A stretch of DNA of 64,000 bases from contig OX345645.1 of the NCBI GenBank assembly GCA_947044365.1, positions 3,127,741-3,191,740 on the forward strand, written 5' to 3'. The position numbers were made by a program, and so were the translations under genes. Source of the DNA: Petrosia ficiformis (taxonomy: Eukaryota; Porifera; Demospongiae; Haplosclerida; Petrosiidae). The notes beneath the pieces were generated by a model. The model did not search any database. It was not told where the DNA came from and saw only the letters and a list, made by a program, of their open reading frames with translations. Positions 1 to 64,000 of this stretch are shown piece by piece (positions within the stretch are counted from its first letter, which is position 1; each line of letters starts with the position of its first letter).

Positions 1-645
1 ACATGTAAATGAACATCCACTTTTAGCTACAGTACAGTCTATAGACCAGCAGGAAGAAATCAGGTCGTGATAAATGCAATAATTAATAGTTGTTGAGTCT
101 GAAATACATGTACATGTACATTGCAAAATTTAAATGTTTACAAGAACCATTAAAGTAAGAATAGTAACTACAGTACATGTACATGCAGTACATGTACAGT
201 ACATGTCAATAAAATGTCATCAGTAATAGTAAGTACCTTAGTTCTATTGTCAATAAGTCAGCAATTATTGTGTCACTACTATGGTGTTGAATTAACAGGT
301 GCACCAATTACTATTATTGTTGAACTGCGTATTGTGGAAAGGAAACTACTGACTGAGTAATTACTGTACTGTATGGTAAATGTTTACTGACATACATGTA
401 CATACACTGTACATGTACTGTATAATAGGTTGTTCGGTTTCACTCTTTCAGACATGAGAAGGTTGTCAGTAATTAGTAATCATCACAATGCAATTAATCA
501 TAGGGATACCCTTTTATATATCTTGTTACCAAATAGCAATTATATGCAGATGTTTGATGTTTACTTTCTGCTTACATACACATTGCTATTCAATGAAGCA
601 ATTTGTAATGCAAATGTACATGTACTGTGAAAATTGATATTTTTT

Positions 646-736
<91 letters not shown>

Positions 737-755
737 CTCTCTCTCTCTCTGTCAG
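1..755. other. CABIN1 intron, 5' flank of first visible exon
   Basis: No exon could be supported here. The stretch is AT-rich and sprinkled with ACATGTACAT repeats, and it ends in a long CT microsatellite (about 649-731) that merges with the polypyrimidine tract of the acceptor at 755. Confidence 0.5.
649..750. repeat. (CT)n microsatellite forming an acceptor tract
   Basis: About 80 bp of uninterrupted CT is followed by a GTGTGT interruption and a second short CT run. It ends 3-5 bases before the CAG acceptor of the first visible CABIN1 exon, so it doubles as an unusually long pyrimidine tract. Confidence 0.9.
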
Positions 756-3690
756 AGTTACCTCTCTCTAGTGATAACGAGAGAAGGAAGAGACGCTCAC
801 AGTCTGACAGTGAAGGTCCATTTGTTCCAAAAAGAAGATCAACTCGTGTAAGAACAAATTTTAACACTTCCTTTGTAATATTACTATGGCATAAATATGC
901 ATGTACATGTACAATGAATATACATGTACATGTACATGTACCATAAATATACATGTACATGTATCATGATTTAGTTTTCAAGAGATGATGTGTTTATTCT
1001 AATGTACATGTACATGATGTTATCAGAGATGTAGAAAGAAAGAAAGAAAGACACCTGAGGCAATGGAAAAATGAAAATGAGAGTTGCCTCAAGTGGGATT
1101 CGAACCCACGACACTCTGTACTCCGGACAGATGCTCTACCAACTGAGCTACCAAGGTAGCTCAGCTGGCAGGGTCTGAATCAAACATCTCATACGCCTGT
1201 ATGAACAGGCTAACTGGACACTAGGCATTAGGTGAAGGCCGGGGTAATGAAACCACCAAAGACACCAACACCAAACCTAAGCATATACATGATGTTATCA
1301 GAGATGTAGAAAGAAAGAAAGACACCTGAGGCAATGGAGAAATGAAAATGAGAGTTGCCTCAAGTGGGATTCGAACCCACGACACTCTGTACTCTGGACA
1401 GATGCTCTACCAACTGAGCTACCAAGGCTATGTACATGTACATGTATAATGAACCATATTTCTGAATTTTTCAGGTTAGAGCTAAAGAAAAAGAACATCA
1501 AGATTATTTCCAATTAATTAAAAGATACATTCCTCCTCCATTAAGGTAATACTGAATAATAAATGTCATAAGTGTGTTTGTACATGTACATGTACGTATT
1601 ATAAATTATAGTACAGATTTACTGAGATGTCTGATATACATGTACATGTATATGTATATCAGATATTGATAAATAGTATTTTATACATGTAATGATTTTA
1701 TCGTACAGATTTACTGAGATGCCTGATATATCAGATCTTGCTTCTGTAACTACTTCCTCTTCTAACAGGTACATGTGCATGTTTTTTTTAAAAACATTTC
1801 ATTATTACTCTTTTAATTATTCTTATTTCTTGTAGGAAAGAACCAGGTATGTAACGAAATATACATTTAATCGTTTGTAAGTTAAATAAATTATACTTTA
1901 TACTTCCAAATTGGTATGGACTTGTCAGACAAGATCTTTTTCATAGTAGTGTACGTACATGTACTAGCTACATGTACACTGTACATGTACATGTATATAT
2001 GTGTGTATAGTAGGGAATAAATTGTAACAATACTGTTAACTTACATGTACTACACATGTATGTACACATGTTAATGTACATGTACACGTATATATGGAGT
2101 ATTGTTGATAAAATGTTGTGCTCCCATCCTTAATTCAATTACTCACAATAAGTACTCGGGTATACTTATACATGTGCATGTACATGTACATGTACGTGTA
2201 CTTGTGTATACATATGCATGTACATGTAATGTCTAAGTATCACATCTATTATGATATACATGTACATGTACATATCACTTTAGTTCCAGATATGGCAATA
2301 GAGATTATGAATGATAACGATACAGTCAGGCAATTCATACAGTCTCATCAAGTAAACAGGTATACACTCTTAGCTTTTCCATGTTGCATTGTATGTTGTT
2401 TTATTTACACATGTACATGTATATGTACATATACTGGACAGTTTCTGCATGTACATTGTACATGTACTGTATGTAACTTAAATAGAAACAAAATCACAAC
2501 CCACCCAATATTTACATGTATAGTAACAAACAACAACATACATATACATGTATACATGTACAATCATTAACTAGTTGACTGCATTGCCTTATTAGGATAA
2601 CTACTGTATATTACTGTACATGTAGTATACAGTAATACATGTAGAGTACATGTACGTATACAAGCCACAAAATACAATAGTTTCCTCCTTGAATAAGAAC
2701 AAATACATGTACTTGATGAAATACACATGTAACCCAAGAATGTATGATGTACATGTACATGTGTAATCCAATGACTGGTACATGAAGCACTCTAGTTACT
2801 TACTGGTTAACTGCACTTTATAATTTTCAATAATTATTGTATAACTATTCCTTATTTATGTATATTATTATTCTACAGTGGAATTATTAATCTACTCTCT
2901 GATTTTTTATGGATACTTGCTAAACATTATAATTTCAAATGGTTAGTCATTGACATGTTTATTGTACTGTATGTACATGTACATGTGGATGTACAGGTAC
3001 ACACGTACATACCATATACTTTATTAAGAAATTGCCATCCATTCATACATTTGTATACAGTGTTCCCCCCAAGATAAATATACAGTGTACATGTAAAAGG
3101 TGGAGTAGTTCATCAGTGGTACATGATGTTTGTCAACAATGTTCAATCTGTGTTCTAAAACGGTGTTTTCCGTCATAAAGTTTTGAAGTAAAGGATGGAG
3201 GTCTGGAGGAGTGCCATCCTATATACCACCCTTTAGGAGAAACACTGCATACATGTACATGTATATCTTATCTATCCGCCGACACATCTATCTATTTATC
3301 TATGAATACATCTACTGTAGTCTTCTATTATAAGGCTTTGTGGTACATGTATATCGTTATAAATAACTATTGCAGTGATAAAATTGCAGTAATATTATAT
3401 TTTCTCTGTCAATTGAAGGATAGAAATACTAAACTGAATACTACTATCAAAATTTAATTATTATAATTATTAATTATTATGCTATCCTACATGTACATGT
3501 ATACCATAATTTGTGAATGGTTTCTGCAACCATTTATTCAAACATCTATCCATCCATTTACCTATCCATCTGCATCTACACATGTATTTGTACATTCATT
3601 TAGGTCCAGCTCGGGTTATAAAATGGCAAAGATTTTTACTGATTGTTATGAACTTGTTCATAAACATTTAAACCATCCATCACCATTCAG
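756..3690 (+). CDS. CABIN1: CABIN1 exons 1-7 of the window (basic motif and first helical region)
   Basis: Seven short exons (92, 71, 60, 11, 76, 63 and 87 nt). The first encodes a basic stretch ending PKRRSTR, matching the KRRSARVR-type motif of vertebrate CABIN1. The next reads [20 protein letters not shown], equivalent to the vertebrate segment that follows that motif. The 11-nt exon at 1836-1846 is required to keep frame between 1768 and 2284. The exons at 2284, 2879 and 3604 give [35 protein letters not shown] and [20 protein letters not shown], which look like helical repeat segments. Introns between them are short and full of GTACAT repeats. The acceptor at 755 follows directly on a long CT tract. 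Confidence 0.85.
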
Positions 3691-6600
3691 GTAATATGTA
3701 ACATCGAAAAGCTTCCTTAATAAAGACATGATTTATTAGTACATTTTAAAACTACACCTGTGCACATATCACAGGACATGATTATGTGGCTATGGATGAG
3801 AAAAAGACTTTTTTGTAAGAATAATTTCAACAGATGCTTATTTTTAAATTTTCATTATTTCGCCATTTTAAACTGGAAACCAACTAAATTTGATGTCCAG
3901 AAAGCGCAACTATTGTTCTACTTGGATACCAAATTGAAATAAAGAATAGTGAACATTTGAAGTTAGCTTTTGACATTTCATTATTTTCTGAATGATCCTT
4001 TTCCTCATCTACTGTCACATGACATATTCATTATATCTGATACACTTATACTGTAGTGTATAGTAGTATACTGTATCATGTATCATGTGTGGGAGTACAA
4101 TATAACAGTTGCAGAGGTGGAAATAACAGTCGGACATCAGACAATTTAGCCTGTTTGTCTGAGGAAATCTCACTTTGCTTGGACATTTTATCCTAGCAAG
4201 AAAATAAATATAACAAAAAATGAAATTTAAAGGAATGCTCTCACAGAAATAGTAAATAATCTGTTGCACTTGTCAATACTACATTCTTGCCCCACAATTC
4301 AATTTTATAATCTTGTGGCTGGAGTAATTAATATACATGTAGATACAATGTAGCTTTGCTCTAAAAGTTGCAGTCAGACCAAAATTTAAAAGCATCTGAT
4401 CAAAATCACTTTGTTTAGACGTGTTGTCCTTACAAATTTATAGTCTTATTTCCACCTCTGCAGTTGTGTATACATGATGTCAATATGCCAGGCCAATTGC
4501 AATTTTGGTTGGACATTCTATTGATTCTAATTGTCAACAGTAATTAACAAAATTGAAAAAAAAAAACAAAACAAAACATTATGTAGTCCTATAATTTTTA
4601 GATGTAGTAAAGAGGTCACTTACATGTATCAACACTATAACTTCAACACTTATTTGTATTATGAAGCATAATTGTCCAAGCATAATTGTCCAAGCATCTG
4701 TCTAGCCAAACCAATATTTGTCCGGAAAATGTGTAATGGCTAGAGTGACTGTTGTTTTATGCTACACTGTACATGTATATACATTGTATGTGTGGTATGT
4801 ATAGTTACAATGTAGGTTTTAATTTGTCTTGCTACTTTATACATAGTGCTATTAATGAATTGAGTGATGGTGAAAAGATCTATACAAGACAATTACTACT
4901 GGTATGTCAATATACTAATGACTATTCACTTTTATATTATGTGAAGTATTCTCACTTGAAATTTGAAAGGGGGTGGGGTCCAAAGACTTCTTTATTTGGC
5001 AATGCTTTTATATGTAGTACATTTAATTATGATTATATTTTTTTTGTTAATTGCTCAAGGACTAGTTACCTACCACACCAGACACACACTGTGCAAATTC
5101 GAAATTTTAAGTCCACAGATGTACATGTATCTTTGCCACACAGAGCTAATGATAGACTCATTATATAGTACTAGTTACCTATCACACCTGACACACACTG
5201 TGCAGATTTGATATTTTAAGTTTAACTTATTTCTATAGATGGGTCTTTGCTACACAGAACTAATGATAGACTCATTATATAGTACTAGTTACCTACCACA
5301 CCAGACACACACTGTGCAAATTTGATATTTTAAGTTTAACTTATTTCTATAGATGGGTCTTTGCTACACAGAACTAATGATAGACTCATTATATAGTACT
5401 AGTTACCTACCACACCAGACACACACTGTGCAGATTTGATATTTTAAGTTTAACTTATTTCTATAGATGGGTCTTTGCTACACAGAACTAATGATAGACT
5501 CATTATATAGTACTAGTTACCTACCACACCAGACACACACTGTGCAAATTTGATATTTTAAGTTTAACTTATTTCTATAGATGGGTCTTTGCTACACAGA
5601 ACTAATAATAGACTCATTATATAGTACTAGTTACCTACCACACCAGACACACACTGTGCAAATTTGATATTTTAAGTTTAACTTATTTCTATAGATGGGT
5701 CTTTGCTACACAGAGCTAATGATAGACTCATTATATAGTACTAGTTACCTACCACACCAGACACACACTGTGCAAATTTGATATTTTAAGTTTAACTTAT
5801 TTCCACAGATGGGTCTTTGCTACACAGAACTAATGATAGACTCGTTATATAGTACTAGTTACCTACCACACCAGACACACACTGTGCAAATTTGATATTT
5901 TAAGTTTAACTTATTTCTATAGATGGGTCTTTGCTACACAGAGCTAATGATAGACTCATTATATAGTACTAGTTACCTACCACACCAGACACACACTGTG
6001 CAAATTTGATATTTTAAGTTTAACTTATTTCCACAGATGGGTCTTTGCTACACAGAACTAATGATAGACTCGTTATATAGTACTCAGTCTATTCCCAAGA
6101 GAGCTGTTGTTTCTAATACACAATTATCATCATGTTTCAATCAGTGTCTAGTATTTATACAATATATTCCACTTTGTGTACTGGAATCTGAAAATGAAAG
6201 GTTAACAACTGCTTTGAGAGGTAATATATGAAAATACATGTATATGTACTTTACATATATATGTACTTGTACATGTATATTAATGTATTGCATGATTAAC
6301 ATATACATGTAAGTGTTAAAGCATATGCAGTTTTCATTTGATTGTCTACATACACATACGTATACAAGTACAGGTACAGGTATAGCCGTTGGGGCCCTAT
6401 AGCACAATAGAAGGCAGAATATAAGAGTATTGATGTCATTTTAATCACGTTTATTTGACCATTGAATTATAGTTTCATCATTAAAGAATTAATATATAAT
6501 AATATCAATAATCTCATACATGACATTTTCAAATTTGTTCCCCTCCCCCCTATATAAACAGTTGATTGGTTGAGAGGAAAATGGTGTTCATTACAAAAAC

Positions 6601-9600
6601 AGAATGAAGCAGCTATGATTGCACTTGAAAGAGTGAGTCTGATATATGCATAGGAAGGTTGTTATACTGTGTGATACCTTATATAATTATTCCAGCAGGG
6701 ATTTCAGTGGTTTGTATATGTATGTAAGCTATATAGTTTAACAATTTCTTGTCCTGTTCCTGATATACTTCTGTTATAGTATGGTTCAGTTTCAAATTTA
6801 CTGAACATTCATTAAATATATATTGAACAATGTCCTATATGTTTGTTCCATACTAATGATATTATGGTACAGACATATTGCTACATATAGGTACATTTAC
6901 AGTACATGTACGTATTTACAAAAAGCCCAATTCCTAGTAAATGATTTGTAAACTGCCAGCCATGTTGGACTTATACATACATGTACATGTACATGTACAT
7001 GTACAGTACATGTACGTATTTACAAAAAACCCAATTCCTAGTATATAAATGATTTGTAAACTGCCAGCCATGTTGGACTTATACATACATGTACATGTAC
7101 ATGTACATGTACTTCTTTTTTTATTTTAGTGTAAAAATTTATTGGATACTTGTGTGAATGAAGAGGAAGTAATGGAGTCACATGACTTCTCGCACGACTC
7201 TTTAATCATCTATTTGGCCAACTGTTTAGTGGATAATGTTATATCAATTCGTAAGTGATTGTATGTTAGCTGTAATTAAATAAATATTAATTCAATGCTA
7301 CATGAGTGTATAATAGATTAAAACTCAAATGTGACCAAATTTTCGAAAAGTTTAATGATAGCTCTTTCTGTATATGTAGCATGATACCTGTGTAACAAGA
7401 TATAATTAATATATAAAACCCTATGATTTGCTTTACTTTGCAGTGACTATAAGATTTCTCAACTAGAAGCATTTGTACTTGTACTTGTACTCAATGTACT
7501 GATACTTAAGTACATTTTCAGTTTTTCACAAGTAGAACTTTTACTTGTACTCTACTTAAGTCCTTACAAATGTACATGTACTTGTACTCTACTTAAGTCC
7601 TTACAAATGTACATGTACTTGTACTCTACTTAAGTCCTTACAAATGTACATGTACTTGTACTCTACTTAAGTCCTTACAAATGTACATGTACTTGTACTC
7701 TACTTAAGTCCTTACAAATGTACATGTACTTGGCCCATGCCTAAGTAAAGTACAAGTAGAGTACAAGTCAATAAAAGTTATATGTAATGTTTCGTCTTTG
7801 TAGTATATGAATGTAGTACAAAACTGATCGTATTGTACTATCAATGTTGCGTTAAAACAGTTTAATTCCATTTACATGTAAACGTTTAATTAACATTTGT
7901 TAATTAATCATTGCTGAAATATGGGTGTGGTTAACGAGCCAAACGGCCAAGATTTTACTTTACAAAAGTGGGCGTTACCGCTAAAGACAGTCAAGTTGTA
8001 TCAGATTCTCCTGCCTTCATAGATGTTATGAAAGGCTTGGAGCTTGCTTCGAAGTTAGCATAAGGACTGGTGAGTATGTCGACAACTCCCTCGGTTTAGT
8101 TTTACAAAGTGAAGCTTTCTTGGTGAATACTTGACAGTCAATTTTTTCTGTTATATAAACTGTTCAGTATACATGTACTGTTTATACAATCGATCCACTG
8201 AATATTTTAATTACCGTTTAAACTGAATTTTAATGAAGATTTAGTGTACCACGGAATGTAGAACATATGTACATGTATATACATGTAGTACAAAAATGGA
8301 AAGTTTATATTGATATACTGTATACTGTACATGTACATGTGTCAGTACAAGTATCTTTGAAAGTATTTTAATCCAAGTACAAATACAAATACATTTACAA
8401 GTACAAATGCTTCTAGTTGAGAAGTACATGTACTACTAATACATTGCAGCTGTTGTAGCCAAGTCCTTACAAATGTACTTGGCTTGGATTCAACAGCTGT
8501 TAATTTTCACATGCTGGTAGACTATATACATAATTATATACTGTATTACATGTAAAGGCTCTTTAACAAAAGTACAATATTTAGAGTACATGTATGTTAT
8601 CTGTATATATAGAGTATGTGTATATTAGTATGTACAAGTACATGTACATGTATATATAGTATTTATTATCTATGACCTTTAAAAATATATATATATATAG
8701 TATTATACGGTCTGGCTTTATTATTATCTGTCACCTTTAATTGTTGGGAAAAATATTCCTTTGTCAACTCCAATTTTTGTGAAAACACATTTTTTCATAA
8801 TTCGGTACTGTTCAAACTATTTTATAACAATATGATATGTCACTGTATGTACATGTACTGTATAGCAGGTGATTTTTCACCACAAGAAAAAACTCGCCAA
8901 TTTCACTGGTTTAATGCATGTGGCCAAATATTTAACTGGTTAATAAACTTCATGTACATGTTCAAATTGAAACTTAAACTTATTATAAATTCATGAAAAA
9001 TTGCTATGGAAACGTGCAAATATTATTCATGCTTAGTGAGTGTAATTACCTTACTTTTCTAAGATACAGTCCACATATAGTCATATACATGTACTGTATG
9101 ATGTGTGTGTGTGTCACCAAACGTCTTAGCAAAACTACAAATGCTAGTAAAACCAGAAACATAGTGAAGTGATTTATTTTGAAGTGATTTCATTATGGGC
9201 TTCTGGCAAAGTAAATGTGAAAAACAGTTTTAATGTCTCAAGTTGCTGTTGGACCCCAAGAAGACTTCAGTTATATCAGAACATGTCAGACAGCAATTCC
9301 TAGCAGGACTTACCTACTTGAAGTCTAGTGACGTTGATACAATCAAAGTACCTAATAATATTTGGAAATACTTCACATATAATTATAGTGCTGTACACAT
9401 ATACAAACTAAAGTAGCATCATGTTGAAATTAAACTTGTCTATGGAAACGTATACATAATGTGTCTTGTGTGCAAATGTACATACTACATAGTGTAATTA
9501 CCTCATATTTCTCAGATATAGTCACACATACACATGTATACAACAGTATCATTACTTCAATGACTGAATCCATAGTAGTGCACACACACTCATGAATTTG

Positions 9601-10956
9601 TAATGAGCTCAGTTTAAACTTAAACGTCTTTTATAAGTACAGGAATTTTATCCCGATATCTTTCTATAATGTGATTAGTCTGATCATATTATCCAGTTCT
9701 GTAATTTATGATTAGTTCTTGTGATATCACTAATGACGATTAAAATTAAAACTTTTTACCAGCAATAATCATATACCAGTATACATGTATTTGGTATCAT
9801 TATCACATGTTTTCAAATTGCTTTAATGAAAAATTAGGTTGTTTCTTCATATAAGAAGTCACGAAATTATGTTATATTTATAAAGTCCCATGCGATATAA
9901 GAAGCATGTTAGGACTACTGACATTGTTAGGGCTATATCAGGATGTTTTTGTTCTTACTCAAGCATGAAATTATTGTATTCTGTGGTTTATATAAGTATT
10001 ATACTATTTTGAATGTGTAATATAGCTACTATACTATCCTTATATGAAGTGATGACCAAAAATTAAAATCATCCTAAAGATGAACATCTATTATATAAAT
10101 CTAAATGTACTAGAGTTCCCAGTTACTGCTGGTGTTAATTACACAACATAAAAGGGGGACCAAAAATATGCAACTTTTCAAGAAGAGCATGAATATTCAA
10201 CTCTGTCTGAATTGCCACTACAGTATGTGTGACCTCAACTTCCACACTTTTGACATGTACAACAATATGAATACTCTCTTTATCTTCAATTGTCACAATC
10301 TAATAGTGGAGACATATTTCTTCAGTATCATGATACATTTGTTAATCAAATTATTTTGTCAAACTCTTGTGTTTAAACACTTGTTACTTAGCCAGTTTGT
10401 ATAAGAGATGGCAGCATCAGTGGTGATAGAGAATAATAAATAATAATATTATTGAAATATTAATTACAATGTATTATTATAATTGTTTACACAGTACCTA
10501 CTTATAACCCACTTATTTTCAAGTATGTTGTAAATTCCTTCGGGTCTTAGGTATTCCTGTGCTTAAGCATGGGGTTTAATGGTACAATACGTATAGTTTA
10601 TGATTTATGTCGTATTGCACATTGTTGGATTCAGCAAGTAACGACAAGTAGAATTCTATTTGTTGCATGTCAATATGACGACGTATAAGGAAGTTATAAC
10701 CACAAACATTCGCAACTCCTGAATGTGACTAGACTATAGTACAGTTGCGATGAATAGTGATTTAATTTGTCATACATCAATATGGTAGTACAATTAATTA
10801 TAGTACAGGAAGTTGGTAAAAACATCTAATTATATAGTTACTGATATCACAACTACTTTGTATGATTTGAAGCACCATTTGGTTTCTGTTGTTGCTATAA
10901 CTATTCAAACATATAGCCGTGTTGTTATTAGGTTCCTCAGCACAGGTGTTCCTGTG

Positions 10957-10997
<41 letters not shown>

Positions 10998-13900
10998 GCA
11001 AAACTGCTTGGCCAAAACTGCAAATGCTAGTTCTTTGATTGAGGTAATAATAGATGAGTAAAACCAGGAACATAGTGAAACGATATATTTTGAAATGTAA
11101 TCGTGGGCTCCTGCAAAGCAAATGTGAAAAAAAGTTTTTTGTCTCAAGTTTATGTTGCTGTTGGACCCTGAGAAGACTTCAGTAATATCATAACATGTCA
11201 GACAGCCATTCCTAGCATTACTTATCTACTTGAGGTCTAGCAACATTGAAGCATTAACAAGGTTCTCACTAGGTTTTACTTTCGGTGGTGGTGCTGCAGC
11301 AGCTGCACCACTATTTATACAGTTTGTACCACCAATTAAGCTGTGGAATTCAACCTGCACAACCATCTTTTTAATGGCTCAACACAAACCTTTACACTAT
11401 TGTAAATACAATATGTATAATCCTTCTCTAGCTCACCAAACGAGTCTAATTAATTGACCACTCAAACACACTTCAGCCACACCCACTAAATATTTTGACA
11501 ATTTGAAAACATCAATAAGAATTTATACCTGCATCACGAATTGCAAAAATTCTGACAAGAGCACTGAGCAGTGATACATTGAAACTATAAATGTACCCTA
11601 CTACTAATAGGAAATACATGACAAATATTATGCTGTACACATGTACAAACTACCATCATGTTGAATATAAATAATATAAATTCATGAAATATTGGTATGG
11701 AAACATATAAATAATATCTTGCTTAGTGCAATTACTAAATCAAGCTCACATTTCTCAGATACAGTCACACATATACGTACATACCACAGTGGCTGAATCC
11801 ATAGTAGTGCACACACATTCATGAATATTTAATTAGCTCAGTTTCTCTTATAAGTACAGGAATTTTATCCTGATATCTATCTATATGGTAGTTGTATTAT
11901 CCAGTTCTGTAAATTAGGATTAATTCTAGTGATTTTTAGTTTTATCACTAATTATCACTAATAACAATTCAAAATATCAATCCATCAAAATGTTTAAAAC
12001 TACAGTATGTATTTATCAAGTATTATTATACTAGCTTCATTATGTTATTGTATGTATATCTAGTGGAATATCATAGGATTTTAAAAGAACGAGAGCCTTT
12101 TAACCAGCAATCATTCTATATAGTATATTTGCTTTACAAATTAATTTCATTTGTCAGTCATTTGACTATCACATGTTTTAAATCACATTTTAATAAATCA
12201 AAATCATCTTAAAGATGAACATCTATTATAAAACTAAAAACCAAAAGAGTTCCAAATAATTGCAAATTAATACCAAACAGGACCTGGACCAAAAACATGC
12301 AACTTTTCAAGAGAAGCATGAATATCCAACTCTGTCTGAATTGCCACTACAGTATGTGTGACCTCAACTTCCACACTGTTGACATGTACAACAATATGAA
12401 TACTCTCTTTATCCTCAATTGTCACAATCTAATAGTGGGAAATATAATCAAATTTCTTCAGTATCATGATACATGTACATTTGTTAATCAAATTATTTGT
12501 CAAACTCTTACATTTAAACACTTGTTACTGAACCAGTTTGTACAAGAGACTAACTAAATTTGTTACCTAGGTGGTGAAGCAATAATTGCTCTTCCAGGAT
12601 ACCAGACTTAGTTGGCTATCTATAAAAAATGACTGAATTATGAGCATTTAAATGTAAGCATTTGACAAAATTATTATTTGTCAAATGTCTGATTTTTGCA
12701 TCCATGATCACATAATTATGAATCATGTGATACACTTCATTTACAAATACCTTAATATGATAACAACCATCACTTCCCGGTCCAGATGGGGTAACACGAT
12801 ATATAAGAACTCTAAAGACCTCAAATTTTATCCCAATCCTCTCTTCAACAGTAGCTCTCACCTGAGGAATATTCGAGATATACACATGTACATACCTAAT
12901 AATTCTAACACTTATACTGAACTGACCTTATCAGCTATATCTTGAATTCGCTTATCAGCTGGTAAAATAGGACCTGGTGATGCCATAACTGCTTGCTTTT
13001 AGAGTTCAGTGATATCTGCTTCTGCTTTTAGAATCCAGCAATATCTGCTTGTGCTTTTATAGTCTTCAGTATCACAGCTGATAATCATAAATAAATTAGA
13101 TTATTACACACTTATGCGGAAGCAATGCGGAAAAGCAAATTTGTAAGTATGTTATACTATACATGTACATTTATATACATGTACATATAGAACCCATGTG
13201 CATGTATATGAAATTACATTGCTTATATTCTCCCTTCCTGGAGTAGAAGTGTTACTATAATATCTCTCTTATTTCTTTAAGTGGTTAGATCTTCTAATGT
13301 TTCTGTAATACATGTACTTAGTAATGCACCTGGTATACATAATATGCATGTAATAATTCATATATAAAATATATTATATAATTATTTATGGTGGTACCAC
13401 AAAGACCCAGCTGATCAGTACATGTACATTGTAATTAGTACTCACAAATGCATGCAACTAATATATTGTGTGCTTGTTGTTCTTGTGAGTCACATTAGCC
13501 AGTTGTATTTTCTACTTTTTCAAAACAAACATAATTTCCATTCTAAACATTCATTCATCGGTGATTACAGTAATATCATGATATTGGTGATTGAGGTATT
13601 AGAATTTGCAATATAAAATATGTTAGTATTGTGCATGTAATGGTTGTAACCATAGCAACCTGCGTAATTTTTAAATTACTCAGTTGTGTAAAGGGTACAC
13701 TACAAAACAAATAACTATTATAGTCAATTCAAGTTCAGGAGTCACTGATCCCAACAGCGTCTAAAGGAAAACGAGTCAGGAGCATCTCCAAAAGTAATAT
13801 TTGTAATCGACATGAGTATTTTGATTGGCAAAGTAAGAAATAGAAGTCTACTCCACGTAAGTAATGTAAAAAGACTGACGAACCTTCTCAGAGTGCATTG

Positions 13901-16900
13901 TGAACTGTGTCCTGCTGGAGAAAAGAATGCTGGATGGAAATTCCTTTATACGTATCTCCAAGTAAGAGGTGTAAGGAAAGCAGAGAACAAGTAGATGTTA
14001 TGTCGGTTACAAGTGAAAGGTCATATTAAAAAGCATAATAAGGAATTCACTTTGTCTGCTGTGAAAGATCTCACTTGTGAAGGTTTCTGGAAAGTAGGAC
14101 CTGAACATTGGAGAAAGAACATTAGCCATGTTAGAAATAAATTGGAAGACCACTAATCTAATACATAGATGTGTTAGTTCATTTTTGAGGAGAATCAGAT
14201 GAGTCATCAGAGGAAGAAAACAGTAATTGAGAATCAGATGGCAGCGTCAGTAGTGATAGAGAATAGATAATATAGTATTGAAATATTAATTGCAGTGTAT
14301 TATTATAATTGTTTACACAGTACCTACTTATAAGCCACTAGTGTAATGGTACAATATGTACAGTTTATGATCTGTGATCGTATCGAACATTATTGGATTC
14401 AGCAAGTAACAACCAGTAGAATGGTCTTTGTTGTTTATCAATACGATGATGTATAAGAAAGTTTATAACCACAGACGTCTGCGACTCCCGAATGTGAATA
14501 GACTATAGTACAGTTTCAAAGAATAGTGATTTAGTTTGTCATACGTCATCAATAATTATGGTAGTACAGTTAATTATAGTACAGGAAGTTGTGTAAAAAA
14601 AATCGAATTATATAGTTACTGATATCACAACTACTTTGTATGATTTGAAGCACCATTTGGTTTCTGTTGTTGCTGTAACTATTCAAATATACAGCCGTGT
14701 TATTAAGTTTCCTCAGCATAGGTGTTCGTGTGGTGTGTGTGTTTGTGTGTGTTGTGAAACTACAAATCGATTGAGGTAATAATAGATAAGTAAAACCAGG
14801 AGCATAGTGAAATGATGTATTTCGAAATGGTATCGTGGGCTCCTGCAAAGCAAATGTGAAAAACAGTTTTTATGTCTGAAGTTTATGTTGCTGTTTGACC
14901 CTGAGAAGACTTTAGTTATATCAGAACATGTCACACAGCCATTCCTAGCGTGACTTACCAACTTAAGGTCTAGCAACATTGAAGCAGTGACAGGGTTCTC
15001 ACTAGGCTTTTCAGTGGTGGTGCTGCAGCAGCTGCACCACTATTTACACAGTTTGTACCACCAATTAAGCTGTGGAATTCAACCTGCACAACCATCTCTT
15101 TATGGCTCAACACAAACCTTACACTATTGTAAATACAATATGTATAATCCTTCTCTAGCTCACCAAACAAGTCTAATTAATTGACCACTCAAACACACTT
15201 CAGCCACACCCACTAAATATTTTGACAATTTGATAAAAGTTTATACCTGTATCACGAATTGCAAAAATTCTGGCAAGAGCACTGAGCAGTGATACAATAA
15301 AACTATAAATGTGCTTAGTTCAATTACTGAATCAAGCTTACCATTTCTCAGATAGTCACACACACATATACATACCACAGTGGCTGAATCCATAGTAGTG
15401 CACGCACACTCATGAATTTATAATGAGCTCAGTTTAAACTTAATGTCTCTTATAAGTACAGGAATTTTATCCTGATATCTATCTATATGGTAATCATATT
15501 ATCCAGTTCTGTAATTTACATATGTATGATTAATTCTTGTGATATCACTAATAACAATTCAAAATATCAATCCATCAAAATGTTTAAAACTAAGTATGTA
15601 TTTATCAAGTATTATATACTAGCTTCATTATCTTATCACATGTATATCTAGTGGAATATCATAGGATTTAAAGGAATGAGACCCTTTTCACCAGCAATCA
15701 TTCTTAACCCTTACCAAAAGTGGTGACTCTATTGCATATATTTTGGCCACCGTTCACTTTCCCTACCCCAAACTTGGCTCCTTTTTCGACGTGGAGTACT
15801 ACTTCTACCAACTTGCTTACCAGGACTCGAAAGCCCCCAAGCGCTTCGTAGGATTAAATCAAATGCAGTTCTCTCCCTCTTTTGACTGGAACTGGGGCAA
15901 ACAAAATGACCCCACTGCATGTTAGCCACCAGCTACACCCACGATTTCAGGTTTTACAGCAAAGGAAATACCTTAGGTACCCCACCAGAGCAAGTGCCTG
16001 ACACCAATTATAAGCATTTGGAGTTCTTCGTAATGCTAGGAACACACTTCGAACCACGTAGGGGTCAAATGTCACATATATGTGAAATCAGTCCTCTAAG
16101 GGATATAGTATATTTGGTTTTCAAATTAATTTCATTTGTCAGTCATTTGACTATCACATGTTTTAAAATTTAATAAATCAAAATCATCCTAAAGATGAAC
16201 ACTATTATAAAACAAAAATCAAAAGAGTTCCAAATAACTGCAAATTAATAGCAAACAGGACCATGCCAAATGTGCAACTTGTCAAGAGGAGCATGAATAT
16301 CCAACTCTGTCTGAATTGCCACTACAGTATGTGTGACCTCAACTTCCACACTGTTGACATGTACAACAATATGAATACTCTCTTTATCCTCAATTGTCAC
16401 AATCTAATAGTGGAGAATATAATCAAATTTCTTCAGTATCACGATACATTTGTTAATCAAATTATTTGTCAAACTCTTACATTTAAACACTTGTTACTCA
16501 ACCAGTTTGTACAAGAAACTAACTAAATTTGTTACCTAGGTGGTGGAGCAATAATTGCTCTTCCAGGATACCAGACTTAGTTGGATATCTATAAAAAATG
16601 ACTGAATTATGAGCATTTAAATGTAAGCATTTGACAAAATTATTATTTGTCAAATGTCTGATTTTTGTATCCATGATCACATATTTATGCATCATGGGAT
16701 GTACTTCATCTACAAATACCTTAATATGATAACAGCCATCACTTCCTTGTCCAGATGGAGTCACACGATATATAAGAACTCTAAAGACCTCAAATTTTAT
16801 CCCAATCCTCTCTTCAACAGTAGCTCTCACCTGTGAAATATTCGAGATATACACATGTACATACCTAACACTTCTACTCAACTAACCTTATCAGCTATAT

Positions 16901-19900
16901 CTTGAATTCGCTTATCAGCTGGTAAAATAGGACCTGGGGATGCCATGACTGCTTGCTTTTAGAGTTCAGTGATATCTGCTTCTGCTTTTAGAATCCAGCA
17001 ATATCTGCTTGTGCTTTTATAGTCTTCAGTATACTGCTGATAAGCATAAATAAATTAGATTATTACATACTTATGCGGAAAAGCAAATTTGTAAATATGC
17101 TATACTATACATGTACATGTTTATACAGGTACATATAGAACCCATATGCATGTATATAAAATTATTTTTTTAAGTGGTTGGATCTTCTAATGTTTCTGTA
17201 ATACTTAGTAATGCACCTGGTATACATAATATACATGTAATAATTGTAGTATATTGTGTTTATTTAGTTATAATTCTACATATTCATGTTTTTTTGTGGA
17301 CATGCTCAGTTGTCGTTGTCTGTGGTTTATCTTTTGTATGGTCTATCGGAGTTTAGGTTGCTGTAGTACCTTTCTCCTTTTTGTGTATATATTTCTATAT
17401 TTTACGAAGAGATCTTTATTTAACTATTTAAGTTGTGGGTCAATTACACAAACATCACAATAATATGTATATAAAATATATTATATAATCATATATGGTG
17501 GTACCATAAAGACCCAACTGATCAGTACATTGTAATTAGTACTCACAAATACATGCAACTAATATATTGTGTGCTTGTTGTTCTTGTGAGTCACATTAGC
17601 CAGTTGTATTTTCTACCTTTTCAAAACAAACATAATTTCCATTCTAAACATTCATTCATCAGTGATTACAGTAATATCATGATATTGGTGAATGAGGTAT
17701 TAGAATTTGCAATATAAAATATGTTAGTATTGTGCATGTAATGGTTGTAACCATAGCAACCTGTGTAAGGTTTAAATTACTCAGTTGTGTACAGTGTGCA
17801 CTACAAAACAAATAACTATTATAGTCAATTCAAGTTCAGGAGTCACTGATCCCAACAGCGGAAGAATTGCATCATTGGAATGTAAAATTATTACGTGTTT
17901 GTGATCTCTTACTTGAGCTTGTACCTACCTCGTGTATACCCGCATGTCTTGGCAGGAAACTTAGAGAAAGTGTTGCTGTGTTTTTCGACCTGCATCTGTA
18001 GTTAGACTTGACATGTCTAAAGGAAAACGAGTCAGGAGCAACTCCAGTAATATTTGTAATCGACATGAGTATTTTGATTGGCACAGTAAGAAATAGAAGT
18101 CCACTCCACGTAAGTAATGTAAAAAGACTGATGAAGCCTCTGGCTTCTCAGAGTGCATTGTCAACAGTTGTGTCCTGCTGGAGAAGAGTATGCTGGATGA
18201 AAATTCCTTTACATCTCCAAATAAGAGGTGTAAGGAAAGCAAAGAACATGTAGATGTTATGTCGGTTACAAGTGAAAGATCATGTTAAAAAGCATAATGA
18301 GAAGTTCACTTTGTTGGCTGTGAAAGATCTCACTTGTGAAGGTTTCTGGAATGTAGGACCTGAACAATGGATAAGAACATTAGCCATGTTAGAGATACGT
18401 ACATTAGAAGACCACTAATCTAATACATAGAGGAGTTAGTTCATTTTTGAGGACAATCAGACGAGTCATTAGAGGAGAAAACAGTAATTGAGAATCAGAT
18501 GGCAGCATCAGTAGTGACGGAGAATAGATAATTATAAATGATGTAGTATTGAAATATTAATTGCAGTGTATAAATTGTATTATTATAATTTTTTACAGAG
18601 TACCTACTTATAAGCCACTTACTTTCAGGTATTCCTGTGCTTAAGCATGGAGTTTAATGCTACAATACGTATAGTTTATGATTTGCGATCGTGTCACACA
18701 TTGTTGGATTCAGCAAGTAACAACGAGTAGAATGGTATTTGTTGCATGTCAATGCGACGACATATAAGAAAGTTTATAACCACAGACGTCTGCGACTCCC
18801 GAATGTGAATAGACTATAGTACAGTTTCAAAGAATAGTGATTTATTTTGTCATACATCATCAATAATTATGGTAGTACAGTTAATTATAGTACAGGAAGT
18901 TGGTAAAAACATCTAATTATATAGTTACTGATATCACAACTACTTTGTATGATTTGAAGCACCATTTGGTTTCTGTTGTTGCTGTAACTATTCAAACATA
19001 CAGCCGTATTGTTATTACGTAAGTTTCCTCAGCACAGGTGTTCGTGTGGTGTGTGTGTGTGTGTGTGTGTGCGTTTTAGGTGTGCCCATTGTTAGTGGAG
19101 AAAGTAGTTACAGAAGTAGCCTTAATGTACTTACCCACTCTCCAACCAACCAATAAACACTGTAGACAGACCTGTCTCTGTCTACTGGACGATGAATCTG
19201 CTCTAAAAGTATCAAACCACTAGTTCTTACTTCCAATGCCCCATCATTGATTGAACTTAATTAAACCAAAATACTAAATTAATATACTTTTCAGTTGGCA
19301 AACGTTGGCTTAGCAGCTGAGATTGAGATTCTGATAACCTAATTGACCTGTAACATAGCTATAGAGCTATTTCATCACGGGATCAATTGCGCTGTCCCGC
19401 CTACGCATTTGGCATGTTGGTGTACAGCAGCTGCCCACACATTTTTATGTATTTGAAATGCAAATTACGCTGAAAACTTGAGTGAAGATGCGAAGAGAAG
19501 ATACAAGGACAAGATTAAAATAATAAATGATCTAGATCCATTTGCAAATGGTCTTGGGGAACCAGTAGTTGATTTTTGCCTTTAGTAAAAGCTGGTATGT
19601 GAAGTCTAGCATGCACTGTACCAACTGAATCAGCAATATCAAATATGCTGGAACATTGTCACCTGGAAGTAACTTGTCACAGTGTTCTGTTAAATAATTG
19701 TCACTCCCCCCCCCCCCCCCCCCCCCCCCCCCAAGTTTCGGAAACAAATGAAACCATACATTGTGGTGTTATTCCTATTAATACCTTCACAGTGTTATAG
19801 TGTTTGTAAGAAGACCACATGGAGGCTCATGCTTTGAGATTGGAAGGATGTTCACAAAAAAATTCAAAACTGTTACAGTCAATAACTACGGCGACTTTCT

Positions 19901-22900
19901 TCCCAAATGAAGCTTGAAAACAGTCCAGCATTGTTTTTCGCAAGGCATCATGATCTGGCCAAAAAATCAGACTTTTTAACTTGATATCCGATATGGTCAG
20001 CCACTTTAACAGAATCCGTGAAAACACTGGAGTAGAAATTCTAAAATGATATGCTAGATTCTGACTTGCACAGTTTAAACAGAGTTTTACCAATACTAGC
20101 ATGAACTTCTGGAATGGTGTGAATTTTTGACTCATAGAAATTAATTGAGACTTTACAACATGATCAAATACTGCTTTTAGTATCTGAAAATTTAGCAAGC
20201 CAGTGTAAAATCTAACTGTATCTTCTTTCTGAAGAGATTCCATACAAAAACATAGAACAGATTGGACAAGTGCTATTGTCATGTCTTGAATAATAGAGTG
20301 ACGCTTAAACAACTCCTCTTGTATAGAAGTAACAGTGCTTGATGTTAATTCTGTCTGTGTTGCTTCAGTCTTCATACCTTCCTTGAGCATTACTTCTTGT
20401 GCATCTTCTTTCCCAACACTAGTATTCTCTTCAGTACCAACTATGTCTTTAGTATCATCAATTATAGTAGAGGCACTGATTGAAAGTAAGACTCAGTGCT
20501 GCTTCTTGCTCATTAGATTCTTTCCTTCCTCTCATTCTCTCCCATCTAGCTACACTTACAGGACTAGTATTCTTTGTACGACCAAGGGTTTGAGTAGGCA
20601 ACCAATCTGGGTTTGTCTCATGAAATAGATTTGCTGGCTTAACAGCTATGAAGTGCCGGGAACATATACGATCATTTCTGAGTATCTTCTCAGCTAGATC
20701 ATCTCTTGATATGGCAGCAAGAAACCCATCTCTTCTTTTCTTACTGAGTTCATACTCCTGTTCACTTTGGTATCTAATTACAACAGGTATTCTATACATC
20801 TTTATCTCGACCAGAGCGCTTCAAACAATCAATGACAACACAAAGAACCATTACTAGTTTGCTACAATGCTGCAAACTCAAACACAGGTGGAGCTGGTAA
20901 CTGTGCACCAATATGCTTGTTATTTCATGTGATCTATGACGTTACACGAAATAGCTCTATATCCCTTCCCTCATATAATTTCAAAGGGCTTGTATATATA
21001 TTCAAATGTTTTGATGTTTTGGTAACACTGGATTAGTTACTGTGGATAGTCTAGTCTTGGGAACCAGAAATGGGGGTTAAAGACATTTTTGTGGGATCCC
21101 AATGCTCCCCATTCTATCTGACTTTTTTTTAGTATATTTATTATCAGGAGCTTATGAGCGCCACGAAGCGGCGCAAAGGAGCGTCAAACTGCACTAACCA
21201 TCTGTTGTCAAATCACACTTTCAGCAAAACTCCAAATATGGTCAAAAGGATGGGTTTAAGATAAGTGTTCCAATGTACATATAAAAGCTATAATTATGTA
21301 TGCATATAAAATTGCAGTGCCTAATTAATCCCTACCTATAACTGTTACTATAATATCTCTCTTATTAGCATTTCCTCACTAGATCGTCTAAAGTTTTTGT
21401 GATACATGTACTTAGTAATACACATATACATAAGATTAAAGACACCACCTGCAGTATTGTAAATGTGTATGTATGCAAGTATGTATGCTATACTATCATG
21501 TACAATTCTACATATATGTACTAACAGCTTGTGCATACAATTAAATTGCTTGAACATTTTTTGTGAAATACTCAATAGATTTAGAATAAGTAAAACCAGG
21601 AATATAGTGAAAGAATTATAAACCAATTTTAGGAGGTATATATATATATACCAGATATATTAATTGGTTTGGAGGAGGTTTATAACCTAGACCCATAGGC
21701 CCATGAAGTATATCCACATAAACCTCTGAACTCCAGCAGGTGATATATCTGGCATATATACAAACTAGACATGGTTTATATAATAGACGCTATGATTTAA
21801 TAATTTAATTTTTGATGAGGCGTATGGGCATAATATACATCTAACCACATCAAATGGTCTCCATGGTAGCATAGTACAATGTTATAATTATTATGTTTAA
21901 TAAGCGTGTGTCTTCCATGATACACAATACTACACTACATCATGTATATGTACAAATTGAAACTAAGCATATTAAAATTTCATAGTAGACAATATTTCTT
22001 TTAATTCTCCAATTAAAAAAAAACCCAGAAAACCAAACATTTCGATAGCTAATCAGCTATCTTCATTAGCGGTATAACAAGAAACATGTAAACGTTAACT
22101 AGTTATATAGCAAAATGTGAAAATACTAGATATCATACACTGTACAATAGTTCTGAGTTCAGATTATTATACCACTAATGAAGATAGCTGAATAGCTATC
22201 GAAACGTTTGGTTTTTTGTTCTTTCAGATAAATTGATTGGAGAATTAAAATTACTATGGAATGTGGATATACCCAATGATTCAGGATTATACATGTACTA
22301 TTATAAATTCATGAAATATTGCTATGGAAACGTGCAAATAGCGTGTCTTGTGAGCATTCTTAAGGTGGCGTTACAGCGGAAGTGAGAAACCATACAATTA
22401 CCCGTTAATTATATTCATACTTTATTCATGATATTCATTTTGTGGTTGCAGTACAATACTATGTGCATACAGAACTGCGTTAAATATACATTCCTGTGGT
22501 ATTATCTCTGCTATAATGAATCAAAGTCAGTGGGTTGTACTGAGGTACATTTTTCTCAGCTCTAATAATCGGTACAGCTCTGAAAATTTGAACAAACTTT
22601 TGTTACACGTGTACCTACAAAACAACGAAGCAATTTTTTCAATAGCGAAGCACTTTGTCGAGAAATTTGTCGAAGAAGGATGATGATATACAACCCCTGT
22701 GGTACAGAAACAGATATAAGGAAAAGGTCTTCGTTGTTTTTTAGACTAGGATGTATTCACTTTGCACAGTAAGTGTCCAGTCTTTGTCTTGTGTGTTTAT
22801 GGAGAAAAATGTACCTTTGCGGCCGGTTCTGCTGACGATCATAACTCATGAATACAACATGCAAAATACTTCAAATTTTCACTGATAATAAACTTCAATA

Positions 22901-25900
22901 AAATAATATTGTGTTGCAAATATGAAAATGAATTAAGAAATTGTAACAATGAAAATAACAAAAAAACTTTTAGCTATGAGTATCATTAACGTCACCGTAC
23001 CGCCACCTTAATACAAAATCAAGCTCACAATTCTCAGATACAGTCACGTATACAATATGATTACTACAGTGGTTGAATCCATAGTAGTGTACACACATTC
23101 ATGAATTTGTAATGAGCTCAGTTTAAACTTAACATCTTTTATAAGTACAGGAATTTTACCCTGATATCTGTTTATATGGTAATCATACTATCCAATTCTG
23201 TAATTTATGATTAATTCTTGTGATATCACAATTGAAAATATTAATCCATCAAAATTTTTAAACTACAGTATGTATTTATCAAGTATTATTATACTAGCTT
23301 CATTATGTTATTGTATGTATATCTAGTGGAATATCATAGGATTTAATAAGAATGAGACCCTTTTAACCAGCAATCATTCTAGTATATTTGGTTTTCAAAT
23401 TAATTTCATTTGTCAGTCATTTGACTATCACATGTTTTAAATCACATTTTAATAATCAAAATCATCCTAAAGATGAACATCTATTATAAAACTAAAATCA
23501 ATTTAATAAGAGTTCTCAGTTACTGCAGGAGTTAATTACCGAACACCAAGTTCATGAAAAATATGCAACTTTTCAAGAGGAGCATGAATATCCAACTCTG
23601 TCTGAATTGCCACTACAGTATGTTTGACCTCAACTTCCACACTGTCGACATGTACAACAATATGAATACTCTCTTTATCCTCAATTGTCACAATCTAATA
23701 GTGGGAAATATAATCAAATGTCTTCAGTATCATGATACATTTGTTAATCAAATTATTTAGTCAAACTCTTACATTTAAACACTTGTTACTGAACCAGTTT
23801 GTACAAGAAACTAACTAAATTTGTTACCTAGGCGGTGGAGCAATAATTGCTCTTCCAGGATACCAGACTTAGTTGGTTATCTATAAAAAATGACTGAATT
23901 ATGAGCATTTAAATGTAAGCATTTGACAAAATTATTATTTGTCAAATGTTTGATTTTTGCATCCATGGTCACCTATAATTATGAATCATGTGATACACTT
24001 CATCTACAAATACCTTAATATGATAACAACCATCACTTCCTTGTCCAGATGGGGTCACACGATATATGAGAACTTTAAAGACCTCAAATTTTATCCCAAT
24101 TCTCTCTTCAACAGTAGCTCTCACCTGATGAAAATTTGAGATATACACATGTACATACCTACCATGGCTTTTTTTTAGTTTTTCAGCTTATCAGCTGGTA
24201 AAATAGGACCTGGTAATACCATAACTGCTTGCTTTTAGAATCCACAATTTTTTGTAAGAAATGTACTTCCATCTACAAATACCTTAATATGGTAACAGCC
24301 ATCACTTCCTTGACCAGATGGGGTCACACGGTATGTAAGAACTTTAAACACCTCAAATGTTATCCCAATATTTTCTTTAACAGTAGCTCTCACCTGTGGA
24401 ATATTTGATATATACACATGTACATACCTAATAATTCTAACACTTATACTGAACTGACCTCATCTGCTATATCTTGAATTTGCTTATCAGCTGGTAAAAT
24501 AGGACTTGGTTTGGCTTTTTTTTAGTCCACCAATATCTGGTTGTTTTTATAGTCTTTAGTATCACTACTTGTAATAGCAAAATGTACATGTTGAGTGAAT
24601 ATGTCTGATTTTGTACACAAGCTTGTTATATCTTTAATAGAAGTGATATTAATGTTATAACTTGTTTCCAACCATTCCTCATTCTTCTTATATGTTTGTA
24701 CAATATTTAATAATACACATAGCTAATATGTTTAACATCTACATGTAATTGAATTCATTATCAGGTGGTAAAATAGGATTGGGTGCCATTACTGATTACT
24801 TTTAGAGTCCACCAATATCAGCTTCATTTTTATAATCTTCAGTATCACTACTGACAAACATAAATAAAATATTGATTATTACACAGTTACATGTATGAGA
24901 AAGTGATTGAGTGCAATACGTGTTTAATATGTACATGTACTGTGAATATGTAATACTATGTATTTACATGTACATGTACATGTACATACATGTACATTAC
25001 ATTTCTTTTTCTATTTCTGTGAAGTATTCACTACCTTCAATAGAAGTGTTATTATCATGTTACTTGTTACATTACTCATTTTTCTGATGTTTATTTAGTA
25101 ATACTTTTATACATAATTATTACTGTATGATTATTATACACTATATTTATAAGCACTGCCTGCAGTATTGTAAATGTGTATGTAGGGAAGCATGTATGCA
25201 GTACTATTATGTACAATTGTACATGTACATGTATGTGCATACAATTACAATACTTGAACATTTTTGTGAAGTGCTCACTACCGAAACAATACAACTGTTA
25301 CTCTGTTATTAGGTTTTCCTATATGGTGCACCATTGGCCAAAAGAGCTTCTTATTTGGCACTATACAGTTCTCTTTTAGGCCAGACGGCACAGGTAATTA
25401 TGTCACTAACGGCATTAACTCTTTGTTTATTGGCTCAAGATGTATTCCCAATGGCGCCTACCTACATGTACTTGAGATCTAGCGACATTGAAACAGTGAC
25501 ACAATCAAACAATAGATGTACCTACTAATTACTGATGCATTGATAAGAGATTTTACCGATATTCCGATAAACCGATAATTACTTTAGATATGTACCAATA
25601 ACCGATACCAATTTGATATTATATCTACGTTCTGGTTTCTGATTCTTTCAATGAAAACGAGTATTTTCTTATTAATTATGAGTATCATAAAAGTAATTAA
25701 TGATGCTATAATCACAAGAAATGACTTTAATGGTACACTTTTGACAATATCGGTTATATCTTCAGAAATAACTGATACCAATACTGATATATTTTGAAAA
25801 AAGTATCCCTGTAATTGCTTTCTGATGACCATGTATCAATCATTGCTGATAGCACTAGTGTTTCTACCTTTCAGTGTACTCAAAAACTGGGGCCTAAAGA

Positions 25901-28900
25901 AGTAAGTGTAATTGCAGTCTAAGTGCACAGAAGCTGAAGTACTCCTTCAAGGTTCTAAATGATGACTTCCTCGTGTCTGAAACTCAACATCTTATATTTA
26001 CTTGTTATAAATTCTTGTTTCATCTTTATACTGTTTCTCTGCTATATACATGTACAAGAGTTATTAGCAGTTTTACACATCCCTATAATTGCTTTCCATA
26101 GGGTTTAATGTGGTATATATATATATATATATGTTTGTGTCACTTGCCGAATATGTGTTGTATTTGTAAGCTGCATCATTCTGGGGGGCTTGGTCAATTA
26201 ATGGGCGTGGTGCGTAAAACGGGCTCTCAAGCTACAGACCAGCAGGAGGAATGGCCCTGTGGGGCATAAAAATAATGGCCAATAATGACCGATACTGATT
26301 ACCAATTCGATTGTCAGTGCGTCACTACTACTAATATTTGTCTGTAAATACATGACAATGCTAATATTATATACACATATTCAAACTAAAGTAGCATCAT
26401 GTTGAAACTGATCTCATTATAAATTCACGAAATATAATTCTATGGAAACATGTAAATAATATATGTATATATGTCTTGTGTACATGATTAGTGCAATTCC
26501 CTACATGTAAATCAAGCTCACATTTTTCAGATACAGCTCACATATACATGTACATGTATAGTATGATTACCACTGAGGTTGAATTCATAGTAGTGCAAAC
26601 ACTCATGAATTTATAATAATCTATATACAGGAATGTCATCCTGATTTCTTTAATAATTCCAAAGATGCCTTTCTTCAAAGTCATAATTATGAAAAGTATT
26701 ATGTGGTTAATGTGTATTGTATTGTGGTTTAGGGTTAGCCTTTGAAGGCATTTCTAGACATCACTGTATACTAGCCTCATTATATTATTGTATGTGGAAT
26801 AGCATAAGTTTTATTATTTTGAAAAGAATGAACCCCCTTTTCACCAACAATCATCCCAGTATATTTGGTTTACAAAATAATTGCATTTGTCAGTCATTTG
26901 TGGTTTAAATCACACTTTAATAAATCAAAATCATCCTAAAGATGAACAAAACTAAAAATCAAAATAGTTCCAAATAACTGAAAATTAAACAATAGGACCT
27001 TGACCAAAAACATGCAGCTTTTCAAGAGGAGCATGAATATCCAACTCTGTCTGAATTGCCACCACAGTATATTTGACCTCAACTTGCACACTGTTGACGT
27101 GTACAACAATATGAATACTCTCTTTCTCCTCAATTGTCACAATCTAATAGTGGAGAATATAAACATTTTACTTCAGTATCATGATACATTTGTTAATCAA
27201 ATTGTCTAGAGTTATAAGATCATACATGTATAATCATGAATCGGAGATTGACACTACCACATATTGTTGTACTATGCAATTTGTTTGTAAGAGATGTACT
27301 TCATCTACAAATACCTTAATATGATAACAACCATCACTTCCTGGTCCAGATGGGGTCACACGATATATAATAACTCTAAAGACCTCAAATTTTATCCCAA
27401 TCCTCTCTTCAACAGTAGCTCTCACCTGAGGAATATTTGAGATATACACATGTACATACCTAATAATTCTAACACTTATACTGAACTAACCTTATCTGCT
27501 ATATCTTGAATTCGCTTATCAGCTGGTAAAATAGGACCTGGTGATGCCATGACTGCTTGCTTTTAGAACACCAATATCTGCTTCTGCTTTTATAGTCTTC
27601 AGTATACTGCTGATAAGCATAAATAAATTAGATTATTACACAATTATGAGGAAATAATGCGGAAAAATGTAAATTTATAAGTATGCTATATTATACATGT
27701 ACATTGCTATATTATACATGTACATTGCTATATTATACATGTACATGTACATATAGAACCCCATAATTATGCATGCATATAAAATTATACCGCCTATTTA
27801 CTTTCTACCTATAACTGTTACTATAATATCTCTCTTATTACCGTTTCCTCGTTATTTTTTAATTGGTTAGATCTTTTAATGTTTCTGTAATACTTACTAA
27901 TGCACCTGGTATACATAATATCGAGAGTATTATATACTCTTGATAATATGCATAATAATTATGTATATAAAATATATTATATAATTATATATGGTGGTAC
28001 CAACTGATTAGTACATTGTAGTTAGTACTGACAATTAACTAAGGTAATGTGTGGTATGTATGCAAACGTATTCAAAGTGAACATGCTTGTTGTTCTTGTG
28101 AGTAACATTCATTGATTAGCTAAAAACTTCATCATTAGCATAACTTTAAACATGTTCTATTTTCTACTTTTTTCCCAAACAAACATAATTACCATTCTAA
28201 ACATATTATTCATTCATCATTGATTACAGTAATATCATGATATTGGTGATTGAGGTATTAGAATTTGCAATATACTTATAAAATATGTTAGTATTTATAA
28301 GTTATAAACATTTCTGTTATGTTAGTCAGTAATTAATTATTAATCAATGCTACATAAAATTAACGTATAATAGATTAAAAACTCAAATGTGACCAAATTT
28401 TCGAAAAGCATTTAAACATTTAATTAACATTTGTTATTAATCATTACTGAAATATGGGCATGGTTAATAAGCCAAATGGCCAAGATTTTACTTGACAAAG
28501 ATGGGCGTGACTGCTAAAGACAGTCAAGTTGTATCAGGTTCTCCTGCCTTCATAGATGTTAGGAAAGGCTTAAAGCTTGCTTCAAAAGTTAGCATAAGGA
28601 CGGGTGAGTATGTCGACAACTCCTCAAGTTCAGTTTTACAAATGTGAAGCTTTCTTGGTAAATACTTGACGTTCAATTTTTTCTGTTATATAAACTGTTC
28701 AATATACCGTTTATACAATTGAATAATCAATTATCGTTTAAACTGAATTTTAACAAAGATTCAGTGTACTACTGAGTGTAGAACGTGCGTAATACAAAAA
28801 CAGAACATTTATATTGGCATATATCATTCATTGATCAGGTGGTAAAATAGGATTGGCTGCCATTACTGATTTCTTTAAGAGTCCACCAATATCTGCTTCG

Positions 28901-29407
28901 TTTTTATAATCTTCAGTATCACTACTGACAAACATAAATAAAATATTGATTATTACACAGTTACATGTATGAGAAAGTGATTGAGTGCAATATGGTTTAT
29001 GTACATGTACTGTGAATATGTGTATGTACATTGTACATGTACGTTACATTTCTTTTTCTATTTCTGTGAAGTATTCACTACCTTCAATAGAAGTGATATA
29101 ACTGTTATTATCATGTTACTTGTTACATTCCTCATTTTTCTGATGTTTATTTAGTAATGCACTTGTACATAATTATTACTGTATGATTATTATACACTAT
29201 AATTATAAGCACTGCCTGCAGTATTGTGTATGTAGGGAAGTATGTATGCAGTACTCTCATGTACGACTCTACATGTACATGTATGTGCATACAATTACAA
29301 TACTTGAACATTTTTGTGAAGTGCTCACTACAATAGAAACAATACAACTGTTACTCTGTTATTAGCATTTCCTTGCCACACGTAGACGGAAGGTACCGTT
29401 AGTCTGG

Positions 29408-29479
<72 letters not shown>

Positions 29480-30254
29480 GTTTGTATCTGATTGATCTTT
29501 GTGGAAACTCGCCGACCGTAGTCCAGTTCCCACAATAGAACAGGTAGATAGTGACCTTTCTTGTCAGTGTCACGAGACCTCAGTCTGTCCAGAGAGCTTA
29601 CTGAACCCGAACTTGTCTTATATTTGAATTTCATATCAAACTCTACTAGTTCCCAGCAATAAATTCAGAACTTTGGCTTTGGGACTTTTAAGTTTAATTA
29701 TAATTGCTTTCCCTGAAAATTTATTGCTTATTCTGTTTTTGTTTAACTCATCCTGATGATATGTTTTATTATTTTAGCATGCAGGCTTACAGAGTCTATA
29801 TGCTTTTTGGTTATAGTAAAAGAATTAGCAATTAGTTAGTTAACATAAAGGAGTGTTATAAATATATAGTATTTAACAATCTTGATTTTAATATATTCAC
29901 ATATGCTTTGATACTTTGGTGTTATTGGACTCCTGACAGGGATAGTCTGGCCTTGGGAACCAGAAATGGGGGTTAAAGACTCTTTGGTGGGATCCCAACC
30001 CTCCCCTCTCTATCCGTATCTGGAGATGCTTATAGAGTCCTGTTCACCAATGCACCAGTAAATACATGTAATAATAACTTACTTACAAAACCTTGAAGTT
30101 AAATAACAGCCCAATCTTACTGGATTAAAAAAGATCCTACTCCCTTGAAAACTTTACCTACCATACTTATGCACATGTGCTCTCCTAATTAACCTTAGGT
30201 GGGCGTTTCCAATTAATAATTAAAATTATTGCAAGGCTATTACTATTACAGATG

Positions 30255-30316
<62 letters not shown>

Positions 30317-32071
30317 TATAAAAAAACCCCACAGGGGTGGAGACATGGGGCCCCCACCCCTGTGGGGGCCCCATGTATTTATGATTCAGCAAATATTGAT
30401 AGCTATTTTCTATTTATTTTTAAATAGTCTACCTGCAGTCAGAGAGTGCAAACCCCATAGACAATTTGGGCAGAGGGTGGTCACAAGTATTAGGGGATAT
30501 ATCAGAACAAAATTTTCCCAAAACTCTAACTCACACCGAGGAAGAGAATGTTGTCACGTTGGGAGTGTCAACGCTATGGCACTTCACCAACTGTAGTAGA
30601 TGGGATTACCAATTTAGGAAGACAATTATCCCTAGTTGACCTCTGTGATATTGTCGTTAGGACGTTGACTGTCCCGGCCCGATGACTGGTAGTGTGCCTG
30701 ATAATAAGTTCAATGTGTGGTTGGATGCACCAGAGGCGGCTTAGTACACTTGGGTTGATACCAACCAAAAACAAAGAGTGCTGTCTATTGCTCACAACAC
30801 CGAAGCTGACTTTTCCCCACAGAGAAGTATATTTCTCTCCCGAGGCTAGCATGAGTATTGGGCTTCTTCAGTTTAAGGCTTTGTTTCCAACAGCTTTAGG
30901 GCTGTGGGACAACCTTCAGTGCTGTCACACGGGCAGGTTTATTTGTGCTTGTAAATATTTTCAGTAGGTGGCTGAGGTGACAAACTAAAGGCATAATGTG
31001 TCTGATGTTTTTATTTCCTGTTTATATGCTAATATTTTTATACAAGTTCAGAACTCTGGGGCTGTAGGTTTGATTATAAGACATGAGAGGGTTGTTCTAT
31101 TAGTGCCTTTGCCTTAGTCATTGAGCGCTTTTAAGCTACTGTAACCAAAGGTCTTATTATGATACACTCTCTGCTCTGGTATCTGAGAACCGGCGTGGAT
31201 CTAATTGGATAGGGCTTGACTACACAGCCTTAGCTTGAGCCTTCCCTCTTTTCCTTTCGAACCGTCTACCGCCCTACGTATAAACGGGGTGTGTAAGTTT
31301 GTATCTGATTGATCTTTGTGGAAACTCGCCGACCGTAGTCCAGTTCCCACAATAGAACAGGTAGATAGTGACCTTTCTTGTCAGTGTCACGAGACCTCAG
31401 TCTGTCCAGAGAGCTTACTGAACCCGAACTTGTCTTATATTTGAATTTCATATCAAACTCTACTAGTTCCCAGCAATAAATTCAGAACTTTGGCTTTGGG
31501 ACTTTTAAGTTTAATTATAATTGCTTTCCCTGAAAATTTATTGCTTATTCTGTTTTTGTTTAACTCATCCTGATGATATGTTTTATTATTTTAGCATGCA
31601 GGCTTACAGAGTCTATATGCTTTTTGGTTATAGTAAAAGAATTAGCAATTAGTTAGTTAACATAAAGGAGTGTTATAAATATATAGTATTTAACAATCTT
31701 GATTTTAATATATTCACATATGCTTTGATACTTTGGTGTTATTGGACTCCTGACAGGGATAGTCTGGCCTTGGGAACCAGAAATGGGGGTTAAAGACTCT
31801 TTGGTGGGATCCCAACCCTCCCCTCTCTATCCGTATCTGGAGATGCTTATAGAGTCCTGTTCACCAATGCACCAGTAAATACATGTAATAATAACTTACT
31901 TACAAAACCTTGAAGTTAAATAACAGCCCAATCTTACTGGATTAAAAAAGATCCTACTCCCTTGAAAACTTTACCTACCATACTTATGCACATGTGCTCT
32001 CCTAATTAACCTTAGGTGGGCGTTTCCAATTAATAATTAAAATTATTGCAAGGCTATTACTATTACAGATG

Positions 32072-32146
<75 letters not shown>

Positions 32147-33696
32147 TGTGTGTGTGTGTCACAGTGCTAGAGCTTTGATTGAGGTACTAATACATGTAAG
32201 TGCAGAATGAGTTTGAAGTATTTTCATTGTGGGGTCCTGGCAAAGCGAATGTGAAAAACAGTTTTAATGTATCAAGTTTATGTTGTTGTTCGACCCTGAC
32301 AAGACTTCAGTTCCATGTTTTGAAGCATGGCCAAGTTGAGGCAATTAACAAAGAGTTAAGGCTGTTAGTGACAATATAATCATACTGTGCACTCTGGCAG
32401 TGCCAAATAAGAAGCTCTTTGGGGCAATGGTATACCATATAAGCTTATCAAAAAACACTGCTTCAGTTATAAAAGAACATGTCAACTGTACATGTATCAT
32501 GTGAATAAAAATTAAATACATGTACAGTTATATGAAGAAACAACCCGATTCTCAGATACAGTCAGCTATACACAATACAGTATGATAATCTATGATTACT
32601 ACAGTGGTTGAATTCACAGTTATAGTGCACACACACTCATGAATTTATAATGAGCTCAGTTTAAACTTAACATCTTTTATAAGTACAGGAATTTTAACTT
32701 TCTATATGGTAATTAATCTGATCATAATCCAGTTTTGTAATTTATGATTAGTTCTTGTGAAATTACTAAAGAAAATTCAAAATTTTTAAATTAAATGTTC
32801 TCAGATAAAACTACAATATGTATTTATCAAGTGTTGCCTCGTTATATTATTGTATGTATATCTAGTGGAATATCATATGATTTAAAAAGAATGAGAACCC
32901 TTTTCACCAGCAATCATTCTAGTATATTTGGTTTTCAAATTAATTTCATTTGTCAGTCATTTGACTATCAAATCACTTTATTATAAATCTAAATCTAAAT
33001 GTGATAAGAGTTCCAAGTTACTGCAGGAGTTAATTACTTAAGTTTAGGACCATAACAATTCAACCTGCCAAGAGGAGCATAAATATCCAAGTAATAATCC
33101 AACTCTGTATGAATTGCCACTACAGTATATTTGACCTCAACTTCCACACTGTCGACATGTACAACAATATGAATACTCTCTTTATCCTCAATTGTCACAA
33201 CTTATAGATTGTACATTTTTCTACGGTATCATGATACATATGTCAATCAAATTGTTTAGAGTTATAACATCATAATATAATTATGAACCATGTGATGTAC
33301 TTCATCGATCTACAAATACCTTAATATGATAACAACCATCACTCCCTTGTCCAGATGGGGTCACACGATATATAAGAACTTTAAACACTTCAAATTTTAT
33401 CCCAATCCTTTCTTCAACAGTAGATCTCACCTGTGGAATATTTGAGATATACACATGTACATACCTAATAATTCTAACTGACTTTATCTGCTATATCTTG
33501 AATTCACTTATCAGCTGGTAAAATAGGACCTGGTGATGCCATGACTGCTTGCATTTAGAATCTACCAATATCTGCTTCTGCTTTTATAATCTTCAGTATC
33601 ACTGCTGACAAGCATAAATAAAGTATTGATTATTACACAATTATGAGAAAATAACGTGGAAAAACCTAAATTTGTATGTATGCTATCCTATACATG

Positions 33697-33746
<50 letters not shown>

Positions 33747-36700
33747 TACATGTACATGTATATACAATTACATTGCATTTTCAGTTTGATTGAAGTTCTC
33801 CTTACCTTTAATAGAAGTGCTATAACTGTTAGTATAATATCCTTTCTGTTACGATTTCTTCATTTATTATTTTAAGTAGTAAGATCTTCTAATGTTTCTG
33901 TAATACTTTGTAATACACCCGGTATACATAATATGCATGTAAATAATACTTGTAATTATAGCTAACTATATTATCTATTATCAGAGAGTGTGATAGTACT
34001 CTCTAAGTAGGCTCTGGAAAAAAAATGGCTGCTCATACATTTCAATTACTACTAATGAGCTGAAATCTCTGCTAATATGTACAGATAAGTTTAAATACAC
34101 ACTTAACATTTGATATTGAGTGTTTTTATGACTAATAATATCTTCTAGATGGCCACAGATGTTTGTTATAGTAGAGTACCAAAACTGGCTAAATCTTCAT
34201 GATAGTAATTTTTTTCCACAAAAAAAAACAACAATTTCTACATTTCTGAAGTAGTTCTAACACAAATACAAATTTGTTTACAATTACATTCCACTGAAGT
34301 ATTGTCGTCATACTGTTCTGTTTCTTGACTTAGACCCATTTCCACCAGCAATCATTCTAGTATATTTGGTTTACAAATTAATTTTATTTGTCAGTCATTT
34401 GATTGTCACATGTTTTAAATCACATTTTAATAAATCAAAATCATCCTAAAGATGAACATCTATTATAAAACAAAAATCAAAAGAGTTCCAAATAACTGCA
34501 CTTTAGTAGTGAACAGGACCGTTCCAAATATCCAACTTTCCAAGAGGAGCATGAATATCCAACTCTGTCTGAATTGCCACTACAGTATGTGTGACCTCAA
34601 CTTCCACACTGTTGACATGTACAACAATATGAATACACCTTTTCTCCTCAATTGTCACAACCTAATAGTGAAGAATATAATTCAGTATGATACATACATG
34701 TACATTTGTCAATCAAATCGTCTAGAGTTATAGTATCATTATAATTATGAATTGGAGATTGACACTACCACATATTGTAACAGTTACTACACTGCAAGAA
34801 AACAAAACAGTTAAAATAGCTAATTTAGTGGTTAGTACAGTTACAAGGATTTAACAATTATTAGTTGGTTGTTCGGAATACATACATCTAATGTCACAGA
34901 TAATTTTAGGGTGCTGTCTACTCATATTTCATGTCAAAGATTAGTATAATTTATACTAAAGTACACATGTAATAATTGTATATCGCCATCAAAAAGGTTT
35001 GTAAACCCGCAAACACATAATTTAATTTATACCTTCCAGTACTTGGTGCACATTAGGTTATAGTAACATACATGCATGTAGCCACAACATCTTCTATGAC
35101 AATTGACAATCTAAATTGAAACTCATGCTATTCCTTGAAACTGTACTAACCAATAAAATGGTTATTTTAACGATTTATTTTTTGCAGTGTATACAATTTT
35201 TTGTAAGAGATGTACTTCTCTGAAATACCTTCATATGATAACAACCATCGTTTATTCGTCCTGATGGGGTCACACGATATATAAGAACTTTAAACACCTC
35301 AAATTTTATCCCAATTCTCTCTTCAACAGTAGCTCTCACCTGAAAAATATTTGAGATATACACATGTACATGTACATTCGTAATAATTCTAACACTTATA
35401 CTGAACTGACCTTATCTGCTATATCTTGAATTCGCTTATCAGCTGGTAAAATAGGACCTGGTAATTCCATGACTGCTTGCTTTTAGAGTTCACCGATATC
35501 TGCTTCGTTTTTATAGTCTTCAGTATCATTGCTAGTGATAGCCCTGACTATTATTGAACAATAAACACAATAATCAAACATGTACATTCATATACGTATT
35601 ATGAGTGAATCTGTTATATATTTGTTTATTGTAATATAGCCCTGATTATTATTGAACTGAACACAGAAATCATGTACATGTACATGTATATGAGTGAATC
35701 TGTTATTTGTTTATTGTAATAACCCTGATTATTATTGAACTGAACATAGTAATCATATATATACTTATCATTATCTTGTCATGTGATAGCTCCTGAACAC
35801 AATAATCATGAATATATAATTAGTCAATCTGTCTGTGTTGTCTTGTAATTTATTGTTCATGTGATTTTGTAGATAAGCTATGGATTTTCACTTCAGGGCT
35901 AATAATGATTATACTGTACATAGCTAATAGTTCTTTATCAGATGGTAAAATAGGATTGGATGCCATTACTGCTTGCTTTTAGAGTGAACCAATATCAGCT
36001 TCATTGTATTCAGTATCACTGCTAGTGATGAGGAAAACCTTACATTGCAATAATGTAAATTCATGTACATGTACTGTGAATATGTAATACTGTGCATAGG
36101 CATGCATATACAGTACATTATTCTATTTCAAAATATTTTGTGAAGTATTCACTAACTTCAATAGGAGAAACAGCGGAATTGCAGAATTGATGGCAGAAAT
36201 CCCACATTCAAAATAGTATAATACTTATACAAACCACAGAATACAATAATTTCATGCTTGAGTGTCACCAAAACATCCTGATATAATCCGAATAATACCA
36301 GTACTCCTAACATCTTATATCATATGAGATTATATAAATATAACATTATTATAACCATTTCCGCAATTCTGCTGTTTCTCCCTGATTTTCTATAATATTT
36401 AGTAATGCACGTGTACATAATTATTATAGTAATGATTATTATATATTATATTTATAAGATTAAAGACACCACTTGCAGTATCATAAATGTTTATGTATGC
36501 AAGTATATATGCAATACTATCATGTACAATTACAATGCTTGAACATTTTTTGTGAAGTGCTCACCACCTTCAATAGAAACAATACAACTGTTACTAGCAT
36601 TCCATTGCCACACGTAGACGGAAGGCACCGTTAGTCTGATTGTGTTGTGTGTGTGTCACAATGCTAAAGCTTTGATTGAGGTAGTAATACACCTGTACAT

Positions 36701-39700
36701 GTAGGTGTAGAATGAGTAAAACCAGGAACATAGTGAAACAATTATAAACCAAGGATAGGAGGTATATATACCAGATATATCACTTGCTTTGGAGTAGGTT
36801 TATAACTTAGACCCATAGGCCCATGGAGTATATCCACATAAACCTCTGAACACTAGCAGGTGGTATATCTGGCATATATACCACTACCCATAGTTTATAT
36901 AACATATACTATGATTTAATAATTGATATTTTGATCATCAAGTGGTCTCCATGGTAACGTAGTATAATATTGGTATGATTATTATTTTCAATAAATACAT
37001 GCCTTCCATGAAACAAAGCATAACAATACAAGATATATTTAGAAAAACGTATCCCTATAATTGCTTTATGATGAATAGTGTCTCTACCTTTGCCAAGCGC
37101 TACTGTCTCTACCTTTCTGTGTACTTGAAATCTAGGCCTGAAGAAGTAAGTATAACTGCAGTCTAAGTGCACAGAAATCGAGTTACTGAAGCACTCTCTC
37201 AAGGTTCTAAAAATGACTTCCTCATGTCTGAAATTCAACAACTTATTATACGTATGTACTTGTTAAAGATTCCTGCATCATCTTTATACTGTTTCTCTGG
37301 TGTATACTATAGTATTGTCAGTTTACATTATTCCTGCTGGTCTGTTGCTCGAGTGCATGTGCACATTCTTTTACATGCCACGCCCATTAACTGACCAAAC
37401 CCCCCGGAATTATGCACTTCCTTAACTACGTATGCAATGCATACTCCTACAAATGACAAACATAATTATATATATATATATATAGTTCGAACTCATGGGA
37501 AAGCAATTATAGGGATGGTCCTATGGGCCATAACAAGTAAACTACATGTACTTCATGCACATGTACTAAGCTTATTATAAATTCATGAAATATTGCTATG
37601 GAAATGTGCAAATAATATGTCTTGTGAGCATACTTAATACTAAATCAAACTCACAACTCTCAGATACAGTCACACATATATATACATACCACAGTGGTTG
37701 AATTCATAGTAGTACACACACACTCATGAATTTATAATAAGCTCTACATGTCTTTTACAAGTAAGCATTTGACAAAATTATAATTTGTCAAATGTCTGAT
37801 TTTTGCATCCATGGTCACATATAATTATGAACCATGTGATGTACTTCATCTAAAAGTACCTTAATATGAGTAATATTTGTAATTGACATGAGTATTTTGA
37901 TTGGCAAAGTAAGAAATAGAAGTCTACTCCACCTAAGTGATGTAAAAAGACTGATGAAGCTGGCTTCTTAGAGTGCATTGTCAACCGTGTCCTGCTTGAG
38001 AAGAGAATGCTGGAGAGAACATGTAGATGTTATGTCGGTTACAAGTGAAAGGTCACATTAAAGAGCATAATAAGGAATTCACTTTGTCTGCTGTGAAAGA
38101 TCTCACTTGTGAAGGTTTCTGGAGAGTAGGACCTGAACAACCCTTTTCACCAGCAATCATTCTAATATATTTGGTTTTCAAATTAATTTCATTTGTCGGT
38201 CATTTGACTATCACATGTTTTAAATCACATTTTAATAAATCAAAATCATCCTAAAGATGAACATCTATTATAAAACTAAAATCAATTTAATAAGAGTTCT
38301 CAGTTACTGCAGGAGTTAATTACCAAGCAATTTGATCATGACCAAAAACATGCAACTTTCCAAGAGGAGCATGAATATCCAACTCTGTCTGAATTGCCAC
38401 TACAGTATGTTTGACCTCAACTTCCACACTGTTGACATGTACAACAATATGAATACTCTCTTTATCCTCAATTGTCACAATCTAATAGTGGAGAATATAA
38501 TCAAATGTCTTCAGTATCACGATACATTTGTTAATCAAATTATTTTGTCAAACTCTTACATTTAAACACTTGTTACTCAACCAGTTTGTACAAGAAACTA
38601 ACTAAATTTGTTACCTAGGTGGTGCTCTTCCAGGATACCAGACTTAGTTGGGTATCTATAAAAAATGACTGAATTATGAGCATTTAAATTTAAGCATTTT
38701 ACAAAAGTATTATTTGCTAAATGTCTGATTTTTGCGTCCATGGCCACATATAATTATGGATCATGTGATACACTTCATCCACAAATACCTTAATATGATA
38801 ACAACCATCACTTCCTTGTCCAGATGGGGTAACACGATATATAAGAACTTTAAACACTTCAAATTTTATCCCAATCCTCTCTTCAACAGTAGCTCTCACC
38901 TGTGGAATATTTGAGATATACACATGTACATACCTAATAATTCTAACACTTATACTGAACTGACCTTATCTGCTATATCTTGAATTCGCTTATCAGCTGG
39001 TAAAATAGGACCTGGTGATGCCATAACTGCTTGCTTTTAGAGTTCACTGATATCTTCTTCTCCTTTTAGAATCCACCAATATCTGTTTCTGCTTTTATAG
39101 TCTTCAGTATACTGCTGAGAAGCGTAAATAAATTAGATGATTCACAAGTATGAGGAAACAATGCGGAAAAGCAAATTTGTAAGTATGCTATACTATCCAT
39201 GTACATGTATATACATGTATATAAAATTACACTGTCTATATACTTTCTACCTATAACTGTTACTATGGAATCTAGAGTATTGTAATTGGTTTAATTTTTC
39301 TGTAATACTTAGTAATACACCTGGTATGATAATATGCATGCAAATAATATGTATATAAAATATATTATATAATTATACCTCAATATTAGGATGTGTTGAC
39401 CTTATATGTACTATAGCGTATAGTTTAATGTCATAAGGGTAATAGATGATTATACTGTTAACTCAATAATGAAGTTGAAATTTAACATACACAAAAAAAT
39501 GGAAAGATAATTATATGAAAATGGTGCAGATAGGAGGATTGCTGATGATGGCTATATTACTATATGATATGTTCCAGCTACAAAATGTTCAAATTCACAC
39601 ACTCAGTATGTTATTTCCCCACGCAGTATGCTGCACAAAAGGTTATATGATTGGTTCTGTTTGTCTGTCTGTCAGTCCAACTGTCTGTAAAAAAAAATAT

Positions 39701-42700
39701 TGGAAAAGGACTTTCTATAAGTTTATACACCTTCTAAACATCGAAAAGCTCAAAATTAGTGGTAGATGAACATCTGCATAGCTTGGAGTTGCCAATGCAG
39801 TCTACCGTATACACAATTCCTTTGCTTTCTTATTATCAGTTTAGAACAGTCCACCATTTTTTGGTCAGTCATGCCCTTCATAATAATTAATTTTGAGAGA
39901 TGGAGAAACTATTCCAGAAACTGATCTTGTTCTGTCAATAACTAAGCTAATATGCAATGTTGCATGGGGTATGTATTGTAGGAACATCTAGTTGTACATG
40001 TAATGGTTGTAACCATAGCAACCTGTATGCATTTATCAGTCATGTACAATGCAAAAAATAACTATAATTTATTGGTTAGTACACAGTTGGCAAGGAATAG
40101 TGATTAAGATGGTCATGCAAGTTGATATAGATATATGCTGATGTCACAAATACTTTGTATGATTTGAAGCATTGTATTTGTATCTTCCAGTTGTTTAATA
40201 ATGGGGTACAAATTATTACTTGAAAAATTGAATCGCACAGCTGTCTAACATTAGCCCATTATACACTGGGCAACATTGTTGCTTGTAACAGTTGCATGCA
40301 ACACTTCTTCCTTTCCATTCACAAGGCAACATTATTGCTTGTAACAGTTACATGCAACACTCCTTCCTTTCCATACACTAGGCAACATTATTGCTTGTAA
40401 CAGTTACGTGCAACACTGTTGTAAATGTTACATGATAGATCAAAGGAAGAAGTGTTGCATGTAACTGTTACAAGCAACAAATGTAGGGTTAGCTTTAGGC
40501 AGCTGCAAATACCAAATAATGCTTCAATGATGGTACAAATTACTATGTAACTGTAACACCACCGTGTATGTATCCATAACAATTAACCTGTATGACTAGT
40601 TAAAAATGTATACTATTCCTTGTAACTGTCTGTACTTACCTAGTTTTTTTGTTTCTTTGTTTGTTACACATTTAGTGTCCCTACATTTACTAGTAAGAAC
40701 ATGATATATTATATAGACAGAAAGGTATCCTGTTTTGTGGTGCCCATAATAATAATTATATAGACTATAGTAATTACATGTAGGTAGAATCTATGGTATA
40801 TAATTCTTATTCTGAATTTCTAATACAACAGGTGTTGCTAGTACATACCTGAGTAATTAGTAAGTAGATGAATCTGTACTTGAAATAACAAAAAACACTT
40901 ATTTTACTCCACAGATATTTGAGTATTGATTACCAAAGGTACAAGTACAAGATTTATATAAATGTACTGAATTTATATACATGTACATGTACTAAGGTAC
41001 TCTTCATATAAGGAATTATATTTTATGTGGAAATAATGCGGAAAACATAAATTTGTGTTGTAAAAATTACTGTGTGGCATCATCATGTATGTATCCATAA
41101 CAACCTGTACTTGTATGACCACTAAAATTCCTTGAAACTGTCTGTATTTATCTAGTTAGTTTACTATATTTCAAATGTTAAGTAAATGTTATAATGTAGT
41201 AACAAATGAGGTCATGAATAATTAATAAGCTAATATTCCCCTTTTTTTATGTTGAGACACAGTAACTGTGATAAGTGAGCAAAGGTTTTTTTGTTTTGAA
41301 GCACAGGCCAAATTGGCTCAACAAGGGTTATTGTGTGTGCCATGGAGGAAACACCTTGACAAAAAAGCAAGAGTTGCTGACAATATATTTGAATGTTCTT
41401 GGCATATGTTCCTAAAAGCAAATCATGTGGCACCAAATAAGAACCTCTTTGGGTCAAATCATGTGGCACCAAATAAGAACCCCTTTGGGTCAAATCATGT
41501 GGCACCAAATAAGAACCCCTTTGGGTCAAATCATGTGGCACCAAATAAGAACCCCTTTGGGTCAAATCATGTGGCACCAAATAAGAACCCCTTTTGGGTC
41601 AAATCATGTGGCACCAAATAAGAACCCCTTTTGGGTCAAATCATGTGGCACCAAATAAGAACCCCTTTGGGTCAAATCATGTGGCACCAAATAAGAACCC
41701 CTTTAGGTCAAATCATGTGGCACCAAATAAGAACCCCTTTGGGTCAAATCATGTGGCACCAAATAAGAACCCCTTTTGGGTCAAATCATGTGGCACCAAA
41801 TAAGAACCCCTTTTGGGTCAAATCATGTGGCACCAAATAAGAACCCCTTTGGGTCAAATCAACTGCTTACATGAGTTTCAATGCAATTTAAATAATATTT
41901 CCTCAATGCTGATTTGTTTTTCTGCTAAGTAATATTTACAAGTACAAGTACTTGATATATAAAGTACATGCCATAATAAAACAATACACAGTAGAATATA
42001 ATAATTATATAGTAATTACATGTAGGTAGAATCTCTTATTCTGAATTTTATGGATACAACAGGTGTTGCTAGTACATACCTGAGTAATTAGTAAGTAGAT
42101 GAATCTGTACTTGAAATAACAAAAAACACTTGTTTTACTCCACAAATATTTGAGTATTGATTACCAAACTACAAGTACATAATTTACTAGATTATAGCTC
42201 ATTAAAATGGTGCAATCTGATTGGTCAATTAGAGGTTTCTAAATCCCATAGTAAACCTACTTTTAATTACTTAGTAAACCTTTTGCAATGTTACACAGCT
42301 GACAAAATCGAGGTGTGCATGTTGCCCTCGAGAGCAAAACACTTGTGCTATTGAACCACCTTGCTGTCTTTCTGCAACTAAAAAAGAGTATGATATGGCT
42401 TTCTTGTTATGTATTCTATCCGACAAAGTAATAACTATAATCTAAATTAGTTAGATACTGTATTCTTGGTTTCCACGCGCAATAGAGGAAACATTAATTA
42501 TTTAGGCTCCGCCCTCAGTAATTAAACTGTTTCCACAGTAGTCTAATGCATGTAGAAACCTCGAATACAGTATCTAACATATATTAATATACATGTACTA
42601 AGGTTACTTCTTTATATAAGAAATTACAGCCACAATTATGTGGAAATAATGTGGGAAAACTTAATTTTGTGGGGTACAAATTACTGTGTGGCGGCATCAT

Positions 42701-45700
42701 CATGTATGTATCCATAACAACCTGTACCTGTATGACCAATTAAATTTCCTTGAAACTGTCTGTACTTATCTAGTTAGTTTACTATATTTCAAATGTTAAA
42801 TAAATGTTATAATGTAGTAACAAATGAGGTCGTGAATAATTAATAAGCTAATATTCCCCTTTTTTATTGTTATTCTGTTGAGACCCAGTGACTGTGATAA
42901 GTGAGCAGTTTTAAAGCACAGCCCAAATTGGCTCAACAATAGTTATTGTGTGTGCCATGGGGAAAACACTTTGAACTAGTAACAAAAACAAGAGTTACTG
43001 ACGAATGTCCAATGCATGTGTTCCTAACAGCAAATCGTGTAGCACCAAATAAAAACCACTTTGGGTCAATAGTTGTGAACTAGTGTATAGTGAGTCTTTT
43101 TCACAGGGAATTTACTTTCGTTTAATTTTCGCGGTCTATTGTAGAACGCGTAAATAACATTCTGCAGAAATTTATTTATGTATTCTTCAATTGACCGTGA
43201 TTGTGTGCGTGAATCATGGCATGAAATTTTATTGCATGAAATAGATCGCCACTGGAACAGTTTTCTCTCTTACCACGAATTTTTATGTCTGTGAAAAAAA
43301 CCAGCTATACAGTATATATGAGCCTATCAGAATCACTGAAATAGGTTCACCCAGCCTCAACCCATTAATTAGTTAATTATCTAAGTTTAGGACCATAACA
43401 ATTCAACCTGCCAAGAGGAGCATGAATATCCACCTCTGTCTGAATTGCCACTACAGTATATTTGACCTCAACTTCCACACTGTTGACATGTACAGCAATA
43501 TGAATACTCTCTTTCTCCTCAATTGTCACAACCTATAGAATGTAAAATTTTTCTGCAGTATCATGATACATATGTTGTTTAGAGTTATAACATCATTATA
43601 TAATTATGAATCATGTGATACACTTCATCTACAAATACCTTAATATGATAACAACCATCACTTCCTGGTCCAGATGTAGTCACACGATATATAAGAACTT
43701 TAAACACCTCAAATTTTATCCCAATCCTTTCTTCAACAGTAGCTCTCACCTGAGGAATATTTGATATATACACATGTACATACCTAATAGTTCTAACACT
43801 TATACTGAACTGACCTTATCTGCTATATCTTGAATTCACTTATCAGCTGGTAAAATAGGACCTGGTGATGCCATGACTGTTGCTTTTAAAATCTACCAAT
43901 ATCTGCTTTTGCTTTTATAATCTTCAGTATCACTGCTGACAAGCATAAATAAAGTATAAACTATTACACAATTATGAGGAAATAATGTGGAAAAACCTAA
44001 ATTTGTATGTATGCTATCCTATACATGTATATGTACATGTATATATATATACATATATACATGTATATACAATTACATTGCATTTTCAGTTTGATTGAAG
44101 TGCTCCTTACCTTTAATAGAAGTGCTATAACTCTTAGTATAATATTCTTTCTGTTATGATTTTTTCATTTATTTATTTCAAGTAGTTAGATCTTCTAATG
44201 TTTCTGTGATACTTAGTAACGCATCTGGTATACATAATATGCATGTAAATAATACTTGTAATTATAGCTAATTGATAGTACTCTCTAAGTAGGGATGGAT
44301 GGGTCTGAAAAAAAAATGGCTGCTCATACATTTCAATTGCTACTAATGAGCTGAAATTTCTGCTAATATATACAGATAAGTTTAAAATACACACTTAACT
44401 TTTGATATTGTGTGTTTTTATGACTAATAATATCTTCTAGATGGCTAAAGAAGTTTGTTATAGTAGAGTACTAAAACTGACTAAATCTTCATGATAATAA
44501 TTTTTTTCCACAAAAAAAACGATTTCAACATTTCTGAAGTAGTTCTAACACAGATACAAATTTGTTTACAATTACATTCCACTGAAGTATTGTTGTTGTA
44601 CTGTTCTGTTTCTTGACCTAGACCTATTTCCACCAGCAATCATTCTAGTATGTTTGGTTTTCAAATGTCAGTCATTTGATTATCACATGTTTTAAATCAC
44701 ATTTTAATAAATCAAAATCATCCTAAAGATGAACATCTATTATAAAACTAAAATCGAAAGAGTTCCAAATAACTGCTAATTAATAGGAAACAAGACCTGG
44801 ACCATAACAATGCAACCTGCCAAGAGGAGCATGAATATCCAACTCTGTCTGAATTGCCACTACAGTATGTGTGACCTCAACTTCCACACTGTTGACATGC
44901 ACAACAATATGAATACACCTTTTCTCCTCAATTGTCACAACCTAATAGTGAAGAATATAATTCAGTATGATACATACATGTACATTTGTCAATCAAATCG
45001 TCTAGAGTTATAGGATTATTATAATTATGATTGGAGATTGACACTACCACATATTGTAGCTGCTATTACTATTTATTGGTTAGTACAGTTGCAAGGATTT
45101 AACAATTAGTTACCACAGATACTTGTACTAATTATATTCAATTATAGTTAAATTACTATAATTTTAGGGGGCTGTCTAGTGTCTACTCATATTTAATTTC
45201 ATATAATTTATACTAAAGTATAATACATGTAATAGAAAGGTTTGTAAAGTACATGGCCATCAAAAAGGTTTGTAAACCCGCAAACACATAATTTATACCT
45301 TCCAGTACTTGGTGCACATTATGTTATAGTAACATACATGCATGTAGCCACAACATCCTCTATGACAATTGACAATCTAAATTGAAACTCATGCTATTCC
45401 TTGCAACTGTAGTAACCAATAAAATGGTTATTTATTTTTTGCAGTGTATATAATTTTTTGTAGGAGATGTACTTCTCTGAAATACCTTCATATGATAACA
45501 ACCATCGTTTATTCGTCCTGATGGGGTCACACGATATATAAGAACTTTAAACACCTCAAATTTTATTCCAATCCTTTCTTCAACAGTAGCTCTCACCTGA
45601 GAAATATTTGAGATATACACATGTACATTCGTAATAATTCTAACACTTATACTGAACTGACCTTATCTGCTATATCTTGAATTCGCTTATCAGCTGGCAA

Positions 45701-48700
45701 AATAGGACCTGGTAATTCCATGACTGCTTGCTTTTAGAGTTCACCGATATCTGCTTCGTTTTTATAGTCTTCAGTATCACTGCTAGTGATAGCCCTGACT
45801 ATTATTGAACAATAAACACAATAATCATGTACATGTACATTCATGTATCATGAGTGAATCATGTTTATTGTAATAGCCCTGATTATTATTGAACTGAACA
45901 CAACAGCGGAATTGCAGAATTGATGCAGAAATCCCACATTAAAAATAGTATAATACTTATACAAACCACAGAATACAGTAATTTCATTGAGTGTCACCAA
46001 AACATCCTGATATAACCCTAATAATACCAGTACTCCTAACATACTTCTTATATCATATGAGACTATATAAATATAACATTATTATAACCATTTCTGCAAT
46101 TCTGCTGTTTCTCCCTGATTTTCTATAATATTTAGTAATGCACGTGTACATAATTATTATAGTAATGATTATTATATATTATATTTATAAGATTAAAGAC
46201 ACCACTTGCAGTATCATAAATGTTCACGTATGCAAGTATATATGCAATACTATCATGTACAATTACAATGCTTGAACATTTTTTGTGAAGTGCTCACCAC
46301 CTTCAAATACAATACAACTGTTACTAGCATTCCATTGCCACACGTAGACAGAAGGCACCGTTAGTCTGATTGTGTTGTGTGTGTGTCACAATGCTAAAGG
46401 TTTGATTGAGGTAGTAATACACCTGTACATGTAGGTGTAGAATGAGTAAAACCAGGAACATAGTGAAACAATTATAAACCAAGGATAGGAGGTATATATA
46501 CCGGATATATCACTTGCTTTGAAGTAGGTTTATAACCTAGACCCATAGGCCAATGGAGTACATGTATATCCACATAAACCTCTGAACACTAGCAGGTGAT
46601 ATATCTGGCATATATACCACTACCCATAGTTTATATAACATATACTATGATTTAATAATTGATAATTTGATCATCAAGTGGTCTCCATGGTAGCATAGTA
46701 TAATATTATTATGATTATTATTTTCAATAAATACATGCCTTCCATGAAACAAAGCATAACAATACAAGATATATTGAGAAAAACGTATCCCTATAATTGC
46801 TTTATGATGAATAGTGTCTCTACCTTTGCCAAGCGCTACTGTCTCTACCTTTCTGTGTACTTGAAATCTAGGCCTGAAGAAGTAAGTATAACTGCAGTCT
46901 AAGTGCACAGAAATCGAGTTACTGAAGCACTCTCTCAAGGTTCTAAAAAATGACTTCCTCATGTCTGAAATTCAACAACTTATTATACGTATGTACTTGT
47001 TAAAGATTCCTGCATCATCTTTATACTGTTTCTCTGGTGTATACAATAGTATTGTCAGTTTACATTATTCCTGCTGGTCTGTAGCTCGAGTGCATGTGCA
47101 CCACATTCTTTTACATGCCACGCCCATTAATTGACCAAGCCCTCATGCACTTCTTTAACTACGTATATTTGGTTTTCAAATTAATTTCATTTTTCAGTTA
47201 TTTGACTATCACATGTTTTATTTAAATCACAATTTCAAAATCATCCTAAAGATGAACATCTATTATAAAACTAAAAATCAAAAGAGTTCCAACTAACTGT
47301 AAATTAATAGTTAACAATAAGACCACCAGGACCTTGACCAAAAACACTCAACTTGTCAAGAGGAGCATGAATATCCAACTCTGTCTGAATTGCCACTACA
47401 GTATATTTGACCTCAACTTCCACACTGTCGACATGTACAACAATATGAATACTCTCTTTATCCTCAATTGTCACAACCTAATAGTGGAGAATATAATCAA
47501 ATTTCTTCAGTATCATGATACATTTGTTAATCAAATTATTTGTCAAACTCTTACATTTAAACACTTGTTACTCAACCAGTTTGTACAAGAAACTAACTAA
47601 ATTTGTTACCTAGGTGGTGGAGCAATAATTGCTCTTCCAGGATACCAGACTTAGTTGGGTATCTGTAAATAATGACTGAATTATGAGCATTTAAATGTAA
47701 GCATTTGACAAAATTATAATTTGTCAAATGTCTGATTTTTGCATCCATGGTCACATATAATTATGAACCATGTGATGTACTTCATCTAAAAATACCTTAA
47801 TATGATAACAACCATCACTTCCTTGTCCAGATGGAGTCACACGATATAAAAGAACTTTAAACACTTCAAAATTTATTCCAATTCTTTCTTCAACAGTAGT
47901 TCTCACCTGAGGATTATTTGAGATATACACATGTACATACCTAATAATTCTAACACTTATACTGAATTGACCTTATCTCCTATATCTTGAATTCGCTTAT
48001 CAGCTGGTAAAATAGGACCTGGTGATCCCATGACTGCTTGCTTTTAGAGTTCGCTGATATCTGCTTCTGCTTTTAGAATCCACCAGTATCTGCTTCTGCT
48101 TTTATAGTCTTCAGTATACTGCTGAGAAGCGTAAATAAATTAGATGATTACACAATTATGAGGAAATAATGCGGAACAATGTAAATTTGTAAATATGCTA
48201 TACTATATAGGTACATGATAGGCATGTATATAAACTTACACTGCACATTTTCTCCATACCTTGAGCTATAACTCCTACTATAATATTTCTCTTATTAACA
48301 TTTCCTCATTTTTTAATTGGTTAGATCTTTTAATTTTTCTGTAATACTTAGTAATACACCTGGTATGATAATATGCATGTAAGTAATACATGCATGTATA
48401 TAAAATTTATTATATAATTATACCTCAATATTAGATGTGTTGACCTTATATGTACTATAGTGTATAGTTTAATGTCATAAGGGTAATGGATGATTATACT
48501 GTAACTCAATAATGAAGTTGAAATTCAACATACACAAACAAAAGGGAAAGATAATTAAATGAAAATGGTGCAGATAAAAGGATTGTTGATCATGGCAATA
48601 CTACTATATGATAAGTTTCAGTTGCTGTCTGTCTGTAAGAAAAAAATATTGGAAAAGGACTTTCTAATAGTTTGTACACCTTCTAAACATTGCAAAGCTC

Positions 48701-51700
48701 GAAATTAGTGATAGAAGAACATCTGCATAGCTTGGAGTTGCCTACTGTATACACAATTCCTTTGCTTTCTTATTATCTGTTTAGAACAGTCCACCATTTT
48801 TCGGTCAGTCATGCCCTTCATAATAATTATTTATATAATTTTGAAAAATGGAGAAACTATTCCAGAAACTGATCTTGTTCTGTCAATAACTAAGCTAATA
48901 TGCAATGTTGCATGGGGTATGTATTGTAGGAACATCTAGTTGTACATGTAGCACCACTGTGCATGTAATGGTTGTAACCATAGCAACCTGTATGCATTTA
49001 TCAATTGTGTACAATACAAAAAAAATAACTATAATTTATTGGTTAGTACAAAGTTGCATGGAATAGTGATTTAGATAGTCATGCAAGTTGATATAGATAT
49101 AATTATGCTGATGTCACAAATACTTTGTATGATTTGAAGCACTATATTCGTATCTTGCAGTTGTCTAATAATGGGGTACAGGATAATCAAATTAATTGAA
49201 TCGCACAGCTGTCTAACATTAGCCCATTATACACTGGGCAACATTATTGCTTGTAACAGTTACATGCAACACTTCTTCCTTTCCATACACTAGGCAGTAT
49301 TGTTGCTTGTCAACACTTCTTTCTTTCCTTACACTAGGCAACATTATTGCTTGTAACAGTTACATGCATCAAGTGTAAGGTTAGCTTAGGCAGCTGCAAA
49401 TACCAAATAATGCTTCAATGATGGTACAAATTACTGTATAACATCACCGTGTATGTATCCATAACAATTAACCTGTATCACTAGTTAAAAATGTATACTA
49501 TTCCTTGTAACTGTCTGTACTTACCTGGTTAGTTCACATTTTTTAGTGTCATGCTTTGTTTCTTTCTTTGTTATACATTTAGTGTCCCTACATTTACTAG
49601 TAAGAACATGATATATTATATAGACAGAAAGGTATCCTGTTTTGTGGTGCCCTTTAACCATTGTTGATGACTCTCTCATGCTTGAAACCCACACGAATAG
49701 GTTATTTTAACATTCAACTGCTTACATGAGTTTCAATGCAATTTCAGTAATAATTATTTTCCTCGATGCTGATTTGTTTTCCTGCTAGGTAATATTTACA
49801 AGTACAAGTACTTGATATATAAAGTACATGCCATAATAAAACAATACACAGTAGAATATAATAATAATTACATAGACTATAGTAATTACATGTAGGTAGA
49901 ATCTATGGTACATGTATATACATGTAGTTCTTATTCTGAATTTCTAATATCTATGGATACAACAGATCTTGCTAGTACATCAGTAAGTAAAGGAATCTGT
50001 GAATCTGTACTTGAAATAACAAATAACACTTATTTTACTCCACAGATATTTGAGTATTGATTATCAAAAGTACAAGTACATAATTTACTACTGAATATAG
50101 ATTATAGCTCATTAAAATGCTGCAATCTGATTGATCAATTACAGATTTCTAAATCCCATAGTAAACCTACTTTTATCGATTAGTAAACCTTCCCCATGGC
50201 GGCACACACAATAGTTATTGTGTGTGCCATGGGGAAAACACTTTGAACTAGTAACAAAAACAAGAGTTACTGACAATACATTTGAATGTCCAATGCATGT
50301 GTTCCTAACAGCAAATCGTGTAGCACCAAATAAAAACCTCTTTGGGTCAATAGTTGTGGACTTTGTATAGTGAGTATTTTTTGCAGGGAATTTATTTTCA
50401 TTTAATTTCATGGTCTATTGTAGAACGTGTAAATAATATTTCGAAGAAATTTATTTATGCATTCTTCAATTGACCGTGATTGTGAGCGTGAATCATGGCA
50501 TGAAATTTTATTGCATGAGCTACTGGAACAGTTTTCTCTCTTACCGCGAATTTTTATGTCTGTGAAAAAAACCAGCTATACAGTATATATGAGCCTATCA
50601 GAATCACTGAAATAGGTTCACCCAGCCTCACCCCATTGTACATGTATAGTGTCATTCATATCCTACATATATACATATTATCTTATCAACAGAACATGTT
50701 ACTAACAAGATAAAGTCTGTGGAAGAAACACTTTCAAAGACTAACGTTAGTTGTCATTTTTTGTAATGTAAAATTGAAATCAAAGTTTACATTTATTTTG
50801 TGAATTTAATATACATGTGTATGTAAAATGCAGTGCAAAACAGAATATATGAAGATAAAGTATCCCTACAATAATTGCTTTGTGTTGTACCGCCAATAAT
50901 CCATAGTTATTTGCTTTTTTCTTACTTTTAAAGATTCTTTTGCAATGAATTGCAGTTGCAAGAGTTGTAGTTTCTTTTAAGCTATATGCTTCCTGGTTAG
51001 TCCTGAGTAGACGATACACTAAAAACGTTTTGTTATTTCAAACAAATCAGTTGGTTACCTCAATTGCATGCCAATTTAATAATATGGCTTTTCACACCAT
51101 ACTGCAGTATTAAGCTGTTGGAAGGTAAGCCAGTTTGTAATTTTAATTTATAGTGTTGAAATGTTGTGTTCACAATGACTAAGTAAATGAATAGTGGAGG
51201 ATGGCAGATAGAATGTCAGTAATTATGTAAACTTATAGTGGGACATGTAAACTATGAATCATGACTAATTTACATGTTATTGTGAACAACATTCCAACAC
51301 CAAAAGTTAAGCTGGCCTACTCTTCAACACCTCAATTGAGCAGTAATGGGAATGCAATCAAGGTAACCGCTAACCAACTGATTGGTTGAAATAACCAAAC
51401 TGTTTTTGCAGTGTAGCTCAAACATAATTGACCAAGCTCCCAACCCCACCCCCCCCCCCTAAATGACACAACTTACTTTACTTATGACAATTATGTAACA
51501 TAAACAATATGTATATATTAATATATATATATATATATATATAGTTATATAATTATAATATATAACGCCCATTGAAAGCAGTCATAGAGATGACCCTGCA
51601 AACCTTAGAAATACACTAAATAGAAGTTATGGTTGATTCGTGGGACTTACCACCCTGTGGATTCTAACGGCACTTTAAGTCAGGGGGTATAATAGAACTT

Positions 51701-54700
51701 CGGTTTCCCAGACAAATTGAAAGACTACAGTCTTTTATACACATGTGTATGTGTGGTTGGTCATTCCTACCAAAAACATCCCAGATTGATAGGCACTTTT
51801 TTTAAGGAGGCAGTGTGGTATTGTGGCTAGAGCTTAGGCCTTTTTGATCACAAGGTCAGTGGTTCTGGTTCTGCTCTGAGCATGTTCTTTCCTGGAAGGA
51901 GAGTGTTTGTCTTTCTGTGGACTTTACATTAACTCTTATGATAGTTCTCTGTACTATATTGTATTGATTTAGGTTTATCAGTTTTTCAAGGAACACAAAT
52001 ATGATGATGTCATCAACATTCTTGTACCCATTCTGGATCAAGAGTCCGGTTCCTATTCTGAGGTATGAGTTGTATACCAATGTATAATTATGCGTAATCA
52101 TTCAAATTTGTCCTCACATGTATTATTCATGGTAAAGTTAGGGCTGCGGAAATATTCAATTAGTTTCTCATTATAATTGCAGTAATCATATTTTATGTTG
52201 TTCAATAGTATGCATTTTTTACAACTCATAAATTAATTTTCATACACACGGCTAATCCTGTCTGTTAGGAGGACAAATACTGCTAATTTCAGTTTATGTA
52301 CTTTTAAAAGTTAATACTATCACATGTATCTCACATTAGTGATACATTCAATGTAATCACCAAAACTGACCTAGTAAAGGCTAGTAGTAATCACGTGACA
52401 TTATTTATTGGCTATTTTTATAGTCCATAAAGTAGTCTTAATTGGTTAACCATTCTTTCAGCTATTGATGTCAATCAGAGTTTTTGATAACTTTTGAAGC
52501 CTGGGCCAAATTGGCTCAACAATGGTCAGTGTGTTTGCCATTGGGAATACATTGTGATCCAATTAACTAAGAGGTAATGCTAATATTTAATTGTGCCATC
52601 TAGCTCAAAGAGAGAACTGTGCAGTGCCAAATAAGAAGCTCTTTGGGCCAGTGGTGCGGCATATGAGCTTATCAAAAACACTGCTGTACTATCCTACGAT
52701 ATAGGATCACAACAGTTCAAATTGAAAAATTTTCAGTCTGCCTCCACAACCAAGACAACCCATAATAAACTTACCTTATTACAATATACTTCAAGTGATA
52801 GTTTTAGTCTTGCTCCAGATAAATATATTCTTTGTGGAAATTCCCATTACCATGACAATAAATTAGTTTATGGGCCCTTGCAAATACGTAGCAAGTTTCT
52901 TTATGATATTACCCTACCCTTTAAAATATTATTCTTGTTCTTTAACAGTTTTTACTTGGATATGAAGATAATCAAGATGGATCTACTACTCTACCAGGAA
53001 TCCAACTTCTTATGGAATCATTAATAGAAAAAAACAGAATGAAAGTTAGTATATTTGTTATTAAAGAATGTTTCATATTTATTCAATGCGGTTCTTACTT
53101 GCTCAGGCTTACTTCTCTGATGATTATCATCTGTTATTGTAATTATTTTATTCTTCAGGAGTGTCTACAATACACTGTTCATTCACTGATAGAGATATTA
53201 ATATATTATTCTACACAAGGTCCTTCAGACCGATGGATTGATGCTTTGACATATACATGTCTCACTACAGAAAGGTACAATATGTAGTAAATGTGTAATA
53301 AAGTTTGAAAGATCAGAGATTATCTTGAATAGTTTATAATTATAATTTGTTAGTTTCACTGAATTAGGCTTTTATATTCTATTACTGTAATACATATCGT
53401 GATTGTGTATCAATGATTAGTGATCTGTATCAATGATCAGTGATCTGTACCAACGATCAGTGATCTGTATATATGACCAGTGATCTTTATCAACGATCAG
53501 GGATCTGTATCAATGATCAGTGATCTTTATCAATGATCAGTGATCTGTATCAATGATCAGTGATCTTTATCAATGATCAGTGATCTGTATCAATGATCAG
53601 TGATCTTTATCAATGATCAGTGATCTGTATCAATGATCAGTGATCTTTATCAATGATCAGTGATCTTTATCAATGATCAGTGATCTGTATCAATGATCAG
53701 GGATCTGTATCAATGATCAGTGATCTGTATCAATGATCAGTGATCTGTATCAGTAATTATATTACACAGTAATAAATTGTGTTACTATTTGATTATAGGT
53801 GTTTTGAGAAAGATCCTGAACTACTGTCAAACTGTAAACATAAAATAATTCAAGATCTAATTATCTGTTTGATTAAGGTATACAGATTAATCTGTCAATA
53901 ATTAATAATAATCATGTTTTAGTTGCTTGTATCTCACAATGAAAAAAGTAGTGTTGTTTTAGTTAACTACAACTAAACCCCTTTTAGTAAGGCATTATGA
54001 GTTAAACTATAACTAAATTACAAGTCTATTGCAATAACTATACCTAACTAAAATAGAAATTGGCCAATAATGGGCACTTTTAGTTAGTTAACTAAAACTA
54101 AAACCCTTTTAGTAAACCTAATAATACCAAGATTAATTAAACTATAACTAAACTAAGTCTGTAAGAAACTAGACTATAACTAAAAGTGGTCATTTGGTCA
54201 TAATAAAACAACACTATAATGATTAAGTTAGTAGCGAATGTATATGTACTATATATATCATTCTATCTTGGAATTGAGCTACAGTATTATTTATATACAA
54301 TATTTTATAGATACTCGATATAGCTCAAGATCTTTATGACTCATCATATTTTTTAAACCTACCAATCATTCTATCATGGACACTATTGTATACAATATTT
54401 TCATGGTGAGTTAGTATCATAATTCATACACATGTATGTGACCTTAAGAATACCACTAAATAATTAAACTTAAAATTTGACATTCAGCCATTTCCCACTA
54501 GAGGCCAGGAAATTTTGGTAACTATTAACAACTACTCTTTCTGATTTATTTGTCAGCTGTGCAGAATGACTTAATAGTGAGGTTTGGTTCTGATTCCTTA
54601 TTGTTTGGACACTTACAGTTTAGAAGTGGCATTGCCTGCTATTCAGTCCATTCTGTATCAATATAAATATTAAATAGTTTGTATGAATTAAACATGTTAT

Positions 54701-57700
54701 ATGGTAGGAATGGATATATTATATTATTTATATAGTAATTTATGTCCATGTTGGAAAGTCTTTTCCGAACCTTATTTCAACTGTACCTCATCTCTTACAA
54801 TGATTTATCTTTATTCTCTATCTGACCTGTATCATATAGTGTTACTCATGTTAGTGATATTGAACCAATGGAGATAGGAATTCCTGTTGTGTCTAATGAG
54901 AAGACTGAGTCTATTTCAGTTTCCCAGGTGGAAAACTCTCAGCTACTCATTGATGATTCTAAAAAACTCTCCGAGGGTATTGACAGTGTTCAAAATTTAT
55001 CACAATCAGTGACTGTCTCAGAGAAATGTATATTAATAGATAGTACCTCAGAAACAATCTCACCATTAGTTAGTACCTCAGAGATCACTTCAACTTCAAG
55101 GATAGTTAGTGTGTCAGAGGAACCTATGCCTGTTTATAGTACCTCAGAGAAACAGGTAAATATTCCTAGCACTTCAGAGAAGCAAACATTATCAGAGAAG
55201 CCATTGGAAACAACTTTAGATAAGCCTATAGAATCAATGGAAACCTCCGTAGAGCTTACTGATATAAATACTAGTTCTTCAAATACCGGAATGGAACTAA
55301 GTACTAACATGCACGCTAGCACTACCCCAGAAGTGTCTGTTACACAAACCACTACACTGAACACAAATACAGAACCTGTAATTAAAGACACTGTAGTATC
55401 TCTATCAACTACTTCGGTACAGAATTCAATTGTTTCTTCAGATTCTTTGCTATCTTCTGCTGTAAACCTCAATTTCCCATCCTCTCCTGAAACACCTATC
55501 TCTCATCTAGAAACCACATCACAGGATGTTCCTACCAGGGTATCCCCACCTACAAACATGTCACAAGATATGCAGCAACCTACATGTACTTCTGTTCAAG
55601 ATTCCCCGTTGACATCACCACCTCCACATGTCACACAAGCACCATCTCAAGATGTATCTTTACCATCACAAATTCCACATTTACATGTACCTGTTTCATT
55701 GTCAGAAAGTCCTACGAACTTACACTCTCTCATAACACCTCAAAGTAGAGACATCCTCACTTCATCAGAAAATATGCTACCTACTTCTATAGACAATACA
55801 CCATCACAAATATCACCTTCACAAGTCACACATTCACTATCACACGACCATACTTACTTTCAATTACCTTCAAATACACTGGAAAGTGGAAATATTCCTC
55901 TTCCTTCTCCTTCACGACAATTATCATCCCCAGATATGCCACAGCCTCAATCAGAAACCCTACTACCACCCACTAATCCTTCATCTTCCAGAGATTCAAC
56001 AAAATCACCTTCTACTGAAGCTAGTAGTGGAGCTAGTAAGATTATTAGTCCAGAGATTGAATGGAAGAATCAAAAGGAATGTAGTTTAAATTTTTTACAA
56101 CTAGCTCACTCTCAATTAGGAAGGTACATGCATTGTGTATAGTGTATTATATTAAGTCATGCCTGTACAATGGAATCTTTAATTTAGACTATTACAATCA
56201 TATAGCTTTTATCAAGGCATTATGACGTTTAGTTAACTAATTACAGGTCTACTGTAATAATAATTATAAGTAACTAAAATACAGATTGGCCGATAAGGGC
56301 ACTTCTAGTTAGTTAACTAAAACTAAAACCCTTTTAGTAATACCAAGATTAATTAAACTATAACTAAACTAAAAGTTTGAGAAACCAGGAATACTATAAC
56401 TACAACTAAAAGTGTTCATTTTTTGTCAAACTAAAACAACACCAATTCATAGAGATACTTTTATTCTCTCAATATCCTTGTTTTATACACTATTCACAGT
56501 ATGAGTCTATGTACTAGAGATGAAGGACATTTCTTACAGTCTGTAGTGTCAACATTACGTCAAGAGCTCAGAGGATTAACTACTCTACCTACTGATTTAA
56601 GAGAGGTAATACATCTACAGAACTGTAATGATATGTTATGATATATGTCTATGTACATACATGTAACTACTATAATTATGTACATGTATGTGTATGTACA
56701 TGTCTTAATGTTTCGTCAAATGCTTACACACTGCCATTTTGAACACACGAAACCAAATAAATGTAGATGGACATATGGTTGTTTTGTGTGGTTATCTAAT
56801 TTCAGTGTTGTTTTTTTTTGTTACAGATACTGTTAAAGGAATTAGAACAATGTTACTACTGTCTCCATGGCTACCCATACAAGAAAGCCAAATCTAGAAA
56901 ACTTGCAGATCACAATGTAGACCAGGTATATAGTTAGTACATGTATTTGTTAGTACATCTATTTGTTAAAAGTACATGTACATGTACTTATGGATAAACA
57001 GATAGATAATGACAAAGGCATGGACAAATAAATAATTATGAATCAACAAACAGACAGAGAGACAGAGACAAATAGATAGACAAACTAACAGATGGATAGA
57101 TGAATGAACTGTGTGGATATTTTGTTAGACATTACATTATTATGAGGTCGACAAATGAACAGAGAGACAACCAATTAGACAGACAGACTAACAGATGGAT
57201 AGATGAATGAACTGTGTGGATATTTTGTTAGACATTACATTATTATGAGGTCGACAAATGAACAGAGAGACAACCAATTAGACAGACAGACTAACAGATG
57301 GATAGATGAATGGACTGGGTGGATGGATATATTGTTAGACATTAATTATATTATGAGCTTGACAGATGAACAAAGGGACAGATACTAATGGATAGGACAG
57401 ACTAACAGATGGATAGATGAATGGACTGGGTGGATGGATATATTGTTAGACATTAATTATATTATGAGCTTGACAGATGAACAAAGAGACAGATACTAAT
57501 GGATAGACAGACTAACAGATGGATAGATGGGTGGACTGGGTGGATGGATATATTGTTAGACATTAATTATATTATGAGCTTGACAGATGAACAAAGAGAC
57601 AGATACTAATGGATAGACAGACTAACAGATGGATAGATGGGTGGATATATTGTTAGGCATTGTGATTGACAGATGAACAGAGAGAAAAAGACAAACGGAT

Positions 57701-60700
57701 ACTCAGACTAACAGACTGATAGATGAATGAATGGACCTGGTAATTAAAAGGTGGCTATATTGTTAAACATTATAGTATTCCTCTCTTGTAGATACCATTG
57801 ACTTGGAACGATGCTCTAATGTTAGTAGAATATTATCGTCCTACATATTTACCATCTATTGATGATACTAAATCACCACAAGTCACTAGTGAAGTTAGTT
57901 TGGAACAATATTCATTAGCAATTATTATTTTTAATATTATTATTCACAGCTGATTACACTTTATAAGAAGATCAGTGAGGTTGTTCCTGAAGAAGGTCAA
58001 GGTAATTATGACTATTGACAAGACTTGTACAAAAATGAATTTCTATATAGCCTGTTTTTTTTCAAAGGCATAAAAATCCAATAACTGTTTCATTAATGAT
58101 GTATATGTATTTGATGGATCCAAATGTTTGGCATACATACAAGTCTAACATTTTCACTGAATATTATTTCAAGTTCTTCACTCAACTACTACTTTAAACA
58201 ATCTCCATAGTTTATATGTACATGTCAGTGTTCTGCCAAGGATATTTAGAGTGGTGGTTGGACGCGAACTTGCATTTAGTGCTGTTTACCACCCAGTATA
58301 TACTTAATATACTATCTCAGTAGTTTATACATGTACATTGTATTACCTGAGAGGTGGTTAACTCATATGAGAGGTGACCAGTGCTGACCAGTGTGGGCAG
58401 AATACTGACATGTATATACACATATATATATAATTGTTATAGATATATTTGTGATTGAATCAAATATATAGTTATAAATTATCATACATACTAACTAATC
58501 TATTACAGTTCTCAGTGTACAGTCAATAATACGATATATTGATGGATCATGTGATGACTTGCCAACACCATCTTTACCTAAACAACACAGGTAAAGTATA
58601 ACATAATCAACATTTGTTAATTGAAAGTTGAGCTAACAATTAACTCATAATATATTTATTTATCTCATACAGTTCACTAATGTCAGAGATCTATTATCTG
58701 TTAGCTGATGATTGTCTCAAGTCTCTTGACAACAAGTACATAAAATATATACACGAATTATTAGTGCATATTTATGTACACTCATGATTTATTTGGGTGA
58801 GCCCCACCCTAGTCATGTTTATGAATGCTTGCTTGCTTGCTTGAATGAGATGGTTACCCTTAGTGATGCACCAATATCCGATTATTGGTGCTTCACTAGT
58901 TACTGTATTCTCCTAATTGTTGCTTGCTCAGGGCTCATCCTTCTGATGGTTATCATTTGCTTCCTTGTTTACACATACAAACTCCAAGCTGCACTTCAGG
59001 TTTTCGCTACAAGTGCTCAAACTTGTTATCCAACTAAAAATTACATGTACATACATGTACATGTATATTTGTGATTTATGTTTAATAAATGACCATACTT
59101 ACAAACATCTACATAGCTTGATTTTGAAGACGTGTGAATAACCTTGTGCACATGTGTTGAAATCAACTAATGAGAGAACAACCTGAAAGTAATTAATTTG
59201 AAGATACATGGCTCAGTTGTCTTTACTTGATCATTACCTTTCTGAATTATCTAAAGTGTTTCCACAAATGAACACCATGATAGTAGCATGAACTGTGCTT
59301 AGTCTGTAGGTCCATCTTGTGTTTGAAGTTGCTGTAGTCTGTAGTTTGTAATTAGTACTCTTGTTTCTCTTAATGCTCTTTTTGTGTTTTAATAAACACA
59401 AAATGACCCAGCTATAATTAATATTGTAATTATTATATTATACATCTATACATCATACTGGTATTATAATTATACTGTCTTTATTGTGTAGTAAGGCCAT
59501 CAAATATTATCATTTGAATCTGTCATACTGTCCTGATGGATTTGATTCTTGGGCTGGTCTAGCTTTAGCAAGATCAAACAGGATTACTGATAAACTGAAC
59601 CAGGTATATATACATGTACATGTATATAATGTACTACTATATTATATCTAAATACATATAGCAACTACGTATATAATACCTAATATTTTAATAGTATTAA
59701 TTGTTCTTTTTAAGTTTTTGGCAAATAATGTATGGTTAGAATAGTGTACGAGACTACTTGTGCATTTGCAAATGGTACTTTATATATTCTAATATAATCA
59801 ACATAATCATAATACAAGTCAGTATTGTAGTATAAAAATAGTAATCTGATTGGTCAGATACATGTAACAGGGTGTACTGTGGTATATAGATACTTTATTT
59901 TCTCTGTAAACTGCAACATATCTATCTACCTCTATTACACCTTTCTATAGCGTGACTCCAGGTTAACAGTAGAAACGTTCGTACAGAAGAACACTTTACC
60001 AGCAGTGAGGTATGTTTATTTTGTAGAGATTGAATTGGATAAGCATAACTTCATGCTATAATCTTTTCAACTTCACGATGACCTCAAAATCCGGATGTGA
60101 TGACTTTATATGTAATATACATGTAGTGTATAGTTTAATGTTATAAGGTTAATACATGAATATACTGAAAATTCATTAACAAGTGTATATAGAGAAAAAA
60201 AACATCCCTATGATTGCTTTACAAATTTAAGTGAAGAACAAAGTATCCCTATGACTGCTTTGTGGTGTCCACCATTCAGTAATCATGGCTATCTTTATGA
60301 TGCCTGAAACACATCAGCCTATTATAGTTATTGTTTTGATTATCTACTCTGTTTACCTTTTAAAGAACCTTGTAGAACATTAGGAATATATTTCAGGTAG
60401 AATAGCTAGCTATTAGTTCTAGTTTCTACGTACATGTATACTACACACCTTTTCTTTCTGCTGGTCTGTAGAGCTAGAGCTTGAGCGTTCTTTTACACGC
60501 CACGCCCATTAATTGACTGAGCCCCCGGAATGACACAACTTCCTTAACTACGTATACAACGCATACTCACGCAAGTGACACGAGAATATATATTATAATT
60601 ATTATATACATTAAACCCCGTGGAAAGCAATCATAGGGATGGCCCTACGGGCCATAATGAAGCAATTGATTGAAGTTTGGCATACACAAAAAAGAACAGG

Positions 60701-63547
60701 AGGGATGATTATATGAAAAGATTGTTGATCATTACAAAAAAAAGTTATGAACATTTTACTGAGGTCATAGTGACATGAAGTAATGTGCTTTCAAACATAC
60801 CAAGACTGCTGTGTGTATTTTATACTCATTGTTGTATTTCATTATTTCTCAGATGTTTTAAGAAGGCATTAAGTCTCAACAAAAAACACTGTTATATTGT
60901 AGAAAAGGTATATACTCATACATGTATTGTGTAGTATCATTACACATGTACAGTCAGACATTTAATTTGTCATAATTATAGTTCAGTACTATCATACCAC
61001 TTTTTCTGGAGGGCTAAGATTCCTTTATTGCTCCCTTTTGATTATAAAATGTTTTATGTTAGAAATCACACTATGACATGTCTACACTCATACTCTCAAA
61101 TTTCAATTAGATCTTTGTAAATCAGGGAAACTTCTCTCCATATAATCTCTAAATAGATACATACAAACAGTGATACATGGATCACTGAACTATGTATATA
61201 CATGTACATTTAAAAAATATTTATAGTAAGAACATGTTAGCCCAAAGGCCTTCTTCAGTTACAAATCAGATTCCTTTTTTTATTTGAAAGTAATGAAGTG
61301 ATATATATAGTACAGTGATACTTATTACATTCAGGAGCACATTATACTGGCATTACTTTCAGCAGGAAGCATTGTGCCGCCAGCATAATAGGATGTGGAA
61401 TGTAAACTTTGTGGTCAAAATACTATTAAACAAAGGTCATGGGGTTGCAATTGAACATGCTTTTTCCATACTAAACAATTGCTTTAATGAGCAACAACTA
61501 AATTCACTTGAAGACTACATGTATGTACAAGCATCAGTTATGTTACAATTCAATGTAATGAAATGATTCTAATATTATAGGATTTATTTTTGAAGAATAT
61601 TGAGCATAATGAGAGCATAATAGGTACCTAAGTGGAAGCATAATTGAAATAAAACTGGGAATTTGAGCATAGCATAATAGGCTGTAATAAAAGCATAATG
61701 TGCCTGTCCCTACTTACATTGCTATGTACATTGTACATAGCTGAAGAAGGCCTTTGAGCTAAGACTTTTTTATTAAGAATATTTTATTGTATTATAATAA
61801 AGTTCAAAATTCTCTATAATGAAGTACATTACTGTTAATTAACATTTACTGTATTCATTCTATATATAGTATTAATGCAATTGTATATTATTTCTCATTC
61901 CCTTACAGTTTGGATTGTTTTCTTATGCTATTTACTCATTTGCCTCACAGGTCAAGAAACTGGTTAGTTCATGTCACTGAATGAGAAAACAAGCCATTAG
62001 GAAGTCTCACTATTCAGCCATTTTATATAAGAACACAACCAAATAAGATATCTAGGGATGAGTAATAGTTGATCTTCTTGGATACTAAACGTGTACAAAA
62101 TGGCTAAATAGCAAGTGTTTAAAATGTTTGATTAAAATCACTATATTTTAAGGATGTGTATCATCAAAATTTTCTGTCCCAATTATCATATAAAGTTTAT
62201 CACGATAATCATGATACTTTAAAGCTTTATGTTCCATGTAGCAAATCCACAAATGATAAAGGAGATTAGTCATGTTGCCACTGTAAGCCAAATGCCCCTT
62301 ACACAAATGACAAATTATCTCTTTGCTGTTTAGTTGGATCATCGACCTTGAATCTGAATAACTGCCAGATCTTGCTTTTGGCTCCTACAAGTAGAGCCAA
62401 CGAATCATGCTATCCTTCAACTTCCTTGCTGACCTAGCCATTTGTTTACAAACTGAACTGTGCATGTATGAACGCATGTGTCAAGCAATAATAAATAATT
62501 AATTAATATTATAATTATATGACGATATAGATTCCTGATATCGCTTATCGCGATAATTACTTCAGTGATGAAAATATCACTATATTGATATTATCGCACA
62601 TCATTTCTATTTTTTAATGATCCATTAAACAAGATACATATTGAGAAAAAAGTATCCCGCTATGTATTAATTATTGCTGATGGCACTATCATAGTGTCTC
62701 TACCATTCTAGTACTTGAAAACTTGGGCCTGAAGAAGTAAGCGTAATTCTTGCAAGGTTCTAAGCGTTATACTTACTTGTTGATTCTTGTATCATCTTAA
62801 TACTGTTTCTCTGCCAGTTTACATTCTTCCTGCTGGTCTGTAGCATGAGTGTGCATTCGTTTACGCGCCACGCCTATTAATTGACCAAATGCTCGAGCCT
62901 AGCCCACCGGAATGATGCAACTTCCTTAACTACGTTTAAAACGCATACTCGCACAAGTAGCCACAAACATACATATATATATATATATATACATTAAGCC
63001 CCGTGGAAAGCAATTATAGGGATGGCCCTATCGGCCATAAAAATGTCAGCTAGGCTAGGAAATATTTATAGAGTTGACGTTCATGAAATTAATAGTGAAA
63101 CTATAATTATATACCATTTGAATGCAACAAATCCAGTCACATAACATGTAGTGTTGTGACTATTTATATTTCAGGCTGGCTGTACATCAATATCGTCCTG
63201 GTTTGTCTACTATTGATCTAATAATTGTAGTTTATTTCATCTAAAAGCAATAAGAATAATATATTTTGTACTACAAAAATTACATACATGGATTGTAGTA
63301 CCAAGTAACTTGTATCACAATTCTGTCCTCTACTCTACAGCCTCTGTTGTACAAGTCAAAAGAAACCCAGAGGTGGGCTGAGACTGCTGTTAAAAATATG
63401 TTAATTCTTGCTGAATTGCAGTTTCAACAAGCTCTTTCATTGGAAGGATCTCGTCACTCAGAACCTTGGATTTATCACTTTATGTTAGCGAAGATATCTT
63501 ACAAATTAAAGAAACCAGCCAGTGTAATACTAGAACATTTTGTAAAG
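756..63547 (+). CDS. CABIN1: CABIN1-like gene (calcineurin-binding protein 1 / Hir3 family), internal 29 exons
   Basis: I read 29 exons with GT/AG borders and matching codon phase: 756-847, 1475-1545, 1709-1768, 1836-1846, 2284-2359, 2879-2941, 3604-3690, 4847-4901, 6037-6220, 6562-6632, 7130-7250, 50693-50745, 51973-52062, 52949-53044, 53159-53274, 53799-53877, 54311-54405, 54840-56123, 56500-56605, 56827-56925, 57792-57893, 57950-58001, 58509-58590, 58673-58735, 59492-59603, 59951-60009, 60853-60907, 61909-61962, 63341-63547. The total is 3,695 nt, about 1,231 codons. Recognisable CABIN1 landmarks in order are PKRRSTRV, a [19 protein letters not shown] block, [24 protein letters not shown] and the final [17 protein letters not shown]. 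In vertebrates CABIN1 is a nuclear TPR protein that binds calcineurin and MEF2 and serves in the HIRA histone H3.3 chaperone complex; that role here is inferred from homology. The start codon and the C-terminus lie outside the window. Confidence 0.9.
1020..1426. repeat. tandem direct duplication carrying the tRNA-like sequences
   Basis: The segment about 1018-1155 (TGATGTTATCAGAGATGTAG through the tRNA-like end) recurs at about 1292-1426. The spacer 1157-1290 contains an inverted partial tRNA-like 5' half and no other recognised feature. Everything lies in the CABIN1 intron 848-1474. Confidence 0.7.
1085..1157 (-). tRNA. tRNA-like sequence (Ser-GGA-like register, atypical)
   Basis: On the minus strand a 73-nt cloverleaf can be drawn: D arm GCTC/GAGC, anticodon stem TCTGT/ACAGA, T arm GTGGG-TTCGAAT-CCCAC, and an acceptor stem with several G-T wobbles and an A-C mismatch at the first pair. 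The loop is CCGGAGT, so position 33 is C rather than the near-universal U and the triplet at 34-36 is GGA. It lacks the long variable arm of a true tRNA-Ser. It is more likely a tRNA-derived repeat or pseudogene than a working tRNA. Its 5' end abuts a partial inverted copy on the + strand (about 1152-1175). Confidence 0.45.
1356..1428 (-). tRNA. second tRNA-like copy
   Basis: This copy is nearly identical to the one at 1085-1157, and the flanking AGAAAGAAAG and CACCTGAGGCAATGG sequence is also duplicated. The acceptor stem here, GCCTTGG with TTGAGGC, pairs at all seven positions with wobbles. The anticodon loop is CCAGAGT, again with C at position 33. It is either a tRNA-derived element or a decayed tRNA. 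Confidence 0.45.
1836..1846 (+). CDS. CABIN1: 11-nt CABIN1 microexon
   Basis: The sequence GAAAGAACCAG is preceded by a pyrimidine-rich tract ending TTGTAG and followed by GTATGT. It accepts two bases of the previous codon and donates one base to the next (R-K-E-P-V). Skipping it would change the frame, because 11 is not a multiple of three, so it is needed to join 1709-1768 to 2284-2359. Confidence 0.7.
4847..7250 (+). CDS. CABIN1: CABIN1 exons 8-11 (around the exon-fragment satellite)
   Basis: Exon 4847-4901 ends KIYTRQLLL. The next real exon, 6037-6220, begins [15 protein letters not shown], matching the MLMSLSCMELQLDQW region of vertebrate CABIN1 as I recall it. Exon 6562-6632 gives [20 protein letters not shown], corresponding to the vertebrate VYWLKARFLALQGD segment. 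Exon 7130-7250 gives CKNLLDTC...[14 protein letters not shown] and ends in phase 1 just before the 43.4-kb intron. Between 4901 and 6037 the intron is filled by a 114-bp tandem array that repeats the acceptor and start of exon 6037. Confidence 0.85.
5062..6084 (+). repeat. 114-bp tandem array repeating a CABIN1 exon start
   Basis: A 114-bp unit recurs at a strict 114-bp period. The ATGGGTCTTTGC start recurs near 5239, 5353, 5467, 5581, 5695, 5809, 5923 and 6037, with a degenerate first copy near 5120. Each unit holds intronic sequence, a pyrimidine-rich acceptor (CTATAG in most, CCACAG near 5808 and at 6036) and the first 46-48 nt of the exon. Only the last copy continues into full coding sequence; the others run into an in-frame TGA about 30 codons on. 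The last two units (228 bp) share variants with the preceding two, so a dimer was also duplicated. Confidence 0.9.
6899..7111. repeat. two-copy direct repeat (about 105 bp)
   Basis: A unit with CAGTACATGTACGTATTTAC, a core CCAATTCCTAGTA and GCCAGCCATGTTGGACTTAT occurs twice in tandem just upstream of the CABIN1 exon at 7130. Confidence 0.8.
7450..8427. mobile_element. foldback element with long inverted ends
   Basis: The left end (from about 7456, TTCTCAACTAGAAGCATTTG then TACTTGTACTTGTACT) is the inverse of the right end (about 8340-8427, ending AAATGCTTCTAGTTGAGAAG). The inverted ends run roughly 60-80 bp with divergence. The interior contains a 37-bp minisatellite and a 7.9-8.1 kb segment (GGTTAACGAGCCAAACGGCC) that recurs near 28450-28650. 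No transposase was seen. Confidence 0.55.
7546..7731. repeat. 37-bp minisatellite, five copies
   Basis: The unit contains CTACTTAAGTCCTTACAAAT followed by GTACATGTACTTGTA. It recurs at 37-bp intervals (cores near 7551, 7588, 7625, 7662 and 7699). It lies inside the foldback element. Confidence 0.9.
8428..10134. other. intronic stretch without recognised gene
   Basis: AT-rich sequence. The segment about 9200-9900 is a diverged copy of sequences found in the later tandem units (for example CTCATGAATTTGTAATGAGC and TATAAGTACAGGAATTTTAT). No open frame with family resemblance was found. Confidence 0.4.
10135..10299 (-). pseudogene. cystatin-like gene copy A, isolated exon 3
   Basis: On the minus strand an acceptor CTATTAG-type site at 10300 opens 54 codons and a TAA: it begins [16 protein letters not shown], passes [10 protein letters not shown], and ends with a unique tail ([13 protein letters not shown]). 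No exon 2 or exon 1 follows in the expected upstream direction; the region instead passes into AGATGGCAGCATCAG repeat sequence near 10406. I read it as a truncated gene fragment at the edge of the first tandem unit. Confidence 0.75.
10961..10995. repeat. (GT)n microsatellite
   Basis: About 35 bp of GT in the first tandem unit. Shorter runs sit at the equivalent place near 14733 and 19050. Confidence 0.9.
11230..12266. other. intergenic part of tandem unit 1
   Basis: This stretch contains the GGTGGTGCTGCAGCAGCTGC segment and sequence shared with 15000-15700, 23040-23530 and 32540-33000. Open frames exist in it but have no recognisable family and are not preserved between copies. Confidence 0.4.
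12267..12986 (-). CDS. stefin-like (type-1 cystatin) gene B
   Basis: Three minus-strand exons: 12927-12986, 12751-12861 and 12267-12428, all phase 0, total 110 aa. Exon 1 is [20 protein letters not shown], with the N-terminal Gly and IQxIADK of stefins. Exon 2 gives [20 protein letters not shown] then the loop [17 protein letters not shown]. Exon 3 gives [15 protein letters not shown] through VVAIQT and ends [12 protein letters not shown]. Exon 3 aligns without gaps to the last exon of vertebrate stefin through the QT. There is no signal peptide, so it is presumably cytosolic. Stefins inhibit papain-like cysteine proteases, but the QxVxG loop is PGSDG here, so inhibitory activity is uncertain. 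Confidence 0.82.
13055..13061 (-). promoter_or_regulatory. TATA box of cystatin gene B
   Basis: TATAAAA on the minus strand lies 69 bp upstream of the ATG at 12986, in a block conserved in all full copies (ATACTGAAGACTATAAAAGC in most). The 31-bp segment between it and the ATG is duplicated in this class. Confidence 0.6.
13740..14240 (+). pseudogene. transposase-tail relic, tandem unit 1
   Basis: Broken frames read in pieces as [16 protein letters not shown], and [20 protein letters not shown] with an acidic, Ser-rich end near 14200. The HNxEFT...VGPEQW...HVRxxxEDHYW style resembles the C-terminal tail found in proteins linked to DDE transposases in invertebrates; that assignment is tentative. 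Copies occur at 17860-18510 and 37865-38130. Confidence 0.4.
15703..16100. mobile_element. insertion (about 390 bp) in tandem unit 2, MITE-like
   Basis: Tandem unit 1 reads CAATCATTCTATATAGTATA at the matching site. Unit 2 carries about 390 bp between CATTC and ATATAGTATA, with ends AACCCTTACC and CTCTAAGGGA giving a short CCCTTA/TAAGGG inverted end. It has higher GC than its surroundings and no transposase. Confidence 0.55.
16245..16946 (-). CDS. stefin-like (type-1 cystatin) gene C
   Basis: Exons 16887-16946, 16720-16830 and 16245-16403 encode 109 aa. The first exon gives [12 protein letters not shown] and IQDIADK; the donor is GTTAGT. The exon 2 loop reads [14 protein letters not shown], keeping a Q and a G in the spacing of the QxVxG motif. 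Exon 3 ends [11 protein letters not shown] then TAA. It lies in the second tandem 4-kb unit and is the paralogue of gene B; the unit carries two insertions that the gene B unit lacks. Every splice border is GT/AG. Confidence 0.82.
17015..17021 (-). promoter_or_regulatory. TATA box of cystatin gene C
   Basis: TATAAAA on the minus strand lies 69 bp upstream of the ATG at 16946, in the same conserved context as the other copies. Confidence 0.6.
17246..17463. mobile_element. insertion (about 220 bp) in tandem unit 2
   Basis: Compared with unit 1 near 13350, unit 2 has extra sequence from GTAGTATATTGTGTTTATTT to ACACAAACATCACAATA. The ends show no clear inverted repeat. The nature of the insertion is unknown. 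Confidence 0.45.
17860..18510 (+). pseudogene. transposase-tail relic, tandem unit 2
   Basis: This copy is parallel to the one at 13740-14240 and slightly longer at its 5' end. It contains [20 protein letters not shown] and [20 protein letters not shown] in one frame, then frameshifts and stops. It is not functional as it stands. Confidence 0.4.
19540..20851 (-). pseudogene. THAP-domain DDE transposase pseudogene
   Basis: A start at 20851 opens [19 protein letters not shown], the first Cys pair of a THAP zinc finger. A one-base shift then leads to MYRIPVV...[10 protein letters not shown] and ICSRHF, the second zinc pair. A further shift near 20470 leads to the transposase part: [40 protein letters not shown] and [21 protein letters not shown] replaces the usual Arg after NLKA (about 19830). 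[20 protein letters not shown] continues beyond it, then a 27-base G run (Gly codons), LLPGDN, and another shift before [20 protein letters not shown]. It has at least three frameshifts and one nonsense codon, so it is not functional. Confidence 0.82.
19706..19732. repeat. 27-bp C run
   Basis: The homopolymer lies within the transposase remnant, where a conserved WGG glycine pair is expected. It may be expanded or mis-assembled. Confidence 0.9.
20962..21633. other. intronic stretch, no gene
   Basis: The part 21050-21115 (TTGGGAACCAGAAATGGGGG and following) is a fragment of the 785-bp repeat at 29472 and 31289. The rest is unassigned. Confidence 0.5.
21634..21770. mobile_element. MITE family 1, copy 1
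   Basis: Inverted ends near GGTATATATACCAGATATAT and its complement surround a core TTTATAACCTAGACCCATAG. It is about 137 bp. No coding capacity. Confidence 0.7.
21999..22250. mobile_element. foldback MITE family 2
   Basis: A 252-bp element. TTTTAATTCTCCAAT at the left mirrors ATTGGAGAATTAAAA at the right. Inside, AACCAAACATTTCGATAGCT plus AATCAGCTATCTTCATTAG mirrors the right-hand CTAATGAAGATAGCTGAATA plus GCTATCGAAACGTTTGGTT. It could form a hairpin of about 55 bp per arm. Confidence 0.8.
22251..23535. other. intronic stretch, no gene
   Basis: 22350-23010 is unique within the window, has a somewhat different texture and carries no recognisable protein. From about 23020 the sequence is shared with the 3' flanks of the other cystatin copies. 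Confidence 0.4.
23536..24222 (-). pseudogene. cystatin-like gene D, first exon damaged
   Basis: Exon 3 (23536-23694, ending [11 protein letters not shown]) and exon 2 (24014-24124, loop TPSGQGSDG) are intact. The exon 1 candidate at 24222 reads [15 protein letters not shown] then a stop. The IQDIADK part and the donor have been replaced by a T-rich (plus strand) tract near 24166-24185. A normal stefin cannot be assembled from this copy unless the first exon of the next partial copy is used. Confidence 0.7.
24283..24518 (-). pseudogene. partial cystatin-like copy D2 (exons 1 and 2 only)
   Basis: Exon 2 (24283-24393) reads [20 protein letters not shown] with loop [14 protein letters not shown]. 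The exon 1 remnant (24459 to about 24518) reads [19 protein letters not shown], with a good GTCAGT donor but without an ATG; the start has become AAAAAAAAGCC. No exon 3 follows before the damaged exon 1 of copy D. A TATAAAAA remains at about 24545-24551. Splicing of this exon 2 into exon 3 of copy D is conceivable but unsupported. Confidence 0.6.
24751..24789 (-). pseudogene. orphan cystatin first exon ([10 protein letters not shown] type)
   Basis: The minus strand reads [13 protein letters not shown] and is preceded by the same promoter block (TATAAAAA near 24830). The IQDIADK end and its donor are missing, and no exon 2 follows in the expected direction before copy D2. It differs from the main family by N-P-I-L-P-P in place of G-P-I-L-P-A. 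Confidence 0.55.
24840..26980. other. repeat-rich intronic stretch between copies D and E
   Basis: 25310-25530 is a diverged inverted copy of the dispersed GTGCCAAATAAGAAGCTCTT repeat. About 25798-26265 contains pieces of the TATCCCTATAATTGCTTT-ended element. 24890-25310 matches 28970-29370. No gene was supported. Confidence 0.5.
26985..27550 (-). CDS. stefin-like (type-1 cystatin) gene E
   Basis: Exons 27491-27550, 27315-27425 and 26985-27143 encode 109 aa. Exon 1 is the standard [12 protein letters not shown]...IADK. Exon 2 has [19 protein letters not shown] and loop [14 protein letters not shown]. Exon 3 gives [19 protein letters not shown], then VVAIQT, and ends [14 protein letters not shown]. 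It is a single copy, not obviously part of the two tandem-block systems. A TATA box lies 38 bp upstream of the ATG, so it belongs to the short-leader class. Confidence 0.82.
27588..27594 (-). promoter_or_regulatory. TATA box of cystatin gene E (short leader)
   Basis: TATAAAA on the minus strand lies 38 bp upstream of the ATG at 27550. The 31-bp duplicated leader segment of the other class is absent. Confidence 0.6.
28828..28863 (-). pseudogene. orphan cystatin first exon ([10 protein letters not shown] type)
   Basis: The minus strand reads [11 protein letters not shown] then a stop. The promoter block with TATAAAAA near 28905 is preserved upstream. The rest of the gene is absent. It closely resembles the orphan at 24751-24789, and the flanking sequence 28863-29370 is also shared with 24789-25310. 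Confidence 0.55.
29472..30256. repeat. 785-bp direct repeat, left copy
   Basis: It begins GTGTGTAAGTTTGTATCTGA and ends CTATTACTATTACAGATGCT. It matches 31289-32073 at a constant offset of 1817 with no indel, and I saw no mismatch by eye. The inner part starts TG and ends CA, as an LTR would, but GATGCT and a GT run follow both copies, so the structure is not a clean LTR. Confidence 0.85.
30253..30315. repeat. (GT)n microsatellite
   Basis: About 60 bp of GT between the left 785-bp repeat and the core. Further long GT runs are at 29407-29477 and 32073-32157. Confidence 0.9.
30343..30376. other. GC-rich perfect hairpin
   Basis: ACATGGGGCCCCCAC pairs perfectly with GTGGGGGCCCCATGT across a CCCT loop. 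It is a 15-bp stem with very high GC in an AT-rich region. Confidence 0.85.
31289..32073. repeat. 785-bp direct repeat, right copy
   Basis: This is the right-hand partner of 29472-30256. It is followed by a GT microsatellite and then CACAGTGCTAGAGCTTTGAT, the sequence that continues the host repeat interrupted at about 29400. Confidence 0.85.
33034..33542 (-). pseudogene. cystatin-like gene F, nonsense and splice-site damage
   Basis: Exons 33483-33542, 33320-33430 and 33034-33201 correspond to a full copy. In exon 1 the Arg codon of DKRIQ has become TGA. The acceptor of exon 3 has changed from TATAG to TATAA, leaving only an AG one base later that shifts the frame. Exon 3 also carries an in-frame insertion (DYYL) and ends [10 protein letters not shown]. 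It is the duplicate partner of copy I, which shares the same nonsense codon. Confidence 0.8.
33695..33755. repeat. (TA)n microsatellite
   Basis: A run of TA dinucleotides flanked by ATACATGTATATG repeats, upstream of cystatin copy F. A shorter form is present at 44035-44065 in block 2. Confidence 0.85.
34503..35470 (-). CDS. stefin-like (type-1 cystatin) gene G
   Basis: Exons 35411-35470, 35229-35339 and 34503-34661 encode 109 aa. Exon 1 begins [12 protein letters not shown]. The exon 2 loop is [14 protein letters not shown], a distinct variant shared only with gene J. Exon 3 reads [16 protein letters not shown] and ends [11 protein letters not shown]. The second intron is 567 bp, longer than in genes B, C, E, H and K, because extra sequence (34740-35190) lies in it. 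It is the duplicate partner of gene J. All borders are GT/AG and the frame is open. Confidence 0.82.
35509..35515 (-). promoter_or_regulatory. TATA box of cystatin gene G (short leader)
   Basis: TATAAAA(A) on the minus strand lies 39 bp upstream of the ATG at 35470. Confidence 0.6.
35930..35966 (-). pseudogene. orphan cystatin first exon ([10 protein letters not shown] type)
   Basis: The minus strand reads [15 protein letters not shown], with the AAAAGCAAGCAGTA leader upstream but no TATA as clear as in the others. No exon 2 follows directly; the next exons downstream belong to gene G, about 460 bp away, which has its own first exon. It could be a relic or an alternative first exon. Confidence 0.5.
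36761..36882. mobile_element. MITE family 1, copy 2
   Basis: The left end is GGTATATATACCAGATATAT (then CACTTG). The right end, GTGGTATATCTGGCATATAT followed by ACC, is its inverse. It is about 122 bp, in block 1 of the large duplication. Confidence 0.75.
37050..37530. mobile_element. MITE family 3 (TATCCCTATAATTGCTTT ends), block 1 copy
   Basis: The left end TATCCCTATAATTGCTTTAT near 37048 is the inverse of the right end AAAGCAATTATAGGGATGG near 37500. The interior carries CATGCCACGCCCATTAACTG. No open transposase. A truncated copy is in block 2 (46788-47160). Confidence 0.6.
37865..38130 (+). pseudogene. transposase-tail relic beside cystatin gene H
   Basis: A third copy, with an internal deletion. 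The open piece [20 protein letters not shown] then [12 protein letters not shown] is the best preserved part. It joins at about 38138 directly to the sequence found upstream of cystatin exon 3 in other units. Confidence 0.4.
38320..39024 (-). CDS. stefin-like (type-1 cystatin) gene H
   Basis: Exons 38965-39024, 38789-38899 and 38320-38481 encode 110 aa. Exon 1 is [12 protein letters not shown]...IADK with an intact Arg codon. Exon 2 gives [11 protein letters not shown] with loop [14 protein letters not shown]. Exon 3 ends [15 protein letters not shown], a tail not seen in the other copies. It is the duplicate partner of gene K. The 69-bp distance to the TATA box places it in the long-leader class. 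Confidence 0.82.
39093..39099 (-). promoter_or_regulatory. TATA box of cystatin gene H
   Basis: TATAAAA on the minus strand lies 69 bp upstream of the ATG at 39024. Confidence 0.6.
39400..41419. other. intronic stretch of block 1, no gene
   Basis: It matches 48420-49640 in block 2. Apart from the 58-bp array I see no coding or RNA feature. Confidence 0.5.
40255..40480. repeat. 58-bp tandem repeat plus inverted copy
   Basis: Three units contain TTGCTTGTAACAGTTACATG and CAACACTTCTTCCTTTCCAT. They are followed by an inverted piece GTGTTGCATGTAACTGTTAC. A related, shorter array lies at 49230-49375 in block 2. Confidence 0.8.
41420..41855. repeat. 36/37-bp minisatellite, 12 copies
   Basis: Twelve head-to-tail copies of a unit with AAATCATGTGGCACCAAATA and AGAACCCCTTTGGGTC. 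Four copies have an extra T (37 bp). The unit derives from the end of a dispersed repeat also seen at about 43027, 50290 and 52625. There are no spacers, so this is not a CRISPR. It is absent from block 2. Confidence 0.95.
41856..43376. other. intronic stretch of block 1, no gene
   Basis: It matches 49715-50640 in block 2 with deletions. It contains one copy of the GGCTCAACAA...GGCACCAAATAA dispersed repeat (42895-43075). No gene was seen. Confidence 0.5.
43377..43874 (-). pseudogene. cystatin-like gene I, nonsense in exon 1
   Basis: Exons 43815-43874, 43639-43749 and 43377-43532 are otherwise complete. The exon 2 loop is TTSGPGSDG, exon 3 has a good TATAG acceptor and the tail is [10 protein letters not shown]. 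In exon 1 the Arg codon of DKRIQ is TGA, as in copy F. Use of a downstream start cannot restore the N-terminal segment. The gene sits at the start of the second large duplicated block. Confidence 0.8.
44780..45721 (-). CDS. stefin-like (type-1 cystatin) gene J
   Basis: Exons 45662-45721, 45486-45596 and 44780-44941 encode 110 aa. Exon 1 begins [12 protein letters not shown]. The exon 2 loop is [14 protein letters not shown] as in gene G. Exon 3 ends [12 protein letters not shown], so its tail differs from gene G although the two genes are duplicate partners. The long second intron (45486 back to 44941) is shared with gene G. The frame and splice borders are intact. Confidence 0.82.
45760..45766 (-). 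promoter_or_regulatory. TATA box of cystatin gene J (short leader)
   Basis: TATAAAA(A) on the minus strand lies 39 bp upstream of the ATG at 45721. Confidence 0.6.
46491..46618. mobile_element. MITE family 1, copy 3
   Basis: This is the duplicate partner of copy 2 in block 2, with small changes (CCGGATATATCAC) and an added CATGTA. Confidence 0.75.
47304..48031 (-). CDS. stefin-like (type-1 cystatin) gene K
   Basis: Exons 47972-48031, 47796-47906 and 47304-47477 encode 114 aa, the longest copy. Exon 1 is [12 protein letters not shown]...IGDK. Exon 2 reads [20 protein letters not shown] with loop [14 protein letters not shown]. Exon 3 gives [17 protein letters not shown] and ends [16 protein letters not shown]. 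It is the duplicate partner of gene H, and the last cystatin copy before the host exon at 50693. Confidence 0.82.
48100..48106 (-). promoter_or_regulatory. TATA box of cystatin gene K
   Basis: TATAAAA on the minus strand lies 69 bp upstream of the ATG at 48031. Confidence 0.6.
48107..50692. other. intronic stretch of block 2 up to the host exon
   Basis: Duplicated sequence as in block 1 (see the large block duplication). The block ends near 50640 and the last 50 bp leads into the acceptor at 50692. No gene was seen. Confidence 0.5.
50693..54405 (+). CDS. CABIN1: CABIN1 exons 12-17
   Basis: Six exons. 50693-50745 takes up the phase-1 codon left open at 7250 and reads [17 protein letters not shown], matching the NLKSLERCQS neighbourhood of vertebrate CABIN1. 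51973-52062 gives [20 protein letters not shown], matching the vertebrate repeat with YKAVVHLLRPTL. 52949-53044 and 53159-53274 give [18 protein letters not shown] and [14 protein letters not shown], corresponding to LLLLQDSLLRLKDYRQCFEC. 53799-53877 and 54311-54405 end [10 protein letters not shown]...[15 protein letters not shown], matching the vertebrate VSSVLPWIILHRIIW segment. These are TPR-like helical repeats. The intron 53275-53798 carries a 20-bp tandem array. Confidence 0.87.
53410..53753. repeat. 20-bp tandem repeat with palindromic ends, about 17 copies
   Basis: The unit is TGATCTGTATCAATGATCAG, in the CABIN1 intron 53275-53798. Variants CTGTAT and CTTTAT alternate over much of the array, which points to a 40-bp dimer as the later amplification unit. 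Confidence 0.9.
53951..54214. mobile_element. MITE family 4, copy 1
   Basis: The ends GTGTTGTTTTAGTT and AATAAAACAACAC are inverted. The interior repeats AACTAAAACTAAAACCCTTT and TTAAACTATAACTAAACTA. It is about 264 bp, in a CABIN1 intron. Confidence 0.7.
54840..56123 (+). CDS. CABIN1: CABIN1 large exon with Ser/Thr/Pro-rich insertion
   Basis: This single 1,284-nt exon starts in phase 2 (completing TG|T, Cys) and ends in phase 2 at GGAAG|GT. After [14 protein letters not shown] it encodes about 390 residues that are rich in Ser, Thr and Pro and poor in predicted structure. It includes repeated STSE motifs (residues about 60-110 of the exon) and many SQD and PSQ pieces. It ends [13 protein letters not shown], which rejoins the conserved protein (vertebrate SLMLLNTAHEYLGRR). 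As I recall vertebrate CABIN1, the two conserved flanks lie only about 35 residues apart there, so the rest looks like a lineage-specific disordered insertion. The whole exon is open, which supports real coding use. Confidence 0.85.
56212..56442. mobile_element. MITE family 4, copy 2
   Basis: It shares GGCATTATGA, AACTAAAACTAAAACCCTTT and the right end AACTAAAACAACAC with copy 1. The left end is eroded. It lies in the intron directly after the large Ser/Thr-rich exon. Confidence 0.65.
56500..58735 (+). CDS. CABIN1: CABIN1 exons 19-24
   Basis: Exon 56500-56605 reads [19 protein letters not shown], matching the vertebrate LLRFYVRVLQKEL segment. Exon 56827-56925 carries [20 protein letters not shown], the most diagnostic CABIN1 block. 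57792-57893 gives [20 protein letters not shown]; 57950-58001 gives [15 protein letters not shown]; 58509-58590 gives [18 protein letters not shown]; 58673-58735 gives [18 protein letters not shown]. All correspond in order to the vertebrate protein, and all introns are phase-consistent. The intron 56926-57791 holds a roughly 113-bp tandem repeat. Confidence 0.9.
57050..57770. repeat. tandem repeat of about 113 bp, five to six copies
   Basis: The unit includes ACAGATGGATAGATGAATGG, ATATTGTTAGACATTA and GACAGATGAACAAAGAGACA. It is itself built from GATA/GACA-like words. It fills most of the CABIN1 intron 56926-57791. Confidence 0.85.
59492..63547 (+). CDS. CABIN1: CABIN1 exons 25-29
   Basis: Exon 59492-59603 reads [20 protein letters not shown] and [17 protein letters not shown], a TPR-type repeat closely matching vertebrate CABIN1. 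59951-60009 gives [15 protein letters not shown]; 60853-60907 gives [18 protein letters not shown]; 61909-61962 gives [18 protein letters not shown]. 63341-63547 gives a TPR with [20 protein letters not shown] and ending [18 protein letters not shown], equivalent to the vertebrate WLHHYMLGKVAEKQ segment. The last donor is GTAATT after 63547; the next exon is outside the window. Confidence 0.9.
60202..60655. mobile_element. MITE family 3, copy in CABIN1 intron
   Basis: Left end CATCCCTATGATTGCTTTAC; right end GAAAGCAATCATAGGGATGG followed by CCCTACGGGCCATAA. The interior has ACGCCACGCCCATTAATTGA. It lies between the exons at 59951 and 60853. Confidence 0.6.
61963..63340 (+). other. CABIN1 intron, no further exon supported
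   Basis: The phases of 61962 and 63341 are both 0 and the protein joins smoothly, so no exon is needed. A possible short exon after TTTCAG at 63174 would break the frame. Confidence 0.5.
62652..63043. mobile_element. MITE family 3, second copy in CABIN1 intron
   Basis: Left end near TATCCCGCTATG; right end GGAAAGCAATTATAGGGATG then GCCCTATCGGCCATAA. The interior has CGCGCCACGCCTATTAATTG. It lies between the exons at 61909 and 63341. Confidence 0.55.
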
Positions 63548-64000
63548 GTAATTACCACTATTCAACTAAAATCACTACTGCATAACAATATGTATAGAGA
63601 AAAGGTATTACTATGATTTGTGGTGATCCTTAATTAATTATTCATTGCTGACTTTCTCATGTCTGGAACAGAACAGCCTATTAGTGTTATAGTTATTTGT
63701 TATGGCCTGCAGGGGCATTTGTATGATTGCTTTCCCATGAGTTTAATAATTATATTTGTATGATTGCTTTCCCATGGGTTTAATAATTATATTTGTGTCA
63801 CATACGTGTATACGTAATTAAGGAGGTTGCATTATTCTGGGGGCTCAGTCGATTAATGGGCATGGTATATAATAGAACACATGCTCCAGCTGGAAGAAAG
63901 CTACTTGTAAGCTTGTAACTTATCTTAGCTGTTTTATCTGTAATATATTCCTAAAAGTAAAAGTATTCAAAATAATAACTATAATAGGCTGTTGTTGAAA
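63548..64000 (+). other. CABIN1 intron at window end
   Basis: It contains TTGTATGATTGCTTTCCCAT twice and GGGCATGGTATATAATAGAA, an inverted and partly duplicated piece of MITE family 3. No exon was seen. Confidence 0.5.

Follow-up and report, generated by a model that had tools for sequence, protein, structure and literature searches.

A putative stefin-derived gene array without the QxVxG motif, very probably antisense within a CABIN1-like gene of a sponge

Introduction

From what protein family do the small genes crowded on one strand of a Petrosia ficiformis contig descend, how did they come to lie there, and do their products still act as their relatives do? The locus was analysed as a window, meaning here the whole stretch of 64,000 nt at C10:3127741-3191740 (contig OX345645.1), and the genome searched was the 191-Mb, 29-contig assembly. 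Exon searches and translation place 12 copies of a small three-exon gene on the minus strand of this window.

Gene plan and copies of the array

Searching the window by blastn with the exons returned eleven matches each for exon 2 and exon 3; exon 1 was found at 60 nt eight times and once each at 59, 52 and 37 nt, with three further exon 1 fragments of 27-35 nt elsewhere in the array. All exon matches are on the minus strand within 10,135-48,031. Seven copies (B, C, E, G, H, J and K) have joined frames that are open over 109-114 aa, and their introns are all GT-AG and all phase 0, with 56-71 nt for intron 1 and 171-567 nt for intron 2. Exon 1 has 60 nt, exon 2 has 111 nt, and exon 3, which ends in a variable tail, has 159-174 nt including the stop (156-174 nt across all copies, broken ones included). 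These sizes and the phase-0 introns support the three-exon stefin gene plan recognised in the original prediction.

The intact genes, as given by exon joining and translation, are B at 12267..12986 (exons 12927-12986, 12751-12861 and 12267-12428, with GT-AG introns and an open frame of 110 aa), C at 16245..16946 (16887-16946, 16720-16830, 16245-16403), E at 26985..27550 (27491-27550, 27315-27425, 26985-27143), G at 34503..35470 (35411-35470, 35229-35339, 34503-34661), H at 38320..39024 (38965-39024, 38789-38899, 38320-38481), J at 44780..45721 (45662-45721, 45486-45596, 44780-44941) and K at 47304..48031 (47972-48031, 47796-47906, 47304-47477), all on the minus strand. Five copies on the same strand are broken. 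Copy A (10135..10299) is represented by exon 3 alone; D1 (23536..24222) has a truncated exon 1 (24186-24222) followed by exon 2 (24014-24124) and exon 3 (23536-23694); D2 (24283..24518) has exon 2 (24283-24393) and an exon 1-like stretch without ATG, and lacks exon 3; F (33034..33542) carries an in-frame TGA in exon 1 and AA in place of the AG acceptor before exon 3; and I (43377..43874) has in its exon 1 an in-frame TGA identical to that of F. Blastn and translation show the earlier count of seven intact and five broken copies to be exact, to which the three exon 1 fragments are added as extra remnants.

Self-comparison of the window pairs the block F-G-H with its flank (33028..40415) with the block I-J-K with its flank (43371..49371). 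The matching segments are 33028-35665 with 43371-45902 (86%), 35935-37433 with 45687-47166 (90%), 38166-39577 with 47164-48621 (87%) and 39681-40415 with 48629-49371 (87%). Since F and I share the same exon 1 TGA, the block was probably copied after the ancestor of these two genes had died.

Support for the exon joins was found at the family level. A family-alignment search of 5.8 billion proteins gave 23 homologues, of which six (P0001 and P0009-P0013) cross the predicted join of exons 2 and 3 uninterrupted, five of these also crossing the join of exons 1 and 2. The other 17 run into an intron (15 around exon 2 and two around exon 3) and were evidently called on unspliced DNA frames, so that the six are most simply taken as cDNA, although retrocopies would look alike. 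The six sit on contigs of 527-653 nt, a length that is no proof of cDNA because the compact gene E spans 566 nt. Among the 23 homologues there was no exact transcript of any window copy; P0001 is near H and identical to none. Reading exon 2 through past its donor gives a stretch that looks stefin-like by eye; it was treated as intron because P0001 and P0009-P0013 continue into the distal exon 3 instead.

Stefin homology and predicted fold

By sequence comparison, the array genes are assigned to the stefins (type 1 cystatins) by descent. A search of PDB sequences with a single member gave eight matches at E<=1, all of them cystatins (best E 2.9e-4), and the family profile matched stefin B at E 3.1e-9, its nine sequences at E<=1 being cystatins and a stefin-based scaffold and nothing else. 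In the reverse test against the A1 profile, the scores were 24.9 bits for a canonical stefin and 35.3 bits for a fragment of stefin B; of 1000 shuffles made per sequence, 820 and 973, respectively, were scored, and none scored as high (0/820 and 0/973). The homology first proposed from reading the sequence is borne out by these profile matches. The accompanying statement that exon 3 aligns without gaps is inexact, as the alignment with stefin B requires a gap of one residue, and the suggested check of the window proteins against PF00031 stayed below the cut-off of 22.2 bits: three proteins were scanned, two giving 14.1 and 15.6 bits and K giving no match. The sole Pfam match of K was LBR_tudor, below cut-off at E 0.012. 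When PF00031 was compared with the members of the alignment, all nine matched at E<=1 (best 9.4e-4), P0001 with 14.3 bits. The NCBIfam scan gave weak unrelated matches only.

The predicted models have a cystatin fold of one helix and an antiparallel sheet, with mean pLDDT of 57.1 and 66.2 (moderate to low confidence), and structure comparison (VIA-align on Foldseek matches) also matches them to the cystatin fold. Lower in the structural lists were latexin (in one list), SQAPI, fetuin-B and CRES (in the other) and monellins (in both). By eye, the N-termini look cytosolic and show no obvious signal peptide.

The wider family in the genome

The stefin-derived family of which the window array is a branch is larger and extends beyond the CABIN1 locus. 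Exon 2 has at least 48 matches in the whole genome (11 in the window, 23 on C16 and 14 on C1), taken up to E 1.6, with 32 of the 48 at E 0.01 or better. The lineage-specific expansion within a host gene described in the original prediction therefore holds as to the array being there and is too narrow as to its extent, with 37 of these matches on C16 and C1. Outside the window, the loci analysed were C16 2.97-3.10 Mb, C16 1.199-1.209 Mb, C1 53.016-53.036 Mb and four short loci; the 14 exon-2 places on C1 were read only where they lie inside analysed loci, and C1 53.32-53.41 Mb was covered at most in part. Thirty exon-2 loci were chained outside the window, giving 22 complete three-exon models. 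After eight incomplete loci and three repeats of another protein were dropped, 26 distinct models remained, 19 outside the window and seven within it.

In a tree with 14 of its 29 inner branches open, the seven window genes group with the transcript-like P0001 in one clade (100/100), where H and P0001 pair. This clade adjoins a single C16 gene at about 2.975 Mb (90/87), a position that the bootstrap does not fully settle. A stefin with QVVAG was found on C11, of which the first two exons were seen, with introns at the same positions as in the array genes; a protein search with this stefin as query returned two short fragments.

A probable CABIN1-like host gene around the array

CABIN1 is a histone-chaperone subunit, and the query for the host gene was a human CABIN1 sequence. 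To the right of the array, six collinear plus-strand matches to CABIN1 lie between 56.8 and 63.5 kb, four at E 5e-6 or better (best 5e-13) and two at E 0.002-0.003. The four stronger candidate exons are at 56842-56928, 57792-57899, 59490-59600 and 63335-63541, and the two weaker ones at 58671-58766 and 61903-61950. To the left, 6.5 kb outside the window at position -6509, the plus strand encodes LQLYHAAMKEQQKGKLDEARQLYCEILQSDIIH, a TPR-like exon resembling the N-terminus of CABIN1 and flanked by an AG acceptor and a GTAAGA donor; its E value of 0.0027 is that of one among 46 pieces tried, and none of 20 shuffled sets did as well. Given the CABIN1-like plus-strand exons on both sides, it is very probable that a CABIN1-like gene spans the array and runs antisense to it, in agreement with the antisense placing originally predicted.

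No CABIN1 match was obtained in the leftmost 10 kb of the window (best E 0.15), and a candidate exon at about 2.9 kb, plausible by eye, was dropped as it had no rank in the alignment. Between the N-terminal exon and 56 kb, pattern search and alignment rank identified no CABIN1 exons, and the single intron of 43.4 kb named in the original prediction is therefore a putative one. Genome searches with fragments of this human CABIN1 sequence returned nothing at the array locus, and when the fragment was the N-terminal one, the LQLYHAAMKEQQKGKLDEARQLYCEILQSDIIH exon was not among the matches listed. No useful match came from comparing one CABIN1-like exon with the PDB or from scanning nine candidate exons against Pfam.

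Loss of the inhibitory motif and variable loops

None of the 26 models (seven in the window, 12 C16, two C16b and five C1) has QxVxG in the first hairpin, and all 26 have YR[VQR][STN]P, with Y or H first, in its place. With broken copies included, QxVxG is absent from all 40 exon-2 peptides (11 from the window and 29 of the 30 outside loci), and the YR..P form is present in 38, copy I and one broken copy on C16 being without it. Stefins have LP seven residues past a conserved His. At that place L[P/D/S] was found in none of the 26 models, the pairs being SV, FK, FN, TE, FQ, TQ, IE, FT, YT and TG. A Gly within the first eight residues is kept by 18 of the 26 models (7/7 in the window, 11/12 on C16, 0/2 in C16b and 0/5 on C1), and the D-x-L-x-Y-F end is absent from the models compared in the pN/pS analysis. 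Because QxVxG is lost from every modelled member, the earlier label of cystatin stands in the sense of descent and is not justified in the sense of an inhibitor, and, as judged from the motif, ordinary papain-type inhibition is probably not to be expected of the array proteins.

The variation is concentrated in the loops. Among 31 proteins, mean entropy is 1.28 bits in the loops vs 0.83 bits in helix and strand, a difference that 8 of 5000 permutations matched or exceeded, with peaks in loop 2 (2.14), the C-tail (1.93) and loop 1 (1.60). Loop 1 also takes 167 of the 239 inserted letters in the same set and, counted after YR, has 11-24 residues compared with 8 in the C11 stefin. The loop following YR[VQ][ST]P is longer and of variable length, and in C16 members it is rich in Pro and Gly.

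Selection on the array

Comparisons between clusters show constraint; within the array it is weak. In comparisons of window genes with other members, pN was below pS in 131 of 133 pairs, which share history and are not independent; within clusters this was the case for 9 of 10 pairs on C1 and 41 of 66 on C16. Within the window, NG86 omega was 0.44 for the 300-nt core and 0.63 when all codons were included, with 0.23 for exon 2 and about 1.2 for the core of exon 3, where silent changes are few. Site counts in the window were 18 silent and 28 replacement vs 32.9 replacement expected (p 0.077), and exon 2 alone gave p 0.022 against neutrality. Mean identity among the seven intact genes was 0.959 for exon 1, 0.916 for exon 2 and 0.945 for the exon 3 core, compared with 0.924 for intron 1, 0.829 for the end of intron 2, 0.764 for the upstream flank and 0.905 for the downstream flank. 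Exon 2 is thus conserved no better than intron 1, an argument against constraint being strong. Local gene conversion in the array is possible.

Origin and possible function of the array

Here it is proposed, as the likely though by no means certain reading, that the array is a stefin-derived branch which moved into CABIN1 and multiplied there, keeping the fold while its binding edge was rebuilt for another target. One copy of the family would have been moved by DNA duplication, introns included, into CABIN1 on the opposite strand, and would then have multiplied locally, the duplication of a three-gene block being among the steps; the array is most simply explained by a single move and subsequent local copying. 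The proteins would fold as stefins and, going by the lack of an obvious signal peptide, may act inside the cell. They may bind their target with the edge that stefins use for papain, namely the N-terminal trunk, the first hairpin and the second hairpin, in which QxVxG would have given way to YR[VQ][ST]P and then a longer, variable loop. The retained predicted fold together with YR[VQ][ST]P and the variable loops suggests such a rebuilt edge, and with the edge rebuilt the proteins are probably not ordinary papain or cathepsin inhibitors. Their partners may be divergent proteases or other proteins, the ordinary inhibition of papain and cathepsins having probably been lost.

It is unlikely, although worth weighing, that the array proteins are still inhibitors of cysteine proteases, with a new loop fitted to the sponge's own diverged and multiplied cathepsin L or silicatein-like enzymes. 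Such enzymes would be at hand, as the genome has at least 55 matches to papain-family exons, with tandem groups on C15 in which several exons are 60-71% identical to a silicatein alpha query and one exon pair, which suggests a demosponge though not with certainty, was read as silicatein-like (GACYAFSA and GNHGCNGGNMYD), and the Gly of the N-terminal trunk is kept in 7/7 window and 11/12 C16 models. Against this, the QxVxG conserved across the basal-animal stefins surveyed, according to PMC7913475, is gone from all 26 models, and the Gly within the first eight residues is missing from all seven C16b and C1 models. Somewhat less probable again is that tandem duplicates in decay, with little function, make up most of the array, its open frames reflecting recent copying rather than selection. 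Five of the 12 copies are broken, three exon 1 fragments are scattered among them, F and I carry their common premature TGA one in each duplicated block, the selection tests confined to the window are weak, and exon 2 shows no more conservation than intron 1. Decay of this kind fits poorly with replacement divergence below silent divergence in 131 of 133 (non-independent) window-to-other pairs, with the existence of uninterrupted family members with correct exon joins, and with the retention of YR[VQR][STN]P in all 26 models. That the exon pattern arose by chance, or belongs to a repeat family resembling stefins without being of them, is very improbable: the PF00031 scores of window proteins below cut-off and the weak match of K to LBR_tudor would fit it, but the profile match to stefin B (3.1e-9) in a list of nine sequences that were all either cystatins or a stefin-based scaffold, the shuffles that never scored as high, the intron positions shared with the QVVAG stefin on C11 and the predicted fold matching cystatins all argue for stefin ancestry.

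Under the preferred reading of a moved and rebuilt stefin branch, a QxVxG-less stefin-derived family beside a surviving QVVAG stefin would make it possible to test directly how the fold of an inhibitor comes to take a new target, and an array on the opposite strand in CABIN1 would allow one to study how transcription of a host gene and of the genes nested in it interfere with each other.

Comparison with known systems

Latexin, the squash aspartic proteinase inhibitor SQAPI, fetuin-B, CRES and monellin are proteins of the cystatin fold with other targets or roles; they share with the array family its predicted fold and were absent from the sequence matches of the family profile. In the open-licence PMC papers searched, there was no description of this family, of a QxVxG-less expansion of sponge stefins or of genes nested in CABIN1, and the earlier view of the array as undescribed agrees with the search to that extent.

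The nearest relatives are the stefins themselves. With human stefins A and B and the sponge stefins of PMC7913475, the array family shares homology, the predicted fold and two introns at conserved positions, and with stefins generally a length of about 110 residues and no signal peptide obvious by eye; unlike them, it lacks, in the models compared, QxVxG, L[P/D/S] and the D-x-L-x-Y-F end, has a longer and variable loop 1, and occurs in many copies. In the same survey, every basal-animal stefin is stated to conserve G and QxVxG, LP is replaced by LD or LS in those of sponges, intron positions of basal stefins are stated to be conserved, and most of the species surveyed have multiple cystatin homologues (PMC7913475). 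The atypical stefins of the Myxozoa, which are cnidarian parasites, resemble the array family in forming a lineage-specific branch with an altered C-terminus and, in some, an altered second loop; they keep QxVxG according to PMC7913475, whereas the array family has lost it.

A tentative extension, rather unlikely as it stands, is that the wider family, multiplied from a stefin-derived copy beside the retained QVVAG stefin, forms a natural binding repertoire on the stefin scaffold, with N-terminal trunk, loop 1, loop 2 and C-tail diversifying while the core is held; the CABIN1 array would then perhaps be one sub-repertoire, used within sponge cells to recognise proteins of microbes or of the sponge itself. 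SQT, an engineered scaffold built on stefin A, takes insertions at the N-terminus, loop 1 and loop 2, and its monomer keeps the cystatin fold, yet SQT oligomerises (PMC6588553). SQT and the Affimers are man-made and selected in the laboratory, whereas the array family is natural and genomic, with loop forms that members of a cluster have in common and that are not random.

Duplicated and fragmentary copies

The window contains a direct repeat of 844 bp within the array, found by self-comparison, whose two copies (29472-30315 and 31289-32132) are 100% identical and separated by a spacer of 973 nt; either the sequence was duplicated very recently or the two copies are the termini of a mobile element. 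Searching with the exons by blastn also gave three short exon 1 fragments of 27-35 nt on the minus strand (35935-35966, 28826-28852 and 24749-24778), which stand without other exons and are leftovers of additional gene copies.

On C16, another contig of the same assembly, four stefin-like loci lie in a segment 14 kb or more in length that occurs again at a spacing of 26.4-26.9 kb (loci L033-L037; ~2.998-3.013 and ~3.025-3.039 Mb). The exon peptides are identical or near-identical between the two stretches, and the recurrence is either a segmental duplication or an assembly duplication.

Exon variants

In some array copies, the exon 2 frame stays open for about 40 codons beyond the donor (minus strand, downstream of 12751 in gene B and of the equivalent sites), which yields homologous proteins like P0002 and P0003 and may correspond to a shorter isoform. 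The transcript-like family member P0012 has a first exon unlike that of the remaining family, and this exon carries QPVVG at residues 6-10, outside loop 1, the first hairpin.

Other features

Papain-family exon groups were found on contig C15 of the same assembly (~1.488-1.513 Mb and 0.192-0.196 Mb); several of these exons resemble silicatein, and the single exon that was read carries Cys in its active-site motif (GACYAFSA). The window also has two tRNA-like sequences on the minus strand (1085-1157 and 1356-1428) with similar adjoining DNA, possibly copies of a tRNA-derived repeat, as well as repeats with periods of 114 bp (5008-6219), 36-37 bp (41376-41883), 20 bp (53326-53817) and, less regular than the other three, 103 bp (57058-57783).
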